Below, piece after piece: positions 1 to 64,000 of a DNA stretch of 64,000 nt. A program made the position numbers and the translations under genes. The DNA comes from Caulobacter zeae. Lineage in GTDB: Bacteria; Pseudomonadota; Alphaproteobacteria; Caulobacterales; Caulobacteraceae. Below the pieces are notes generated by a model. That model was not told the origin of the DNA, did no database searches, and saw only the letters and a program-made list of their open reading frames with translations. The stretch spans positions 62,001 to 126,000 of the forward strand of contig NZ_PJRS01000011.1 of assembly GCF_002858925.1 (NCBI RefSeq), read 5' to 3'. Position 1 is the first letter of the stretch. Each line of letters opens with the position of its first letter.

Positions 1-743
1 CGCACCATCTCGGCGATCGCCGCGCGCTCGGGGAACAGCGCGCTGTTCTGCGAGGCCGCGTCGCTGAGGCCGACGTTCGGGGCGAAGGCTCCGGCCCGCA
101 CCCTGAACGGCGCGTAGTTATACTGGATGAAAAGCTCCTGGAGCATGCCGGGGCCGTCGGTCCCGTTGCCGCCGAAGTCGAGCAGGATCGAGTAGTCGAA
201 GTTCTTGAAGAACCGGCCGTCGACGCCCAGGCGCGCGCGGCGGAAGTTGCTGCCGCTATTGAGGTCGCGGCCGTTGCCGATCACCGCCGGCAGGCCCTTG
301 TCCTGGAAGTAGTGGGCGGTGTCGAGCTGCATCACTGCGTGCAGGCTGGCGGTGAAGGCGCCGTCGGTGGAGGCGATGGTCGGACGGCCGGCGGCGATGC
401 TGACGGTGGCGGCCGGCAGTGGCGAGGCGGCCTTCGGCGGCGGCGCGACGGCGGCGACCTGGGTCTGGGCCGGAGCCGCCTGGGCCGTGGTGGCGGGGGT
501 CGCGGCGGCGGGGGCCGTGGTGACCGGTCGGCTGGCCATGGTGGCCGTCTTCAGTTCGTTGATCTGTTGCTGCAGCAGCTTCAGCTGCGCTTCCAGGGCC
601 TCGATGCGGGCCTGCTGGTCGCCCGCAGCAGGAGAGGCGGATGTCTGTGATGCTGGCGTCTGGGCGCCGGCGCTCCCCGCGATCGCCAGCGTCGAGGCGC
701 AGGCGATCAGGGCCATGCGCGAGGCAAGGCGGTTGATGGTCAC
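1..743 (-). CDS. OprP-like phosphate-selective porin, C-terminus cut off by window edge
   Basis: Read on the minus strand from a GTG at 743, preceded by a GAGGGGAAG ribosome binding site. The N-terminus is a signal peptide ending near AGSAGAQ. A short coiled coil follows (residues about 40-65, rich in Leu, Gln and Glu), then an Ala/Pro/Thr linker. From about residue 125 come beta-barrel-like strands with the phrases NFRRARLGVDGRFF and YSILLDFGG, typical of the phosphate-selective porin O/P family. About 247 residues are visible; the rest lies left of the window. It should be an outer-membrane channel. Lying beside phoR-pst suggests a role in phosphate entry, but family members also pass other anions. 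A direct repeat about 55-75 bases upstream may be an operator. The family call is fairly sure; substrate is inferred from neighbours. Confidence 0.8.
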   Translation of the reverse strand, partial: MTINRLASRMALIACASTLAIAGSAGAQTPASQTSASPAAGDQQARIEALEAQLKLLQQQINELKTATMASRPVTTAPAAATPATTAQAAPAQTQVAAVAPPPKAASPLPAATVSIAAGRPTIASTDGAFTASLHAVMQLDTAHYFQDKGLPAVIGNGRDLNSGSNFRRARLGVDGRFFKNFDYSILLDFGGNGTDGPGMLQELFIQYNYAPFRVRAGAFAPNVGLSDAASQNSALFPERAAIAEMV

Positions 744-798
744 GGTCTTCCCCTCGCGGCGGCTCTGCGCCACCGTCCTATTGCTCAGGGGAACATGA

Positions 799-819
799 CT
801 AACGGGCAGGCTCTAACGG
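799..819 (-). promoter_or_regulatory. Direct repeat upstream of the porin gene, candidate operator
   Basis: Two exact copies of CTAACGG (799-805 and 813-819, plus-strand reading) are separated by seven bases, 56-76 bases upstream of the porin GTG. The layout suits a dimeric regulator such as an OmpR/PhoB-type protein, but the sequence is not a good Pho box, so the regulator is unknown. Confidence 0.3.
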
Positions 820-894
820 AGTTTTGACGACCCAAGTCCTTGGTTTTGCTGGCCGCTGCGGCCAAGTGTCGCTCCGAGGGCGGACGATCGAACG

Positions 895-922
895 AAAAAG
901 GCCCCGCACGTTGTGCGGGGCC
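895..922 (-). terminator. Rho-independent terminator of the autotransporter gene
   Basis: A perfect 10-bp stem (900-909 with 913-922, loop GTT) is followed on the minus strand by a run of five T. It starts about 30 bases past the autotransporter stop codon and would separate that transcript from the porin gene downstream. Confidence 0.85.
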
Positions 923-953
923 TTGAACTCTACTCCGCCAGGGCGGCCGATGG

Positions 954-3900
954 TTAGAACATCGTCCGGCCGGTGAGCTTCACATTGTAGCGCTTCTGGC
1001 GCTTGGTGCTTTCCGCGCCGCCTTCCAGGGCGACGTAGGACATGGCCGTGCCGGCCCGCAGGGCGAAGCCCAGGGTCAGGGCGCCGTCGCGGTTGTCGAA
1101 GGCTTCCAGCACGTACTTGCCGTTCTTCTTGGTCACGACGGTGTCGGCCAGGCTGCCGGCGATGGTCTTGCGGTAGCCGACGCGCACTTCCGGACGCAGC
1201 CACACCTCGCGGCCGAAGTCCGCGCCCATGACCAGGCCCAGGTCGCCCGACAGGTTGCTCCACTTGCGCGAGCCGATGGCGCCGTCCAGCACGTCGCCGC
1301 CGCCGACTTCGTCGTGGCTCGACTCGTTGAGGTAGGTGTAGTCGACGCGCGTTTCGGGACGCAGGAAGTAGCGGCCTAGCTTGGCCTCGTAGGCGGCGCC
1401 GGCGAAGGCGTTGGCGGTCACCGCGCCCCAGTCGGCCTTGGTCACGCGGTCTTCGTCGGTGACGCCGTCGCCGTTGAGGTCGAGGAACAGCACGCGGTTG
1501 CTCTCGAACCAGCCGTAACCGGCGCCGCCGCCGAGGTTGAAGCGCCAGGGGCCGACCGAACGACGCCAGTAGACGCCGGTCTGTACGATCGAGGCGGTGG
1601 TCTGTTCGCCGACCTGGGCGACCGTGTCGTGTTCTTCCAGCGCGGTGTAGGCCAGGGTCGCGCCCAGAGCGCCGCCCGCGTCGCCCATGGCTTCATAGCC
1701 GGCGACGAAGCCGAAGGCCTGGGTGTCGGTGCCCAGGGTCTCGCCGTCCTCGCGGCGCACCAGGCCGTTGATCTCCTGCACCCAGATGCTGTCGGGGCCA
1801 TAGCGGTCGCCCGGATCGGGACGGATGGCGGTGGCGGCCGAGATCTGCTGGTTGATGTTCTGCAGGGTCGCGAACATGCCTTCGCCCTGGTCGGGCAGCA
1901 GCTGGTTGTAGTTGCGGACGAAGGTGGCCTTGTCGTTGATGCCCAGGAACAGGCTGGCCACGTCCTTGTCGCCGGCCAGCGAGCCGAACAGGGCGTCGTA
2001 GGCCGAGGCGCCCGATCGGGCCAGGCCGATTTCCGAGGCGGTGCGGCGGCGCACGTCCAGATAGACGTCGTTGCCCTGGGCCTTGGCGGTGGCGACGTAC
2101 ATGTACGGCGCGTTGTCCAGCAGGCCTTGGCCGAAGGTCCCGGCGGTCAGCGAGCCGGCCGAGATCACCTTGTACGAGGTCTCTTCGGTCAGCAGGCTGG
2201 TCAGGCGCAGGCCAAGCTGCGCGCCGCTGGTGATGTTGGCCGCGCCCGAGACCGCCAGCTGGGTGTGGGTGCCGGCCGTCGGGTCGGCCGTGAACACCAG
2301 CTTGCTCTCGGCGCCCAGGTTCAGGTTCGAGATGTTCAGGGTCTGGGCGTTGGTCAGGCCCAGCGAGCCCTTGCCGATGGTGATGTCCAGCTGGCCGTCG
2401 CTGTCGCTGATCGCGCCGATCACGGCCGCGCCGCCGTCGATGCGGAAGGTGTCGGCCCCGGCGCCGAACGCGATGTCGCCGACCACGGCGCCGTTCAGCA
2501 CGTTGAAGGTGTCGGCGCCCGAGCCGAAGCGGATCGCGCCGATGATCGACGGTTCTGCGTTGTCGGGCACGCCGTCGCCGTCGGCGTCGGGCAGGGTCTT
2601 GTCGCTGCTGACGATGCCGTTCTGGGTCAGGGTGACGCCGGTGGTGTTGCGGCTGACGTCGATGGCGACGGCCTTGCCGGTGATCGTCTCGTTAGACGGA
2701 TCGGTGTCGGCGTCGTCCTTGTCGTCGGCGTCGTCGGTGGGCGAGATCGCCGCGATGATCGAGCCGGTGTTCTCGATCGAGGTCAGGCCGCCCGAATAGT
2801 CGATGACGCCGTAGGCCGAGCCCTTCTCGCCGACGACGTTGGAGTTGATCACGCCGCCGTTGCGCAGGCTGGGGACGTTGGCGCCGGCCTCGATGACGAT
2901 GCCGCGGGCGTCGAACTCGCCTTCCGAGACGCTGTAGGTGGTGATCGAACCCTTGTTGTAGATCACCGGGACGTTGGCGCCGGCCGTCACCCGCACGCCG
3001 TTGGCGTTGGCCTCGTAGGCCTGCGAGGTCATGGCGGTCTCGAGCAGGGCGCCGTTTGCGATGTTGGTCGCCTGGCCGGTATTGCCGCCCAGCTGGACGC
3101 CGGTCGAGGTGATGCCGTCATAGACGCCGTTGGCGACGATCGCGCCGCGGGCGCGCAGGCCGTAGGCGTTGTCGCCCGTGCCGATGACGCCGATGTTGAT
3201 CGCGCCGGTGTCCGAACCGATCAGCAGGGCCGGAGCCGCGCCGTAGACGGCCAGGGCGGCGTTGCCCTCGTTGGCGTCCTCGATGCCGTCGCCGTCTTCG
3301 TCGGTCTTGGTGGTGTCGTTGTCGGCCGGGCGGATGTCGAGCAGCACGCCGCCGGTGACGCTGCCGGCCACGCGGACGGCCGGGCCGCCTTGCAGCAGGT
3401 CGTCGGCGTCCAGCTTGTCGCGCACGGTCTTGTCGGCCGGGCGGGCGGTGTAGCGGTAGCCGGTGGCCGTGACCGCGCCCTGGATGACGAAGGCGCCGTT
3501 GATGTTGTTGTCGATCGCGACGCCGGTCGAGTTCTGGCCCAGCACCGAGACGCTGCCGTTGACGGTGACCTTGCCGGTCACCGGCGCGTTGACGTGGACG
3601 CCGTAGCTGTTGTTGCCGGTCACGGCGATCGCGCCGCCGCTGGTCAGGTTGCCGTTCAGCGCGCTGTCCAGCTTGATGCCGGCCGAGTTGTTGCCCTCGA
3701 TGGTGATCGTGCCGCCGGTGGACAGGATGTCGCCGGTGAAGGCGCCGGGGCCGGCCAGGCGGATGCCGTAGCGGTTGGAACCCAGCGCGAAGGCGCCGTC
3801 CACGTCGCCGTCCGAGTCGGTGTCGGTGGGGGTGTAGTCTTCGTCCAGCGTGATCGTGCCGGTGTTGGTGACCGTGCCGGTCGTCCCGCCGTTGATCAGG

Positions 3901-4175
3901 ATGCCGGTCGAGTCGTTGACGCCCTGGGTGCTGAGCGTCCCGGCGTTGTTGACCTTATTGTTGCTGTTCAGCGTCACCAGCGCGCCGCTGGCGGTCAGCT
4001 TGATCGAGCCGGCCGTGTCGATCTTGACATCATCGGCCGCGCCGTTCGTCCCGGCCGAGCCGGTGGCGATAGGCGTGGTCCGCGCGGTGTTCACCACCGT
4101 CTCGGCCTGCGCGGCCAAGGCCATGGCCAAAAGAGGAGCGGCCGCGACCGTCGCGACCAGGACCTTGCGCTGCAT
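954..4175 (-). CDS. Autotransporter outer-membrane protein with Asp-rich Ca-binding-type loops
   Basis: A protein of 1073 residues, starting at the ATG at 4175 so that it opens with a clean signal peptide (MQRKVLV to about AAQA); an in-frame ATG at 4262 is less likely. Residues about 25-790 are a repetitive passenger full of NxGTI, GxIxxN and GVxVxxxA turns, as expected of a beta-helix. Residues about 800-1073 form an autotransporter beta-barrel (VQEINGLVRR start) ending in a terminal Phe, the usual outer-membrane signal. Three Asp-rich loops in the passenger (near residues 118-127, 291 and 529) and one in the barrel (near 898) have the DxDxDG pattern of calcium-binding loops. No protease triad was found. 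It is probably a surface or adhesin-like protein; its function is unknown. Confidence 0.88.
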   Translation of the reverse strand: MQRKVLVATVAAAPLLAMALAAQAETVVNTARTTPIATGSAGTNGAADDVKIDTAGSIKLTASGALVTLNSNNKVNNAGTLSTQGVNDSTGILINGGTTGTVTNTGTITLDEDYTPTDTDSDGDVDGAFALGSNRYGIRLAGPGAFTGDILSTGGTITIEGNNSAGIKLDSALNGNLTSGGAIAVTGNNSYGVHVNAPVTGKVTVNGSVSVLGQNSTGVAIDNNINGAFVIQGAVTATGYRYTARPADKTVRDKLDADDLLQGGPAVRVAGSVTGGVLLDIRPADNDTTKTDEDGDGIEDANEGNAALAVYGAAPALLIGSDTGAINIGVIGTGDNAYGLRARGAIVANGVYDGITSTGVQLGGNTGQATNIANGALLETAMTSQAYEANANGVRVTAGANVPVIYNKGSITTYSVSEGEFDARGIVIEAGANVPSLRNGGVINSNVVGEKGSAYGVIDYSGGLTSIENTGSIIAAISPTDDADDKDDADTDPSNETITGKAVAIDVSRNTTGVTLTQNGIVSSDKTLPDADGDGVPDNAEPSIIGAIRFGSGADTFNVLNGAVVGDIAFGAGADTFRIDGGAAVIGAISDSDGQLDITIGKGSLGLTNAQTLNISNLNLGAESKLVFTADPTAGTHTQLAVSGAANITSGAQLGLRLTSLLTEETSYKVISAGSLTAGTFGQGLLDNAPYMYVATAKAQGNDVYLDVRRRTASEIGLARSGASAYDALFGSLAGDKDVASLFLGINDKATFVRNYNQLLPDQGEGMFATLQNINQQISAATAIRPDPGDRYGPDSIWVQEINGLVRREDGETLGTDTQAFGFVAGYEAMGDAGGALGATLAYTALEEHDTVAQVGEQTTASIVQTGVYWRRSVGPWRFNLGGGAGYGWFESNRVLFLDLNGDGVTDEDRVTKADWGAVTANAFAGAAYEAKLGRYFLRPETRVDYTYLNESSHDEVGGGDVLDGAIGSRKWSNLSGDLGLVMGADFGREVWLRPEVRVGYRKTIAGSLADTVVTKKNGKYVLEAFDNRDGALTLGFALRAGTAMSYVALEGGAESTKRQKRYNVKLTGRTMF

Positions 4176-4418
4176 ACGAACAGACCACCCTAAGGAGAAT
4201 TCCCTCGATCCCCAGATTGCGTCAGGTTGCGGCGAAATTGCGGTGACTTCCGCACCCGACACGCATCCAGGGGTTCCCCGTCTATCCCATGCTCAACGGC
4301 GGCGCCATATCTGGTTCGTCGAATCATCGCATCGTCACAAAACTGGCCTAGGAGCCTTGGCCCCCGCCCCGCCCTTGTCGGAGGCCATCGCCCTTTCCAA
4401 GGAGCCCGGACGCTCGCC
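4176..4418. promoter_or_regulatory. Divergent promoter region between autotransporter gene and phoR
   Basis: This 243-bp gap must hold promoters for both genes. Three TTGCG(G/T) repeats start at 4217, 4227 and 4238, that is every 10-11 bp, 42-67 bases upstream of the autotransporter start. One GAATC (a CcrM-type GANTC site) lies at about 4320-4324 on the phoR side. No palindromic repeat element is present. Confidence 0.4.
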
Positions 4419-5876
4419 ATGCCCAGCCTTACTCCCCTCTCGCCGGTCGCGCCGGAGCGCTGGGGCGGCGGCTTGGCCGGAGCCTGGGTCGGGGCCTGGA
4501 CCGCCGTGGCCGCCGGGCCGACCGCCCTGGTGGCGATGACCGCCCTGGGCGCGGCCAGGCCGGGCGTGGCCCTGCCGGCGGCGATCCTGCTGGGCTTCGG
4601 CGGCGCGATCCTGCTGCGCCGGCTGCGTCGCCGGCTCGACGACTCGGTGCTCAGCCTGGCGCCCGCCGCCGCCTCGGCCGACCGCGCGCCGCCCTTCGCC
4701 GTCATTACCGAGAACCTGCCCGACCCCTTGATGGTCATCGCCGCCGAGGAGGCCGACGACCTGACCGGCCGGCGTTTCGTGTTCGCCAACGCCGCGGCCC
4801 GCGAGCGTTTCCGCATCCGTGAGGGGGCCCTGCTGGTCACCGCCGTGCGCAGTCCCCAGGTGCTGGAGGCGGTGGACGAGGCCCTGTTCGGCGGCGTCGA
4901 GCGCACGGTCGAATGGACCGGCGTCGGCTCGCAGGGGCGCGACTGGACCGCCCAGGCCCGGCCGCTGGGCCGCGACGAGGCCGGCTCGCACCTGGCCTTG
5001 CTGGTGCTGCGCGACGAGACGGACGTGCGCCGCACCGAGCGCACCCGCGCCGACTTCCTGGCCAACGCCAGCCACGAACTGCGCACGCCGCTGGCCTCGC
5101 TGTCGGGCTTCATCGAGACCCTGCGCGGCCACGCCAAGGAGGATCCGGGCGCCCGCGACAGGTTCCTGGCCATCATGCAGGCCCAGGCCGAGCGGATGTC
5201 GCGGCTGATCGACGACCTGATGAGCCTGTCGCGCATCGAGCTGAACGAGCACATCGCCCCGGCCGGCCGCGTCGACCTGGCCATGGCCGCCCAGGACGTC
5301 ATCGACGCCTTGGCTCCGCAGGCCCGCGACAAGCAGGTCGCCTTCGACGCCATCCTGCCGCCGCGCGGCGCGGCCGTGGTCGAGGGCGACCGTGACCAGA
5401 TCGTCCAGGTGATCCAGAACCTGGTCGACAACGCCATCAAGTATACGCCCAAGGACGGGACGGTGCGGGTCGAGATCTTCCCCGGCCTGACCCCGGCCAC
5501 GGCCGTGGCCGCGCGCGACCCGGCCGCCGCCCGCCTGGCGCTGCTGACCCCCGATCATTCCGCCGTCGAGGAATTCTACGCCGGCCTGCGGGTCAGCGAC
5601 CGCGGGCCGGGCATCGCCCGCGAGCACCTGCCGCGCCTGACCGAGCGCTTCTACCGCGTCGAGGGCCAGAAGAGCGGCGAGCGCCAGGGCACGGGCCTGG
5701 GCCTGGCCATCGTCAAGCACATCGTCAACCGCCATCGCGGCGGGCTGCACGTGGAGTCGGTGCGCGGCGAGGGGGCCACCTTCGGGATCTACCTGCCGAT
5801 GGCCAAGTCCTTGCCGGACAAGGATTTCGTGGCGTCGGAAGAGCCTGCGCCGGCCGGTGTCGTAAAACTGTCGTAG
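4419..5876 (+). CDS. phoR: Phosphate regulon sensor histidine kinase PhoR
   Basis: A protein of 485 residues. The ATG at 4419 was preferred because AAGGAG lies upstream and two membrane segments (about residues 18-42 and 46-65) then lie near the N-terminus, as in PhoR. A PAS-like region follows (about 85-190), then the dimerisation domain with the phosphorylated His219 in ASHELRTPL. The ATPase domain has the N box (NLVDNAIKYTP), the G1 box (VSDRGPGI) and the G2 box (GTGLGLAIV). It should autophosphorylate and control PhoB, encoded at the end of the same cluster. Its stop codon lies inside the Pho-box-like array that precedes pstC. Confidence 0.93.
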   Translation: MPSLTPLSPVAPERWGGGLAGAWVGAWTAVAAGPTALVAMTALGAARPGVALPAAILLGFGGAILLRRLRRRLDDSVLSLAPAAASADRAPPFAVITENLPDPLMVIAAEEADDLTGRRFVFANAAARERFRIREGALLVTAVRSPQVLEAVDEALFGGVERTVEWTGVGSQGRDWTAQARPLGRDEAGSHLALLVLRDETDVRRTERTRADFLANASHELRTPLASLSGFIETLRGHAKEDPGARDRFLAIMQAQAERMSRLIDDLMSLSRIELNEHIAPAGRVDLAMAAQDVIDALAPQARDKQVAFDAILPPRGAAVVEGDRDQIVQVIQNLVDNAIKYTPKDGTVRVEIFPGLTPATAVAARDPAAARLALLTPDHSAVEEFYAGLRVSDRGPGIAREHLPRLTERFYRVEGQKSGERQGTGLGLAIVKHIVNRHRGGLHVESVRGEGATFGIYLPMAKSLPDKDFVASEEPAPAGVVKLS

Positions 5877-5896
5877 AAACGTCGCATAAGGTCGTC
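5868..5896 (+). promoter_or_regulatory. Pho-box-like array upstream of pstC
   Basis: Three 7-mers, CTGTCGT (5868-5874), ACGTCGC (5879-5885) and GGTCGTC (5890-5896), are separated by AT-rich 4-base spacers AGAA and ATAA. This is the 11-bp phasing of PhoB sites, whose canonical half is CTGTCAT. It overlaps the phoR stop codon and lies 82 bases before the pstC ATG, so PhoB probably activates pst transcription from here. Confidence 0.65.
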
Positions 5897-5977
5897 GCCC
5901 GGCCGGCATAGATCGGTTGACGGGCGGGGCGGTGCAACGGGCGCCGTCTTCGCATCCAGCGCAAGACCGCTTCACGC

Positions 5978-7420
5978 ATGCTGACCTGGCTCTCGCTCCT
6001 GTTCCTGGCGCTGTTCGCGCTGGCGGCGTTCCTGCTCGGCCGCGGCCGAGCGCTCAAGGCCGCCGGCGGCGCCTCGGTGCGCCTGCACTCGCTGCCCAAC
6101 TATTACGGCGCCTACGCCGCCCTGTGGGCCGGCGCGCCCGCCGCCCTCCTGCTCCTGCTCGGCGCCGTGTTCGGCGGCCGCATCGAGGAAGCCGTGCTGC
6201 AGGCCGAGCGTCCGGCCGCCATCGCTTCGCTGACCCCCGACCGCCAGGACGTGTTCTTCAGCGACGCCCGCGCCATCGCGGCCAAGGAATCGCCGTCGGA
6301 AGTCGTCTACGAGGGCGAGCTGAAGACCGCGCTCGACGCCAAGGTCGCCGAGTCCGCCAAGATCACCGCCACGGTGCGCTACACCACCATCGGCCTGGCC
6401 GCCCTGGTGGCCCTGATCGGCGTGCTGCTGGCCCTGCCGCGCGTGGGGCTGGAGTTCCGCGCCCGCAACCGCGTCGAGGGCTGGATCAACGGCCTCCTGA
6501 TCGCCTGCTCGGTCGCCGCCGTGCTGACCACCCTGGGCATCGTGCTGTCGCTGGTCTGGGAAAGCTGGCGCTTCTTCCAGAGCGTCAATCCGCTGTCGTT
6601 CCTGTTCGGCACCGAATGGAGCCCGCAGATCGCCATGCGCGCCGACCAGGTGGCCTCGTCGGGCGCCTTCGGGGCCGTGCCGCTGTTCGCCGGCACCTTC
6701 CTGATCATGCTGATCGCCATGCTGGTGGCCGCGCCGGTCGGTCTCTACTCGGCGATCTATCTTTCGGAATACGCCGACCGCCGCGTGCGCTCGATCGTCA
6801 AGCCGCTGCTCGAGGTGCTGGCCGGCGTGCCGACCGTCGTCTACGGCTTCTTCGCCGCCCTGACCGTGGGCCCGCTGTTCCGGGCCTTCTTCAATGCGAT
6901 CGGCGAGGGCATGGCCGGCGGCCCGCTGGACGGGATCGCCCAGTACCTGATGCAGGTGCAGAACCAGATGGCCCTGGTGGCCGGCGTGGTGATGGGGATC
7001 ATGCTGATCCCGTTCGTCTCGTCGCTGTCGGACGACATCATCAACGCCGTGCCGCAGTCCCTTCGCGACGGCAGCTACGCCATGGGCGCCACCAAGTCCG
7101 AGACGGTCAAGAAGGTCATCCTTCCCGCCGCCCTGCCGGGCATCATGGCCGCCATGCTGCTGGCCGTGTCCCGCGCGGTCGGCGAGACGATGATCGTGAC
7201 CATGGCCGCGGGCCTGCAGGCCAAGCTGACCGCCAACCCGCTGGACACGGTCACCACCGTCACGGTGCAGATCGTCACCCTGCTGACCGGCGACCAGGAG
7301 TTCGACAGCCCCAAGACCCTCTCGGCCTTCGGCCTGGGCCTGACGCTATTCGTCGTGACCCTGGCGCTCAACATCATCGCCCTGCGCATCGTCCAGAAGT
7401 ATCGGGAACAATATGACTGA
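5978..7420 (+). CDS. pstC: Phosphate ABC transporter permease PstC
   Basis: A membrane protein of 480 residues. The C-terminal about 290 residues are the permease core, with several membrane helices and the cytoplasmic EAA-type loop (DGSYAMGATKSETVKKV). The N-terminal part adds two or three extra helices (near residues 1-22, 45-65 and 130-152) and a soluble stretch, making it much longer than the roughly 320-residue enterobacterial PstC; such long forms are known in alphaproteobacteria. It pairs with PstA to form the inner-membrane phosphate channel driven by PstB. The stop overlaps the pstA start by eight bases, so the two are translationally coupled. The ribosome binding site is weak. Confidence 0.94.
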   Translation: MLTWLSLLFLALFALAAFLLGRGRALKAAGGASVRLHSLPNYYGAYAALWAGAPAALLLLLGAVFGGRIEEAVLQAERPAAIASLTPDRQDVFFSDARAIAAKESPSEVVYEGELKTALDAKVAESAKITATVRYTTIGLAALVALIGVLLALPRVGLEFRARNRVEGWINGLLIACSVAAVLTTLGIVLSLVWESWRFFQSVNPLSFLFGTEWSPQIAMRADQVASSGAFGAVPLFAGTFLIMLIAMLVAAPVGLYSAIYLSEYADRRVRSIVKPLLEVLAGVPTVVYGFFAALTVGPLFRAFFNAIGEGMAGGPLDGIAQYLMQVQNQMALVAGVVMGIMLIPFVSSLSDDIINAVPQSLRDGSYAMGATKSETVKKVILPAALPGIMAAMLLAVSRAVGETMIVTMAAGLQAKLTANPLDTVTTVTVQIVTLLTGDQEFDSPKTLSAFGLGLTLFVVTLALNIIALRIVQKYREQYD

Positions 7421-8726
7421 CGCCGCCATCAACGCCGGCGCCGCCCCGCGCGAGCAGGGTCCCCGCCCGCAGCTCTCGGCCGCCGAAGCGCGCCTGAAGA
7501 AGCGCTATCGCTCGGAGATGTGGTTCAAGGCCCAGGGCATCGCCGCCATCGTCGTGGCGATGATCTTCCTGGTCGTGCTGGTCGGCCGCATCGTCGCCCA
7601 GGGCTACACCACCTTCGAGACCCACTCGATCAGCGTGCCGGTCTACCTGAACCCGGACCGCATCGACCGCACCGCGCTGGACGGGGTCAATTACGACTAC
7701 ATCGTCGCCGAGGCGGTGATGAAGAAGCTGAACATCCAAGACGACGACCTGGGCACGACGTCGGGCAAGGTCATGGACCTGGTCTCGCGCGACCTCGGCT
7801 TCCAGCTGCTCGACAAGATCAAGGCCGACCCGTCGGTGATCGGCAAGACGATCACCGTCACCGGCCCGGTCAAGGCCGACGCCGACCTCTACTTCAAGGG
7901 CGAGATCAAGCGCTCTACGCCTGAGGAAGACCGCAAGCTCGACAACCAGCAACTGGCCTGGCTGGACCAGCTGGAGAAGGACGGCACCGTCAAGGGCGGC
8001 TTCAACTTCGGCTTCTTCACCAAGTCCGACTCGACCGAGCCCGAGCAGGCCGGCGTGCTGGGCGCGGTGGTCGGCTCGGCCCTGATGCTGATCATCACCG
8101 CCCTGATCGCGGTGCCGGTCGGCGTGCTGGCCGCCGTCTACCTCGAAGAGTTCGCCCCGAAGAACCGCTGGACCGACGTCATCGAGGTCAACATCAACAA
8201 CCTCGCGGCCGTGCCCTCGATCGTCTACGGCCTGCTGGGCCTGGCGCTGTTCATCAACTGGCTGCACGTGCCGCGCAGCTCGCCGCTGGTCGGCGGCCTG
8301 GTGCTGGCCCTGATGGCCCTGCCCACCGTGATCATCGCCACCCGCTCGGCGCTGAAGGCCGTGCCGCCCTCGATCCGCGAAGCCGCCCTCGGCGTCGGCG
8401 CCTCCAAGGCCCAGACCGTGTTCCACCACGTGCTGCCGCTGGCCATGCCGGGCGTGATGACCGGCGCCATCCTGTCGCTGGCCCACGCGCTGGGCGAGAC
8501 CGCCCCGCTGCTGATGATCGGCATGGTCTCGTTCGTGCCGGGCGTGCCGGAAGGCTTCACCGGCGCCTCGACCGTCCTGCCCGTGCAGGTGTTCATCTGG
8601 GAGAACGCTTCGGAGCGGGCCTTCCACGAGCGCACCGCCGCGGCCATTCTCGTCCTCCTGATCTTCATGATCGTCATGAACGCCGCGGCCGTGATCCTGC
8701 GCCGCCGCTTCGAACGCCGGTGGTAG
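7413..8726 (+). CDS. pstA: Phosphate ABC transporter permease PstA
   Basis: A protein of 437 residues. After a cytoplasmic N-terminus and one helix (about residues 42-64) comes a polar region of about 150 residues, matching the DUF3333 extension found on many alphaproteobacterial PstA proteins. Then follows the binding-protein-dependent permease core (about 205-430), with the EAA loop near [20 protein letters not shown]. It forms the phosphate channel with PstC. The start lies within the end of pstC. No pstS is found in this cluster, so the periplasmic binding protein must be encoded elsewhere. Confidence 0.94.
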
Positions 8727-8733
8727 GATCCCG

Positions 8734-9624
8734 ATGACCTTCACCCATCCCAAAGCCCACGCCCTCGTCCGGGGACACGCCATGCCGACCCAGAACCGCG
8801 ACGCCTCCGTCGCCGCGCCCGTCATCCACACCGCCGTGCCCCAGGGCCATGGCGTGGTCGAGAGCCGCGACTTCAAGATCCGCGCCCGCGACGTCAAAGT
8901 CTTCTACGGCGACAAGCAGGCGCTGTTCGACGTCAACCTCGACATCCCGGCCAAGTCGGTCACCGCCTTCATCGGCCCGTCGGGCTGCGGCAAGTCGACC
9001 TTCCTGCGCTGCATCAACCGGATGAACGACACCATCCCGTCGGCCCGCGTGCTGGGCTCGATCGAGATCGACGGCGCCGACGTCAACGCCAAGAGCGTCG
9101 ATCCGGTGGTGCTGCGCTCGCGCGTCGGCATGGTGTTCCAAAAGCCGAACCCGTTCCCCAAGACCATCTTCGAGAACGTCGCCTACGGCCCGAAAATCCA
9201 TGGCCTGGCCACGCGCAAGGACGAGCTGGAAAGCATCGTCGAGAGCAGCCTCAAGAAGGCCGGCCTGTGGAACGAGGTCGCCGACCGCCTGCACCAGCCC
9301 GGCACCGGCCTGTCGGGCGGCCAGCAGCAGCGCCTGGTGATCGCCCGCGCCATCGCCGTCTCGCCCGAAGTGATCCTGATGGACGAGCCCTGCTCGGCGC
9401 TGGACCCGATCGCCACGGCCAAGATCGAGGAGCTGATCGACGAGCTGCGCAGCCAGTTCTGCATCGTCATCGTGACCCACTCGATGGCCCAGGCCGCCCG
9501 CGTCTCGCAGAAGACGGCTTTCTTCCACCTGGGCAAGCTGGTCGAAAGCGGCCCGACCGAGGAGATGTTCACCAATCCTCGCGACAGCCGCACCCAGGAC
9601 TACATCACCGGCCGCTTCGGCTGA
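8734..9624 (+). CDS. pstB: Phosphate ABC transporter ATP-binding protein PstB
   Basis: A protein of 296 residues with Walker A (GPSGCGKST), the Q loop ([10 protein letters not shown]), the ABC signature (LSGGQQQR) and Walker B followed by the catalytic Glu ([12 protein letters not shown]). The switch His is in VTHSMAQA. It hydrolyses ATP to drive PstCA. The N-terminus is about 35 residues longer than in enterobacteria; an in-frame ATG at 8782 is an alternative start, but 8734 sits seven bases after pstA with AGGAT just upstream. Same operon as pstA and phoU. Confidence 0.95.
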
Positions 9625-9640
9625 CCCGGGGACCAAGGAC

Positions 9641-10333
9641 ATGACCGAACATACCGTCAAATCCTACGGCGAAGAGCTGAACCACCTGACCGCCGAGGTG
9701 ACCCGCATGGGCGGCCTCGCTGAAGCCCAGGTCGCCGACGCCGTCGACTGCATCGCCCGCCGCGACGCGCCGCTGGCCCAACTGGTGGTCGGCCGTGACG
9801 AGCGTCTCGACAGCCTGCAGGTCGAGATCGAGCGCAAGGCCTTCCGCCTGATCGCCCTGCGCCAGCCGATGGCCGTGGACCTGCGCCACGCCGTCGCCGC
9901 CCTGAAGATCTCGATGAGCCTCGAGCGCTGCGGCGACATGGCCAAGAACATCGGCAAGCGCGCCCTGATCCTGACCGAGGCCGAGCCGATGAGCGCCCTG
10001 ACGCGCTCGATCGAGCGCATGGGCCGCCTGGTGCAGAGCCGCCTTAAGGACGTGCTGGACGCCTACACCGCCTCGGACGTGCAGCGCGCCATCAATGTCT
10101 GGAGCAGCGACGAGGAAGTCGACGAGCACTACAACTCGATCTTCCGCGAACTGCTGACCTACATGATGGGCGATCCGCGCACGATCAACGCGTGCACGCA
10201 TCTGCTGTTCGTCGCCAAGAACCTCGAGCGGATCGGCGATCACGCCACCAACATCGCCGAGATCATCCATTTCGAGCTGACGGGCGAGGAGATCATCTCC
10301 CAGCGTCCCAAGCTCGACGTCGTCGCTCAGTAA
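9641..10333 (+). CDS. phoU: Phosphate signalling regulator PhoU
   Basis: A protein of 230 residues made of two PhoU repeats. Each carries the family's metal-binding signature, seen as MSLERCGDMAKNI near residue 90 and AKNLERIGDHATNIAE near residue 200. PhoU links the Pst transporter to PhoR and damps the regulon when phosphate is plentiful. An AAGGAC site precedes the ATG; the gap from pstB is 16 bases and to phoB 21 bases, so it lies within the operon. Confidence 0.95.
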   Translation: MTEHTVKSYGEELNHLTAEVTRMGGLAEAQVADAVDCIARRDAPLAQLVVGRDERLDSLQVEIERKAFRLIALRQPMAVDLRHAVAALKISMSLERCGDMAKNIGKRALILTEAEPMSALTRSIERMGRLVQSRLKDVLDAYTASDVQRAINVWSSDEEVDEHYNSIFRELLTYMMGDPRTINACTHLLFVAKNLERIGDHATNIAEIIHFELTGEEIISQRPKLDVVAQ

Positions 10334-10354
10334 GCTTTCGGGAGGCCTTTAGAA

Positions 10355-11047
10355 GTGACTCCGTACGTTCTGGTGGTCGAGGACGAGGACGCCCTGGCCA
10401 CCCTGCTTCACTACAATCTCGACAAGGAGGGCTACCAGGTCGCGGTGGCCGCCGACGGCGAGGAAGCCCTGACCCTGGCCAGCGAACGCGCGCCGGACCT
10501 CGTCATCCTCGACTGGATGCTGCCCAAGGTCTCGGGCATCGAGGTCTGCCGCCGCCTGCGGGGCCGCACCGACACCCGCAACGTGCCGATCATCATGCTG
10601 ACGGCGCGCGGCGAGGAGAGCGACCGTATCCGCGGCCTCGACACCGGCGCCGACGACTATGTGGTCAAGCCGTTCTCGATGGTCGAGCTGACCGCCCGGG
10701 TCCGCGCCGTCATGCGCCGCATCCGCCCGGCCCTGGCCGACGACCGCATCACGGTCGGCGACATCGTCATCGACCGGGTCGCCCACCGCGTGAAGCGCCA
10801 GGGCAAGGAAGTGCACCTTGGCCCGACCGAGTTCCGCCTGCTCGACTACCTGATGCAGCACCCGGGCCGGGTGTTCAGCCGCGAACAGCTGCTGGACGCC
10901 GTCTGGGGCTCGGACGTCTATGTCGAGGCCCGCACGGTCGACGTCCACATCGGCCGCCTGCGCAAGGCGCTGAACGGCTCCACCGAAGCCGACCCGATCC
11001 GCACCGTCCGCTCGGCCGGCTACTCGCTGGACGTCGAGGCGGCCTGA
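10355..11047 (+). CDS. phoB: Phosphate regulon response regulator PhoB
   Basis: A protein of 230 residues read from a GTG, preceded by GGGAGG. The receiver domain has the acidic pair in VEDEDA, the phospho-acceptor Asp53 (ILDWMLP), Thr in MLTARGEE and Lys105 (VVKPFS). The C-terminal winged helix (about 130-228) has the OmpR/PhoB recognition region RTVDVHIGRLRKAL. It should bind Pho boxes such as the array at 5868-5896 once phosphorylated by PhoR. It is the last gene of the cluster, followed by a palindromic repeat region. Confidence 0.95.
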   Translation: MTPYVLVVEDEDALATLLHYNLDKEGYQVAVAADGEEALTLASERAPDLVILDWMLPKVSGIEVCRRLRGRTDTRNVPIIMLTARGEESDRIRGLDTGADDYVVKPFSMVELTARVRAVMRRIRPALADDRITVGDIVIDRVAHRVKRQGKEVHLGPTEFRLLDYLMQHPGRVFSREQLLDAVWGSDVYVEARTVDVHIGRLRKALNGSTEADPIRTVRSAGYSLDVEAA

Positions 11048-11049
11048 GG

Positions 11050-11340
11050 ATTCCCTCTCTCTGAGAGAGAGGGAGGGGCCCACGCCAAGGGCGTGGGAGG
11101 GTGAGAGGTTACAGTCTCACCGGACAAGGCGCCGTCCCCCAAACCGCCCGCCATCCCGGAAAGCCCGAAGGGCTTATCCAGGACCCAGGGGCCGACGCAG
11201 TGCGGCGACCCCGGCTCTCCGGTACGCGGCGCCCGGATGACGATTGAGAGAACGGTCTGAGGTTTCCCGGCAAGCGGTGAAACCTCTCACCCTCCCACCG
11301 CTGCGCGGCGGGCCCCTCCCTCTCTCAAAGAGAGAGGGTC
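11050..11340. repeat. Intergenic palindromic repeat, family C, two facing halves
   Basis: Convergent gap between phoB and merR. The left half (11050-11110) has a self-pairing CCCTCTCTC hairpin, then GGGGCCCACGCC and GGCGTGGGAGGGTGAG. The right half (11280-11337) is its inverted relative, with CCTCTCACCCTCCCACCGC. About 170 bases between them have no gene. The same family occurs at 31320-31376 and 56985-57160. Confidence 0.7.
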
Positions 11341-11342
11341 GA

Positions 11343-11741
11343 TCATTTCCCCCGCAGTCGCCCGATGATCTCGCAGTCGGCCACCGTGTCGTTGCGGCAG
11401 TGGCCCAGCATGTCCTGAAGCTCGGCGCGCATGGCCGTCAGGTCGGCGATCTTGCGCTCGACCTCGGCCAGCTGGTCGCGGGCCAGGGCGTCGACCTCGC
11501 CGCAGGGGCGGTCGGCGCCGTCGGCGAGATCCAGCAGGGCCCGGATGGCGTCGAGGCCGAACCCCAGGTCGCGCGAGCGCTTGACGAAGGCCAGCCGGCG
11601 TTCGTGGCCGGCCTCGTAGGCGCGGTAGTTGCCTTCCGTGCGCGGCGGCTTGGGCAACAGGCCCATGCGCTCGTAGTAGCGGATGGTCTCGACCGGCACG
11701 CCGGTTCGGCGGGCGAGATCTCCGATGGATAGCGTCGACAT
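11343..11741 (-). CDS. MerR-family heavy-metal regulator (ZntR/CadR/PbrR type)
   Basis: A protein of 132 residues. The ATG at 11741 was chosen because it gives the standard MerR opening (IGDLARRTGVPVETIRYYERMGLLP); the open frame runs further upstream but lacks family sequence. The winged-helix DNA-binding part is residues 1-70. It is followed by the dimer helix and a metal-binding loop with Cys80, His114, Cys115 and Cys123, matching the thiol pattern of zinc, cadmium and lead sensors. It is divergent from the CDF exporter at 11802 and should twist that promoter into activity when metal binds. Which metal cannot be told from sequence. Confidence 0.9.
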   Translation of the reverse strand: MSTLSIGDLARRTGVPVETIRYYERMGLLPKPPRTEGNYRAYEAGHERRLAFVKRSRDLGFGLDAIRALLDLADGADRPCGEVDALARDQLAEVERKIADLTAMRAELQDMLGHCRNDTVADCEIIGRLRGK

Positions 11742-11745
11742 GCTC

Positions 11746-11777
11746 TTGACCCTGTAGCGACTACAGGGTGCAGAGAT
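11746..11777 (+). promoter_or_regulatory. MerR-type promoter and operator for the CDF gene
   Basis: A -35 element TTGACC (11746-11751) overlaps a perfect dyad ACCCTGTAG-CGA-CTACAGGGT (11749-11769). A plausible -10 (AGAGAT, 11772-11777) lies 20 bp downstream of the -35. The overlong spacer with a central dyad is the hallmark of MerR-activated promoters. Confidence 0.85.
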
Positions 11778-11801
11778 GGGGCCTTCTCGATGGAGGTCCA
11801 G

Positions 11802-12470
11802 ATGTCCGGCTGCTGCGGCGACGATCTTTGCAAACCCGAGAGCGCCCCGCCGGCGGGCCGCTGGCGCCTGGCGCTGTGGATCGCGCTGGTGGTCAACGGC
11901 GGCATGTTCCTCGTCGAGGGAACGGCGGGCCTGTTGTCGGGCTCGGCGGCGCTGCAGGCCGACAGCCTCGATTTTCTCGGTGATGCGGCCAACTACGCCA
12001 TCAGCCTGGGCGTGGCCGGCATGGCCCTGGCCTGGCGGGCCCGGGCGGCGATGCTGAAGGGCGCGACCATGCTGGTCTTCGGGGCCTGGGTCAGCGGCGC
12101 TGCGCTGTGGGGCGTGTTCGAGGGGCGCACCCCCGAGGCGCCGGTGATGGGCGCCCTGGGCCTGGCCGCCCTGGTCGCCAACGTCGCCGTGGCGATCATG
12201 CTCTATGGCTTCCGCACCGGCGACGCCAACATGCGCTCGGTGTGGATCTGCTCGCGCAACGACGCCATCGGCAACGTGGCGGTGATGCTGGCGGCGCTGG
12301 GCGTGTTCGGCACGAACTCGCGCTGGCCCGACCTGCTGGTGGCCGGGGTGATGGCGCTGCTGGCCTTGCAAGGCGGCTGGGAGATCGTCCGCCAGGCGCG
12401 CGGCGAACTGCGCCAGGCCAAGGCCCCGCCGGCCCCCGCTCGTTTCACCGTCGCGGCGCGCAACCGCTAG
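11802..12470 (+). CDS. Small cation diffusion facilitator, probable metal exporter
   Basis: A protein of 222 residues from the ATG at 11802 (GGAGGT four bases upstream); an ATG at 11790 would add four residues. It starts with a Cys-rich tail (MSGCCGDDLCKPE) that could bind metal, then about six membrane helices. The metal site motifs are the HxxxD-like pair seen as DSLDFLGDAANY in helix 2 and CSRNDAIGN in helix 5, with Asp replacing the usual His of zinc transporters. The cytoplasmic C-terminal domain is almost absent. It is transcribed from a MerR-type promoter next to the regulator gene, so it is probably a metal efflux protein induced by its own substrate. Confidence 0.85.
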   Translation: MSGCCGDDLCKPESAPPAGRWRLALWIALVVNGGMFLVEGTAGLLSGSAALQADSLDFLGDAANYAISLGVAGMALAWRARAAMLKGATMLVFGAWVSGAALWGVFEGRTPEAPVMGALGLAALVANVAVAIMLYGFRTGDANMRSVWICSRNDAIGNVAVMLAALGVFGTNSRWPDLLVAGVMALLALQGGWEIVRQARGELRQAKAPPAPARFTVAARNR

Positions 12471-12485
12471 CCGCCCGGTGCGTGG

Positions 12486-12575
12486 CCCTCGCCCTTCGAC
12501 AGGCTCAGGGTGAGGACCAATCTGGGCGCGGCGGCGGAAAAACCTCATCCTGAGCTTGTCGAAGGACGAGGTTTT
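12486..12575. repeat. Intergenic repeat, family E (facing CTTCGACAGGCTCAGG copies)
   Basis: A convergent gap holding CCCTTCGACAGGCTCAGGGTGAGG (from about 12491) and, inverted, CCTCATCCTGAGCTTGTCGAAGG (to about 12568). The two halves form an imperfect palindrome. This sequence type is common between genes of several alphaproteobacteria. Confidence 0.7.
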
Positions 12576-12590
12576 CGTCCCAGAGGCAGG

Positions 12591-13211
12591 CTAGCCGCCC
12601 AGCGCCGCCGTCACCGCCTCGGCCGTCAGGATGGCGTGGGCGTAGGTCGGGGCGTTGATGGCGTGGGCCGCGTGCAGGGCCTCGTCGGTAAAGGCTGCCG
12701 TGGCGTCGGTGACCAGGGTGACGTGGTAGCCCAGCTCCGAGGCGAAGCGGCCGGTGCCCTCGATGCAGGTGTTGGCCACCAGGCCGATCAGGATCACGTG
12801 GGTGATCTCGCGCTGCTTGAGGCGATAGTCGAGGTCGGTGTTGGCGAAGCCGCTGGAGCCCCAGTGTTCGGTGACGATGACGTCGCCGGGCAGGGGCGCG
12901 AAGTCGGGGTGCCACTGGCCGCCCCAGCCGTCCTTCTCGAAGACCATCGCCCGGGCGCTGCCTTGCAGGTAGGGCGAGGGATGCTTCCAGCCGTCCAGGT
13001 CGCCCAGGGCGAAGCGGTGGTGAGGCACGATGAACACCGGCAGGCCGGCCGCCCGCGCCGCCGCCGTCACGGCCGCCAGCCGCGCGTGCAGCCCTTCGGC
13101 CGCTTTCGTCGCCGCGACCCTGGGCCACAGCTTGCCGCCGTCGGCCAGGAAGTCGTTGTAGGGGTCGACGAACAACAGGGCGGTGCGGTCCCTGGGATAG
13201 GCGTCCGGCAT
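12591..13211 (-). CDS. Isochorismatase-family cysteine hydrolase
   Basis: A protein of 206 residues; the ATG at 13211 has AGGAG correctly spaced upstream. The fold is clear from the opening TALLFVDPYNDF with Asp16 and the nucleophile Cys149 in LVANTCIEGTGRFA. Family members cleave C-N or vinyl-ether bonds (nicotinamidase, ureidoacrylate hydrolase, isochorismatase). The usual catalytic Lys position appears to be Glu115 (VIVTEHWGSSGF), which sets it apart from nicotinamidases; another nearby residue may compensate. Substrate unknown. It lies downstream of a repeat that separates it from the hybrid kinase, so it probably has its own promoter. Confidence 0.85.
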   Translation of the reverse strand: MPDAYPRDRTALLFVDPYNDFLADGGKLWPRVAATKAAEGLHARLAAVTAAARAAGLPVFIVPHHRFALGDLDGWKHPSPYLQGSARAMVFEKDGWGGQWHPDFAPLPGDVIVTEHWGSSGFANTDLDYRLKQREITHVILIGLVANTCIEGTGRFASELGYHVTLVTDATAAFTDEALHAAHAINAPTYAHAILTAEAVTAALGG

Positions 13212-13310
13212 GGCGAGGCTCCTGGCGGCGGGACTGTCAGGAGGCGCGCTCGGCGGGCGGAAGGCTTGGATGTTCCGGTCGTGGCGGGACCTCCCTCCAC
13301 CTCCAAAACT

Positions 13311-13441
13311 CCCGTCATTCTCGCCCTTGTGGCGAGAACCCCTGGTTCCGCCTGCACGGGAGGCGCAAGCGGATCGCAGGCGATCCGCCTCAACCGCCCT
13401 TGCGGCTGGCAGAGGGGTTTCCGCCACAAGGGCGGGAATGA
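13311..13441. repeat. Intergenic palindromic repeat, family A, copy 1
   Basis: The outer arms are CCCGTCATTCTCGCCC and the inverted GGGCGGGAATGAGGGG. The centre is a separate hairpin, CGGATCGC-AG-GCGATCCG region (13370-13388). Other copies are at 29350, 40552 and 60678. It lies between the hybrid kinase stop and the cysteine hydrolase start (tandem, minus). Confidence 0.85.
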
Positions 13442-13456
13442 GGGGAGATTAAGGAC

Positions 13457-15076
13457 CTAAACCCCCTCCGCCGCCAGTTCGCAGGCTTGCGCGATGGCGT
13501 CGAACAGGGCCGAGACGGTGACCGGCTTGGCCAGGTGCAGGTCGGCGCCGGCCGCCAGGCAGGCCTCCACCTGGTGGGGCATGGCGTTGGCTGTCAGCGA
13601 GATGATCGGGATCCGCACGCGGCCGGCGGCCCGCTCGCGCTGGCGGATCTCCTGGATCGCCGTCAGCCCGTCCATCACCGGCATCTGGGTGTCCATCAGG
13701 ACGAGGTCGAAGTCCTGCGCCTGGTAGGCGCGCAGGGCCGCCTCGCCATCCTCGGTGACGACCACGTCGGCGACGCCGTCGAGCATCAGTTCCACCACCC
13801 GCTGGTTGGCCGGATGGTCCTCGGCCAGCAGCACCCGCAGGCGCTCGGGCGCGGCGGCCTTCGGCGCGCGCCGGGCCGGCGCCGGCGCTTCCGGGGCGGC
13901 CGGGGCCAGGCGCGTGGTCAGGGTGAAGCGAGCGCCTTCGCCGGGCGTGGAGACGCAGGCGATGTCGCCGCCCATCAGCTTGGCGAACCGCAGGGCGATC
14001 GACAGGCCCAGGCCCGAGCCGCCGAACCGGCGGGTGATCGAGCCGTCGCCCTGCACGAAGCGCTCGAACAGGCTGGCCTGCACCTCGGGCGTGAAGCCCT
14101 CGCCGGTGTCCTCGACGGTGAGGGTCAGCAGCACCTCGTCGCCGTCGGCGCGCGTGCCTGCGTGGACGCTCACCGAGCCCTCGCAGGTGAACTTCACCGC
14201 GTTGCTGATCAGGTTGTTGACGATCTGTCCGAACTTCAGTGCGTCGCCGGTGACCCGCTGCTGGAAGGGCTCGTCGAAATCGAGCGAGAAGGACAGGCCC
14301 TTCTGGTGGGCCAGGCCCTCGAAGGTGGCGGCGCAGGCGGTCACCGCCGCGCGCAGGTCGAAGGGCGCGGTTTCCAGCTCGACCTCGCCGGCCTCGATCT
14401 TGGCCAGATCCAGAATGCCGCTGAGCAGGGCGTTCAGGGTGCGGCCGGAGCTGAGGATCACGTCCATCATCTCGCGCTGGCGCGGGGTCAGCTCGGTCTG
14501 GGCCAGCACCTGGGCCATGCCCAGCACGCCGTTCAGGGGCGTGCGGATCTCGTGGCTCATATTGGCCAGGAACTCTGACTTGGCGACGCTGGCGGCGCGG
14601 GCCCTCTCCAGGGCGGCCTCCAGGGCGATTGCCGACTTCTTTCGCTCGGTGATGTCCTCGCTGATGATCAGCAGCAGCTTCTCGTCGCCCTCTCCGGGGA
14701 TGGCGATCTTCTTGGTCTGCAGCCAGCGGTCGCCGTTGTGCGGCGTCTTCAGCGGTTCCTCGTCGATCACCCACAGGCGGTCGCTGGCCAGCACCTTGGC
14801 GTCCATCTCGGCGAAGAAGGCGGCCTGCTCGGGCGGGAAGAAGTCGGCGTCGTTGCGGCCGATCAGGTCCTCGCGCGGGACGCCCAGCAGTTCCTCGCCG
14901 GTGCGGTTGACCAGCACGAAGCGGCCGTCGCGGCCGTTCTTGACCACCAGCATGGCCGGCACGCTCTCGACCACGGCGTCGAGGAAGGCCCAGGAGTGCA
15001 GGGCCTTGGCCGGGTGGGAAGCGGCGTCCGTCGCGGCCGCCGGGTCGCGCGGAAGGTGATGGTCGTCCTTGGCCAT
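13457..15076 (-). CDS. Hybrid sensor histidine kinase (PAS, kinase, receiver)
   Basis: A protein of 539 residues without membrane segments, so a cytoplasmic sensor. A PAS domain with PAC-like tail (about residues 28-148) is followed by a coiled linker and the kinase domain. His175 lies in NMSHEIRTPLNG, then the N box (NNLISNAVKF), G1 (VEDTGEGF) and G2 (GSGLGLSIA). An Ala/Pro linker leads to a C-terminal receiver with Asp462 (LVLMDTQMP), the Thr in SLTANAM and Lys in HLAKPV. It should pass phosphate internally from His to Asp, then to an unlinked Hpt protein. No partner gene is adjacent. It is divergent from purD. The signal is unknown. Confidence 0.93.
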   Translation of the reverse strand: MAKDDHHLPRDPAAATDAASHPAKALHSWAFLDAVVESVPAMLVVKNGRDGRFVLVNRTGEELLGVPREDLIGRNDADFFPPEQAAFFAEMDAKVLASDRLWVIDEEPLKTPHNGDRWLQTKKIAIPGEGDEKLLLIISEDITERKKSAIALEAALERARAASVAKSEFLANMSHEIRTPLNGVLGMAQVLAQTELTPRQREMMDVILSSGRTLNALLSGILDLAKIEAGEVELETAPFDLRAAVTACAATFEGLAHQKGLSFSLDFDEPFQQRVTGDALKFGQIVNNLISNAVKFTCEGSVSVHAGTRADGDEVLLTLTVEDTGEGFTPEVQASLFERFVQGDGSITRRFGGSGLGLSIALRFAKLMGGDIACVSTPGEGARFTLTTRLAPAAPEAPAPARRAPKAAAPERLRVLLAEDHPANQRVVELMLDGVADVVVTEDGEAALRAYQAQDFDLVLMDTQMPVMDGLTAIQEIRQRERAAGRVRIPIISLTANAMPHQVEACLAAGADLHLAKPVTVSALFDAIAQACELAAEGV

Positions 15077-15191
15077 GTGTCTTTGAGAAAGCCCCGTGGC
15101 GCGCGTCCTGCCCTGGACGCGCGAATTTGCACAGGAAGAAGCCCGCGCGCGGGGCGCCTGGCAATCGGGCCAAGCGTCGCAGGACGGGGTG

Positions 15192-15266
15192 ATGGACGAT
15201 CAGACGCAGCCGATGCTTGACCCGCGCCCCGGCCCGCGCGACATCCCCGGCTCATGGAAAAGCTGA
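15192..15266 (+). CDS. Possible 24-residue leader ORF overlapping the purD start
   Basis: ATG at 15192 with a GGACGGGG site just before it encodes 24 residues, mostly Pro, Asp and Arg, and stops at 15266, twelve bases inside purD in another frame. The overlap would allow translational coupling to purD, which itself has no clear ribosome binding site. It is too short to judge from composition and may be chance. Confidence 0.25.
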   Translation: MDDQTQPMLDPRPGPRDIPGSWKS

Positions 15267-16537
15267 CCATCCTCCTCGTCGGGTCCGGCGGGCGCGAGCA
15301 CGCCCTGGCCTGGAAGATCGCGCAATCGCCGCTGTGCGGCCGCCTCGTCGCCGCCCCGGGCAATCCGGGCATCGCGGCCGTCGCCGAGCTGGCGCCGGTC
15401 AAGGCGACCGACGCCGACGGCCTGGTGGCCCTGGCCCAGGAGATCGGCGCGGACCTGGTGGTGGTCGGTCCGGAGTCGGCCCTCGAAGCGGGCCTGGCCG
15501 ACAAGCTCGCCGAAATCGGCATTCCCTGCTTTGGCGGCAGCCAGCGCGCCGCCCAGCTGGAAACCTCCAAGGCCTTCACCAAGGACTTCTGCAAGCGCCA
15601 CGACCTGCCGACCGCCGCCTACGGCGTGTTCGAGGACGCGGCTTCCGCGAGCGAATTCCTCGACACCCTGGAAGCGCCGTTCGTGATCAAGGCCGATGGC
15701 CTGGCCGCCGGCAAGGGCGTGGTCATCGCGCCGGACCGCGCGGCCGCTGACGCCGCCGTGGTCGACATGCTGGGCGGCCGCTTCGGCTCGGCCGGCGCCC
15801 GGGTGGTCATCGAGGAGTTCATGCACGGCGAGGAGGCCTCGCTCTTCGCGGTGTGCGATGGCGAGACTGCGATCTTCTTCGGCGCGGCCCAGGACCACAA
15901 GCGCGCCTATGACGGCGACGAGGGCCCCAACACCGGCGGCATGGGCACCTATTCGCCGCCGCCCGTGCTGACCGACGCCCTGATCGAGCAGGCCTGGCGC
16001 GAGCTGATCGTGCCGACCGTCGAGGGCATGGCCGCCGAGGGCAACCCCTATGTGGGCGTGCTCTATGCCGGCCTGATGCTGACGCCCGCGGGCCCCAAGC
16101 TGGTGGAATACAACGCCCGCTTCGGCGATCCGGAATGCCAGGTGCTGATGCTGCGCCTGGAAAGCGACATCGTCCCGACCCTGCTGGCGGCGGCCAAGGG
16201 CGAACTGGCGAGCGCCGAGCCGCCCAAGTGGCGCGACGAGGCGGCGATCTGCGTGGTGCTGGCTGCCGAGGGCTATCCCGACGCCCCCAAGTCCGGCGGC
16301 CTGATCCAGGGCGCCGAGGCCGACTACGGCCACGAGGCCGAGATCTTCCACGCCGGCACGACCCGCGACGCCGACGGCAAGCTGGTGGCCTCGGGCGGCC
16401 GGGTGCTCAACGTCTGCGCCCTGGGCGCGACGCTGCACGAGGCCCGCGACGTGGCCTATGCCGCGCTGGGCACAGTGTCGCTGGAAGGCGGCTTCTACCG
16501 CAGCGACATCGGCTGGCGGGCGCTCAGCCAGCACTGA
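15254..16537 (+). CDS. purD: Phosphoribosylamine-glycine ligase (GAR synthetase)
   Basis: A protein of 427 residues, the normal length. The opening LLVGSGGREHALAWK is the PurD N-terminal nucleotide-like motif. The ATP-grasp core has VIKADGLAAGKGV, and the metal site and signature are in NTGGMGTYSP and VEYNARFGDPECQ. The enzyme joins glycine to 5-phosphoribosylamine with ATP, the second step of purine synthesis in the cytoplasm. It is alone, not in a pur operon, and divergent from the hybrid kinase gene. Start ATG at 15254. Confidence 0.97.
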   Translation: MEKLTILLVGSGGREHALAWKIAQSPLCGRLVAAPGNPGIAAVAELAPVKATDADGLVALAQEIGADLVVVGPESALEAGLADKLAEIGIPCFGGSQRAAQLETSKAFTKDFCKRHDLPTAAYGVFEDAASASEFLDTLEAPFVIKADGLAAGKGVVIAPDRAAADAAVVDMLGGRFGSAGARVVIEEFMHGEEASLFAVCDGETAIFFGAAQDHKRAYDGDEGPNTGGMGTYSPPPVLTDALIEQAWRELIVPTVEGMAAEGNPYVGVLYAGLMLTPAGPKLVEYNARFGDPECQVLMLRLESDIVPTLLAAAKGELASAEPPKWRDEAAICVVLAAEGYPDAPKSGGLIQGAEADYGHEAEIFHAGTTRDADGKLVASGGRVLNVCALGATLHEARDVAYAALGTVSLEGGFYRSDIGWRALSQH

Positions 16538-16554
16538 GAACCGATCCCTGGAAG

Positions 16555-16683
16555 AACCCTTCCCCCTTGATGGGGGAAGGGCAGGGTTGGGGGTGAGCTG
16601 CTGAGCTGGCCGCCTGCGCCAGCCGCCGACGCCGTAACCACCCCCATCCCCGACCCTTCCCCCATCAAGGGGGAAGGGGGTTT
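16555..16683. repeat. Intergenic palindromic repeat, family F
   Basis: Facing copies of CCCTTCCCCCTTGATGGGGGAAGGG (from 16558) and CCCTTCCCCCATCAAGGGGGAAGGGGG (ending about 16682), each self-pairing. It fills the tandem gap between purD and the phosphotransferase gene. A half copy occurs at 19362-19382. Confidence 0.75.
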
Positions 16684-16747
16684 TGTATTGCGCCCGACGT
16701 CGTCGTCTCTAAACTCCCATTCAAACAAACGTTGGGAGTGAAGCGCC

Positions 16748-17824
16748 GTGGCCGAGCCGTCCGCTCAGGAGCTGAATTCGGGCACCAAGCCGGTCGATCC
16801 GCGCCATGCGATCGACGAGGCCGCCCTGGCCGCCTGGCTGGAGGCGAACGTCGAGGGCTATGCCGGCCCGCTGGAGGTGCGCCAGTTCAAGGGCGGGCAG
16901 AGCAATCCCACCTATCAGCTGGTGACGCCGGAGCGGCGCTACGTCCTGCGCCGCAAGCCGCCCGGCAAGCTCTTGCCCAGCGCCCACGCCGTCGACCGGG
17001 AGTTCAAGGTGATCTCGGGCCTGCACCAGGCCAGGTTCCCGGTCGCCCGGCCCTACGCCCTGTGTATGGACGAGGGGGTCATCGGCACGATCTTCTACGT
17101 GATGGACAACGTCGAGGGCCGGATCCTATGGGACGGCACGCTGCCGGACTACCAGCCGGCCGAGCGTCGGGCCATCTACGAGGCCCAGATCGACACCCTG
17201 GCGGCCCTGCACACCGTCGACTACGCCGCCGTGGGCCTGGCCGACTACGGCAAGCCGGGCAACTACTTCACGCGCCAGATCGATCGCTGGACCAAGCAGT
17301 ACCGCGCCAGCGAGACGACCAAGATCGACGAGATGGACCGGCTGATCGACTGGCTGCCGGCCAGCGCGCCGGCCGACGACCAGACCTCGATCGTCCACGG
17401 CGACTATCGCCTGGACAACATGATCCTGCATCCCACCGAGCCGCGCGTGATCGCGGTGCTGGACTGGGAGCTGTCGACCCTGGGCAATCCGCTGGCCGAC
17501 TTCACCTACTTCCTGATGAACTGGGTGATGCCGTCCGACCAGCGCGGGGGCCTGGCCGAGATTTCGGATCTCACCGCCTATGGCGTTCCCACCATCGAGG
17601 AGGCCGTGGCCCGCTACTGCGCCGCGACGGGGCGCCAGGGCCTGCCGCAACTGGACTGGTACTTCAGCTACAACCTCTTCCGCCTGGCCGGCATTTGCCA
17701 GGGCATCGTCGGCCGCGTGCGCGACGGCACCGCCGCCAGCGCCCACGCCCAGCTGATGGAAGCCCGGGTGCCGGTGCTGGCCAAGGGGGCGTGGATGTTC
17801 GCGCAGAAGGCGGGGGCGGCGTAA
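16748..17824 (+). CDS. APH-family phosphotransferase (ACAD10-like)
   Basis: A protein of 358 residues from a GTG at 16748 with GGAG nine bases upstream. The kinase-like fold shows the nucleotide-binding start (FKGGQSNPTYQL), the catalytic loop HGDYRLDNM and the metal-binding Asp in VIAVLDWELSTLG. This is the signature of the phosphotransferase group related to the N-terminal part of ACAD10, not of the antibiotic kinases. It probably phosphorylates a small hydroxylated metabolite, perhaps a hydroxyacyl compound, but the acceptor is unknown and no acyl-CoA dehydrogenase gene is adjacent. Confidence 0.88.
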   Translation: MAEPSAQELNSGTKPVDPRHAIDEAALAAWLEANVEGYAGPLEVRQFKGGQSNPTYQLVTPERRYVLRRKPPGKLLPSAHAVDREFKVISGLHQARFPVARPYALCMDEGVIGTIFYVMDNVEGRILWDGTLPDYQPAERRAIYEAQIDTLAALHTVDYAAVGLADYGKPGNYFTRQIDRWTKQYRASETTKIDEMDRLIDWLPASAPADDQTSIVHGDYRLDNMILHPTEPRVIAVLDWELSTLGNPLADFTYFLMNWVMPSDQRGGLAEISDLTAYGVPTIEEAVARYCAATGRQGLPQLDWYFSYNLFRLAGICQGIVGRVRDGTAASAHAQLMEARVPVLAKGAWMFAQKAGAA

Positions 17825-17827
17825 GGA

Positions 17828-17950
17828 ACCTCCCCCTGTGGGGAAGGCGATCGCGAAGCGATCGGTGGGGGAGATCGGCCGCCTCCGCGGAAGCTGAAAA
17901 CGGCCCCCCTCCGTCGGCTTTGCCGACACCTCCCCCAGAGGGGGAGGATC
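17828..17950. repeat. Intergenic palindromic repeat, family B, copy 1
   Basis: Outer arms are CCTCCCCCTGTGGGGAAGG and ACCTCCCCCAGAGGGGGAGG. The inner stems are CGATCGC-GAA-GCGATCG and GTCGGC-TT-TGCCGAC. Tandem plus-strand gap. Other copies (near 39340, 42063, 45660 and 47899) change the inner stems but keep pairing. Confidence 0.8.
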
Positions 17951-18043
17951 TACGAAATATGGCGTGACAGCCTCGGCCTGACCCCGCCATCCTGCCGCAA
18001 ACGCCCCTGGGGAGGGGCGAGATCGTTCAGAGGGGCTCTCTTC

Positions 18044-19354
18044 ATGCGTATCCGTTTCCTGGCCGCCGCCGCGCTCGGCGTCGCGGCCGCCGCCCTGTCG
18101 TTCGCCGCGGCTCAAGCCGCCAATGGGGCTGCGGGCCCGCTGACCTTCGTCCAGGCCGGCAAGCTGCTGGCCGATCCGGCCGCTGGCAAGGTCGAGACCG
18201 CCAAGACCGTGGTGCTGCAGGACGGCAAGGTGGTGCGGATCGCCGACGGCTACGTGTCCGAGCCCGGCGGGGTGGTGGTCGACCTGAAGGACCGCTTCGT
18301 GCTGCCCGGCTTCATCGACAGCCACGTGCACCTGACCGGCCAGCAGGGCCCGACCTCGCGCCTCGACGAGGTGACGCAGTCGTCGGCCGACCAGGCGATG
18401 GTCGGGGCCGGCTACGCCCGCAAGACCCTGATGGCGGGCTTCACCACCGTGGCCGATCTGGGCGCCGAGAACGCCGCCATCTTCGCCCTGCGCGCGGGCA
18501 TCAAGCGCGGCGACGTCGTGGGCCCGCGGATCATCGCCGCCGGCTCGGCCGTGTCGATCCACGGCGGCCACGGCGACGTCAACGGCTACAGCGAGGAGGT
18601 CATGCACGTACTGCGGCCGGAATCGGTTTGCTCGGGCGCCGACGACTGCCGCCGCGCGGTGCGCGAGCAGGTCTGGCGCGGCGCCGACATCATCAAGATC
18701 ACCGCCACCGGCGGCGTGCTGTCCAACACCGCCGCAGGCCTCTCCCAGCAGTTCAGCGACGGCGAGCTGGCCGCCATCGTCGAGAGCGCCCACCGCATGG
18801 GCCGTCGCGTCACCGCCCACGCCCACGGCGTCGACGGCATCAACGCCTTCCTCAAGGCCGGCGGCGACTCCATCGAGCACGGCACCTATCTCGACAACGA
18901 GAGCATCGCCCTGTTCAAGAAGAACGGCGCCTATCTGGTGCCGACCCTGATGGCCGGCGACTACGTGGCCCGCATCGCCGCCAGCCCGGGCAACTTCTTC
19001 ACGCCGGCCCAGACCGCCAAGGCCCTGGAGGCCGGGCCCAAGATGCTGGACATGGCCCGCCGCGCCAACGCCGGCGGCGTCAAGATCGCCTTCGGCACCG
19101 ACAGCGGCGTCAGCGCCCATGGCGACAACGCCTACGAGTTCGTGCTGCTGAACCGCGCGGGCCTGTCGCCGCTGGACGCCATCCGCGCCGCCACCGTCAA
19201 CGCCGCCGACCACCTGGGGATCTCGGCCGAGGTCGGCTCGCTGGCTCCGGGCAAGGCGGCCGACCTGGTGGCCGTGTCGGGCGACCCGCTGGCCGATGTG
19301 TCCGTGCTCCAGAAGGTGGAGACGGTGATCAAGGGCGGGGTGGTTGTCAAATAA
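18044..19354 (+). CDS. Secreted metal-dependent amidohydrolase, probable peptidase
   Basis: A protein of 436 residues with a signal peptide (cleavage near AAAQA-AN, about residue 25), so periplasmic or secreted. The amidohydrolase metal site is complete: HxH in FIDSHVHL, the carboxylated Lys in IIKITATGG, His in VTAHAHG and SIEHGTY, and Asp in AFGTDSG. The C-terminus has the usual EVGSLAPGKAADLVAVSGDPL. It belongs with imidazolonepropionase-like enzymes that include carboxypeptidases cleaving C-terminal basic residues studied in Caulobacter (family knowledge). The exact substrate is not visible. It has its own gap upstream, filled by a repeat. Confidence 0.9.
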   Translation: MRIRFLAAAALGVAAAALSFAAAQAANGAAGPLTFVQAGKLLADPAAGKVETAKTVVLQDGKVVRIADGYVSEPGGVVVDLKDRFVLPGFIDSHVHLTGQQGPTSRLDEVTQSSADQAMVGAGYARKTLMAGFTTVADLGAENAAIFALRAGIKRGDVVGPRIIAAGSAVSIHGGHGDVNGYSEEVMHVLRPESVCSGADDCRRAVREQVWRGADIIKITATGGVLSNTAAGLSQQFSDGELAAIVESAHRMGRRVTAHAHGVDGINAFLKAGGDSIEHGTYLDNESIALFKKNGAYLVPTLMAGDYVARIAASPGNFFTPAQTAKALEAGPKMLDMARRANAGGVKIAFGTDSGVSAHGDNAYEFVLLNRAGLSPLDAIRAATVNAADHLGISAEVGSLAPGKAADLVAVSGDPLADVSVLQKVETVIKGGVVVK

Positions 19355-19361
19355 GCCCTTC

Positions 19362-19382
19362 CCCCATCAAGAGGGAAGGGAG
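19362..19382. repeat. Half copy of family F repeat, terminator-like hairpin
   Basis: CCCTTCCC and GGGAAGGG pair across a nine-base loop in the 38-bp convergent gap between the amidohydrolase and lpxK. There is no T run. Confidence 0.55.
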
Positions 19383-19392
19383 ATGCCCAGGA

Positions 19393-20397
19393 TCAGCTCA
19401 AACCCGCCAGCACCCGCGCCAGCGCCTCTTCATCCTCGAACCGCGCCCGCACGGGCCAGGCGGCGACGCGTTCGCGCCAGGCCGGGGGCAGGCGGATCCA
19501 GTCCTTCTCCGTCGTGATCAGGCTGGCGCCCAGGTCGCGGGCCCGTTCGGCGAGGCCCCGCAGGGTGTCTTCGCTATAGGCGCCGTGGTCGGGGAAGGGG
19601 GCGAAGTCGACGAGGTCGCAGCCCGCGGCCTGCAGGGCGCGCTCGACCTTCCACGGCTTGCCGACGCCGGCGAAGCCGACCTGCGGCCCGCCCGGCGGCG
19701 GGGCGGCCGGCTCGAGGCGGGCGATCAGCACCGGCTTGGAGGCCAGCAGAGCCAGCAGGGCCGGATCGGCCTGGGGCAGGTCGGCCGGCAGCAGCACGAT
19801 CACCGCGTCGGCGCGGGCCAGGCCCACGGCCAGCGGCTCGCGCATGGGCCCAGCGGGGAACACCCGGCCGTCGCCGAACGGCCACTCGTCGTCGCGGGTC
19901 TCGCCGTCGACCACCACCAGCGACAGGGTCTTGGCCAGGTCCGGGTTCTGGTGGCCGTCGTCCATGACGATGACCTGGGCCCCGGCGGCCGCGGCGGCGG
20001 TCGCGCCGGCCACGCGGTCGCGCGACACCCAGATCGGGAAGTCCTGGGCCAGCATCAGCGGCTCGTCGCCGACCTCGCCGGCCTTGTGGCGGGAGGGATC
20101 GACGCGCAGCGGCCCCTTCAGCGAGCCGCCATAGCCGCGCGACAGGCCATGGGCCGCCACGCCGCCGTTGTTCAGCACCAGCAGGAGCTCGCGCACGATC
20201 GGGGTCTTGCCGACGCCGCCGGCGGTGAGGTTGCCGACGCAGATCACCGGCGCGCCCGGATCGGCCGGAGTCGCCCTTGCGATGCGGCGGGCCGTGGCGC
20301 CGGCCCAGATCCACGACAGCGGGGTCAGCAGGGCGCGGGTCAGCGGGGCGGGGCCGCCTTCACGGCGATACCACCAGCGGGGGGTCGAGAGCTTCAT
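19393..20397 (-). CDS. lpxK: Tetraacyldisaccharide 4'-kinase (lipid A)
   Basis: A protein of 334 residues with an N-terminal membrane-associated helix and a Walker A motif, GNLTAGGVGKTP, with Lys64. The conserved LSRGYGG and DDGHQN motifs follow. LpxK uses ATP to phosphorylate the 4' position of the lipid A disaccharide at the inner membrane. The ATG overlaps the waaA stop codon by four bases (ATGA), so it is the last gene of the envelope operon transcribed from about 25394 downward. Confidence 0.95.
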   Translation of the reverse strand: MKLSTPRWWYRREGGPAPLTRALLTPLSWIWAGATARRIARATPADPGAPVICVGNLTAGGVGKTPIVRELLLVLNNGGVAAHGLSRGYGGSLKGPLRVDPSRHKAGEVGDEPLMLAQDFPIWVSRDRVAGATAAAAAGAQVIVMDDGHQNPDLAKTLSLVVVDGETRDDEWPFGDGRVFPAGPMREPLAVGLARADAVIVLLPADLPQADPALLALLASKPVLIARLEPAAPPPGGPQVGFAGVGKPWKVERALQAAGCDLVDFAPFPDHGAYSEDTLRGLAERARDLGASLITTEKDWIRLPPAWRERVAAWPVRARFEDEEALARVLAGLS

Positions 20398-21674
20398 GCG
20401 GAAACCCCTTGCTCAAGGTTGGGCGGCGTGAGTTCGAGAATGCGCGACAGGCCGACCTGCGCGGCCCCGTCGCGGGCCTCGACGAAGGCCCTGGCGCGGG
20501 CGGCCTGCGCCTTCAGCCGCTCGGGCGTTTCCAGCATCGCCGACAGCCGCTGGCCCAGCACCGAGGCGTCGGCATGGGCGCAGCCCTCGACGGCGGCCAG
20601 GTCGGCATAGGCGGTCAGCCAGTTCTCGACATGGGGGCCCGAGACGATCGGGCAGTCCAGCCGCGCCGGCTCCAGCGGATTATGGCCGCCGATGCCGGGC
20701 ACAAGGCTGCCGCAGACCAGGGCCAGGTCGGCCAGGCGGCACCACAGGCCCATCTCGCCCAGGGTGTCGGCGACGATCACCTCGGCCACGGCGCCAGGCG
20801 CCTGGCTGCGGCGCACGGCCTCGAGGCCGCGGGCCCTGGCCATCTCTAGGATCGCCTCGCCGCGCGCCGGGTGGCGCGGCACGATCACCAGCCGAGGGGC
20901 CAGATGGAAGCCGGCGACGGCGTCGAGCACGATCTCGTCCTCGCCGGGATGGGTGCTGGCGGCCAGCAGCAGCGGCCGGTCGGTGAGCTGGAAGCGCAGG
21001 CGGGCATATTCGGCCTCGTCCACCGGCAGGGGCGGCGAGCCGAACTTCAGGTCGGCCTCGCCCGCCACGGTCCCGCCCAGGCTGGCGAAGCGATCGGCGG
21101 CGCGGCCGTCCTGGGCCAGGATCAAGTCGAAGCTGGCGAACAGCCAGGCCGCCGCCAGGGGGCGCGTCTGCCAGCTGCGATAGCTCTTGTCCGACAGCTT
21201 GGCCGAGACCAGGGCCAGCTTGGCGCCGCGTTGCTTGGCCCCCAGCAGCAGGTTGGGCCACAGCTCGCTCTCGACGAAGACGGCCAGGTCCGGCCGCCAG
21301 TGGTCGAGGAAGCGGGCCGCGCCGCTGGGCGTGTCGACCGGCAGGTACTGATGGATGGCGCCCGGCGGCAGGCGCTTGGCCAGGAGTTCTGCGGAGGTGA
21401 CGGTGCCCGAGGTGACCAGCACGCTCGCGTCGGGGCGCTCGGCGCGCAGGCGCTCGACCAGCGGCAGGATCGACAGGCTCTCGCCGACGCTGGCGCCGTG
21501 CAGCCAGACCAGCGCGCCGGGCGGGCGCGGGATCGCGGGGCGGCCCAGGCGCTCGTTCAGGCGGGTGGGGTCTTCCTTGCCCTTTCGGGCGCGGCCGCGC
21601 AGCAGGGCGGGCGCGATCGGCGTCAGGGCGGTGGTCGCGGCCCGATAGAGCGCCAGGGAGAAGGGCAGGCTCAC
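20394..21674 (-). CDS. waaA: 3-deoxy-D-manno-octulosonic acid transferase (KDO transferase)
   Basis: A protein of 426 residues from a GTG at 21674. The N-terminal half has the GT30 acceptor domain with VWLHGASVGE, containing the catalytic Glu, and VFVESELWPN. The C-terminal half has the nucleotide-sugar site, including CGSLVPGIGGHNPLEPA. It adds KDO from CMP-KDO to lipid IVA at the cytoplasmic face. The GTG overlaps the stop of the CDF gene (GTGA), and its stop overlaps lpxK, so translation of the three is coupled. No ATG start fits. Confidence 0.95.
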   Translation of the reverse strand: MSLPFSLALYRAATTALTPIAPALLRGRARKGKEDPTRLNERLGRPAIPRPPGALVWLHGASVGESLSILPLVERLRAERPDASVLVTSGTVTSAELLAKRLPPGAIHQYLPVDTPSGAARFLDHWRPDLAVFVESELWPNLLLGAKQRGAKLALVSAKLSDKSYRSWQTRPLAAAWLFASFDLILAQDGRAADRFASLGGTVAGEADLKFGSPPLPVDEAEYARLRFQLTDRPLLLAASTHPGEDEIVLDAVAGFHLAPRLVIVPRHPARGEAILEMARARGLEAVRRSQAPGAVAEVIVADTLGEMGLWCRLADLALVCGSLVPGIGGHNPLEPARLDCPIVSGPHVENWLTAYADLAAVEGCAHADASVLGQRLSAMLETPERLKAQAARARAFVEARDGAAQVGLSRILELTPPNLEQGVSA

Positions 21675-22687
21675 ACGCTGCCTTCGGCGGCCAGGGCGCA
21701 AGGGTGGGCGTGTCCGCCGCGCTCGATCTGGATGGTCGAGTGGCCGATGTTGAAGCGCTTGGAAAGCTGCCCGCAGACATCGTGCAGGAACTGGTCGTGG
21801 TCGCTCTCGTCGGGGCGCACCAGGTGGGCGGTCATCGCCGTCTCGGTGGTGCTCATGGCCCAGATGTGCAGGTCGTGCACCTCGGCCACGCCCGGCTGGG
21901 CGGCCAGCCAGTCGGCCACGGCCCTGGGGTCGATGCCGCGCGGGGCGGCGTCCAGAGCCAGGTCCAGGGAGTCGCGCAGCAGGCCCCAGGTGCCCAGCAC
22001 GATGACGACGACGATGGCCAGGCTGACCACCGGATCCAGCCACAGCCAGCCGGTGGCCCACATGGCGAGGGCCGCGACCACCACGCCGGCCGAGACGGCG
22101 GCGTCGGCGGCCATGTGCAGGAAGGCGCCCCGGACGTTGAGGTCGTCCTTGCTGCCCTTCATGAACATCAGGGCCGTGGCGGTGTTGATGGCGATGCCGA
22201 TGGCCGCGACGATCATCACCGGGCCGGTCTGCACAGGCTGCGGATCGGCGAAGCGGCGCACGGCCTCCCAGGCGATGGCGCCGACGGCCACCAGCAGCAA
22301 GGCCGCGTTGGTCAGCGAGGCCAGGATGGTGCCTTTGCGCAGGCCGTAGGTGCGTCGGCCCGTGGGCGCGCGCTTGGCCAGCACCGCAGCCCCCCAGGCC
22401 AGCAGCAGGCCCAGCACGTCGGACAGATTGTGGCCGGCGTCGGCCAGCAGGGCCAGCGAGCCGGTGAAGAAGCCGGCGGCGGCCTCGGCCGCCACGAAGG
22501 CCAGGTTCAGCGCCGTGCCGATGGCGAAGGCCCGCCCGAAGTCGGCGGGGGCGTGGCTGTGGCCGTGATGTCCGTGCCCGTGGCCGTGATGATGGTGACC
22601 GTGACCATGCGAATGACCGTGGGCGTGCCCATCGGCGTGATCGTGGTGATCGTGGTCGTGATCGTGGCCCGGATGGTCGTGCGGCAT
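21671..22687 (-). CDS. CDF zinc-type exporter with His-rich N-terminus
   Basis: A protein of 338 residues. The first 45 residues hold 23 His in HGHGHH-type runs, a likely cytoplasmic metal sponge. Six membrane helices follow (about 55-260), with the zinc-site motif HNLSD in helix 2 and HMAADAAVS in helix 5. The C-terminal cytoplasmic domain (about 265-325) has the CDF dimer fold with VHDLHIWAMS. This is the CzcD/ZitB group that exports zinc or similar metals using protons. It sits between DUF374 and waaA and overlaps waaA, an unusual place. A 190-bp gap with a repeat lies upstream, so it may have its own promoter and drive waaA-lpxK as well. Confidence 0.92.
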   Translation of the reverse strand: MPHDHPGHDHDHDHHDHADGHAHGHSHGHGHHHHGHGHGHHGHSHAPADFGRAFAIGTALNLAFVAAEAAAGFFTGSLALLADAGHNLSDVLGLLLAWGAAVLAKRAPTGRRTYGLRKGTILASLTNAALLLVAVGAIAWEAVRRFADPQPVQTGPVMIVAAIGIAINTATALMFMKGSKDDLNVRGAFLHMAADAAVSAGVVVAALAMWATGWLWLDPVVSLAIVVVIVLGTWGLLRDSLDLALDAAPRGIDPRAVADWLAAQPGVAEVHDLHIWAMSTTETAMTAHLVRPDESDHDQFLHDVCGQLSKRFNIGHSTIQIERGGHAHPCALAAEGSV

Positions 22688-22731
22688 GGGGTCTACATCC
22701 CACCAAGGCGGGCGGGGATCAACATTCCAAG

Positions 22732-22870
22732 TCCCTCTCCCCCTTGTGGGAGAGGGTGGCCTCCCGGAGGGAGGTCGGGTGAGGGGTCTCTCAGAAGTCG
22801 GCGGAGAGGTCGTTGACCCCTCATCCGACGGCCTTCGGCCGCCACCTTCTCCCGCAAGGGGAGAAGGGGT
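22732..22870. repeat. Intergenic palindromic repeat, family G, copy 1
   Basis: Outer arms are CCCTCTCCCCCTTGTGGGAGAGGG and CCTTCTCCCGCAAGGGGAGAAGG. The centre stem is CGGCC-TTC-GGCCG. Tandem minus gap between DUF374 and the CDF gene. The related copy at 26252-26402 has a different but still pairing centre. Confidence 0.8.
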
Positions 22871-22878
22871 CTCGATAC

Positions 22879-23579
22879 TCAGTCCTCGATCCCCACGATC
22901 TCTTCCGCCCGCCGGGTCACGGCCGAGAGGCGGTCGGCCCAGTCCTCGGCCAGGGTGTCGGGGTCGTCGCCGCGGCCGGCGCCCGTGGGGCCGTCCCAGA
23001 CCATGGCGGCCTTGGCGAAGGGCAGGGGGATCAGCGTGCGGTCCCAAGAGCCCAGGCGGATGCAGGGTTTGGCGGCCAGGCCGACGAAGATCACCGGCGC
23101 GCCGGTGACGCGGGCCAGGGACGGGGTGCCCTTCTCCATGTGCTCGGCCGGGCCGCGCGGGCCGTCGGGGGTGATGGCGATGCCGCCGCCGTCCTTCACC
23201 CACTTGACCATGTCGCGGAAGGCCTGCTCGCCGTGCTTGTTCTTGGCCAGGTCCGTCTTCTTGGCCGACGAGCCGCGGATCGACGGGAAGCCGAGCTTTT
23301 CCACCGTGCGGGCGATGAACTCGCCGTCGTTGGACAGCGAGATCAGGGCGCGCATGTCCTGGCGGGCCGGGCTCTGCGGCCAGGACAGCGGCGACATCGG
23401 GATGCGCGAGTGCCAGAAGCACAGGATCGCGCCCGCGCCCTTGGTGCGCCCCTGCGCCCAGACGGCCTCGGCCTGGTCCTGGCCCTCGACGGTCATGCGC
23501 AGCGTCATGAAGACCAGCTTGGAATAGCCGGCGAAGATCGAGGACAGGATCTTGATGACCAGGGGGGAACGCAGAGGCC

Positions 23580-23583
<4 letters not shown>
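22879..23583 (-). CDS. DUF374 lysophospholipid acyltransferase-family protein
   Basis: A protein of 234 residues read from TTG at 23583, which overlaps the stop of the upstream ABC gene (TTGA); no ATG near the N-terminus fits. It has one N-terminal hydrophobic stretch and the acyltransferase-like motifs FWHSR, near residue 56, and ITPDGPRGP. The family usually sits with waaA and lpxK in alphaproteobacteria and is thought to act on membrane lipids or lipid A precursors, but the exact reaction is not established. Translational coupling to the MsbA-like gene supports an envelope role. Confidence 0.85.
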
Positions 23584-25394
<1,811 letters not shown>

Positions 25395-25581
25395 GGGCGA
25401 GGGGTCGGATTTCGAGGGAGGGCTGTCAAGGACGCCGGCGCCGCACTTTTGGAATTAAAGCGTGCGGACGCCGAAACCGCTGACACTTTCGGCCGCCACG
25501 CTTTGCGACGCCAAACGACGCGGGGGTTTTGCAATAATCCCCGGTGGGCCCTATCTAGGCGCGTTTTCAGAGGATCGCCAC

Positions 25582-26247
25582 TTGGCCGGTTTCGACCTTT
25601 CCACGCGCTGGGGGCGCTTCAAGACTTATCTCCACTTCCTGTGGAACGACCACGCCTATCTGCGCGTGGGCTTCACCAACGCCCACTGGATCAGCCCGGA
25701 ACTGGTGCGCACCAACCAGCCCTGGCCGTTCCAGCTGGCCTGGTGGAAGAAGCAGGGGATCAAGACGGTGGTGAACCTGCGCGGCGGCTTCGACGGCAGT
25801 TTCTACGCGCTGGAGAAGGACGCCTGCGAGCGCCTGGGCATCAAGATGGTCGATTTCGTCATCACCTCGCGCGAGGTGCCGATCCGCCAGCGGGTGCACG
25901 GCGCCAGGGAACTGTTCGAGACGATCGAATATCCGGCCCTGATCCACTGCAAGTCGGGAGCCGACCGCGCGGGCATCATGAGCGTGCTCTACGCCCACTA
26001 TCGCCTGGGCCTGCCGATCGAGGAGGCCAAGAAGCAGCTGTCGGGCCGCTACCTCCACATCAAGGAGGGCAACACCGGGGTGCTCGACTACACCTTCGAC
26101 CAGTACCTGGAGAAGGGCGCGCCCAAGGGTCTGACCTTCACCCAGTGGGTCGACAGCGACGACTACGATCCGGTGGAAATGAAGAAGACCTTCCGCGCCG
26201 GCATGCTGGGCAAGGTGCTGACCGACAAGCTGCTGCGGCGGGAGTGA
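25582..26247 (+). CDS. Tyrosine or dual-specificity phosphatase-like protein
   Basis: A protein of 221 residues if read from TTG at 25582, which has AGAGGAT upstream and gives a natural N-terminus (MAGFDLSTRWGRF). A GTG at 25462 would add 40 residues with unlikely composition. The active-site signature CX5R is HCKSGADRAG, with Cys123 and Arg129. A plausible general acid lies near VDFVITSRE. The group is related to bacterial tyrosine phosphatases found beside envelope genes. It is divergent from the MsbA-like gene. Whether it acts on protein, lipid or polyphosphate is unknown. Confidence 0.82.
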   Translation: MAGFDLSTRWGRFKTYLHFLWNDHAYLRVGFTNAHWISPELVRTNQPWPFQLAWWKKQGIKTVVNLRGGFDGSFYALEKDACERLGIKMVDFVITSREVPIRQRVHGARELFETIEYPALIHCKSGADRAGIMSVLYAHYRLGLPIEEAKKQLSGRYLHIKEGNTGVLDYTFDQYLEKGAPKGLTFTQWVDSDDYDPVEMKKTFRAGMLGKVLTDKLLRRE

Positions 26248-26251
26248 TATC

Positions 26252-26402
26252 GTCCCTCTCCCCTTGCGGGAGAGGGTGGCCTCCCGGAGGGAGGTCGGGT
26301 GAGGGGTCTCTCAGAACTCCGGGAGAAGAGCTCTGCGGACAGACCTTTCGACCCCTCATCCGTCATCCTGCGGATGACACCTTCTCCCGCAAGGGGAGAA
26401 GG
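26252..26402. repeat. Intergenic palindromic repeat, family G, copy 2
   Basis: Same outer arms as 22732-22870, but the centre stem is GTCATCC-TGC-GGATGAC instead of CGGCC-TTC-GGCCG. It lies in the convergent gap between the phosphatase and DUF4170 genes. Confidence 0.8.
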
Positions 26403-26410
26403 ATCCGCTC

Positions 26411-26635
26411 TTAAGCCGCGCTCGGGTCCAGCAGCTTGTGGGCGTGGATGATGAAGTAGCGGGCGTGGGCGTTGTCGACGGTGGCCTGGGCCTTGGCCTT
26501 CCAGGCGGCGTGGGCGTCGTTGTAGGTCGGATAGGCGCCGACGAATTCGACCTTCGAGAGGTCACGGAATTCGGTGCCGGCGACATCCTTCAGTTCGCCG
26601 CCGATCACGATATGAAGAAGCTGCTTGTCGGACAT
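26411..26635 (-). CDS. Small DUF4170-type protein
   Basis: A protein of 74 residues with no signal peptide or membrane segment. The pattern LHIVIGGELKDV, FVGAYPTYNDAHAAWKAKAQ, then YFIIHAHKLLDP matches the short DUF4170 proteins of alphaproteobacteria, whose role is unknown. It lies 29 bases downstream of the CysQ-like gene on the same strand, so it is probably in one transcript with it and pmbA. Confidence 0.8.
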   Translation of the reverse strand: MSDKQLLHIVIGGELKDVAGTEFRDLSKVEFVGAYPTYNDAHAAWKAKAQATVDNAHARYFIIHAHKLLDPSAA

Positions 26636-26664
26636 GGGGGAGCAAGATCCTGCGGAGTTTTTGA

Positions 26665-27447
26665 TTATGGCAGGTCGATATGCCCGACGCGTGACAGGAT
26701 CAACGGGTGAAGCGCCCTATTCGCGCAAACCAGGCTCGGAACCGTCGGATTCGGCCGATTATAGGCGAATTTTCGGCCGAGGTGATCGGTAAGCAACGCT
26801 CCGGCCTCGCCGCAGATCAGGTCGGCGGCGGCCAGGTCCCACTCGCTCTTGGGGGTCAGGGCGATGGCCGCGTCGAAGGCGCCGGCCGCCACCAGGCAGA
26901 TGCGATAGGCGATCGAGTTGCGGGCCTCGACCCGCATGGCCGGCCAGGGCGTCGGCCAGGCCGGGTGGGCGAACATCTTGGCGTCGCCCAGCATGGCCGC
27001 GCCGTCCAGCGTGGTCGAAAGGCTGGGGGCCAGGGCCGCGCCGTTCAGGGTCGCGCCGCCGCCAAGGGTTGCCGCATAGGTCTCGTCAAGGGCCGGGGCA
27101 TGGACGACGCCGGCGATCGGCCGGCCGTTCTCGACCACCGCCACCGAGACGGCGAACCAGGGCTTGTCCTTCATGAAGGCGACGGTGCCGTCGATCGGGT
27201 CGACCACGAACTGACGGTCGGTGGCCAGGCGGGCCGGGTCGTCGACCGTCTCTTCCGACAGCCAGCCGTAATCGGGCCGGGCCGCGCCCAGGCGTTCCTT
27301 CAGCAGGGCGTCGACCGCCAGGTCGGCGTCGGTGACCGGCGAGCCGCCCTCCTTCGACCAGATCTTCACGCCCTTGGCCCGGGCCGCCAGGGCCAGGGCC
27401 CCGGCCTCGCGAGCCGCGTCGAGGATCAGGTCGAGGTCGCTCATCAT
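26665..27447 (-). CDS. Inositol monophosphatase-family enzyme, CysQ-like
   Basis: A protein of 260 residues with the family's lithium-sensitive phosphatase motifs: WLSEETVDD (metal-binding Glu), VVDPIDGTVAFM (DPIDGT core) and WDLAAADLI. The best fit is 3'(2'),5'-bisphosphate nucleotidase (CysQ), which recycles PAP from sulfate assimilation, but inositol or histidinol phosphate are possible substrates. The start ATGATG overlaps the pmbA stop (ATGA), so the two are coupled. Confidence 0.85.
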   Translation of the reverse strand: MMSDLDLILDAAREAGALALAARAKGVKIWSKEGGSPVTDADLAVDALLKERLGAARPDYGWLSEETVDDPARLATDRQFVVDPIDGTVAFMKDKPWFAVSVAVVENGRPIAGVVHAPALDETYAATLGGGATLNGAALAPSLSTTLDGAAMLGDAKMFAHPAWPTPWPAMRVEARNSIAYRICLVAAGAFDAAIALTPKSEWDLAAADLICGEAGALLTDHLGRKFAYNRPNPTVPSLVCANRALHPLILSRVGHIDLP

Positions 27448-28775
27448 TTGCCTGCGATCGCCAGGGCGTCGACCAGCAGCGACGGGCTGTTGCTGGCGCC
27501 GCGCAGCTCCAGGTCCGACCCCACGACCAGCCGGCCGTAGATGTCGATCAGGTTGCCGGCCACGGTGATCTCGGTGACCGGATAGGCGATCTGGCCGTTC
27601 TCGAACCAGAAGCCCGAGCAGCCTACCGACCAGTCGCCGGTGTTGCCGTTCAGCGAGGGGCCGAACATCGAGGTGATGAAGAGGCCGTCCTTGGCCTGGC
27701 CCATCAGGCCGGCGAGATCCAGCTCGCCCGGCTCCAGGGTCAGGTTGTGGGTCGACACCCCCGGCGCCCCGGCCGAGCCGCGCGAGGCGTGGCCGGTGGT
27801 CTCCAGGTTAAGCTGGCGGGCGCTGGCGCTGTTGAGCAGCCAGGTGGTCAGCACGCCGTCGTCGATCAGGGCGCGGCGCACGGTGGTCACGCCCTCGTCG
27901 TCGAACGGGGCCGAGCCCAGGCCGCGCACCCGGTGCGGGTCGTCGGTCAGCTGCACGCCGGCGGCGAAGATCCGCTGGTTCAGCTTGTCCTTCAGGAACG
28001 AGGTGCCGCGGGCGATGGCCGGGCCGGAGATCGCGCCGATCAGCGGGCTGATCAGCGACATGGCCAGCCGGTTTTCGAAGATCACCGGGGCGGTGGTCGA
28101 GCCGATCTTGCGCGCGCCCAGGCGCGAGACGGCCTGCTGGCCGGCCTTGGCGCCGATGGCCTCGGGCGAGGGCAGGTCCTCTGCATGCCGCACCGAACGG
28201 CCCTCGCCGCCGCGCTCCATGCCCGCGCCCTCGCCGGCGATGGCCGAGGCCGAGATGCCGAAACCCGTGGCCGCGTGCTGGCCCGAGAAGCCGTCGCTGG
28301 TCACCAGGCGCCAGACGGTCGAGCTCCAGCTGGACGAGCCGCCGTCGGAATTGGTCACGCCCTCGACGCCGCGGGCGCCGGCCTCGGCGGCGCGGGCCTG
28401 GTCTTCCAGGGTCTCGGCCGTGGGTTCGTAGGTGTCGATCAGGTCGAGATCGGGGAACGGACCCTTGGCCAGGCGGTCCTTCGGCGCGAAGCCGGCATAG
28501 GGATCCTCGGGGGCCAGGCGGGCCATGGCGACGGCGCGCTCGACCAGCTTGGCGCGGGCCTCGGGGCTGACGTCCGAGCCGGAGACGGTGGCGCTGCGCC
28601 GGCCGACGAAGACGCGCAGGCCAAGGTCCTTGGCCTCCTCGCGCTCGACTTCCTCCAGTTCGCCCAGGCGCACGCCCACCGAAAGGGACTGGCGCTCGGC
28701 GAACACGGCCTCGGCGGCGTCGGCCCCGGCCTTGCGCGCGGCGGCGACGACGTCATGCAACAGGTTTTCGTCCAT
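27444..28775 (-). CDS. pmbA: PmbA/TldE, subunit of the TldD/TldE metallopeptidase
   Basis: A protein of 443 residues with the PmbA/TldD fold: an N-terminal domain beginning MDENLLHDVVAAARKAGAD, a middle region and a C-terminal beta domain with GAPGVSTHNLTLEPG and FGPSLNGNTGDWSVGCSGFWFENG. The HExxxH-type zinc site that marks the catalytic TldD partner is absent, which identifies it as TldE. With TldD, encoded elsewhere, it cleaves peptides such as modified microcin precursors. It heads a small operon with the CysQ-like and DUF4170 genes. Confidence 0.92.
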   Translation of the reverse strand: MDENLLHDVVAAARKAGADAAEAVFAERQSLSVGVRLGELEEVEREEAKDLGLRVFVGRRSATVSGSDVSPEARAKLVERAVAMARLAPEDPYAGFAPKDRLAKGPFPDLDLIDTYEPTAETLEDQARAAEAGARGVEGVTNSDGGSSSWSSTVWRLVTSDGFSGQHAATGFGISASAIAGEGAGMERGGEGRSVRHAEDLPSPEAIGAKAGQQAVSRLGARKIGSTTAPVIFENRLAMSLISPLIGAISGPAIARGTSFLKDKLNQRIFAAGVQLTDDPHRVRGLGSAPFDDEGVTTVRRALIDDGVLTTWLLNSASARQLNLETTGHASRGSAGAPGVSTHNLTLEPGELDLAGLMGQAKDGLFITSMFGPSLNGNTGDWSVGCSGFWFENGQIAYPVTEITVAGNLIDIYGRLVVGSDLELRGASNSPSLLVDALAIAGK

Positions 28776-28824
28776 GGCGTCTTATGGCGAGGCGGGAGGG
28801 GCGGGGCAAGCACCGCCTCCGGTT

Positions 28825-29226
28825 TTAGGGAATGGCGTAGAACAGCAGGATCACGCCGCCGAAGACGTAGGCCAGCCAGGTGCAGATCATGCCGATGGCG
28901 CGCGGCACCGAGGCGCCGCCGCTACGCGACAGGCCCACGGCGTGGATCAGGCGGCCGGCGAACAGGACCAGGCCCACCCCGTGGATGGCGATGGATGGCG
29001 CGCCGACCACGGCCAGCACCGCCAGGACGCCCAGGCCCGTGGGGACATATTCGCTGGCGTTGCCGAAAGCCCGCACGGCCTGGGCCAGCTCGGGCACGCC
29101 GCCGTCGCCCAGGGCCACCTTGTGCTTCTGGCGGCCGCGCACGACCAGCAGCGACAGCACCAGCAGCAGGAAGACATGCAGGCCGGCCCACAGGGCGGCG
29201 GCATGACCGGAAGCGGAAACGTCCAT
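28825..29226 (-). CDS. MAPEG-family membrane protein
   Basis: A protein of 133 residues; the ATG at 29226 has AAGGGT upstream and gives the normal MAPEG length. Four membrane helices are visible (about residues 8-28, 55-75, 76-95 and 110-131). The second-helix region has RAFGNASEYVPTGLG, a typical bacterial MAPEG motif. Eukaryotic relatives conjugate glutathione or make eicosanoids; the bacterial role is usually unknown. It lies 49 bases upstream of pmbA on the same strand. Confidence 0.85.
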   Translation of the reverse strand: MDVSASGHAAALWAGLHVFLLLVLSLLVVRGRQKHKVALGDGGVPELAQAVRAFGNASEYVPTGLGVLAVLAVVGAPSIAIHGVGLVLFAGRLIHAVGLSRSGGASVPRAIGMICTWLAYVFGGVILLFYAIP

Positions 29227-29349
29227 CGACGGACCCTTCGTACAGAAAGCGGGGCCGCATAAGGCCCTGGCTTCCGCGCTCATGGCAACTGGTGACGTGA
29301 CGGAAGCTTGGCTTTGAATGGGCGTCTGCCTACGACCTTGCCCCATACT

Positions 29350-29483
29350 CCCGTCATTCCCGCCCTTGTGGCGGGAACCCCTCTCTCAGCCGCGAGGGCA
29401 GATGGGGCGGATCGCCAGCGATCCGCTGGCGTTTTACGCACGGGCGGAACCAGAGGTTCCCGCCACAAGGGCGGGAATGACGG
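29350..29483. repeat. Intergenic palindromic repeat, family A, copy 2
   Basis: Arms CCCGTCATTCCCGCCCTTGT and the inverted form GGGCGGGAATGACGG. Centre hairpin at 29408-29425 (CGGATCGC-CA-GCGATCCG). Tandem minus gap between SDR and MAPEG genes. Confidence 0.85.
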
Positions 29484-29508
29484 ATGTTGAGGGGCGTGGC
29501 CCAAATCC

Positions 29509-30225
29509 TCAGCGCAGGCTGTAGCCGCCGTCCGTGAACAGCGTCGTCCCCGTGGTGAAGCCGTTGGTCAGGAGGAACAGCACCGCCTGGGCGATCTCGG
29601 CCTCGGTTCCGGGGCGGCCGGCCAGCGAGCCGGCGGCCTGGCCGGCGAAGGCGGCGTCGCGAACCTCGGCGGGGCGCCGGGCCCAGAAGTCGCCGTCGAT
29701 CGTGCCCGGCGCGATCACGTTGACTCGGATGGGCGCCAGGTCGACCGCCAGACCGCGCCCGAACGCCTCAATCGCGCCGTTGGCGGCCGCGTAGAGGGCC
29801 GCGCCCTTGGGCGGCCGGGCGCTGGCGGCGCCAGACATCAGCACCACCGAGCCGTCGGGCGAAAGCTTCGGCGCGGCGGCGCGCACGCAGCGGACCTGGC
29901 CCCAGAACTTGCCGTCGAAAGGCGAGGCCAGGGCCGCCTCGTCGGGATGATCGAAGGGCGCGATGGTGTAGGTGGCGGCCGGGGTGAACAGGTGGTCGAT
30001 GCGGTCGACCAGCGCGAAGAAGCGGGCCACCGAGGCGGGGTCGAACAGGTCGACCGCCGCCGCCCGGGCGTTGGGACCCAGGCGTTCGCGCGCGGTCTCG
30101 AGCCGATCGAGCGACCGCCCGCCGATCACCACCTGTCCGCCGCCCTCGACGAAGGCCTTCGCCGTGGCCAGCCCGATCCCCGAGCCGCCGCCGATCACCA
30201 CCAGGGTCTTGTCATCATATCGCAT
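29509..30225 (-). CDS. SDR-family oxidoreductase lacking the catalytic Lys
   Basis: A protein of 238 residues; ATG at 30225. The Rossmann motif is VIGGGSGIGLA. The active site has a Ser in LMSGAAS and Tyr145, but the usual YxxxK reads YAAAN, with Asn149 replacing Lys. The C-terminus FTTGTTLFTDGGYSL is typical of the family. Such YxxxN members exist, and they may still reduce substrates or be impaired. Divergent from a LysR regulator 75 bp away, which probably controls it. Substrate unknown. Confidence 0.88.
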   Translation of the reverse strand: MRYDDKTLVVIGGGSGIGLATAKAFVEGGGQVVIGGRSLDRLETARERLGPNARAAAVDLFDPASVARFFALVDRIDHLFTPAATYTIAPFDHPDEAALASPFDGKFWGQVRCVRAAAPKLSPDGSVVLMSGAASARPPKGAALYAAANGAIEAFGRGLAVDLAPIRVNVIAPGTIDGDFWARRPAEVRDAAFAGQAAGSLAGRPGTEAEIAQAVLFLLTNGFTTGTTLFTDGGYSLR

Positions 30226-30300
30226 GGCCCAAGGCTTAGGCGGCGGCGCGCGGCGACGGAAACGACTTGAATTCCGATCATTCCGGACATCAGTTCGGGA

Positions 30301-31227
30301 ATGGCCTCGATCCCCTCCCTCGACGGATACAGCGGCGTGCGGGCCTTCGTGGCCGTGGCCGAGCATGGCGGCTTCGCGGCCGCAGCGCCGGTGCTGGGGC
30401 TTTCACCGTCGGCGGTGGGCAAGGCGGTGGCGCGGCTGGAGGCCAGGCTGGGCGTGCGCCTGTTGGCCCGCACCACCCGCAGCGTGGCCCTGACGCAGGA
30501 CGGCCGCCTCTATCACGCCCGCTGCGTCGCCGCTCTGGCGGGCCTCGCCCAGGCCGAGGCCGAGCTGAGACAGGGCCGGGGCGAGCCGTCGGGCCTGCTG
30601 CGCGTGGCCCTGCCGCCGCTGCTGGGCCGGGCCTTCGTCATGCCTGTGCTGCTGGACCTGCTGGCCCGCTGGCCGGCCTTGCGGCTGGAGGCGAGCTTCG
30701 ACGCCCGCCCGGTCGACCTGACCGGCGAGGGCGTCGACCTGGCGGTGCGCATCGGCGCTCTGGACGATCGCGCCGGTCTCGTGGCCCGGTCGCTGGGCGC
30801 GCAGCGGCGGGTGCTCTGCGCCACCCCGGCCTATCTCGACGCGCGCGGACGCCCCGACATCGTCGAGGGCCTCGCCGCCCACGCCTGCCTGGTCGAGGCC
30901 CGCGACGGCCGTCCCACGCCCTGGCCCTATGTCGACGCGGACGGCGCGGCGCGCAGCCTGGCGGTCGACGGCCGGGTGCGGCTGGGCGATGCGCAGATGC
31001 TGGCGCAGGCCACGCTGGCTGGCGCGGGGATCGCCATGGTCCCCCGCTGGCTGGTCGCCGCAGACCTTGCGGCCGGACGGCTGGAGACGGTGCTGGACGG
31101 CGTGTTCGACAGCCCCCTGCCGGTCAACCTCGTCTGGCCCCGCACGCCGTATCTGAGCGCCAAGCTGCGGGTGGCCGTGGACGTGTTGTTGGAGCGGTAT
31201 GGGACGGAGCGGCCTTGGGAGGGGTGA
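30301..31227 (+). CDS. LysR-family transcriptional regulator
   Basis: A protein of 308 residues with an N-terminal winged helix (residues about 6-65, FVAVAEHGGFAAAAPVLGLSPSAVGKAVARLE) and a C-terminal effector domain (about 90-295). It belongs to the group containing CrgA/YafC-like regulators. The divergent SDR gene is its likely target, with the 75-bp gap between them as shared operator region. The effector is unknown. Confidence 0.92.
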   Translation: MASIPSLDGYSGVRAFVAVAEHGGFAAAAPVLGLSPSAVGKAVARLEARLGVRLLARTTRSVALTQDGRLYHARCVAALAGLAQAEAELRQGRGEPSGLLRVALPPLLGRAFVMPVLLDLLARWPALRLEASFDARPVDLTGEGVDLAVRIGALDDRAGLVARSLGAQRRVLCATPAYLDARGRPDIVEGLAAHACLVEARDGRPTPWPYVDADGAARSLAVDGRVRLGDAQMLAQATLAGAGIAMVPRWLVAADLAAGRLETVLDGVFDSPLPVNLVWPRTPYLSAKLRVAVDVLLERYGTERPWEG

Positions 31228-31319
31228 GAGGTAACAAACTCGCGGAATGAAGCGCGGCGTTCGTGCAGCGGCGCGTCGCGGTTGGCCGCCTTCTCGGATT
31301 CGCCTGCTGGCGGTGAAAA

Positions 31320-31376
31320 CCCTCACCCTCCCACCGCTTCGCGGCGGGCCCCTCCCTCTCCCTATGGAAGAGGGGG
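31320..31376. repeat. Intergenic palindromic repeat, family C, half copy
   Basis: CCCTCACCCTCCCACCGC followed by GCGGCGGGCCCCTCCCTCTCC, matching the right half of 11280-11337. Convergent gap between LysR and the M14 peptidase genes. Confidence 0.7.
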
Positions 31377-31403
31377 CGAAAAGAGGGCCTCGACCTTTGC
31401 CGC

Positions 31404-33224
31404 CTACTTCTCCCGGGCGATCGGGTAGAGCAGGTGGCGCTGGTCGTAGAAGGGCGTGCGCTTGTAGAACCAGGCCAGGCGGGCGTCGGGATCGGCGGCG
31501 AACTTGGGCTCGGCGGCCAGCTTGGCCTCGAACTCGGCCTTCAGCGCCGGATCGGCGGCCATCATCTTCTCGGCCAGGGGCGCGATGGCGTAGGGCTCGA
31601 TATATTCGACGCGGCTCAGCACCTCGGGGACCATGCCCCAGGCGAAGACGCTTTCGCTCGATTGCGGCTCCAGCAGCAGCACCACGAGGTCGCCCAGCGG
31701 CTGGTCGGTCGACACCCGCACCGAGCCCTTGGGGAAGGTCCAGTCGCGGGCTTCCGTCGTCACCTGCTCCACGCTCATCTGGACGTGGCCCTCGTTGGCG
31801 CGCGGGGCGAGCTTGGGGTCCACGAGGCGCAGCATCTCGACCGGTACGGTTTGGGGCGCATCCAGCGTTTCGACCTTCACGCCATGCAGCTTCAGCCGCT
31901 CGATGATGTCGGCGCGGTAGCTGGGCACCCAATAGGCCTTGGGGCGCGCCAGTTGCAGGGTGGGGTGGGAGCTGTAGAACGGCAGCTGCCACAGCTCCGG
32001 GTCGGCCTCGCCCAGCCAGCGGATCTCGGTCGCGCCCGAGGCGGCGCTCTCGTAGGTCTCGTAGCGGATTCCCTTGAAGAGGCGGGCCACGCTCGGCTTG
32101 TCGTCGGCGACGAAGTTGGCCGGGATGGTCGCCGGGCGCAGGGCGCTGTCGGCGGCGATCGCGGCGCGCAGGGTGTCGCCCTTCTGCGCCAGCAGCTCCA
32201 GCGCCGTCTCGATGAAGACGTAGGTCCCGAGCACGCGCTGGGCGTGGGGCTTGAGGCTATGGTTCTCGATCAGGATGGTCGGCACGTGGGCGGCCGAGCC
32301 CCAGCCGTTGGAGAACCGCTCGCCAAGACCGCCGTCCGACAGGCCGGCCTTGGGGTTGCGCTCGTCGATGCCGAAGACGAGCTCGCCCGGGATGTGGCCC
32401 TCGGCCTCAAGGCTCTGGTTCATCGCCGGCTTGAAGGCGTCGTCCAGCCACTTGGCGGTGGCCGGCGAGCGCGACCAGACACCGTCCTCGCCGTTGTAGC
32501 CGTAGGTGACGTCGTACTGGTAATCCATGCCGTCGGTGACGTGGACGTCGACGTAAAGGTCGGCCCGGTACTTGGCCTGAAGCCGCTTCAGCGCCTGCAT
32601 CTCGGGCTGGTCGAGCTTCATGAAGTCGCGATTGAGGTTCTGGTTGGTGGCGGTGTTGCGCCAGCCCTGGATGCGCGGTCCGCGCTGGTTGGGGCGCGAA
32701 TAGGGGCCCGAGCGCTCGTGGCCGTCGACCGACAGGATCGGGATCAGCACCAGGTTGACCTTGTCGAGCAAGGCGTCCTTGCCGTGAAAGGCCATGTCGC
32801 GCAGCAGCATCATGCCCGCGTCCTTGCCGTCGATCTCGCCGGGGTGGATGCCGCACTGAACCAGCAGCAGCGGCTTCTTCGGGTCCAGCTTGTCGCCGTC
32901 CTTGCTGGCGATCACCGCGAAGATCGGACGACCCTCGGGCGAGACGCCGAAGTCCTCGACGCGCACCAGCTTGCTCGCCTTGTCCAGCCTGTCGAACCAG
33001 GCGCGGGTGTCGGCGTAGGTCGGCGAGAAGTCGTGGCCCGGATCGGCCTCGAACGGCGTCACCCAGGGATCGGCCTTGTCGCGGATCAGGGCTTGGCTGG
33101 CGCCTTGCCACTGCGGGGCCGGCGGCAGGAAGGCTTCGTCCCAGGGCTTCTTGGTTGGGGTTTGGGCCATGCTCGCACTCGCCATCAGGGCCGCGGCCAG
33201 CGCCGCGAAGGTCAGGATACGCAT
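31404..33224 (-). CDS. Secreted M14-family zinc carboxypeptidase-like protein
   Basis: A protein of 606 residues from ATG at 33224, which gives a clean signal peptide (about MRILTFAALAAALMASASMAQ). The zinc ligands are His and Glu in CGIHPGEIDG and a distal His in YVDVHVTDG. The catalytic Glu is likely in TILIENHSL. Residues about 75-400 are the peptidase domain; the last 200 residues are an unassigned beta-rich region. It is periplasmic or secreted and probably trims peptides or peptidoglycan fragments. It starts one base after the stop of the preceding 161-residue gene. Confidence 0.9.
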   Translation of the reverse strand: MRILTFAALAAALMASASMAQTPTKKPWDEAFLPPAPQWQGASQALIRDKADPWVTPFEADPGHDFSPTYADTRAWFDRLDKASKLVRVEDFGVSPEGRPIFAVIASKDGDKLDPKKPLLLVQCGIHPGEIDGKDAGMMLLRDMAFHGKDALLDKVNLVLIPILSVDGHERSGPYSRPNQRGPRIQGWRNTATNQNLNRDFMKLDQPEMQALKRLQAKYRADLYVDVHVTDGMDYQYDVTYGYNGEDGVWSRSPATAKWLDDAFKPAMNQSLEAEGHIPGELVFGIDERNPKAGLSDGGLGERFSNGWGSAAHVPTILIENHSLKPHAQRVLGTYVFIETALELLAQKGDTLRAAIAADSALRPATIPANFVADDKPSVARLFKGIRYETYESAASGATEIRWLGEADPELWQLPFYSSHPTLQLARPKAYWVPSYRADIIERLKLHGVKVETLDAPQTVPVEMLRLVDPKLAPRANEGHVQMSVEQVTTEARDWTFPKGSVRVSTDQPLGDLVVLLLEPQSSESVFAWGMVPEVLSRVEYIEPYAIAPLAEKMMAADPALKAEFEAKLAAEPKFAADPDARLAWFYKRTPFYDQRHLLYPIAREK

Positions 33225-33225
33225 A

Positions 33226-33711
33226 TCAGCCCGCTGTGATTCCATTGTCATCCCGGGGGCAGGGAAATGGAGAGCCGGGATCGCCGCAAGCGCCCGCCGA
33301 GGCGATGAAGGCGTCCAGCGCTTGCGAGATATCCGCGTGAAAACGCGGGTAGTCGAAAGCCTTCGGCAGGCGCGCGGGTCGGTCGGCGAGGCGCTCCTTC
33401 AGACGTATCGCAAAGACGCGCGCTACCTCGGTGCCCGTCATCTTGACGATTTCCTCCGAGGAGAACCCGACCGACACGCTGAGGAAGCGAAGGTCCGTAC
33501 CAGGAAATCGGCCGACCTTTTCGAAGGTCTTCCGATGGGGAGCATTTCCGGCTTCGTCGGGCTCCATTGCCACCAACACCGCATGGAAGGCGGCGAGCCC
33601 GCCATAGTCGGCGCCGAGCGCGGGTTGCAGCGCGTCTTCAAGCATGGGGAGCGCGAAGAGCGTTTGATCCTTGGCGTCGTACCAGGCCTTCGATGTCAGG
33701 GTGATGATCAA
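33226..33711 (-). CDS. Unrecognised 161-residue protein coupled to the M14 peptidase
   Basis: A soluble protein with no signal peptide, no membrane helix and no motif I recognise. The first 110 residues look like a compact alpha/beta domain (MIITLTSKAWYDAKDQTLFALP, later FLSVSVGFSSEEIVKMTG), with a Cys/Pro-rich tail. Its stop and the M14 start are arranged TGA-T-ATG, so translation is coupled, and ubiD ends 18 bases upstream on the same strand. It could be a partner or inhibitor of the peptidase, but nothing in its sequence shows this. Confidence 0.65.
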   Translation of the reverse strand: MIITLTSKAWYDAKDQTLFALPMLEDALQPALGADYGGLAAFHAVLVAMEPDEAGNAPHRKTFEKVGRFPGTDLRFLSVSVGFSSEEIVKMTGTEVARVFAIRLKERLADRPARLPKAFDYPRFHADISQALDAFIASAGACGDPGSPFPCPRDDNGITAG

Positions 33712-33729
33712 GACGGGCCTTCCTTCGGA

Positions 33730-35265
33730 CTACTTGCCCTTCCAGATCGGCTTGCCCTCGCCCGGCAGGCCCAGGCGCGACCACTTTTCGCTGACCGCGT
33801 CGATCACCGACTGGTCCATGCGGATCTCCTCGCCCCACTCGCGATTGGTCTCGGGCTCCCACTTGTCTGTGGCGTCGAGGCCGATCTTGCTGCCCAGGCC
33901 GCTCACCGGACTGGCGAAGTCGAGATAGTCGATCGGGGTGTGCTCGATCACCGTGATGTCCCGGGCGGGATCCATCTTGGTGCTGATCGCCCACATCACG
34001 TCCTTCCAGTCGCGGGCGTTGATGTCGTGGTCCACGACGATCACCCACTTGGTGTACATGAACTGGCGCAGGTAGCTCCACACGCCCAGCATCACCCGCT
34101 TGGCGTGGCCCGGATAGGCCTTCTTCATCGACACCACGGCGATGCGGTAGGAGCAGCCCTCGGGCGGCAGCCAGAAGTCGACGATCTCGGGGAACTGCTG
34201 GCGGATCAGCGGGATGAACACCTCGTTCAGCGCCTCGCCCAGCACCGAGGGCTCGTCCGGCGGCCGGCCAGTGAAGGTGGTGAGATAGATCGGGTCCTTG
34301 CGCATGGTGATCGCCGTCACCTGGAAGACCGGGAATTTCTCGACGCTGTTGTAGTAGCCGGTGTGGTCGCCGTAGGGGCCCTCGTCCTCGTACTCGTCGA
34401 GCAGGACGTGGCCCTCCAGCACGATCTCGGCCTGGGCCGGGACCATCAGCGGCACGGTCTTGCAGGGCACGAGGTCGAGCTTGGCGCCGCGCATCAGACC
34501 GGCGAACTGGTACTCGGAAAGGGTGTCGGGCACCGGCGTCACGGCGGCCAGGATGGTGCCTGGGTCCGCGCCCAGCACGACGGCGCAGGGCAGGGGCTCC
34601 TTCTTGCCGGCCTTCTTGTGGCGGGCGTAGTGCTGGGCGCCGCCGCGGTGGGCCAGCCAGCGCATGATCGCCTTGTCCTTGCCCAGCACCTGCATGCGGT
34701 AGATGCCGAGGTTGAAGTCGTCCTCGCGGTCGTCGCTGGGGCCCTTGGTGACCACCAGGCCCCAGGTGATCAGCGGCGCCGGCTCGCCCGGCCAGCAGGT
34801 CTGCACCGGCAGCTTGGCCAGATCGATCTGGTCGCCGGTCAGCACGACCTCCTGCACGGGGGCCTTCTTGACCGTGCCGGGGCGCATCGACAGCACCGTC
34901 TTGGCCAGCGGCAGCATGTCGATGGCGTCCTTCAGGCCCTTGGGCGGCTGGGGCTGGCGGAGGAAGGCCAGGAGCTCGCCCACCTCGCGCAGTTCGCCGG
35001 CGGTGGTGCGCGGCTCGCCGCCCAGCGTCACGCCCATGGCCACGCGCTTGACCGTGCCGAACAGGTTGGCCAGGGCCGGCATCGGCGAGCGCGACCCGTC
35101 GGGCAGCAGCACGTGCTCGAACAGCACCGCCGGGCCGCCGGTGGCCAGCAGCCGGGTCTGGATCTCGGTCATCTCAAGGACGGACGACACCGGCTCCTTG
35201 ACCCGCACCAGCTCGCCCTGGGCCTCCAGCACGTCGATGAATTCGCGAAGCGAGCGGTAGGCCAT
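33730..35265 (-). CDS. ubiD: UbiD-family 3-polyprenyl-4-hydroxybenzoate decarboxylase
   Basis: A protein of 511 residues, the usual length. The prenylated-FMN decarboxylase signature is present: the Glu/Asp/Arg site includes [20 protein letters not shown] and [20 protein letters not shown]. It removes the carboxyl group of the prenylated 4-hydroxybenzoate intermediate in ubiquinone synthesis. The prenyl-FMN synthase UbiX is not in the window, while UbiA is encoded at 42269-43195. Divergent from the DUF4153 gene. Confidence 0.93.
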
Positions 35266-35418
35266 GGGCGGGAAACTCCTGGAACGCGGCGGAACCTAGG
35301 GGTGGGCGTGCGTCGGGGCAAGGCGTCGGGATGGGTGAAGCGGCAAGCTTCGCCCTAGTCGCGCCGCGATAGGCGTGCTCCCTTGCGGGCGCCTTCCAGA
35401 GTTGAGCGAAACGACGCC

Positions 35419-37266
35419 ATGACCGATCCCGCGCCCGAGACCGCCGATCCCAAGGCCGTGCGCCGCTTGGCGATGCTGCGCCTGGCGACGGGCCTGGCCC
35501 AGGGCCTGCTGCTGTTTTGCCTGGACCACGCGCTGCAGGCCAAGGCCTGGCCGGCCACCCAGCCGGCGGTGTTCGCCGCCATCGCCGCGGTCGCGATCTT
35601 CGTGCCGTTCGTGGTGCTGGCCGGCCTGTCGACCATGCGCCTGAGCCGGCTGGCGGCCTGGAAGCTGGTCGCGGTGCTGGTGGCCGCCGGGCTGGCCGCC
35701 TACGCCGTCCACAGCGGTCAGGCCGAGATCCGGCCCCGGTCGGTGATCCCGGAGGGCGTGGCGATGCTGGCGATCGCCGTCCTGCTGTTCATCGGCCATC
35801 ATCTGGTGCAGCCGGCCGAGATGGAGCGCCGGCCGATCGCGCGCTTCACCACGTATTTCGACGAGACCTGGAAGCACGGCGTGCAGCTGGCGCTGTCGGC
35901 CCTGTTCACCGGCGCGTTCTGGCTGCTGCTGCACCTGGCCTCGGCCCTGTTCTCGATGATCGGCATCGAGGCGATCAACAAGCTGATCGACCAGCCGTGG
36001 TTCTCGTGGCCGGCGACGGCGGTGATGTTCGCCGCCGCCGTGCAGCTGACCGACGTGCGCGCCGGCCTGGTGCGCGGGGTGCGGACGGTGTCGCTGACCC
36101 TGCTGGCCTGGCTGCTGCCGCTGATGGTGCTGATCGCCGCCGGCTTCCTGGCGACCCTGCCGTTCAAGGGGCTGGACCTGCTGTGGGCCACCAAGAAGGC
36201 GGCGGCCCTGCTGCTGACGGCGGCGGCCTTCCTGATCGTGCTGACCAACGCCGCCTATCAGGACGGGACCGAGCGGCCGCCGACCGTGCTGGCCTGGGCG
36301 GCGCGGATCGCCGGCCTGCTGCTGGCCCCTATCACGGTGCTCGCCGGCTACGCCATCTGGCTGCGGGTGAACCAGTACGGCCTGACCCCCGAGCGGGTGT
36401 ACGGCGGCGCCTGTGTCGTGGTCGCGGCGGGCTATGCGATCGGCTACGCGATCGCGGCCCTCAAGCCCGGCGCCTGGATGAAGCCGCTGGAGGCGACCAA
36501 CATCGCCCTGGCCTTCGTGGCCGTCGCCGTGCTGCTGGCGCTGTTCACCCCGATCGCCGATCCGGTGCGGCTGTCGGTGAACAGCCAGGTGGCGCGGTTG
36601 GAGAGCGGGAAGGTCAAGCCCGGGGCCTTCGACTTCGAGTTCCTGCGGTTCGGGTCCGGCCCAACGGGAAAAAAGGCGTTCGACGCGTTGGAGCAACACG
36701 CCGACCCGGCGATCGCCCAGGCGGCCAAGGCCACGCCGAAGACCTACTTGGAGGCTTCTGCGCGGCGAGTGGTAAAGAGGCAGGAGCCCTCCATTATCGA
36801 GCGCAACAAGGGCGTGCTCGCCCGTGCGCAGATGCTGCCAGCCGGCCAGGTCTTGCCGGCCGACTTCGCGACCCAGTTCACCAGCCCCGGAGCTCTGCCG
36901 CTCGCAGGGTGCGACTATGATCCGGACAGCTGGTGCATCGCCACCCTCGTCGATATCGACGCCCAGGGTGGGCCCGAGCTGCTGATGTCGAGCGGCCCGG
37001 ACATCGTCATCTACCGTCGGGGTGCGGCCAGGTGGGAGGAGTATGGGCAGGTTGGCCTGTCAGAGTGTCCGACCTACAACATCCGCGACGTCTTCGCGGC
37101 CGGCCAGTTGAAGCCGCTGCCGCCGTCGCTGCCCGACCTGGAGATCGCCGGCCAGCGCCATCACATGACGCTGGGCCAGATGGGCTGCGAGCGCAGGGAG
37201 CCGCCGCCGGCCAAGCTGGCTCCGCTGCCGGAGAAGAGGGGCGGCGGCAAGTCGTCAACCCGCTGA
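35419..37266 (+). CDS. DUF4153 multi-pass membrane protein
   Basis: A protein of 615 residues; the ATG at 35419 was chosen over a weak upstream frame extension. About ten membrane helices lie between residues 17 and 385, matching DUF4153 proteins, whose role is unknown. A soluble tail (about 390-615) includes CDYDPDSWCIATLVDIDAQG and QPGPELLM-type strands reminiscent of a VCBS/FG-GAP strand, probably outside the cytoplasm. Its stop is ten bases from the end of the convergent ABC gene, the only convergent gap without a repeat. Confidence 0.85.
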   Translation: MTDPAPETADPKAVRRLAMLRLATGLAQGLLLFCLDHALQAKAWPATQPAVFAAIAAVAIFVPFVVLAGLSTMRLSRLAAWKLVAVLVAAGLAAYAVHSGQAEIRPRSVIPEGVAMLAIAVLLFIGHHLVQPAEMERRPIARFTTYFDETWKHGVQLALSALFTGAFWLLLHLASALFSMIGIEAINKLIDQPWFSWPATAVMFAAAVQLTDVRAGLVRGVRTVSLTLLAWLLPLMVLIAAGFLATLPFKGLDLLWATKKAAALLLTAAAFLIVLTNAAYQDGTERPPTVLAWAARIAGLLLAPITVLAGYAIWLRVNQYGLTPERVYGGACVVVAAGYAIGYAIAALKPGAWMKPLEATNIALAFVAVAVLLALFTPIADPVRLSVNSQVARLESGKVKPGAFDFEFLRFGSGPTGKKAFDALEQHADPAIAQAAKATPKTYLEASARRVVKRQEPSIIERNKGVLARAQMLPAGQVLPADFATQFTSPGALPLAGCDYDPDSWCIATLVDIDAQGGPELLMSSGPDIVIYRRGAARWEEYGQVGLSECPTYNIRDVFAAGQLKPLPPSLPDLEIAGQRHHMTLGQMGCERREPPPAKLAPLPEKRGGGKSSTR

Positions 37267-37276
37267 TGGCGGCGCC

Positions 37277-39070
37277 CTAGGCGCCCTCGCTGACCGCGTT
37301 CAGCCGGGCATAGACCCCGCCAGCGGCCTTGAGGTCGGCGTGGCGGCCTTCCTCGACAACGCGGCCGTTCTGGAACACCAGGATCCGGTCGGCGCCGCGC
37401 ACGGTCGACAGGCGGTGGGCGATGACGATCGTCGTGCGGCCCTGCATCAGGGCCTCGGCGGCTTCCTGCACCAGGGCCTCGGTCTCGACGTCGAGCGACG
37501 AGGTGGCCTCGTCCAGAACCAGGATCGGGGCGTCGGTCAGGAAGGCGCGGGCGATGGCCACGCGCTGGCGCTCGCCGCCCGACAGCTTGATGCCGCGCTC
37601 GCCGACCAGGGTGTCGTAGCCATGCGGCAGCTTGAGGATGAAGTCGTGGGCGCGGGCCTTCTTGGCGGCTTCCACGACCTGGTCGAAGGTCGCGTCGGGG
37701 CGGCCGTAGGCGATGTTGTCGAGCAGGGAGCGGTGGAACAGGGCCGGGTCCTGCGGCACCACGGCGATGGCGCGGCGCAGGGACCCTTGCGTCACCCGGG
37801 CCACGTCCTGGCCGTCGATCAGGATCCGTCCGCCTTGCAGGTCGTGCAGGCGCTGGATCAGCTTGACGAAGGTCGACTTGCCCGAGCCCGTGGGGCCCAC
37901 CAGCGCCACCTTCTCGCCCGGCGCGATGTCCAGCGAGAAGCGGTCGTACAGCGGCGCGCCGGCGTTGCGGTAGGCGAAGGTCACGCCCTGGAAGGCGATC
38001 TCGCCGGGGCCGGGGACGAAGTCGGGCGCGCCCGCCTGGTCGGCGATCTGCGGCGACAGCGTGGCCCAGGCGGCGGCGTCCTCGCTGTCGTCCAGGCCCT
38101 TCTGCAGCATGCGGATGTTCTCGCCCATGTTGCGCAGATAGCCGCTCATCAGGAGGAAGGCGGTGATGGCGAAGGCGACGTCGCCGGGGCCGGCCTGGCC
38201 TTGCAGCCAGCTCCAGACCATCGCGCCCGACAGGCCCGCCTGTAGGACCACCAGCAGCAGGTTCTGGCCCAGCCAGACGTCGGTGAAGCGGTTCCAGGTG
38301 ACCATCACCGCGTCGCGCCAGGCGGCGGTGACCTGGGCCAGGCGCTCGGTCTCGCGGCCTTCCGCGCCGAAGGCCTTGACGGTCGGGTTGGAGGTCACGG
38401 CGTCGGCCAGGGCCCCGCCGATGGCGGAATCCAGGGCGTTGGACTTCAGGTTGGACGGGCGGACATAGCGCTCGGTGATCCACAGGTTCACCGCCAGGTA
38501 CAGCACCACCACGACCAGCGAGATGGCGCCGGCCAGGGGCTGGCGCACCAGCATCATCACTGACAGGCCGACCAGCACGATCAGGCTGGGCACGAGCCAG
38601 ATGGTGAAGGCGTCGGTGACGCTGTCATAGCCCCACATGGCGCGGGTCAGCTTACGCACCGTGGCGCCGGCGAAGCTGTCGGCGTGCCAGTCGGACGAGA
38701 AGGCTTGGACGCGGGCGAAGCCCTCGTTGGTCATCTCTTCCATGTTGCGGGCGGCCAGCGGAATCCAGAACCGGTGCGCGACGTTACGGATCAACGAGAA
38801 GGCCAGGTAGACGCCGACGAAGGCCGCCCAGGCGCCCCAGGCCTGGTCCTTGTGGCCGGCGGCGACCACGTCGATCAGCTTGCCCGAGGCCCACGGCAAA
38901 GCGAGGTCGAAGGCCACCGCCACCAGGGTCAGGCTCACGCCGGCGGCGAAGATCGCTTTGCGGCGCAGCCAGAACCGCGCCAGGAAGCCCAGCACCTGGC
39001 CGTTGGACAGCGCCCGGCGCTTGCCGCCGCCCCCGTCCCCCTGGTCGTCCGTGTCGTCGAAATCGCTCAT
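37277..39070 (-). CDS. ABC exporter, fused membrane and ATPase domains
   Basis: A protein of 597 residues with an acidic/Gly-rich N-terminus, six membrane helices (about 40-320) and a C-terminal ATPase. Walker A is GPTGSGKST, the signature LSGGERQR, Walker B ILVLDEATSSLD, and switch His IAHRLS. It resembles multidrug or lipid exporters of the type I group (the Atm1/MsbA class). There is no adjacent partner gene to name the substrate. A tandem gap with two repeats separates it from the VOC gene. Confidence 0.9.
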   Translation of the reverse strand: MSDFDDTDDQGDGGGGKRRALSNGQVLGFLARFWLRRKAIFAAGVSLTLVAVAFDLALPWASGKLIDVVAAGHKDQAWGAWAAFVGVYLAFSLIRNVAHRFWIPLAARNMEEMTNEGFARVQAFSSDWHADSFAGATVRKLTRAMWGYDSVTDAFTIWLVPSLIVLVGLSVMMLVRQPLAGAISLVVVVLYLAVNLWITERYVRPSNLKSNALDSAIGGALADAVTSNPTVKAFGAEGRETERLAQVTAAWRDAVMVTWNRFTDVWLGQNLLLVVLQAGLSGAMVWSWLQGQAGPGDVAFAITAFLLMSGYLRNMGENIRMLQKGLDDSEDAAAWATLSPQIADQAGAPDFVPGPGEIAFQGVTFAYRNAGAPLYDRFSLDIAPGEKVALVGPTGSGKSTFVKLIQRLHDLQGGRILIDGQDVARVTQGSLRRAIAVVPQDPALFHRSLLDNIAYGRPDATFDQVVEAAKKARAHDFILKLPHGYDTLVGERGIKLSGGERQRVAIARAFLTDAPILVLDEATSSLDVETEALVQEAAEALMQGRTTIVIAHRLSTVRGADRILVFQNGRVVEEGRHADLKAAGGVYARLNAVSEGA

Positions 39071-39146
39071 GGGCGGCTAGATAGGCCTGTTGCGGCCGAT
39101 AAGGAACGTCCTGCCGACAGGCTGCTGCCAGGAATTGGCGGTGGGG

Positions 39147-39300
39147 GCCTTGCCCCTCCCCCGCTCGCGGGGGAGGGGGACCGCGAAGCGGTGGAGGGGG
39201 CGGGACTGGGCGCCGTGCCGGCCGTCGCCCCCTCCGTCACGGCGCTTATAGCGCCGCGCCACCTCCCCCGTTTTACGGGGGAGGTGCAGGGAGGCGGCCC
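39147..39300. repeat. Intergenic palindromic repeat, family D
   Basis: Facing arms GCCCCTCCCCCGCTCGCGGGGGAGGGG and ACCTCCCCCGTTTTACGGGGGAGGTG (ending about 39287), each self-pairing. Inner stems include ACCGC-GAA-GCGGT and GGCGC-TTATA-GCGCC. Tandem minus gap between VOC and ABC exporter genes. Confidence 0.75.
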
Positions 39301-39339
39301 GAAGCGACTGACTACGGCCAACTCTACGAAAGCTGAGAC

Positions 39340-39435
39340 CGTCCCCCCCGGCCCTCCGGGCCACCTCCCCCAGAGGGGGAGGATTTATCGCCGTGAATGC
39401 TCCCCCTCAGGGGGAGCTGCCGCGGAGCGACTGAG
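39340..39435. repeat. Intergenic palindromic repeat, family B, partial copies
   Basis: The right-hand part of family B (CCCCCCCGGCCCTCCGGGCC then ACCTCCCCCAGAGGGGGAGG) followed by CTCCCCCTCAGGGGGAGCTG and GCCGCGGAGCGACTGAGGGG. Directly adjacent to the family D element. Confidence 0.75.
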
Positions 39436-39438
39436 GGG

Positions 39439-39792
39439 TCACTCGAACCCGGTGGCGCTCCAGACGGCCAGTTCGTTGCCGGCCGGGTCGATGAAGTGGA
39501 AGCGGCGACCGCCGGGGAATTCGAAGATCGGCTTCACCACCACGCCGCCGGCGGCGACCACCTTGGCCTCCATGGCTTCGAGGTCGTTGGCGTAGAGGAT
39601 GACCAGCGGCTTGGCCGGCTCTTCGGTGATGTCGCCCACGAAGCCGCCGTCGGCGCCCTGGCCCTCGAAGGCGGTGTAGCCGGGGCCGTAGTCGGTGAAG
39701 CTCCAGCCGAAGGCGGCGGCGTAGAAGGCCTTGGTCGCCGGCAGCTCGCCGCCCGCCCATTCGATGTAGTCGATCTTGCCGTCTTCGCGCAT
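39439..39792 (-). CDS. VOC-superfamily protein (glyoxalase/bleomycin-resistance fold)
   Basis: A protein of 117 residues with a single VOC module: IDYIEWAGGELPATKAFYAAAFGWSF at the start and GRRFHFIDPAGNELAVWS at the end, a typical paired beta-alpha-beta motif. ATG at 39792 has GAGGAG upstream. VOC proteins bind a metal and act as lyases, dioxygenases or binding proteins; the substrate here is unknown. Confidence 0.88.
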   Translation of the reverse strand: MREDGKIDYIEWAGGELPATKAFYAAAFGWSFTDYGPGYTAFEGQGADGGFVGDITEEPAKPLVILYANDLEAMEAKVVAAGGVVVKPIFEFPGGRRFHFIDPAGNELAVWSATGFE

Positions 39793-39835
39793 GGGCGTGC
39801 TCCTCGAAATGTTCTTATTATGTTCTAGGTGGGGC

Positions 39836-40495
39836 TCAGGGCAGAGTCCAGACGCTGGTGCGCTTGATCGCCAGGTCTTCCAGCTCGCGGGTGGTGGGCA
39901 CTTGGTACTCGGCCAGCTTTTCCAGGCCGTCCTTGGGGAAGTAGGTGCGGCCCGGATCGCCGACCAGCACCGTGGCCCCGGCCGCGCGGCCCTTCCCCAG
40001 CCAGGCCATGACGGCGGCCGCCATCGGCCCCTCGTAGCAGATGTCGCCGGCCAGCAGCACGTCGGCCGGCGGCGGCGGGGCGTCGAGCAGGTTGGCGTCG
40101 GTGAAGGCGATCTCGACGCCGTTGGCCGCCGCGTTCATGGCCACGGCCGCCTCGCAGAAGACGTCGATGTCGGCCGCCAGCACGCTTTTGGCGCCCGCCT
40201 TCATCGCCGCCACCGCGACGATGCCTGAGCCGGTGGCGAAGTCGATCACGGTCTTGCCGCGCACGATTTCGGGGTGGTCCAGAACATAGCGCGCCAGGGC
40301 CTGGCCGCCCGCCCAGGCGAAGGCCCAGAACGGCGGCGGCAGGCCGATCTCTTCCAGCGCCTCTTCCGTCAGCTTCCACAGCGGCGTGATCTCGTCGGCC
40401 AGGTGCAGCACCAATTCCGGCGCGTGCGGCGTGGGCAGCAGGCGGGTGTTCTCGGCGATGAAGGCCCGGCGGCCTTCCAGGGTCTGGACGATCAT
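39836..40495 (-). CDS. Class I methyltransferase, ETF-beta-Lys methyltransferase-like
   Basis: A protein of 219 residues from ATG at 40495. The SAM-binding motif is VIDFATGSGIVAVAAMKAGA, with an acidic residue in AADID. The N-terminal segment FIAENTRLLPTPHAPELVLHLADE and PFWAFAWAGGQALARYVLD is characteristic of the METTL20/ETFBKMT group, whose bacterial members methylate Lys of electron-transfer flavoprotein beta and ribosomal protein L7/L12 (family knowledge). No ETF gene is adjacent. Confidence 0.85.
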   Translation of the reverse strand: MIVQTLEGRRAFIAENTRLLPTPHAPELVLHLADEITPLWKLTEEALEEIGLPPPFWAFAWAGGQALARYVLDHPEIVRGKTVIDFATGSGIVAVAAMKAGAKSVLAADIDVFCEAAVAMNAAANGVEIAFTDANLLDAPPPPADVLLAGDICYEGPMAAAVMAWLGKGRAAGATVLVGDPGRTYFPKDGLEKLAEYQVPTTRELEDLAIKRTSVWTLP

Positions 40496-40551
40496 GGGGC
40501 GGGTTAGAGCATTGGTGCGGCGGCCAGACCAGTAGGGCGCCAACCTATCCG

Positions 40552-40685
40552 CCCGTCATTCCCGCCCTTGTGGCGGGAACCCCTGGTTCCGCTCGCACGC
40601 GAGGCGCCAGCGGATCGCCTGCGATCCGCCACATCTGCCCTTGCGGCTTATGGAGGGGTTCCCGCCACAAGGGCGGGAATGACGG
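40552..40685. repeat. Intergenic palindromic repeat, family A, copy 3
   Basis: Arms CCCGTCATTCCCGCCCTTGT and the inverted GGGCGGGAATGACGGG; centre hairpin CGGATCGC-CT-GCGATCCG (40611-40628). Tandem minus gap between the methyltransferase and desaturase genes. Confidence 0.85.
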
Positions 40686-40697
40686 GAAAATATAGGG

Positions 40698-41657
40698 TCA
40701 GGCCGCCTTCCCGGACGCCGCCTTCAGCACCGTCAGATAGCCCGGCGCGGTCAGCATGCCCTCGGTCAGCCCCTTTTCCCGCAGCAGCCGGTGGGCGCGG
40801 GGCAGGTTCCAGCAGGGCACGTGCATGAACAGGTGGTGCTCGGCGTGGAAATTGACGTGGTAGGGCGCGACCAGGGCGCGTTCGAGCCAGTTGGCGCGGG
40901 TGGTGCGGGCGTGGCGGAACGGGTCGGGCTCGTCCTTGGCCACCAGGGCGTGCTCGGCGATGTTGCGCAGGCGGGTGACGAGCGGGAACCAGGTGGCCAT
41001 CGGCACGATCCAGAGCGCCAGCCAGGCCCACCACAGGCCCGCGGCGCTCAACACCACGAGCATGGCCAGGTTGATCAGCAGGAACCGCTTCTGGCCCGCC
41101 GCCGCGCGGGCGAAGATCGCGCCGGGGGCCTGGCCGTGGCCGCGCTGCTTCAGGCCGGCGATGATTGGTCCCAGCCGCTGCTTGAAGAAGGTCTGGCCCG
41201 TGAGGTCGCGGACGATCTTGCGGCGCAGCGAGGCGCGGGTGGTCGGGAACGGCGCCGACAGCACGAGGTCGGGGTCTTCCGCCTGCTGGGCGAACTTGTG
41301 GTGGGTCAGGTGGTAGGGGCGGTAGCTGCTGAGCGAAGCGCCCAGGGGCGCGGCGCACAGCCACTCGCCCAGCCAGTCGTTGAGCTTGAGGTTGGGGTGC
41401 AGGCCGCCATGCGCGGTCTCGTGCATCAGGATCGCCAGGCCCAGCTGCCGCGCGCCGATCAGCATGACCGCCACGAGATAGGTCAGCGGGTTGGGCCAGA
41501 TCACGAAGAGGGCGCCGGCCGCCAGGATCACGCCCCAGGCGTGGGCGACCATGGCGATCCCGCGCCAGGACGAGCGCGCCGACAGGCGAGCCCATTCCTC
41601 GGGCGCGAACAGCTCCTGCGGCTTGATGCGGGCGGCGACGGCCATGGAACGGATCAT
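40698..41657 (-). CDS. Membrane fatty acid desaturase
   Basis: A protein of 319 residues with four or so membrane helices and the three His boxes of diiron desaturases: HETAHGG (near residue 79), HLTHH (near 117) and HAEHH (near 273). It introduces double bonds into fatty acyl chains using oxygen. Start at 41657 or the nearby ATG at 41645. The acyl substrate and position are unknown. Divergent from the small LprI-like gene. Confidence 0.9.
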   Translation of the reverse strand: MIRSMAVAARIKPQELFAPEEWARLSARSSWRGIAMVAHAWGVILAAGALFVIWPNPLTYLVAVMLIGARQLGLAILMHETAHGGLHPNLKLNDWLGEWLCAAPLGASLSSYRPYHLTHHKFAQQAEDPDLVLSAPFPTTRASLRRKIVRDLTGQTFFKQRLGPIIAGLKQRGHGQAPGAIFARAAAGQKRFLLINLAMLVVLSAAGLWWAWLALWIVPMATWFPLVTRLRNIAEHALVAKDEPDPFRHARTTRANWLERALVAPYHVNFHAEHHLFMHVPCWNLPRAHRLLREKGLTEGMLTAPGYLTVLKAASGKAA

Positions 41658-41719
41658 CGCACATTCAGGTTCTGGCCGACAGAATGCCGTTAGGTCAGGT
41701 CTGTTTCCGGAGAGTTTTC

Positions 41720-42061
41720 ATGCGCTTGCTCGTCGCCGCCGCCCTTGTCTCGCTTGGTCTCGCCGGTGGCGCCCACGCGGCCAGCTTCGACTGCGCCAAG
41801 GCCAGGCGGGCCGACGAGCGGGCGATCTGCGCGGACCGGGGGCTCGACAACAAGGACGTGCGGATGAGCGTGCTCTACGACATCAACAAGCGCACCATGG
41901 GCATGGGCGCGCGCGGGGCGCTGATGGACGGCCAGCAGGCCTGGCTGAACGACCGCGCGAACTGCAAGGCCAACCGCGCCTGCCTGAACCGGGCCTACGA
42001 CCGCCGACTGGGCGAGCTGGAGCGGTCGATGGAGCGGATCTATCGGGCGGGACCGTTCTAG
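41720..42061 (+). CDS. Secreted LprI-type (DUF1311) small protein
   Basis: A protein of 113 residues; ATG at 41720 has GGAGA upstream and gives a signal peptide ending near GGAHA. The mature part has four Cys (SFDCAKARRADERAIC, NCKANRACLN) likely forming two disulfides, matching the lysozyme-inhibitor LprI/DUF1311 family. It is periplasmic; inhibition of lysozyme is known for some relatives only. Confidence 0.88.
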   Translation: MRLLVAAALVSLGLAGGAHAASFDCAKARRADERAICADRGLDNKDVRMSVLYDINKRTMGMGARGALMDGQQAWLNDRANCKANRACLNRAYDRRLGELERSMERIYRAGPF

Positions 42062-42062
42062 G

Positions 42063-42262
42063 AGCCTCCCCCTGTGGGGGAGGCGATCGCGCAGCGATCG
42101 GTGGGGGGAGTGGCTGCGAAGTCGGCCGACGCCTCGAAAGCTGAGAAGCCCCCCTCCGGCCCTCCGGGCCACCTCCCCCAGAGGGGGAGGATTTCTTGGC
42201 GCCGGCGCTCCTTGAAGATGCTCCCCCTCTGGGGGAGCTGTCGGCAAAGCCGACTGAGGGGC
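42063..42262. repeat. Intergenic palindromic repeat, family B, copy 2 plus tail
   Basis: A full family B unit (CCTCCCCCTGTGGGGGAGG, stem CGATCGC-GCA-GCGATCG, stem GGCCC-TCC-GGGCC) followed by CTCCCCCTCTGGGGGAGCTG and GTCGGC-AAA-GCCGAC. Convergent gap between the LprI-like gene and ubiA. Confidence 0.85.
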
Positions 42263-42268
42263 CTTCCC

Positions 42269-43195
42269 TCAGAACCCCGCCGGGCTCCACAGCCCCGCCA
42301 CCAGGGCCAGGACCAGGATCGCGCCGGCCTGGGCGTTGGACTTGAAGATCTTCAGCGCGCCGGGGCCGTCGTCGACGCGCACGGCCACGGCCTGGCGCGA
42401 CAGGTGCAGGCCGAAGAGGCCCAGCAGCGGCAGGAACAGCGGCCCCAGGCCCCCGACCCATGCGGCGGCCAGCGCCAGCACGAAGGCCAGGACGTAGAAC
42501 ACCGCCACGCCCTCGCGGACCTTGGCGCCCAGGCGCCGGGTCGACGACTTCACCCCGGCCAGGGCGTCGTCCTCGATGTCCTGGATGGCGTAGATCGTGT
42601 CGTAGCCCAGGGTCCAGAAGATGCCCGAGGCGTAGAGCAGGGCGGCCGACCACGACAGGGTGTGGGTGGCGGCGGCGTAGCCCAGGAGGGTGCCCCAGTT
42701 GAAGGTCAGGCCCAGCCATGCCTGCGGCCACCAGGTGATGCGCTTCATGAACGGATAGCCGGCCACCAGCAGCAGCGAGGCCACGCCCAGGCCGATGGCG
42801 ACCCAGCCCAGGCAGATCAGAATGAGGAAACTCGTCAGGCTGCATCCCACCAGGAACAGCCAGGCCTGCTTGACGGTGATCAGGCCGGCCGGGATCGGGC
42901 GCAGGGCGGTGCGGGCCACCTGGGCGTCGAAGTCGCGGTCGACGATGTCGTTGAAGGCGCAGCCGGCCGCCCGCATCAGCGCCGCCCCCACGAAGAAGGC
43001 GATCAGCAGCCAGGGATTGGGCAGCTGGCCCTGCTCGGCCGCCGCCAGGGCGATGCCCTGCCAGCCGGGCAGCATCAAGAGCCAGATGCCGGCCGGACGG
43101 TCGAACCGCCCCAGCTTCAGCCAGGGACGCAAGGACACGGGCGCGTAGCGGTCGACCCAGTTGGCGGCGGCGGCGTCGGGCAGGATGGCGGTCAT
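42269..43195 (-). CDS. ubiA: 4-hydroxybenzoate polyprenyltransferase
   Basis: A membrane protein of 308 residues with about eight or nine helices and the two Asp-rich motifs NDIVDRDFD and DTIYAIQDIEDD that bind magnesium and the polyprenyl diphosphate. It attaches the polyprenyl tail to 4-hydroxybenzoate, the step before UbiD. A normal start ATG at 43195. It lies near, but is not in one operon with, ubiD (33730). Confidence 0.95.
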   Translation of the reverse strand: MTAILPDAAAANWVDRYAPVSLRPWLKLGRFDRPAGIWLLMLPGWQGIALAAAEQGQLPNPWLLIAFFVGAALMRAAGCAFNDIVDRDFDAQVARTALRPIPAGLITVKQAWLFLVGCSLTSFLILICLGWVAIGLGVASLLLVAGYPFMKRITWWPQAWLGLTFNWGTLLGYAAATHTLSWSAALLYASGIFWTLGYDTIYAIQDIEDDALAGVKSSTRRLGAKVREGVAVFYVLAFVLALAAAWVGGLGPLFLPLLGLFGLHLSRQAVAVRVDDGPGALKIFKSNAQAGAILVLALVAGLWSPAGF

Positions 43196-43298
43196 GGCGG
43201 AGGCTTAGCGCCCACCGATGGCGCTCTGCAACCTGTCGCGCGCCGGGCGGATCGGCTAAGGGTCGATACAAGCTCAACCATGTGGAGATCGCGAGCCC

Positions 43299-43757
43299 AT
43301 GTCGCCCTGTACCGGCCTTGTCCTGCGTGCGCCGCTGCACGGCGATCCCGTCGTCGAGACGGCCTTGCTGGCGGTGCGCGACCGGCTGCTGAAGGCCAGC
43401 GTGAACTGGGCCAGCGTCCGCGACGACCAGGTCGTCTTCCGCCAGACCTACTTCCCCACGGCCGGGCGGCCTGGAGGGATCGGCGGCGGGCTGTTCAGGG
43501 GCTTCAAGCGGGGCGTGATCAGCATCGAGCCAGAGCGGGGCGAGACGAGCCTTGTCCTGCGCCTGCACCGGATGTGGTCCGGCGAGTTGCTGGGGCTCGT
43601 GGGTTTTCCCGTCATGGTCTGGTTCTCCAGTCGCGAGCTCGCGCCGTTCGCGGCGGGATTCTCGCTGCTCCTCTTGGCCCTGGTCCTGATCGGGGTCGGC
43701 GTCAGGCGGGTACGGATGCAGCGCTGGCTGGAGGCGACGGTGAACCAGCTTCCATAG
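43299..43757 (+). CDS. Unrecognised small membrane protein
   Basis: A protein of 152 residues. The N-terminal 95 residues are soluble ([20 protein letters not shown] start), followed by two adjacent helices (about 96-112 and 118-136) and a short basic tail. No motif is recognised. It is divergent from ubiA and 91 bases upstream of the catalase gene on the same strand. A real gene is likely because of its codon pattern and membrane helices, but it could be lineage-specific. Confidence 0.65.
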
Positions 43758-43848
43758 ACAATTTCGATTTCGACGCAAAAAACGAACGATTAGATCAATA
43801 GATCCATCTGCGGCACCTTCAGGGTCAAGGCATGACCAAGAGGCGCAG
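43758..43848 (+). promoter_or_regulatory. AT-rich promoter region of the catalase gene
   Basis: This 91-bp stretch is far more AT-rich than its surroundings (AATTTCGATTTCG, CAAAAAACGAACGATTAGATC). The near-dyad GATTAGATCAATAGATC (43787-43803) resembles OxyR-type ATAG-based half sites, but not closely enough to be sure. Confidence 0.35.
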
Positions 43849-45309
43849 ATGACCCGAGACACCCTGACCACCACGGCCGGCGCGCCCGTCGCGGACAACC
43901 AGAACAGCCTGTCGGCCGGCCCGCGCGGTCCTCTGCTGATGCAGGACTACCAACTGATCGAGAAGCTGGCGCACCAGAACCGCGAGCGCATCCCCGAGCG
44001 TGTCGTGCACGCCAAGGGCTCGGCGGCCTACGGCACGCTGACCATCACCCACGACATCAGCCGCTACACCAAGGCCAAGGCCCTGCAGCCGGGCGCCCGA
44101 TCCGAGGTGCTGCTGCGTTTTTCCACCGTGGCCGGCGAGCGCGGCGCGGCCGACGCCGAGCGCGACGTGCGCGGTTTCGCCCTGAAGGTCTACACCGACG
44201 AGGGCAACTGGGATCTGGTGGGCAACAACACCCCGGTGTTCTTCATCCGCGACCCGCTGAAGTTCCCCGACTTCATCCGCACCCAGAAGCGCCACCCGGT
44301 GTCGAACCTGCGCTCGCCGACGGCGATGTGGGACTTCTGGAGCCTGAGCCCCGAGAGCCTGCACCAGGTGACGATCCTGTTCTCGGACCGCGGCCTGCCG
44401 CAGGGCTATCGCCACATGCACGGCTTCGGCAGTCACACCTACAGCTTCATCAACGCCGCCAATGAGCGGGTGTGGGTGAAGTTCCACTTCAAGTCCCAGC
44501 AGGGCGTCCGCACCTGGACCAACGAAGAGGGCAATGCGGTGATCGCGGGCGACCGCGAGAGCGCCCAGCGCGACCTGTTCGAGGCCATCGAGGGCGGCGA
44601 ATACCCCCGCTGGTCCCTGAAGGTGCAGATCATGACCGAGGCCCAGGCGCGCGAGACGGCCTTCGACCCGTTCGACCTGACCAAGGTGTGGCCCCATGCC
44701 GACTTCCCGCTGATCGAGGTCGGCGTGCTGGAGCTGAACCGCAATCCGGACAACTATTTCGCCGAGGTCGAGCAGAGCTCGTTCTCGCCGTCGAACATCG
44801 TGCCCGGGATCGGCTTCTCGCCCGACAGGGTGCTGCAAGGCCGGCTGTTCGCCTATGCCGACGCGCACCGCTACCGGGTGGGCACGCACTACGAGGCGCT
44901 GCCGGTCAATCGTCCGCGCTGCCCGGTGAACCACTACCACGCCGACGGCGCCATGCGCTTCGACGCGCCGAAGCGGACGCAGGCCTGGTACGAGCCCAGC
45001 AGCTTCGGCGGGCCGGTGCAGGAGCCGTCCGCGGCCGAGCCGCCGCTGCCGCTGTACGGCGACGCCGACCGGTTCGATCACCGAGCGGGCAATGACGACT
45101 ACGCCCAGCCGGGGGCCCTCTTCCGGCTGATGAGCCCGACCCAGCAGGCCCAGCTGTTCGGCAACATCGCCGCGGCCATGCAGGGCGTGCCGGAAGCGAT
45201 CGTGCGTCGCCAGCTGGTCCACTTCCACCGCGCCGACCCGGCCTATGCCGCCGGAGTCGCTTCGAGACTGGGGATCGCGTTCGACGCGGCCCCCATCGCC
45301 GCCGAGTAG
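43849..45309 (+). CDS. katA: Monofunctional haem catalase
   Basis: A protein of 486 residues, the small-subunit length. The catalytic His54 (ERVVHAKG), Asn in VGNNTPVFF near 126-127 and the proximal Tyr in [14 protein letters not shown] are all present. It breaks down hydrogen peroxide in the cytoplasm, since no signal peptide is seen. AGAGG precedes the ATG. A strong 13-bp hairpin follows, then a small membrane gene on the same strand. Confidence 0.95.
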
Positions 45310-45327
45310 ACGCTCGCTCGGCGGCCC

Positions 45328-45368
45328 GAGGAGGACCGCCACCCGCCCAGCCCCCGGCGGTCCTCCTC
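45328..45368 (+). other. Strong 13-bp hairpin between catalase and the next gene
   Basis: GAGGAGGACCGCC (45328-45340) pairs perfectly with GGCGGTCCTCCTC (45356-45368) across a 15-base loop. There is no T run, so it may protect the catalase mRNA 3' end or reduce read-through into the 85-residue gene, rather than being a simple terminator. Confidence 0.6.
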
Positions 45369-45391
45369 CACCCCATGAAAGGAGACATCCG

Positions 45392-45649
45392 ATGACCCGT
45401 CCCGACCCGATCTCGAACCGCATCGCCGGCTACGGCCTGCTGGCCCTGGGCCTGGCGGCGGGCGTCGTCCTGCCGCATCCGGCCACCACGGCCCTGTGGT
45501 CGGCCTCGGCCCGGGCGTTCCGCCGCGCTGGCGACGAGGCGATGGTCTCGCGCCTGCTGTCGACGACGAAGTTCGGGCCGCGGATCCGCCGTGGCCTGAA
45601 GCGGCCGACGGCGGGGATGCTGTATTATGGAAGGGCGGGGTTGGCTTGA
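45392..45649 (+). CDS. Small predicted membrane protein downstream of catalase
   Basis: A protein of 85 residues; ATG at 45392 has a perfect AAAGGAGA upstream. One helix (about residues 11-28, GYGLLALGLAAGVVLPHP) is followed by a basic tail with FRRAGDEAMVSRLLSTTK. No family is recognised. Its position suggests co-transcription with catalase and perhaps an oxidative stress role, which is inference only. Confidence 0.65.
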   Translation: MTRPDPISNRIAGYGLLALGLAAGVVLPHPATTALWSASARAFRRAGDEAMVSRLLSTTKFGPRIRRGLKRPTAGMLYYGRAGLA

Positions 45650-45659
45650 CGCCTGCGCA

Positions 45660-45775
45660 GGCCCCCTCAGTCGCTCCGCGACAGCTCCCCCAGAGGGGGA
45701 GCATCTTCTTGGCTCGGCGTCGTTAGATCCTCCCCCCTTTGGGGGAGGTGGCCCGGAGGGCCGGAGGGGGTCAGA
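45660..45775. repeat. Intergenic palindromic repeat, family B, copy 4
   Basis: CCCCCTCAGTCGC-TCC-GCGAC with AGCTCCCCCAGAGGGGGAGC, then CCTCCCCCCTTTGGGGGAGG and GGCCC-GGA-GGGCC. Convergent gap between the 85-residue gene and the NAD-binding protein. Confidence 0.8.
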
Positions 45776-46631
45776 ACCGCGGCCTGAAATCCCGCGGCGA
45801 CCACCCGAAATCCCTGACGGCGTCCGAGGCGTCGAACGTCAGATCCTGGCTCATGCGCGCGCCCATGGCCGCCGTGGCTCCTGGGAAGAACGGCCTGGCC
45901 AGGGTCAGCAGCAGGGAAAACAGCCAGGGCGGTAGAACCAGGATGGCCGGGCGCCGGCCCAGGCCCTCGAACACCCGGCGGGCCATCTCGCGATAGGGCA
46001 GGGTCTCGCCGCCGACCAGGGCGTAGGCCCGGTCGAAGGCGGCCGGGGCCGTGGCGGCGGCGATGGCCCCCGCGGCCAGGTCGTCGGCGTGCACCGGCTG
46101 GCGCAGGCCCCCGCCGGATCCCGACAGCGGCAGCACCTTGAAGCGGCGGATCAGGCCGGCCAGCCGGCTGACATTGCCGTCGCGGCCCTCGGCATAGATC
46201 AGGGTGGGGCGCAGGATGGTCCAGGCGACGTCTTGCTCCGCGCAGAAAGCCTCGACGGCGGCTTCGGCGTCGGCCAGGGCCTTGGCCACGGCGCGCTCGG
46301 AGGCCTCGGGCGAGGTCTCCTTGGTGAAACGGCTGGTCGAGGAGAAGGCCACCAGGCGCTTCATGCCGCGCGCCTTCAAGAGCGGCAGCACGGCCGGCAG
46401 CAGCCAGATCGGCGACAGGGAGAACACCGTGGCCGCGCCGGGCAGCTGTTCGGCCAGGTCGCCGCCCTTGAGGTCGGCGTCGATCCAGCAGGCGTCTCCA
46501 CCCGGAGGTCTCCGCGAAAGCCCCATGGGCTCGTGGCCGGCGGCCTGCAGCCGCTCCATCAGGAAGGTTCCGATCAGGCTGGTGGCGCCCAGCACGAGGA
46601 TCGGCGTCTTCAGGGTGTTTTCCGCGCTCAT
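45771..46631 (-). CDS. NAD(P)-binding protein, epimerase/dehydratase-like, atypical SDR
   Basis: A protein of 286 residues with a Rossmann start (ILVLGATSLIGTFL) and an extended-SDR layout (ILRPTLIYAEGRDGN, PVHADDLAAGAI). The catalytic Tyr-xxx-Lys is absent after FSSTSRF, so it is probably an atypical member that binds NAD(P) without epimerase chemistry, such as the NmrA/complex I 39-kDa group. A hydrophobic stretch near 235-252 may associate with a membrane. Confidence 0.82.
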   Translation of the reverse strand: MSAENTLKTPILVLGATSLIGTFLMERLQAAGHEPMGLSRRPPGGDACWIDADLKGGDLAEQLPGAATVFSLSPIWLLPAVLPLLKARGMKRLVAFSSTSRFTKETSPEASERAVAKALADAEAAVEAFCAEQDVAWTILRPTLIYAEGRDGNVSRLAGLIRRFKVLPLSGSGGGLRQPVHADDLAAGAIAAATAPAAFDRAYALVGGETLPYREMARRVFEGLGRRPAILVLPPWLFSLLLTLARPFFPGATAAMGARMSQDLTFDASDAVRDFGWSPRDFRPRF

Positions 46632-46666
46632 GGTCCCTCTATAGTCGCGCCAGGGGAGCTTCGCCC

Positions 46667-47014
46667 ATGCCCATCACCTATGACGAGGTCCGCGCGTTCG
46701 CCTTGGCCCTGCCGCTGGTCGCGGACGGGACGTCCTATGGCTATCCCTGCCTGAAGGCGAACGGCAAGTTCCTGACGCGGCTGAAGGAGGACGGCGACAG
46801 CCTGGTGCTGCCCGGCGTGCCGTTCGACGAGCGCGAGATGCTGATCGAGGCGGCGCCCGAGGTGTTCTATTTCACCGACCACTACCGGAACTATCCGATG
46901 GTGCTGGCGCGGCTGTCGGCGGTCGAGGCCGGGACGGTCAAGCGCCTGATCGAGCGTCACTGGCGCGCCTGCGTGCCGAAGAAGGTCGCCAGGGCCCATG
47001 ACGAAGGCCTGTGA
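46667..47014 (+). CDS. MmcQ/YjbR-family protein
   Basis: A protein of 115 residues with a DNA-binding-like fold of the YjbR (DUF419) family: MPITYDEVRAFALALP, then FLTRLKEDGDSLVL and FYFTDHYRNYPMVLARL. The motif YRNYP is typical. GGGGAG precedes the ATG. The role of the family is not known. It lies 41 bases before the aldo-keto reductase gene on the same strand. Confidence 0.88.
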   Translation: MPITYDEVRAFALALPLVADGTSYGYPCLKANGKFLTRLKEDGDSLVLPGVPFDEREMLIEAAPEVFYFTDHYRNYPMVLARLSAVEAGTVKRLIERHWRACVPKKVARAHDEGL

Positions 47015-47055
47015 GGGCGCCTATATCCGCCTGACCAGATTTTGCGGAGCTTTCC

Positions 47056-47895
47056 ATGTCGAACCCCACCCCCGGCGTCCGTTCGGGCGATGTCGAGATC
47101 CCCGCCATCGGCCTGGGCACCTACCAGCTGGAGAACGGCCTGGCCCAGACCATGACCGAGCAGGCGCTGGAGCTTGGCTATCGGCATGTCGACACCGCCC
47201 AGATCTACGGCAACGAGCAGGACGTCGGCGCTGCCCTGGCGGCGACGGGCGTGGCGCGCGGCGAGATCTTCGTCACCACCAAGGTGTGGATCGACAAGTT
47301 CGCCGAGGGCGACCTGCAGCGCTCGGTCGACGAGAGCCTTAGGAAGCTGCGGGTCGACCAGGTCGACCTCCTGCTGCTGCATTGGCCCAAGCCCAAGCCG
47401 GCCTTGTCGGAAACCATCGCCGCCCTGAACGCGGTGAAGGCTGACGGCCGCGCGCGGGCGATCGGCCTGTCGAACTTCCCCTCGGCGCTGTGGGAAGAGG
47501 CGGCCAAGCTGTCCGAAGCCCCGCTGGCCACCAACCAGGTCGAGTACCACCCCTACCTGTCGCAGAAGACCCTGCGGGCTGCGGCCGACAAGCTGGGCGC
47601 CTCGATCACCGCCTGGTCGCCCCTGGCCCAGGGCAAGGTCGCGGGCGATCCGGTGCTGAAGGCGATCGGCGAGAAGTACGGCAAGACGCCGGGCCAGGTG
47701 ACCCTGCGCTGGCAGGTGCAGCAGGGCGTGGTCACCATTCCGCGCACCAAGAACCCGGCTCGCCTGGCCGAGAACTTCGCGATCTTCGACTTCGCCCTGA
47801 CCGACGAGGAAATGGCGGCGGTCTACGGCCTGGCCCGTCCGGACGGCCGCATCGGCGACTGGATCGACGCGGCGTTCAGGTGGGACGCGGAATGA
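47056..47895 (+). CDS. Aldo-keto reductase, diketogluconate reductase type
   Basis: A protein of 279 residues with the AKR barrel and all four catalytic residues: Asp and Tyr in VDTAQIYGNE, Lys in VTTKVW and His in LLLHWP. The C-terminal NADPH-binding IPRTKNPARLAENF is present. It most resembles AKR5-type reductases acting on 2,5-diketo-D-gluconate, methylglyoxal or similar carbonyls. The physiological substrate cannot be told. GGAG precedes the ATG. Confidence 0.92.
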   Translation: MSNPTPGVRSGDVEIPAIGLGTYQLENGLAQTMTEQALELGYRHVDTAQIYGNEQDVGAALAATGVARGEIFVTTKVWIDKFAEGDLQRSVDESLRKLRVDQVDLLLLHWPKPKPALSETIAALNAVKADGRARAIGLSNFPSALWEEAAKLSEAPLATNQVEYHPYLSQKTLRAAADKLGASITAWSPLAQGKVAGDPVLKAIGEKYGKTPGQVTLRWQVQQGVVTIPRTKNPARLAENFAIFDFALTDEEMAAVYGLARPDGRIGDWIDAAFRWDAE

Positions 47896-47898
47896 GGA

Positions 47899-48030
47899 CC
47901 CTCCCCCCCATGGGGGAGGAGACCGCGTAGCGGTCGGAGGGGGGCGTAGTCGGGAAATCGGCCGTCGTTTCGGGAGCTGAAACCGTCCCCCCTCCGGCTC
48001 TCCGGGCCGCCTCCCCCAGAGGGAGAGGAT
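47899..48030. repeat. Intergenic palindromic repeat, family B, copy 5
   Basis: CCTCCCCCCCATGGGGGAGG arms with stem GACCGC-GTA-GCGGTC (instead of CGATCGC/GCGATCG) and stem GGCTC-TCC-GGGCC, then CCTCCCCCAGAGGGAGAGG. Convergent gap before the sucB terminator. Confidence 0.8.
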
Positions 48031-48043
48031 CTTCTGACCAAAG

Positions 48044-48068
48044 AAAAAGGGGCCGCTTTCGCGGCCCC
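48044..48068 (-). terminator. Rho-independent terminator of sucB
   Basis: GGGGCCGC (48049-48056) pairs with GCGGCCCC (48061-48068), loop TTTC, with five T following on the minus strand. It is 27 bases beyond the sucB stop. Confidence 0.88.
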
Positions 48069-48094
48069 TTCGTCGTTCTGGATCGAACCGGACC

Positions 48095-49312
48095 TTACAG
48101 GTCCAGCAGCAGGCGCTGCGGGTCTTCCAGGGCTTCCTTGACCTTGACCAGGAAGGTCACGGCGCCGGCGCCGTCGACGACGCGGTGGTCGTACGACAGG
48201 GCCAGGTACATCATCGGACGGATCTCGATCTTGCCGTTGACGACCATGGCGCGTTCCTTGATCGCGTGCATGCCCAGGATGCCCGACTGCGGCGCGTTCA
48301 GGATCGGGGTCGACATCAGCGAACCGTAGATGCCGCCGTTGGTGATCGTGAAGGTGCCGCCCTGCATGTCCTCGATGGCCAGGCCGCCGGTGCGGGCCTT
48401 CTTGCCGAGGTCGCCGATGGTCTTTTCGATCTCGGCCAGGTTCAGCACGTCGGCGTCACGGACGACCGGAACCACCAGGCCCTTGTCGGTGCCGACGGCG
48501 ACGCCGATGTCGTAGTGGTTCTTGTAGATGACGTCCTGGCCGTCGATCTCGGCGTTGACGTCCGGGATCGCCTTCAGCGCGGCCACGACGGCCTTGGTGA
48601 AGAACGACATGAAACCGAGTTTCACGCCGTGACGCTTTTCGAACACGTCCTTGTACTGGGCGCGCAGGGCCATGACCGCCGTCATGTCGACCTCGTTGAA
48701 GGTCGTCAGCATGGCGGCCGTGTTCTGGGCTTCCTTCAGGCGGCGGGCGATCGTCTGACGCAGGCGCGTCATCTTCACGCGCTCTTCGCGTTCGTGCAGG
48801 GCGCGCGGCGCGGCCGGAGCGGCGGCCGGAGCCGGGGCGCTGGCGCGGGCTTCCAGGGCGGCGAGAGCGTCGCCCTTGGTCACGCGGCCGTCCTTGCCGG
48901 TGCCGACGACCTTGGACAGGTCGAGGTTGTTTTCGGCGGCGACGCGGGCCGGGGCCGGGCTGACCGGAGCGGCGGCCGGGGCGGCAGGGGCCGCAGCGGC
49001 GGGAGCCGGAGCCGGGGCGGGCGCCGGAGCAGCGGCCGGGGCCGGAGCGGCGGCGGCCGGAGCGGCCGAGGCGGTCGCGCCTTCGGTCACCACGCCCAGG
49101 ACCGTGCCCGGAACCACGGTGGCGCCTTCCTCGGCGCTGATCGCGGCCAGGACGCCGTCGGCCGGCGAGACCACTTCGAGGCTGACCTTGTCGGTTTCCA
49201 GCTCGACGAGCAGCTCGTCCTTCTTCACGGCCTCCCCGGCCTTCTTGGTCCAGCGGGCGACCGTCGCTTCGGTGACGGATTCGCCCAGGGCGGGGGTCAT
49301 GATGTCGGCCAT
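48095..49312 (-). CDS. sucB: Dihydrolipoamide succinyltransferase (2-oxoglutarate dehydrogenase E2)
   Basis: A protein of 405 residues. The lipoyl domain carries Lys42 in [11 protein letters not shown]. An Ala/Pro-rich flexible linker of about 45 residues leads to the E1/E3-binding domain ([26 protein letters not shown]). The catalytic domain ends with SYDHRVVDG, whose His376 and Asp380 are catalytic. It transfers the succinyl group to CoA and forms the core of the complex. It follows sucA by 108 bases and ends in a terminator. Confidence 0.97.
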
Positions 49313-49420
49313 GTCAGGTTCCGATGTCTCTTTGATCTGGCGGTCGGGGGTCTAAACGAACTTAGGCCGCCGCGCCTATCGAACAAGTCCGAGGGCGCGG
49401 CGGCTTGAAGGTTGGTGCTC

Positions 49421-52384
49421 TTAGGCGAAGGCTTCGGTGAGGAAGGCTTCGAGCTCCTTGAGGTGGCGGCTCATCAGGCCGGCGGCGGTCGAGGCGCTGG
49501 CCGGACGGCCGACGTAACGGGCCCGCTTGGCCTTGATGTCCATCTTGTCGAGGGTCAGCTCGATCCACGGATCGACGAAGGTCCAGCCGCCCATGTTCTT
49601 CGGCTCTTCCTGCACCCACACCAGTTCTGCGTTCTTGAAGCGGTTCAGGACGCCCATGACCGACTTCATCGGCCAGGGATAGAACTGCTCCAGGCGCAGG
49701 ATGTAGACGTCGTCGCGGCCGGTCTTGGCGCGCTGGTCGATCAGGTCGAAGTAGACCTTGCCCGAGCACATGATGACGCGCTTGATCTGGTCGTCGCTCT
49801 TCAGCGTGATCCCGCCGACGTCGCAGCCGGCTTCGGCGCCGTCCACCATCACGCGGTGGAAGGCGGTGCCTTCGGCCAGGTCCGACAGGTTCGAGACGGC
49901 GCGCTTGTGGCGCAGCAGGCTCTTGGGCGACATCACGATCAGCGGCTTGCGGTACTCACGGTGCATCTGGCGACGCAGGGCGTGGAAGTAGTTGGCCGGC
50001 GTGGTGCAGTTGACGACCTGCATGTTGTCTTCCGCGCACGACTGCAGGAAGCGCTCGAGGCGGGCCGAGCTGTGCTCGGGGCCCTGGCCTTCGTAGCCGT
50101 GCGGCAGCAGCATCACCAGACCGCTCATGCGCAGCCACTTGCGTTCGCCCGAGCTGATGAACTGGTCGATCACCACCTGGGCGCCGTTCACGAAGTCGCC
50201 GAACTGGCCTTCCCACAGGGTCAGGGTGTTCGGGTCGGCCAGCGAGAAGCCGTACTCGAAGCCCAGCACCGCTTCTTCCGACAGGGCCGAGTCGATGACT
50301 TCGTAGTTGGCCTGGCCGGGGCGGATGTTGTTCAGCGGCGTGTAGTGCTCTTCGGTCTTCTGGTCGATGACGTCGGAGTGGCGCTGGGTGAAGGTGCCGC
50401 GGACCGAGTCCTGGCCCGACAGGCGAACCGGGAAGCCTTCGTCGAGCAGGGTGGCGAAGGCCATGTGCTCGGCGGCGCCCCAGTCAAGGCCTTCGCCCTT
50501 GGTGAAGGCGTCACGACGGTTCTCGATCGCGCGGCGCACGGTCTTGTGGGCGTCGATGCGTTCCGGGATGGCCGTGATCTTGGCGGCCAGTTCCTGCAGC
50601 TTGGCGAGCGGCACGTCGGTCTTGCCGCGGCGCTCTTCGTCGCCCGGCTGGGCCAGGCCCTTCCACTTGCCGTCCAGCCAGTCGGCCTTGTTGGCCTTGT
50701 AGCTCTTGCCGGACTCGAATTCCTTGTCGAGGAAGGTCTCGAACTCGCCGACCCAGGCGTCGGACTCGGCCTGGCTGATCTGGCCTTCGGCGATCAGGCG
50801 GTTGGCGTACAGTTCGCGCGTCGAGGGGTGGCCCTTGATCTTCGCGTACATCAGCGGCGACGTCATGGTCGGATCATCGCCTTCGTTGTGACCGAAGCGA
50901 CGGTAGCAGACCATGTCGATGACCACGTCCTTGCCGAACATCTGGCGATATTCGGTGGCGACCTTGGCCGCGAACACCACGGCTTCGGGATCGTCGCCGT
51001 TCACGTGGAAGATCGGGGCCTCGACCATCAGGGCCATGTCGCTGGGGTACGGCGACGAGCGCGAGTAGCGCGGGCTGGTGGTGAAGCCGATCTGGTTGTT
51101 GACGATGAAGTGGATGGTGCCGCCCGTGCGGTAGCCCTTCAGGCCCGACAGGGTGAAGCACTCGGCCACGACGCCCTGGCCGGCGAAGGCCGCGTCGCCG
51201 TGCAGCAGCAGCGGCAGGACGTGGCCGCGGCCGGCGTCCGGGGTTTCGCGCAGCAGGAAGGCCTGCTTGGCGCGGGCCTTGCCGATGACGACCGGGTTGA
51301 CGATTTCCAGGTGCGACGGGTTGGCGGTGAGCGACAGGTGGACCTTGTTGTCGTCGAACTCACGGTCCGACGAGGCGCCCATGTGGTACTTCACGTCGCC
51401 AGAGCCTTCGACGTCGGAGGGGACCGACGAGCCGCCTTGGAATTCGTGGAAGATCACGTGGTAGGGCTTGCCCATCACGGCGGCCAGCACGTTCAGGCGG
51501 CCGCGGTGCGGCATGCCCAGGACGATGTCCTTCACGCCCAGCGAACCGCCGCGCTTGATGATCTGTTCCATGGCCGGGACCATGGCTTCGCCGCCGTCGA
51601 GGCCGAAGCGCTTGGTGCCGGGGAAACGCTTGTGCAGGAAGCGTTCAAAGCCTTCGGCCTCGATCAGCTTCTTGAGGATGGCGACCTTGCCTTCCTTGGT
51701 GAAGACGATTTCCTTGTCGCGGCCTTCGATGCGCTCCTGAAGCCAGGCCTTCTCGGCCGGGTCGGAGATGTGCATGTACTGGACGCCGACGTTGCCGCAG
51801 TAGGTGCGGCGCAGGATCGACAGGATCTCGCGGATCGTGGCGGTCTCCAGACCCAGCACGAAGTCGAGGAAGATCGGGCGGTCGTAGTCGGCCTCGGCGA
51901 AGCCGTAAGTGGCCGGGTCGAGCTCGCTGGCGTCCTTGGCGGGATCCAGGCCCAGCGGGTCGAGGTTGGCGGCGAGGTGGCCGCGCATCCGGTAGGCCCG
52001 GATCATCATGATGGCGCGCAGGCTGTCCAGCGTGGCGGCGCGGACGGCTTCGGCGGAAGCGCCGGGGGCCTTGCCCTCGACGGCCTTGGCGATCTTGGCT
52101 TCGACGGCGGGGGCGACGCTGGCCCACTGGCCGTCAAGCGCCGAAAGCCAGTCGGGGCGGGCGGCGGGAACGCTCTTGGGCGTCCAGGCCGGGTCCTTGG
52201 CGGCGCGCTTGACCTGGTCGGCCTGCTCGGCGAGCGAGGAGAAGAAGGCGTTCCAAGAGGGCTCGACCGACCCGGGGTTCTCCGCCCACTGGGCGTAGAG
52301 ATCCTCAACAAATGCGGCGTTCGCGCCGTAGAGGAAGGAGGTCTCGGTCAAGACCTGATTGATGATGCCTGCGTCGTCCGCCAT
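49421..52384 (-). CDS. sucA: 2-oxoglutarate dehydrogenase E1
   Basis: A protein of 987 residues from ATG at 52384 (MADDAGIINQVLTETSFLYGANAAF), the usual alphaproteobacterial start; an upstream in-frame ATG would add 20 unlikely residues. The thiamine diphosphate motif lies in the HGDAAFAGQGVV to NNQIGFTT stretch, and the substrate region includes LGMPHRGRLNVL. It decarboxylates 2-oxoglutarate and loads the succinyl group on SucB. A 278-bp gap upstream contains a palindrome and the sucD terminator. Confidence 0.97.
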   Translation of the reverse strand: MADDAGIINQVLTETSFLYGANAAFVEDLYAQWAENPGSVEPSWNAFFSSLAEQADQVKRAAKDPAWTPKSVPAARPDWLSALDGQWASVAPAVEAKIAKAVEGKAPGASAEAVRAATLDSLRAIMMIRAYRMRGHLAANLDPLGLDPAKDASELDPATYGFAEADYDRPIFLDFVLGLETATIREILSILRRTYCGNVGVQYMHISDPAEKAWLQERIEGRDKEIVFTKEGKVAILKKLIEAEGFERFLHKRFPGTKRFGLDGGEAMVPAMEQIIKRGGSLGVKDIVLGMPHRGRLNVLAAVMGKPYHVIFHEFQGGSSVPSDVEGSGDVKYHMGASSDREFDDNKVHLSLTANPSHLEIVNPVVIGKARAKQAFLLRETPDAGRGHVLPLLLHGDAAFAGQGVVAECFTLSGLKGYRTGGTIHFIVNNQIGFTTSPRYSRSSPYPSDMALMVEAPIFHVNGDDPEAVVFAAKVATEYRQMFGKDVVIDMVCYRRFGHNEGDDPTMTSPLMYAKIKGHPSTRELYANRLIAEGQISQAESDAWVGEFETFLDKEFESGKSYKANKADWLDGKWKGLAQPGDEERRGKTDVPLAKLQELAAKITAIPERIDAHKTVRRAIENRRDAFTKGEGLDWGAAEHMAFATLLDEGFPVRLSGQDSVRGTFTQRHSDVIDQKTEEHYTPLNNIRPGQANYEVIDSALSEEAVLGFEYGFSLADPNTLTLWEGQFGDFVNGAQVVIDQFISSGERKWLRMSGLVMLLPHGYEGQGPEHSSARLERFLQSCAEDNMQVVNCTTPANYFHALRRQMHREYRKPLIVMSPKSLLRHKRAVSNLSDLAEGTAFHRVMVDGAEAGCDVGGITLKSDDQIKRVIMCSGKVYFDLIDQRAKTGRDDVYILRLEQFYPWPMKSVMGVLNRFKNAELVWVQEEPKNMGGWTFVDPWIELTLDKMDIKAKRARYVGRPASASTAAGLMSRHLKELEAFLTEAFA

Positions 52385-52662
52385 CGTCTTCGCCTCGATG
52401 CTCGCCCGCCGAGGCCATCCGGCGGGATCACGAGCTCGTTTCAAACATGAAGCGCGACGACCGGTTGGCCGCTATCCATTTTCGGCCGCTGCGCTTCGGA
52501 TCCGTTTACGGGACCGGTTTAGACACCGGTCCCGTAAATATAGTCTCTCAATCTCCCGTCGCCCGCGCCTTGCGGCGGGCCCAGGTGATTTTTTCGGATC
52601 GTCGACTGGCGGTCGCAAAAAACCTGGGCCCCGCGCAGGGCGGGGTTTCGGTAGTCTAGTCT
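52385..52662 (-). promoter_or_regulatory. Regulatory gap between sucD and sucA with a strong palindrome
   Basis: A perfect 14-bp inverted repeat, TTTACGGGACCGGT (52505-52518) and ACCGGTCCCGTAAA (52525-52538), loop six bases, lies about 120 bases upstream of the sucA ATG. The flank TATAGTC may be part of a promoter. It could be an operator or a 5' leader hairpin. The gap shows that sucA is likely to have its own control separate from sucCD. Confidence 0.55.
52617..52645 (-). terminator. Probable terminator of sucCD
   Basis: On the minus strand CCCCGC pairs with GCGGGG (52640-52645 with 52629-52634), then CCCAGG and six T (52617-52622). An alternative pairing of CCCAGGT with ACCTGGG (52580-52628) would compete with it, so attenuation is possible. 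Confidence 0.65.
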
Positions 52663-53547
52663 TTAGCCCTTGAGGACTTCGAGCAGGGTCTCGCCCAGCT
52701 TCGCCGGCGACGGCGAGACGCGGATGCCCGCTTCTTCCATCGCAGCGATCTTGTCCTCGGCGCCGCCCTTGCCGCCCGAGATGATGGCGCCGGCGTGACC
52801 CATGTGACGGCCCGGAGGCGCCGTGCGACCGGCGATGAAGCCGACCATAGGCTTCTTGCGGCCGCGCTTGGCTTCGTCCTTCAGGAACTGGGCCGCTTCT
52901 TCTTCGGCCGAGCCGCCGATTTCACCGATCATGACGATCGACTTGGTGGCTTCGTCGGCCAGGAACAGTTCCAGCACGTCGATGAACTCGGTGCCCTTGA
53001 CCGGGTCGCCGCCGATGCCGACGGCCGTGGTTTGGCCCAGGCCCGCGTTGGTGGTCTGGAACACGGCTTCGTAGGTCAGGGTGCCCGAACGCGACACGAC
53101 GCCGACCGAGCCTTCCGAGAAGATCGAACCCGGCATGATGCCGATCTTGCACTGGTTCGGGGTCAGGACGCCGGGGCAGTTCGGGCCGATCAGGCGCGAC
53201 TTGGAGCCTTGCAGCGCCTTCTTCACGCGCACCATGTCCAGCACCGGGATGCCTTCGGTGATGCAGACGATCAGCGGGATTTCCGCGTCGATGGCTTCCA
53301 GGATCGAGTCGGCCGCGAAGGGCGGCGGAACGTAGATCACCGAGGCGTCGGCGCCGGTGGCTTCCTTGGCTTCGCCGACGGTGTCGAACACCGGCAGGCC
53401 GATGTGCGTCTGGCCGCCCTTACCGGGGGTGACGCCGCCGACCATCTTGGTGCCGTAGGCGATGGCTTGTTCCGAGTGGAACGTGCCCTGGGCGCCGGTG
53501 AAGCCCTGGGTGATGACCTTGGTTTCAGAACCGATGAGGATCGACAT
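52663..53547 (-). CDS. sucD: Succinyl-CoA synthetase alpha subunit
   Basis: A protein of 294 residues with the CoA-binding Rossmann domain ([22 protein letters not shown]) and the active-site His in [16 protein letters not shown], which is phosphorylated during catalysis. It converts succinyl-CoA, ADP or GDP and phosphate to succinate and ATP or GTP with SucC. The start is two bases beyond sucC, so the pair is co-translated. Confidence 0.97.
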
Positions 53548-53549
53548 GA

Positions 53550-54749
<1,200 letters not shown>

Positions 54750-55293
54750 GAGGGGACCGGTCTTCCGCGACGGTTCTTGAATGTGGCGGCGTTATAGGAG
54801 CGTGATTTCGCAGGCGCAACCGCACTTGGACGATAAGGCGCCCCCATATTTTCGATCCGTTGTCCGAACGGACAACGGCGCCGCCTTCCTGGGCCGAACG
54901 ATCGAAAAGCCTGATCTTTTGGCAAATCGTCCACAGCCCCAGGCCAGCAAGGCGTTGAGGGACGTGGGAGAAGCGAGATAACGATGTTAGCGCTCACTTC
55001 AATCGCGAACCGATGGCGTTTGTGCGCTGCGATTGTGCAGTCTTCGACGCGAAGGCGCATATGCCGCACTTCGTGACGAAGTATTGCTGCGGTCGCCGAC
55101 CGGCGTGCGACGAGCGTCGGAAAAACAACGACTTAGATACGATGCATTTTGTGCGAAATCGGAAAACCGGGGCAGGATATACTCGGCGCGACCTTCAGTC
55201 TTGAAAGTATCAATCATTTATTGACCGTCCCGAAGCTTCTCCTTGCCTGAAGCGATCTATGGAAAACCCTGGATCGGCATTGGAAGGGCTTCC
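54750..55293. promoter_or_regulatory. Divergent promoter gap between sucC and the chemoreceptor gene
   Basis: A 544-bp gap, less GC-rich than its surroundings in the right half. It has the sucC promoter on the left and the chemoreceptor promoter on the right. Only short, weakly supported ORFs of 60-72 codons are present, none with a convincing ribosome binding site. No tRNA-like or repeat element was seen. Confidence 0.5.
54857..54878 (-). promoter_or_regulatory. Perfect 22-bp palindrome upstream of sucC, candidate operator
   Basis: CCGTTGTCCG (54857-54866) and CGGACAACGG (54869-54878) are separated by AA. Length and symmetry suit a dimeric regulator. The centre is about 118 bases before the sucC ATG, in a divergent promoter gap. 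The regulator is unknown. Confidence 0.6.
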
Positions 55294-56973
55294 ATGTTCA
55301 ACCGCTCGCAAGTTCAGGCCGCCCTGACCCTGGCGGCTCTCGACCGCTCGCTGGCGACCATCGAATTCGATCCCAAGGGCCGGATCCTGACGGCGAACGC
55401 GAATTTCTGCTCGGCCATGGGCTACGACCTGGCCGAAATCGTCGGCCAGCACCACAGCCTGTTCGTCGAGCCCGACTATGCGGCCAGCGGCGACTACGCG
55501 GCGTTCTGGGCCAAGCTCGGGCGGGGCGAATTCGACGCCCGCGAGTATCTGCGGGTGGGCAAGGACGGCCGCGAGGTGTGGATCCAGGCCTCGTACAATC
55601 CGATCCGCGACGCGCGCGGCGCGGTGAGCCGGATCGTCAAGATCGCCACCGACATCACCGAGCAGAAGCGCCGCGCCGCCGAGCAGCACGGCAAGATGGA
55701 GGCCATCGGCCGGGCCCAGGCGGTGATCGAGTTCACCCCGGCCGGCGAGATCCTGACCGCCAACCAGAACTTCCTCGACGCCCTGGGCTATACGCTGGGC
55801 GAGATCCAGGGCCGCCATCACCGGATGTTCGTCGAGCCGGCCGAGGCCAATGCGCCGGGCTACGCCGCCTTCTGGGCCCGGCTGAACGCCGGCGAGTTCG
55901 TCGCCGCCGAGTTCAAGCGCCTGGGCAAGGGCGGGCGCGAGGTGTGGATCCAGGCCTCGTACAACCCGATCTTCGACCACAAGCGCCGCATCGCCAAGGT
56001 CGTGAAGTTCGCCACGGTGGTCACCGGTCGGGTCGAGGCGGTCAACGCCATCGCCACGGGGCTGGACCAACTGGCCCGCAACAACCTGACCTATCGCATC
56101 GACAGGCCGGTCGATCCGCAGTTCGCCAAGGTGCGCGACGACTTCAACAGCGCGATGTCGGCGCTGGACGGCGCCATGGGCGTGGTGGCCTCGGCCACCC
56201 AGAGCGTCGGGGCCGGGGCGCAGGAGATCTCGATCGCCGCCGACGACCTGTCGCGCCGCACCGAGATCCAGGCCTCGAACCTGGAGGAGGCCGCCGCCGC
56301 CCTCGACCAGATCACCGCCACGGTCAACCGCAGCGCCGAGGGCGCGCGCGAGGTCTCGCAGGTGGCTTCGGCCGCCCGCATCGACGCCACCCGCTCGGGC
56401 GAGATCGTCGGCGAGGCCGTCGCGGCCATGGGCGAGATCGAGGAAAGCTCTGGCAAGATCACCAGCATCATCGGGGTGATCGACGAGATCGCGTTCCAGA
56501 CCAACCTCTTGGCCCTCAACGCCGGGGTCGAGGCCGCGCGGGCGGGCGACGCCGGCAAGGGCTTTGCGGTCGTGGCCTCGGAAGTGCGGGCCCTGGCCCA
56601 GCGCTCGGCGGAAGCCGCCAAGGAGATCAAGGCCCTGATCGCCAGGAGCACCTCGCAGGTCGGCCGCGGCGTGCGGCTGGTCGGCGAGACGGGCGAGGCC
56701 CTGGCCACGATCGTCGACAAGGTCGGCAAGATCGACGGCCTGATCCTGGAGATCGCCCAGTCCTCGCGCGAGCAGGCCACGGGCCTGTCGGAGGTCAACA
56801 CCGCCGTCAACCGCATGGACGAGGTCACCCAGCGCAACTCGGCCATGGTCGAGGAAGCCACCGTCGCCTCGGCCAGCCTGAAGCTGGAAGCCGGCGAGCT
56901 GGCGCAGCTGGTGTCGCGGTTCGAGGTCAGCAGCGGCGGGACGGGCGCGCAAGCCGCGAGGCGGCGGGCGTAA
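55294..56973 (+). CDS. Soluble tandem-PAS methyl-accepting chemotaxis protein
   Basis: A protein of 559 residues from ATG at 55294 (GGAAGGG upstream). It has no membrane helix. Two PAS domains (about residues 10-125 and 130-245) share near-identical phrases such as GREVWIQASYNPI and are an internal duplication. A short HAMP-like stretch (about 245-310) leads to the signalling domain (about 320-540) with the hairpin tip IDEIAFQTNLLALNAGVEAARAGDAGKGFAVVASEVRALAQRS. It resembles BdlA- or Aer-like cytoplasmic receptors that sense redox or oxygen; the signal is not shown. No pentapeptide CheR tail is seen; it ends RRRA. Confidence 0.93.
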   Translation: MFNRSQVQAALTLAALDRSLATIEFDPKGRILTANANFCSAMGYDLAEIVGQHHSLFVEPDYAASGDYAAFWAKLGRGEFDAREYLRVGKDGREVWIQASYNPIRDARGAVSRIVKIATDITEQKRRAAEQHGKMEAIGRAQAVIEFTPAGEILTANQNFLDALGYTLGEIQGRHHRMFVEPAEANAPGYAAFWARLNAGEFVAAEFKRLGKGGREVWIQASYNPIFDHKRRIAKVVKFATVVTGRVEAVNAIATGLDQLARNNLTYRIDRPVDPQFAKVRDDFNSAMSALDGAMGVVASATQSVGAGAQEISIAADDLSRRTEIQASNLEEAAAALDQITATVNRSAEGAREVSQVASAARIDATRSGEIVGEAVAAMGEIEESSGKITSIIGVIDEIAFQTNLLALNAGVEAARAGDAGKGFAVVASEVRALAQRSAEAAKEIKALIARSTSQVGRGVRLVGETGEALATIVDKVGKIDGLILEIAQSSREQATGLSEVNTAVNRMDEVTQRNSAMVEEATVASASLKLEAGELAQLVSRFEVSSGGTGAQAARRRA

Positions 56974-56984
56974 ACCCAAAACCT

Positions 56985-57160
56985 CTCCCATGGGGAGAGG
57001 GAGGGGCCCGCGCCGATAGGCGTGGGAGGGTGAGGGGGTAAACCGCCTGCGGTCCCATCATCCCTCGGTCACAGCCCTGTCCGGATAGGCTCAAACCCCT
57101 CAACCTCCCATGCTGCGCATGGGCCCCTCCCTCTCCCTCTGGGAGAGGTTTTTCAGGGAT
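56985..57160. repeat. Intergenic palindromic repeat, family C, copy 3
   Basis: Left half CTCTCCCATGGGGAGAGGGAGG with GCGCC-GATA-GGCGT; right half CCTCAACCTCCCATGC and GCATGGGCCCCTCCCTCTCC. Convergent gap between the chemoreceptor and glycan enzyme genes. Stem sequences differ from 11050-11340 but still pair. Confidence 0.8.
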
Positions 57161-57176
57161 GGGGGAGGTTCTTGCT

Positions 57177-60100
57177 TCACTTCACCGCCACGGTCGCGCG
57201 GCGTTCCAGTTTGCCCCAGCCCACCCGGCCGCCGCGCACGGCGGTCAGCACCGATTTCACCACCACGTAGTACATCAGCTGGCGGTAGCCGAAGCGCTGC
57301 ACCGGCAGGTAGGGCAGGTCGGCCCACGGCGCGCGCTTCTCCAGGGCCATGCCCAGGGCGCCGGCCGACAGGTCGACGAGAATGAACACCGCCCAGTAGA
57401 GCAGGCCGCGCACCATGTCGTCGGGCCGCCATTCCAGCGGGTGGGCGAGCGCGGCGTAGAGGCCCGACACCAGGCTCCAGACCACGGCCAGGTCCACGAG
57501 CGGCGCCGCCACGGCCAGGAGGATCTGGAACAGCCAGATCTGCGGCAGGGCCACGAAGCCCAGCACCGGGGTCTTGGGGTTGAACAGCGCCGCGCGATGC
57601 TTCCACACGCATTGCAGGGTGCCGAACGACCAGCGGAAGCGCTGCTTGAGCAGGCCCGACACCGTGTCGGGGGCCTCGGTATAGGCGCGGGCGGCCGGGT
57701 CGAAGGCCACCTTCCAGCCGGCGCGCTGGCAGGCGATGGTCAGGTCCTGGTCCTCGGCCAGGGTGTCGGAGGGATAGCCGCCCAGGGCGTCGAGCACGCT
57801 CTTGCGCCAGGCCCCGACCGCGCCCGGCACGACGGTCACCGCGCCCAGGGCCGCCAGAGCCCGCCGCTCCAGGTTCTGGGCGGTGACATATTCCAGGGCC
57901 TGCCAGCGGGTGACGATGTTGAGGCGGTTGCCGACGATGGCGTTGCCGGCCACAGCCCCGATCTTCGGGTCGGCGAACCAGCGCACCAGACGGCCGATGG
58001 TCGACTTGGGGAACTGGGTGTCGGCGTCCAGGGCCACGACATACTCGCCCCTGGCCACGGCCAGGCCCCGGTTGACGGCCCGCGCCTTGCCGCCGTTCTC
58101 GAACGACAGCAGCGTCACGCGCGGATCGCCGGCGAAGTGGTCGCGCACCTCCTGGGCCGTGCGGTCCTTGGAGCCGTCGTCGAGGACCAGCACCTCGATA
58201 TTGGTCCAGTCGCTCTCCAGGATCCGCGCCACCGATGCGGCGATCACCTTTTCCTCGTTGAAGCAGGGGATCAGCACGCTGACCAGCGGGCCGCTCGCGG
58301 GATCCAGATCCTGCGGCGTGCGCTCGGTCGCCTTGTGGACCAAGGCCAGGCAGGCCAGGAAGACGAGGCGCGCCACGCCCAGGGCGATGGCGGTGATGAA
58401 GAGCCCGACCAGCAGGGCGTTCAGCCCCCGGAAGAAGCCGAAACCCAGGCGGTCCAGCGCCAGGCCGACGGGATCGCGCTCGCTCTTGGGCATCACCTGC
58501 TCAGGCGTCATGCCGGCCAGCTCGCCGACCGTGACCAGCCGGTAGCCGCGGGCGCGGATGCCGTCGATCAGGCCGGGCAGGGCCTTGATGGTGTTCTCGC
58601 GATTGCCGCCGGCGTCGTGCAGCAGCACCACCTGCCCGGGGTTGGCGCCCGGATGGTCCAGGCGGTCCAGCGCGCGGTCGATGATCACCTGCGGGGGCGG
58701 CTTCTGCCAGTCGTCGGTGTCGATCCGCAGGCCGACGATCAGGTAGCCCAGGGTCTGGGCGATCACCAGGGGATCGACCTCGCGCGGGGTCGAGGGCTCG
58801 GCGTCGCCGAAGAACGGCGGGCGGAACAGCCGCATCGAGCGGCCGGTGACCACCTCGAACAGGCGCTGGGTGGCGTTCAGCTCGACCTGGGTCTGGGGCA
58901 GCGGCGTCTCGCCGATGTTGGGGTGGGTCCAGGTGTGGCCGCCGACGTCGTGGCCTTCGCGGATCTCGCGCTCCACTAGGCCCGGATGCTTCTGCATGTT
59001 CTGGCCGATGACGAAGAAGGTGGCCGGCGCGTTCTTGGCTTTCAGGATGTCGAGGATCTTCGGCGTCCAGCGCGGGTCGGGGCCGTCGTCGAAGGTCAGG
59101 GCCACCAGGCCCGGCTTCTGGCCGTAGCGCTCGATGACATAGGAGCTGGGCAGCACGTCGTAGGTCTCGCCCGAGATCAGGCCGGTGTCGGGGTCGAACT
59201 CCAGGGACCGCTTGCCCGGCGTGGGCAGGGACGAGACACGCAGCACCTCGCCGCCGCCGTCGAAGTCGACGCTCTGGCCCGCCGGGATGCGGGCCAGGGC
59301 GGCGGCCGTCGCCTTGCCGTAGGGCTGGCCCAGCACGCTCCACACGCCCGGATCCTCGCCGCCCATCCGCCACAGGCCATAGCCGCGCGGGCGGAACGGG
59401 TCGGTGGCCTTGATCTGGTTGAACAGGGTGGCCGCGTCGAGGAACCACACGACGTGCTTGTCGCCGTTGTCGGCGGCGTAGGCGTAGGTGGGGTTGAGGG
59501 CGTCGTCGTCCATGCGGATGGCCGCGCCGGCGTCCTGGGCGTTGCGGATCGCCTCGTGGAAGGTGGCCGCGTCGCCGCTGGCCGCCGTCCCGTCGGCCTT
59601 CAGCGTCCAGTCGTAGCCGTAGGCGCCGAGCGCCAGCACGGTGCGGGCCGGGTCGAGGGTGGCGAAGCGCTTGTCGAGCTCGGCTTCGTACCAATCCTGG
59701 CCGGCGTTGGGGCCGGGATCGCCGCCGCCGTAGTGCTGGTCGTAGGCCATCAGCACGATGGTGTCGGCCGACTGCTGCAGGCGCTTGAGCGGCCAGCCCT
59801 GTTCGTCGAAGGGCGCGGTGACCCAGACCTCGCGGCCCGAGGCCTTGAAGGCCGCGCGGGCTTCGTCCAGCAGCAGCGGATAGTTGGCCAGGCCCTTGGG
59901 CGACAGGGCCTCGAGGTCGAAGATGTAGCCGCCGAAGCCGCGCCGCTGGGCCAGGGCGACCAGGTTGTCGATCAGCGCCTTGCGGGCGGCCGGGTCGGCC
60001 AGCAGGGCGTCGGCCATCGGGCCGTTGAAGCTGGCGTTAGCCGAGTTGTGTACCAGCGGCAGCACGGTCGGGTGGTTGGGCGCGGCGGCGATGCGGGCCG

Positions 60101-60533
60101 TGCCGACCGGGTCGTCGTCGACCGAGATCTGGCCCTTGGGGCCGTTCAGCGCCACCCACTGCGGCGAGACGACATCGAGGCCGGCGATGTGCCGGCGCAG
60201 GGACTCGCGGCTGTCCTCGTCCCAGGGCACGTAGAAGCCGACGCTGAGCGGCTTGGCCGCGCCGGTCGTGGTCGGGGTCTTGGGCGCGGGGAGGGCTCGC
60301 CAGGCGGGCGGCTTGCCGGGCTTGAGGCGGTGGACCGTCTCCTCGTGCAGCGCCGACAGCACGTGCGGGTCCTTCAGCGTCACCGCCGGCAGGCGCGGGG
60401 CGAAGGCCAGGGTGGCCAGGAAGCCGGCGACGATGGCCGCCACCAGCGACAGGGCTATGCCCGCCGCCAGGGTGAACCTGCGCCGCCGCTTGCCGGTGGG
60501 ATCATGGAAGATGTGCCGATCGTCGCCGCTCAT
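57177..60533 (-). CDS. Three-domain glycan enzyme: GH18-like, polysaccharide deacetylase, GT2
   Basis: A protein of 1118 residues. After a basic cytoplasmic tail and one membrane helix (about 20-42), residues about 95-400 form a GH18-like domain with GGYIFDLE (Asp206, Glu208), as in chitinase-like folds. Residues about 470-680 are a NodB/CE4 deacetylase with TFDDGPDP (Asp482 and Asp483), HTWTHP, RPPFF and LLHDAGG. Two helices then lead to a GT2 domain: DDGSKDRT (Asp785), DADTQ (Asp836), EDQDLTIA and QRFRW (Gln964), with more C-terminal helices. The GT2 site should face the cytoplasm and the other two the periplasm. This suggests synthesis, deacetylation and trimming of an N-acetylated polymer, poly-GlcNAc-like or chitin-like. 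The substrate is inferred. Confidence 0.9.
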   Translation of the reverse strand: MSGDDRHIFHDPTGKRRRRFTLAAGIALSLVAAIVAGFLATLAFAPRLPAVTLKDPHVLSALHEETVHRLKPGKPPAWRALPAPKTPTTTGAAKPLSVGFYVPWDEDSRESLRRHIAGLDVVSPQWVALNGPKGQISVDDDPVGTARIAAAPNHPTVLPLVHNSANASFNGPMADALLADPAARKALIDNLVALAQRRGFGGYIFDLEALSPKGLANYPLLLDEARAAFKASGREVWVTAPFDEQGWPLKRLQQSADTIVLMAYDQHYGGGDPGPNAGQDWYEAELDKRFATLDPARTVLALGAYGYDWTLKADGTAASGDAATFHEAIRNAQDAGAAIRMDDDALNPTYAYAADNGDKHVVWFLDAATLFNQIKATDPFRPRGYGLWRMGGEDPGVWSVLGQPYGKATAAALARIPAGQSVDFDGGGEVLRVSSLPTPGKRSLEFDPDTGLISGETYDVLPSSYVIERYGQKPGLVALTFDDGPDPRWTPKILDILKAKNAPATFFVIGQNMQKHPGLVEREIREGHDVGGHTWTHPNIGETPLPQTQVELNATQRLFEVVTGRSMRLFRPPFFGDAEPSTPREVDPLVIAQTLGYLIVGLRIDTDDWQKPPPQVIIDRALDRLDHPGANPGQVVLLHDAGGNRENTIKALPGLIDGIRARGYRLVTVGELAGMTPEQVMPKSERDPVGLALDRLGFGFFRGLNALLVGLFITAIALGVARLVFLACLALVHKATERTPQDLDPASGPLVSVLIPCFNEEKVIAASVARILESDWTNIEVLVLDDGSKDRTAQEVRDHFAGDPRVTLLSFENGGKARAVNRGLAVARGEYVVALDADTQFPKSTIGRLVRWFADPKIGAVAGNAIVGNRLNIVTRWQALEYVTAQNLERRALAALGAVTVVPGAVGAWRKSVLDALGGYPSDTLAEDQDLTIACQRAGWKVAFDPAARAYTEAPDTVSGLLKQRFRWSFGTLQCVWKHRAALFNPKTPVLGFVALPQIWLFQILLAVAAPLVDLAVVWSLVSGLYAALAHPLEWRPDDMVRGLLYWAVFILVDLSAGALGMALEKRAPWADLPYLPVQRFGYRQLMYYVVVKSVLTAVRGGRVGWGKLERRATVAVK

Positions 60534-60677
60534 CGCGCCGTGCCCCGTTCATACCGCTGATAACACGGTTTCGGCGGCGCAATGATCCTCGATCATGTCC
60601 GAACGGTGGCGCTTGAACGGCCTTGAAGCGACTGCGACTTTTTGGCCGGGGATCGCCTTCCGTTCCCCCACTCCACT

Positions 60678-60796
60678 CCCGTCATTCCCGCCCTTGGTTC
60701 CGCTCCCACGAGAGGCGCAAGCGGACTGCTCAGCAGTCCGCCGCTCTCGCCCTTGCGGCTGACAGAGGGGTTCCCGCCACAAGGGCGGGAATGACG
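60678..60796. repeat. Intergenic palindromic repeat, family A, copy 4 (shortened)
   Basis: The right arm matches other copies, but the left arm lacks about 15 bases (CCCGCCCTTG joins directly to GTTCCGC). The centre is CGGACTGCT-C-AGCAGTCCG (60722-60740), different from the other three copies but equally palindromic. Tandem minus gap between MFS and glycan enzyme genes. Confidence 0.85.
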
Positions 60797-60819
60797 AGAG
60801 GAATGGGGAGGCGGTGGAC

Positions 60820-62154
60820 CTAGTCCACCCAGTCCTTCTCCAGCCGCTTGCTGGCCAGGAAGAACAGGCCGGCGGCCACGAGATAGAAGCCCATGCCGGT
60901 ATAGATCGACCAGCGCAGCGACTCCGCGCCGAACACCGGCTTCAGGAGGTCGGAGACCAGGCCGAAATAGTAGATGCCGACGGCGATGCCGAGCAGGTTG
61001 TTGATCAGCAGGAACAGGGCCGAGGCGGTGGTGCGCATCGGGGCCGGGGCCAGGTGCTGGACGGCGGCGGTGATGGGGCCCAGCCACGCCAGGTTCAGGC
61101 CCGTGGGGATCAGGAAGATCAGGAAGGCGGCCGTCATCGCGCCGGTGCGGCCAAGGCCCCCGAACAGCGCGCCGCTGTTCATGGCCAGCAGGAAGCAGGG
61201 CACCGAGATCAGGAAGGCGATGGCCGGGGTGATCGGGTAGCCCGACTTGGACTTGGCGCCCAGCTTGTCGGCCACCACGCCGCCCAGCCAGATGCCCAGC
61301 AGGCCGCCGAACAGGGCGATGCCCGAATAGTACCAGGCGGTCTGCGACAGGGTCAGGCCAAGGCTGCGCATGAAGAAGCTGGGCAGCCAGGCGGCCACGC
61401 CGTAGCCGCACACCGACGAGGCGGCCGCGCCGAACGACAGCAGCCAGAACGACGGCTTGGCCGCCAGCAGGCGCACGGCGTCGCCGAACGGCGGGGGCGG
61501 CGCGGGCGGGGCCGGGGGCGCGGCGCTCTCGATGCGGTCGGCGCCGCCGCGCGGCGGATCCTTGACGATCGCGCGGAAGATCGGGGCCAGCACCACGCCG
61601 AGAAGACCCACGACGATGAAGGCCGTGCGCCAGCCGTAGGTGGCGGCCAGCAGGCCGCCGACCAGCGTGCCCAGGCCAGACCCCAGCGGGATGCCGAAGG
61701 CGTAGGCGGCCAGGGCGCGGGCCCGTTGGCTCTTGGGGAAGTAGTCGGCGATCAGCGAATAGGCCGGAGCCACGCCGCCGGCCTCGCCGACGCCGACGCC
61801 CATGCGCGAGAAGAACAGCTGCCAGAACCCGCCGGCGAAGCCGCAAAGGGCCGTGAAGCCGCTCCAGACGGTGAGGGCGGCGGTCATGATCCACACGCGG
61901 CTGAAGCGGTCGGCCAGCCAGGCGATGGGGATGGCCAGGGTGGTGTAGAGCAGGGCGAAGGCCAGGCCCCCCATCAGGCCGAACTGGCCGTCGGTGAGGC
62001 CGAACTCGTCCTTGATCGGCTTGGCCAGGATCCCGAGGATCTGCCGGTCGAGGAAGTTCAGGGTGTAGACGAGGATCAGCGTGGCCAGCACCACGTAGCG
62101 ATAGCTCGGGGCCGGCGCGGCCTCGTCAGGTTTGCGACCGTCGTCCATCGCCAT
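60820..62154 (-). CDS. MFS transporter, Spinster-like
   Basis: A protein of 444 residues with twelve helices predicted from hydrophobicity. The conserved first-loop motif appears as LADRFSRVWIM, and the N-terminal half has LNFLDRQILGILAKPIKDEFGLTD, typical of the Spinster/hexuronate-like group in Caulobacter and sphingomonads. The start may instead be two codons later, at 62148, where GGGGG is better spaced. It lies 90 bases downstream of a TonB-dependent receptor on the same strand, suggesting that the receptor and this inner-membrane carrier take up the same compound. Confidence 0.88.
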   Translation of the reverse strand: MAMDDGRKPDEAAPAPSYRYVVLATLILVYTLNFLDRQILGILAKPIKDEFGLTDGQFGLMGGLAFALLYTTLAIPIAWLADRFSRVWIMTAALTVWSGFTALCGFAGGFWQLFFSRMGVGVGEAGGVAPAYSLIADYFPKSQRARALAAYAFGIPLGSGLGTLVGGLLAATYGWRTAFIVVGLLGVVLAPIFRAIVKDPPRGGADRIESAAPPAPPAPPPPFGDAVRLLAAKPSFWLLSFGAAASSVCGYGVAAWLPSFFMRSLGLTLSQTAWYYSGIALFGGLLGIWLGGVVADKLGAKSKSGYPITPAIAFLISVPCFLLAMNSGALFGGLGRTGAMTAAFLIFLIPTGLNLAWLGPITAAVQHLAPAPMRTTASALFLLINNLLGIAVGIYYFGLVSDLLKPVFGAESLRWSIYTGMGFYLVAAGLFFLASKRLEKDWVD

Positions 62155-62197
62155 GCCCCCAGGGAATCAAACTCGGCTTTTGTGCAGCCTGGACAAG

Positions 62198-62233
62198 AAA
62201 AGGGCGACGGCCTGTTGCAGCAAGCCGTCGCCC
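62198..62233 (-). terminator. Rho-independent terminator of the TonB receptor gene
   Basis: GGGCGACGGC (62202-62211) pairs with GCCGTCGCCC (62224-62233) over a 12-base loop; on the minus strand four T follow. It starts twelve bases past the receptor stop, so the MFS gene needs its own promoter or read-through. Confidence 0.82.
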
Positions 62234-62244
62234 TAGGCGTTCGC

Positions 62245-64000
62245 CTAGAACTTCACTTCGAACGACGCCGTCACCGTGCGCGGCGGGCCGTAGAAAGCGC
62301 TGACGGAGTTGCCGTAGAACACGGCCGCCGACTGCGGGAAGTTGTAGCCGCCGATGCGATAGCGCTCGTCGCCGAGGTTCTTGCCGGTCAGGGCGGCCTT
62401 GTAGCGCCCTTGCGCCGAGGTCCAGATCAGGCTGGCGTCATAGAGCCAGTAGGACCCCTGATCGAGCGCCGAGGGGATCTCGAACATGTGGTAGGACGAG
62501 CGGTACGAGGCCGTCGGGGTGAAGGTGATCGAGCCGTTGTCGCCCAGGTCGTGGCTGAAGTTCAGGCCGAAGTTGCCCGTCCACTTCGGGGTGTTCTGGA
62601 ACACCCGCGAGTTGGAGAAGTCGCGCACCACCGGCGGCGTCGAGGTCAGGTCCAGCGCCTTGTACTCGTCGAACTCGGCCTTGATGTAGCCCAGCGAGAC
62701 GTTGGCGCTGACCCAGTGGGCCAGCTTGGCGACGCCCTCGACCTCGAAGCCCGACATGTGGGCGCGGCCGACGTTCAGCACCTGGCTGGCGATCGAAGCG
62801 CCGACCGGGGTCTGCTGGGTGACCTGCATGTCCTTGTACTTGGAGTAGAACACCGCGGTGTTCAGGCTCAGGCGGCGGTCGAAGAAGTAGCCCTTCAGGC
62901 CGCCTTCGAACGAGTCGACGGTCTCGGGCTCGTAGCCGTCGGCCGAGTTGGGCGTCAGGATCTGGTCGGAGCGCATGTCGAAGCCGCCCGACTTGAAGCC
63001 CTGGCTGTAGGAGACATAGGCGTTCAGGTCGTCGCTGATCTCGTACTTGGCGCTGAGGCGCGGGGTGAACTTCGAGAAGGTCTTCTTGTTGGTGAAGCTC
63101 GAGCGCAGCAGGCCGGGCACGGCGGCGTTGTTGCCGAACAGCGGGCTGCGGATGCCGGTGAAGTTCTGGCGATAGACGCGGCCGTACTTCTCGTCGCGGG
63201 TCATGCGGCCGCCGACCGAGACCGACAGGCGCTCGGTCAGGTCGTAGCTGACGTCGGCGAAGGCCGAATAGCTCTCGGTGTCGACATTGCCGGCGGTGGC
63301 GATGGTGGTGTTGATCTGGCTGACCACGGTGTCGAAGGCGCCGGCGGCGGTGGCGTTCATGTAGTAGACGCCGGCCACGCCCTGCCAGCGGTCGCCGGTG
63401 AACAGCGCCTGGAATTCCTGGCTGAACTGGTGGTCGTTGTAGCGGCCGGGAATGTCGAGATAGGCGCCCGGCAGTTCGTCGAAGTCGATGGTGCCTTCGG
63501 TGTTGCCCGAGCGGTAGGCGGTGATCGACTTGACGGTGATCAGGTCGTTGATCGTCCACTGGCCCAGCAGCGACACGCCGCTGTTCTCGACGCGGTTGGT
63601 GTCGCCCGAGCCGGCGCGGGTGTCGTAGACGTCGGGCAGCACCTCGCCGCCGGGGATCGGCTGGCCCAGGATGTTCAGCGCCTGCACCTCGCGGTGGCCG
63701 TGGCGCGGGTTCGACTTGTCGCGGGTGGTGTCGGCCGACAGCCTAAAGAACAGCGCGTCGGTGGGCGTGTATTCGACGCTGACGCGGCCGGTGGCGACGT
63801 CCTTGTCGTAGTGTTCGGCGCCGGTGTTGAGGTTCTTGCCGTAGCCGTCGTGGTCGAAGCTGGCGGCGGCGAAGCTGACCGCCAGCTTGTCGCCGATCGG
63901 GGCCTTGGCCGAGACCAGGAAGTCGCGCTGGTCGTAGCTGCCCAGCGAGGCCTTCAGGCGCAGTTCCGGCTCCGGGCCGATCTTGCGGGTCACATACTTG
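62245..64000 (-). CDS. TonB-dependent receptor, N-terminus beyond the window
   Basis: About 585 residues of the C-terminal part are visible; the plug and signal peptide lie right of the window (the frame is open to the edge, entering at KYVTRKIG). The barrel has many strands and ends with the terminal Phe motif (VTASFEVKF). Phrases such as FKSGGFDMRS and YEPETVDSFEGGLKGYFFDRRLSLN are typical of the Caulobacter group of receptors. It imports a ligand across the outer membrane using TonB energy. The ligand is unknown; the downstream MFS gene may carry the same compound. Confidence 0.93.
   Translation of the reverse strand, partial: KYVTRKIGPEPELRLKASLGSYDQRDFLVSAKAPIGDKLAVSFAAASFDHDGYGKNLNTGAEHYDKDVATGRVSVEYTPTDALFFRLSADTTRDKSNPRHGHREVQALNILGQPIPGGEVLPDVYDTRAGSGDTNRVENSGVSLLGQWTINDLITVKSITAYRSGNTEGTIDFDELPGAYLDIPGRYNDHQFSQEFQALFTGDRWQGVAGVYYMNATAAGAFDTVVSQINTTIATAGNVDTESYSAFADVSYDLTERLSVSVGGRMTRDEKYGRVYRQNFTGIRSPLFGNNAAVPGLLRSSFTNKKTFSKFTPRLSAKYEISDDLNAYVSYSQGFKSGGFDMRSDQILTPNSADGYEPETVDSFEGGLKGYFFDRRLSLNTAVFYSKYKDMQVTQQTPVGASIASQVLNVGRAHMSGFEVEGVAKLAHWVSANVSLGYIKAEFDEYKALDLTSTPPVVRDFSNSRVFQNTPKWTGNFGLNFSHDLGDNGSITFTPTASYRSSYHMFEIPSALDQGSYWLYDASLIWTSAQGRYKAALTGKNLGDERYRIGGYNFPQSAAVFYGNSVSAFYGPPRTVTASFEVKF

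What the first reader, a model, noticed from the sequence alone, without database searches (positions are those of the whole stretch)
11050..60796. Intergenic palindromes are excluded from promoter gaps and fill convergent gaps
Repeats of families A-G lie in nine of ten convergent gaps (11050, 12486, 19362, 26252, 31320, 42063, 45660, 47899, 56985; the exception is a 10-bp gap at 37267) and in seven tandem gaps. None of the ten divergent gaps has one (4176, 11742, 15077, 25395, 30226, 35266, 41658, 43196, 46632, 54750). That is a strong positional rule. It suggests action at transcript 3' ends (mRNA stabilisation, termination, blocking of antisense read-through) or strong selection against insertion near promoters.
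Basis: seen in the sequence. Interest (0 to 1): 0.72.

Follow-up and report, generated by a model that had tools for sequence, protein, structure and literature searches.

The report
Interchangeable hairpin repeats at gene ends
Short DNA repeats that fold into hairpins sit directly behind the stop codons of many genes in a Caulobacter-like bacterium and hardly ever between promoters; that rule is known for such repeats, but here the same gene end often carries an unrelated repeat family in a close relative, as if one hairpin can stand in for another.

Summary
In the window 9 of 10 convergent and 8 tandem gaps carry these repeats, 0 of 10 divergent gaps do. In 1.2 Mb of the same genome outside the window, repeats lie in 67 of 123 convergent, 2 of 175 divergent and 43 of 446 tandem gaps; gap length does not explain it. 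The real rule is position behind a stop codon (median 4 nt in tandem gaps). Promoter avoidance alone fails: 0 of 9,712 bp of divergent gaps at least 100 nt from any start is repeat, against 4,779 of 25,259 bp in tandem gaps. The rule is published for REPs. Not found in print: against relative G005, 16 of 52 gaps filled in both genomes hold a different family, more than chance (tandem p=5e-7, convergent p=0.013); a second pair did not confirm this after reading by eye. Best reading: fast-turning REP-like elements that persist as interchangeable 3'-end RNA hairpins; a neutral 'least-bad site' is a close rival. Most families lack U-tracts, all nearly lack the CcrM site, and the genome lacks a RAYT-type gene.

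The parts
11053..11338 (.). F1 dimer with an F7 (CGTC-tagged) element between its halves, convergent gap 11048-11342; both families also here in 3 of 3 relatives compared
   Evidence: repeat runs 11053-11121, 11145-11242, 11267-11338; relatives
12475..12582 (.). F2 inverted dimer (CCTTCGACAAGCTCAGGATGAGG type), convergent gap; F2 also in G010; in G005 and G022 the two genes overlap at CTAG with no element; G020 has another unclassified palindrome
13297..13453 (.). F3 (CGTCATTCCCGCC type) element behind the stop of the gene at 13457, tandem gap; empty in G005; in G010 an F1 dimer lies inside what looks like an F3 remnant
16557..16678 (.). F4 dimer (CCCTTCCCCC-GGGGGAAGGG), tandem gap; F4 in G010, F6 in G020, F8 in G005 and G022
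   Evidence: inverted repeat I3
17825..17962 (.). F5 dimer flush with the stop codon, tandem gap; F5 in G010 and G022, other palindromes in G005 and G020
19355..19392 (.). single F4-like hairpin filling a 38-nt convergent gap; four relatives have full F5 or F6 dimers here
22732..22869 (.). F6 dimer behind the stop of the gene at 22879, tandem gap; F6 in G020, F5 in G010 and G005
26253..26403 (.). F6 dimer, convergent gap; F6 in G020, F5 in G005, G010, G022
29341..29501 (.). F3 element behind the stop of the gene at 29509, tandem gap; empty in G005 and G022
31301..31374 (.). one half of an F1 element, convergent gap; reduced hairpins in G010 and G020
39157..39438 (.). F5c plus F5 units behind the stop of the gene at 39439, tandem gap
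   Evidence: runs 39157-39223 and 39248-39438
40538..40692 (.). F3 element behind the stop of the gene at 40698, tandem gap; F3 in G010, F5c in G005 and G020
42062..42265 (.). three F5 units filling the convergent gap from stop to stop; F5 in G010, F6 in G020, F8 in G005
45650..45770 (.). F5 dimer filling the convergent gap; F5 in G010 and G005, F6 in G020
47896..48044 (.). F5 dimer, convergent gap; F5 in 3 of 3 relatives compared
48044..48071 (-). ordinary intrinsic-terminator hairpin with T-tract for the minus-strand gene, kept in three relatives beside the F5 dimer
   Evidence: sequence
56982..57148 (.). F1 dimer, convergent gap; F1 in G005, F5 in G010, F4 in G020
60667..60813 (.). F3 element behind the stop of the gene at 60820, tandem gap; F3 in G010 and G005, F7 in G020
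25464..25502 (.). exception: palindromic repeat of a promoter-type family in a divergent gap that is 57 nt longer here than in four relatives

Best explanation
These are several unrelated families of REP-like palindromic elements, mostly inverted dimers, that turn over fast and persist almost only directly behind stop codons at ends of transcription units. Shown: the position, the stem-loop architecture with compensatory changes, the turnover, the replacement of one family by another at the same gene end between this genome and close relatives, and an inverse relation to ordinary terminators. Inferred: they are transcribed as 3' untranslated hairpins, and any stable hairpin there does the job of ending the message, most likely by stopping 3'-to-5' exonucleases after Rho-dependent or run-on termination and, between convergent genes, by limiting antisense overlap. 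An element is therefore tolerated or favoured at that address whatever its family, and can be swapped for another.
For: Position: tandem copies start a median 4 nt behind the upstream stop and end 68 nt before the next start (n=35); hold-out 12 of 13 within 8 nt. Divergent gaps have none even far from starts (0 of 9,712 bp). Repeat-free convergent 3' ends have equally stable hairpins (median 60-nt MFE -28.1, shuffled -20.3; repeat-bearing -27.7, shuffled -21.6) while the 5' sides of divergent gaps have no excess (-17.0, shuffled -16.9). Inverse relation: an ordinary terminator lies in 25 of 44 repeat-free convergent gaps but outside the repeat in 11 of 50 repeat-bearing ones, p=7e-4; tandem 4 of 38 against 50 of 177 gaps of 80 nt or more, p=0.02. 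Same address, other family: own against G005 (93-94% median gene identity), a different family in 8 of 32 convergent and 8 of 20 tandem gaps filled in both; leaving out same-family gaps, co-occupancy exceeds chance (odds 5.9, p=0.013; odds 24, p=5e-7). All 16 cases were read by eye; correcting three mislabelled one-sided gaps, or also counting F5/F6 exchanges as the same, leaves p at 0.008 or less. Inner stem of F5: 236 of 250 cells pair, 148 expected after re-dealing. In 35 orthologous copies 48 pairs changed on both sides and 36 of them still pair.
Against: No RNA data. A second pair, G007-G002, at first seemed to repeat the co-occupancy (tandem p=7e-4), but reading its cases showed one to be the same family and one not to be co-occupied; corrected p is 0.23, or 0.04 if one doubtful case counts, and its convergent gaps give p=0.58. 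In a closer comparison (own against G010 over C13) all 14 gaps filled in both have the same family. Tandem co-occupancy with G005 weakens when only gaps with 80 nt or more of non-repeat sequence are used (odds 5.3, p=0.11). The wobble test for selection at RNA level is not significant (tandem 23 G.U against 12 A.C, p=0.09; convergent 11:10). In orthologous copies 138 of 186 pairs changed on one side no longer pair, and stem positions change at 8.7%, slower than unpaired element positions (17.6%) and four-fold sites (13.6%) but no slower than gap sequence outside the element (8.6%) or divergent gaps (6.7%). The lack of terminators beside repeats may simply reflect lack of room (median 17.5 nt of non-repeat sequence). 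In E. coli REPs closer than 16 nt to the stop lower translation (PMC12306157, passages), so flush hairpins could be costly or act on translation instead.
Confidence: 0.45

Rival explanations
1. Neutral, least-bad location: selfish palindromes insert widely and are removed by selection wherever they harm promoters, operons or coding sequence; the patch behind the last stop of a transcription unit is the only free space, so turnover and coincidence at the same addresses follow without any function.
For: Published for Pseudomonas fluorescens as tail-repeat-tail bias and 'least worst' location (PMC2718517, passages). Fast gain and loss; worn single-hairpin remnants exist; no copies inside 357 kb of coding sequence; wobble test not significant; the second-pair co-occupancy test failed.
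Against: Divergent gaps lack copies even far from starts (0 of 9,712 bp at 100 nt or more); copies are flush to the stop rather than spread over the free space; ordinary terminators are fewer where repeats are present; co-occupancy by different families above chance against G005.
Confidence: 0.37
2. Targeted insertion: a mobilising enzyme inserts the elements preferentially at 3' ends, for instance at existing terminator hairpins or in DNA exposed where transcription ends, giving the positional rule without selection.
For: Flush position and repeated filling of the same address. At 12471 the element lies between two CTAG where two relatives have one CTAG shared by both genes; a direct repeat of about 5 nt is seen at C6:73043.
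Against: No PF01797 (Y1/RAYT) gene found in this genome, and 1 of 20 F5-rich against 15 of 41 F5-poor genomes of the genus have one; stop codons at filled ends show no strong bias (TGA/TAG/TAA 43/33/19 flush, 214/113/61 repeat-free; not tested formally); one enzyme for nine unlike families is unlikely; no general target duplication was seen in the pairs printed. Other transposase families were not searched.
Confidence: 0.13
3. Intrinsic transcription terminators carried by mobile elements.
For: 22 of 50 convergent repeat gaps contain a loosely terminator-like site inside the repeat; F2 edges are often followed by T.
Against: Per hairpin only 3-9% in F1, F2, F3, F5, F6 and F7 have 4 or more T in the next 7 nt, against 19% in repeat-free convergent gaps.
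Confidence: 0.05

Closest known systems
REP/BIME and tagged REP families (GTAG and CGTC; Di Nocera et al. 2013, PMC3733652, abstract and passages)
   Same: Short palindromes, often paired in opposite orientation, intergenic, between convergent or tandem genes and mostly within 20 bp of the 3' end of the upstream ORF; F3 and F7 begin with the CGTC tag; CGTC REPs are said to lack a dedicated transposase.
   Different: I see no GTAG or CGTC tag on F1, F2, F4, F5, F6 and F8; family replacement at the same address was not in the passages read; the word Caulobacter has 0 occurrences in that text.
Pseudomonas fluorescens intergenic repeat families (PMC2718517, passages)
   Same: Several families in one genome with a tail-repeat-tail bias.
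   Different: There explained as least-bad location; address-level comparison between strains was not in the passages seen.
E. coli REPs close to stop codons (PMC12306157, passages)
   Same: Part of them lies 1-20 nt behind an ORF; [quoted passage not shown]
   Different: Different sequences; E. coli has a PF01797 match (control row), this genome none.
Caulobacter CcrM-associated intergenic repeats (CIR; Chen and Shapiro 2003, seen only through passages of PMC2229807 and PMC10969869)
   Same: Intergenic repeats of about 110 bp with two inverted-repeat arms in Caulobacter.
   Different: CIRs carry the CcrM site GANTC at a loop; these repeats nearly lack it (3 in about 16.6 kb).
General stem-loop enrichment in convergent gaps and behind stop codons (PMC1590033; PMC6060812; passages)
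   Same: Stable stem-loops prefer convergent gaps and the 50 bp behind stops in the bacteria surveyed.
   Different: The passages seen are about stem-loops at large, not about exchange of repeat families.

Membership tests
REP in the broad sense (high-copy intergenic palindromes) | many copies, palindromic, intergenic | tested here: met
   F5 hairpin 123 places genome-wide against 7 for the reversed pattern; F2 core 125 forward against 0; 0 repeat runs inside 357 kb of coding sequence
REP in the broad sense (high-copy intergenic palindromes) | 3'-end location, convergent and tandem gaps | tested here: met
GTAG REP with RAYT | RAYT (Y1 transposase) gene in the genome | tested here: not met
   PF01797 not found in the own genome; the same search rings in 5 of 14 control genomes
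GTAG REP with RAYT | GTAG/GGAG tag at one end of the palindrome | tested here: inconclusive
   no such tag seen by eye next to F1-F8 hairpins; not scanned systematically
CGTC REP | CGTC tag followed by a stem starting with AT | tested here: met
   for F3 (CGTCATTCCCGCC) and F7 (CGTCATCCCGG) only, read in the sequences; not seen in the other families; stem and loop lengths not compared with the published families
CIR (CcrM-associated) | GANTC site conserved in a loop | tested here: not met
   3 GANTC in about 16.6 kb of repeats, 234 in 105,158 bp of the other gap sequence; base composition not corrected for
Intrinsic terminator | hairpin followed by a U-tract | tested here: not met
   3-9% of hairpins in six families; F2 outer edges 39% of 44 and 22% of 37
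MITE | terminal inverted repeats with target-site duplication | tested here: inconclusive
   among filled/empty pairs read by eye a direct repeat stood out at 12471 (CTAG) and at C6:73043 only
3'-end mRNA stabiliser | raises half-life or defines the 3' end of mRNA | not testable with these tools
   needs RNA data

The most novel reading that the evidence does not exclude
Gene 3' ends in this genus are standing 'sockets' for a hairpin: the address stays occupied between species while unrelated mobile palindrome families replace one another in it, so that the host depends on having some hairpin there and the elements compete for a shared, functionally equivalent niche. Ordinary terminators would be one more occupant of the same socket, some of them worn-down elements.
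Probability: 0.25. Interest if true: 0.72.

Novelty: new variant of a known kind. Interest (0 to 1): 0.48.

Why it matters
The convergent-gap rule is known for REPs, but whether it reflects function or mere tolerance has stayed open. Gene ends at which close relatives carry unrelated elements, a single hairpin or none are natural swap experiments: the same mRNA with different 3' hairpins. They make the question testable by Term-seq and half-life measurements across sequenced relatives without any engineering. If occupants are interchangeable, selfish palindromes would be a standing supply of 3'-end hairpins, and terminator evolution would be linked to mobile elements.

Tried and rejected
RAYT-driven spread: rejected for F5 (1 of 20 F5-rich and 15 of 41 F5-poor genomes of the genus, p=0.012; phylogeny not corrected). 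CIR membership: rejected. Intrinsic terminators as a class: rejected. Insertion into stop-codon motifs: no strong stop-codon bias. Import of whole alleles by recombination: flanking genes of changed addresses are as similar as those of unchanged or repeat-free ones (medians 91.5, 92.2, 91.9% identity; p=0.80 and 0.96). RNA-level wobble asymmetry: not significant. Unit orientation in tandem gaps: 16 sense, 16 antisense. Rfam: 0 matches at gathering scores in the window; no tRNA. The protein chosen for the genome-contig scan is widely shared outside Caulobacter; it gave one locus at 96% identity (Caulobacter endophyticus strain 774), the next at 80% or less, and its loci were not used further. 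An F2-core scan found matches in 15 of 142 genomes of the class, the own one included: scattered, not explained.

Limits: gene starts come from my own caller, so gap lengths at 5' sides are approximate (26% of 89 divergent orthologous gaps differ by 30 nt or more although the median difference is 1 nt). The repeat rule differed between steps (support 3 and for the hold-out; support 4 and so (density), 52, 65, 68, 72 and the non-hold-out part of 73; support 2). At support 4 two F5c gaps of the own genome (C6:7240, C6:104669) were missed and count as empty; one tandem case (C13:284387) is one-sided only through a misplaced gene start; corrected tests are. Family labels come from seeds that I wrote; labels outside the close relatives are weak (8 of 17 and 11 of 23 repeats of G007 and G002 unlabelled). 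F5 and F6 share an architecture and may be distant kin (3 of the 16 exchanges). The contigs sampled were chosen for length, not at random.
Full report
WHAT WAS CHECKED. The window lies in a 5.39-Mb genome in 49 contigs; the nearest named hit of one window protein is Caulobacter endophyticus strain 774 at 96% identity, so I speak of a Caulobacter-like genome. All 552 gaps of 20-700 nt in the window plus 800 kb of the same genome were compared all against all; a repeat is a run of 20 nt or more matched by at least 3 other gaps. Real gaps: 52 of 94 convergent, 2 of 131 divergent, 35 of 327 tandem; dinucleotide-shuffled gaps: 0, 0, 0. Without the window: 43 of 85, 1 of 121, 27 of 307. A 397-kb hold-out, scored against the first library: 25 of 38, 1 of 54, 13 of 139, with no run inside coding sequence. 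Pooled without the window: 67 of 123, 2 of 175, 43 of 446; at 100-150 nt gap length 30 of 38, 0 of 35, 5 of 81. Stretches of four relatives (G005, G010, G020, G022) add up to 71 of 118 convergent, 2 of 168 divergent and 74 of 440 tandem gaps (my sum of the seven rows; orthologous gaps of different relatives are counted separately). More distant G007 and G002: 7 of 17, 1 of 27, 8 of 65 and 9 of 17, 1 of 27, 11 of 78.

WHERE EXACTLY. In tandem gaps the repeat begins 0-105 nt (median 4) behind the upstream stop and ends 4-395 nt (median 68) before the next start, n=35; in the hold-out 12 of 13 begin within 8 nt. In convergent gaps with repeats the non-repeat remainder has a median of 17.5 nt, against a median length of 79 nt for repeat-free gaps. 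In tandem gaps repeat coverage rises with distance from the next start to 24% at 175-200 nt, whereas divergent gaps stay at 0 of 9,712 bp beyond 100 nt from both starts. So being behind a stop codon is the rule, and distance from promoters alone does not produce it.

WHAT THE ELEMENTS ARE. I distinguish F1 to F8 and F5c, mostly inverted dimers. F5, the commonest, is a stem CTCCCCC-GGGGGAG, a second stem of variable sequence and a G-rich tail that could pair with the head of the other unit. In 50 distinct F5 units the five outer pairs of the variable stem form Watson-Crick pairs in 236 of 250 cells; after re-dealing the 3' letters the mean is 148 and the maximum 167. The F5 hairpin occurs at 123 places in the genome against 7 for the reversed pattern and at 0 to 226 over 61 genomes of the genus. 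The F2 core is found 125 times here and in 14 of the 141 other genomes of the class that were searched. No PF01797 (Y1/RAYT) gene was found here; in the genus 16 of 61 genomes have one, but only 1 of 20 with 50 or more F5 hairpins.

SAME ADDRESS, DIFFERENT OCCUPANT. Own against G005 over three regions (93-94% median gene identity), conserved gene neighbours: convergent 24 same family, 8 different family, 6 own only, 7 relative only, 31 none; tandem 12, 8, 10, 9, 273; divergent 0, 0, 2, 0, 87. Leaving out same-family gaps, occupancy in one genome predicts occupancy by another family in the other (convergent odds 5.9, p=0.013; tandem odds 24, p=5e-7); restricting tandem gaps to 30, 50 or 80 nt of non-repeat sequence gives odds 9.2, 7.9, 5.3 with p=0.002, 0.009, 0.11. 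All 16 exchanges were read by eye. With three mislabelled one-sided gaps moved, p is 0.0035 and 3e-7; with F5/F6 exchanges also counted as the same family, 0.008 and 2e-5. The pair G007-G002 (90.5% identity) first gave 4 different-family tandem gaps and p=7e-4, but on reading one was the same family, one not co-occupied and one doubtful, leaving p=0.23, or 0.04 with the doubtful one; its convergent gaps give p=0.58. Own against G010 over C13 (95.6% identity): 14 gaps filled in both, all of the same family; over the window own against G010, G020 and G022 gives 4 of 14, 6 of 12 and 2 of 3 different, one of these (13212, G010) being F1 inside an F3 remnant. In the window the gap at 42062 has F5 here and in G010, F6 in G020 and F8 in G005; the gap at 56974 F1 here and in G005, F5 in G010, F4 in G020; the gap at 16538 F4 here and in G010, F6 in G020, F8 in G005 and G022, each time followed by the same downstream leader. 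Of 22 unfilled partners of one-sided convergent pairs over all comparisons 17 are 46 nt or shorter, among them genes overlapping at CTAG, gaps of 6, 8 or 11 nt and single worn hairpins (the own 38-nt gap at 19355 counts four times). Divergent gaps mostly keep their length (median difference 1 nt; 26% differ by 30 nt or more, partly through start calls; convergent 17.5 nt and 45%).

HOW IT MAY WORK. Three results speak for a 3'-end role: repeat-free 3' ends carry equally strong hairpins, ordinary terminators are rarer outside the repeat in repeat-bearing gaps (11 of 50 against 25 of 44), and double changes in stems of orthologous copies mostly keep the pair (36 of 48). Most hairpins lack a U-tract, so stopping 3'-to-5' exonucleases, as reported for E. 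coli REPs (PMC12306157, passages), fits better than intrinsic termination. Against it: 138 of 186 one-sided changes break their pair and stems change no more slowly than the gap sequence outside the element (8.7% against 8.6%), though more slowly than unpaired element positions (17.6%) and four-fold sites (13.6%); the wobble test is not significant; there are no RNA data. The neutral account stays close behind.

KNOWN AND NEW. The positional rule is in print for REPs (PMC3733652), for P. fluorescens repeats (PMC2718517) and for stem-loops at large (PMC1590033; PMC6060812); I read passages, not whole papers. Replacement of one family by another at the same gene end did not come up in the listings of searches nor in the passages of PMC3686654 and PMC3116915; the nearest is PMC3686654, in which orthologous RAYT genes are flanked by different REP classes. 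Passages of PMC8144410 and PMC12320835 gave nothing that I use, and PMC2267715 had none of my terms. Most subscription papers are not held, and Chen and Shapiro 2003 was not opened. I therefore file the finding as a new variant of a known kind.

Noticed in passing
window 25464-25502; own genome C6:212302, C6:225336, C6:173844, C6:344253, C13:144553, C13:162871: A palindromic family with the opposite rule (core GAAACCGC..CACTTTCG between GAGCGCGTC/GACGCGCTC arms): 7 gaps above the shuffled maximum, 4 divergent, 3 tandem, 0 convergent; the window gap that holds it is 57 nt longer than in four relatives. Possibly a regulator site or a promoter-linked element.
   Followed up: partly
G005 counterpart of window gap 45650-45770 (in L179-L182): The F5 element there is interrupted by another element with TGTTGCGAAATTCGG...TTATGCAACGATCC ends; a similar sequence lies in a divergent gap of G005.
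   Followed up: no
G010 counterpart of window gap 13212-13456 (in L183-L186): An F1 dimer lies between pieces that look like an F3 element: a possible intermediate of family replacement by nesting.
   Followed up: no
own C6 against G007 and G002: Convergent neighbours seem less often conserved than other neighbours at 85% identity (1 convergent, 8 divergent, 26 tandem conserved against G007; 2, 7 and 31 against G002), as if rearrangements break preferentially at convergent junctions. Not tested.
   Followed up: no
window 12471-12590: Element flanked by CTAG on both sides, where G005 and G022 have one CTAG shared by the two convergent stop codons: a 4-bp direct repeat that could be a target duplication or the trace of precise loss.
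   Followed up: partly
G005 counterparts of own C6:62200 and C6:75107: F7 elements nested in an outer repeat that begins with CTCAATTGAGCG and ends with GCGCAATTGAGTACGGA.
   Followed up: no
61 genomes of the genus: F5 hairpin numbers range from 0 to 226 per genome, so the family has expanded or vanished within the genus.
   Followed up: partly
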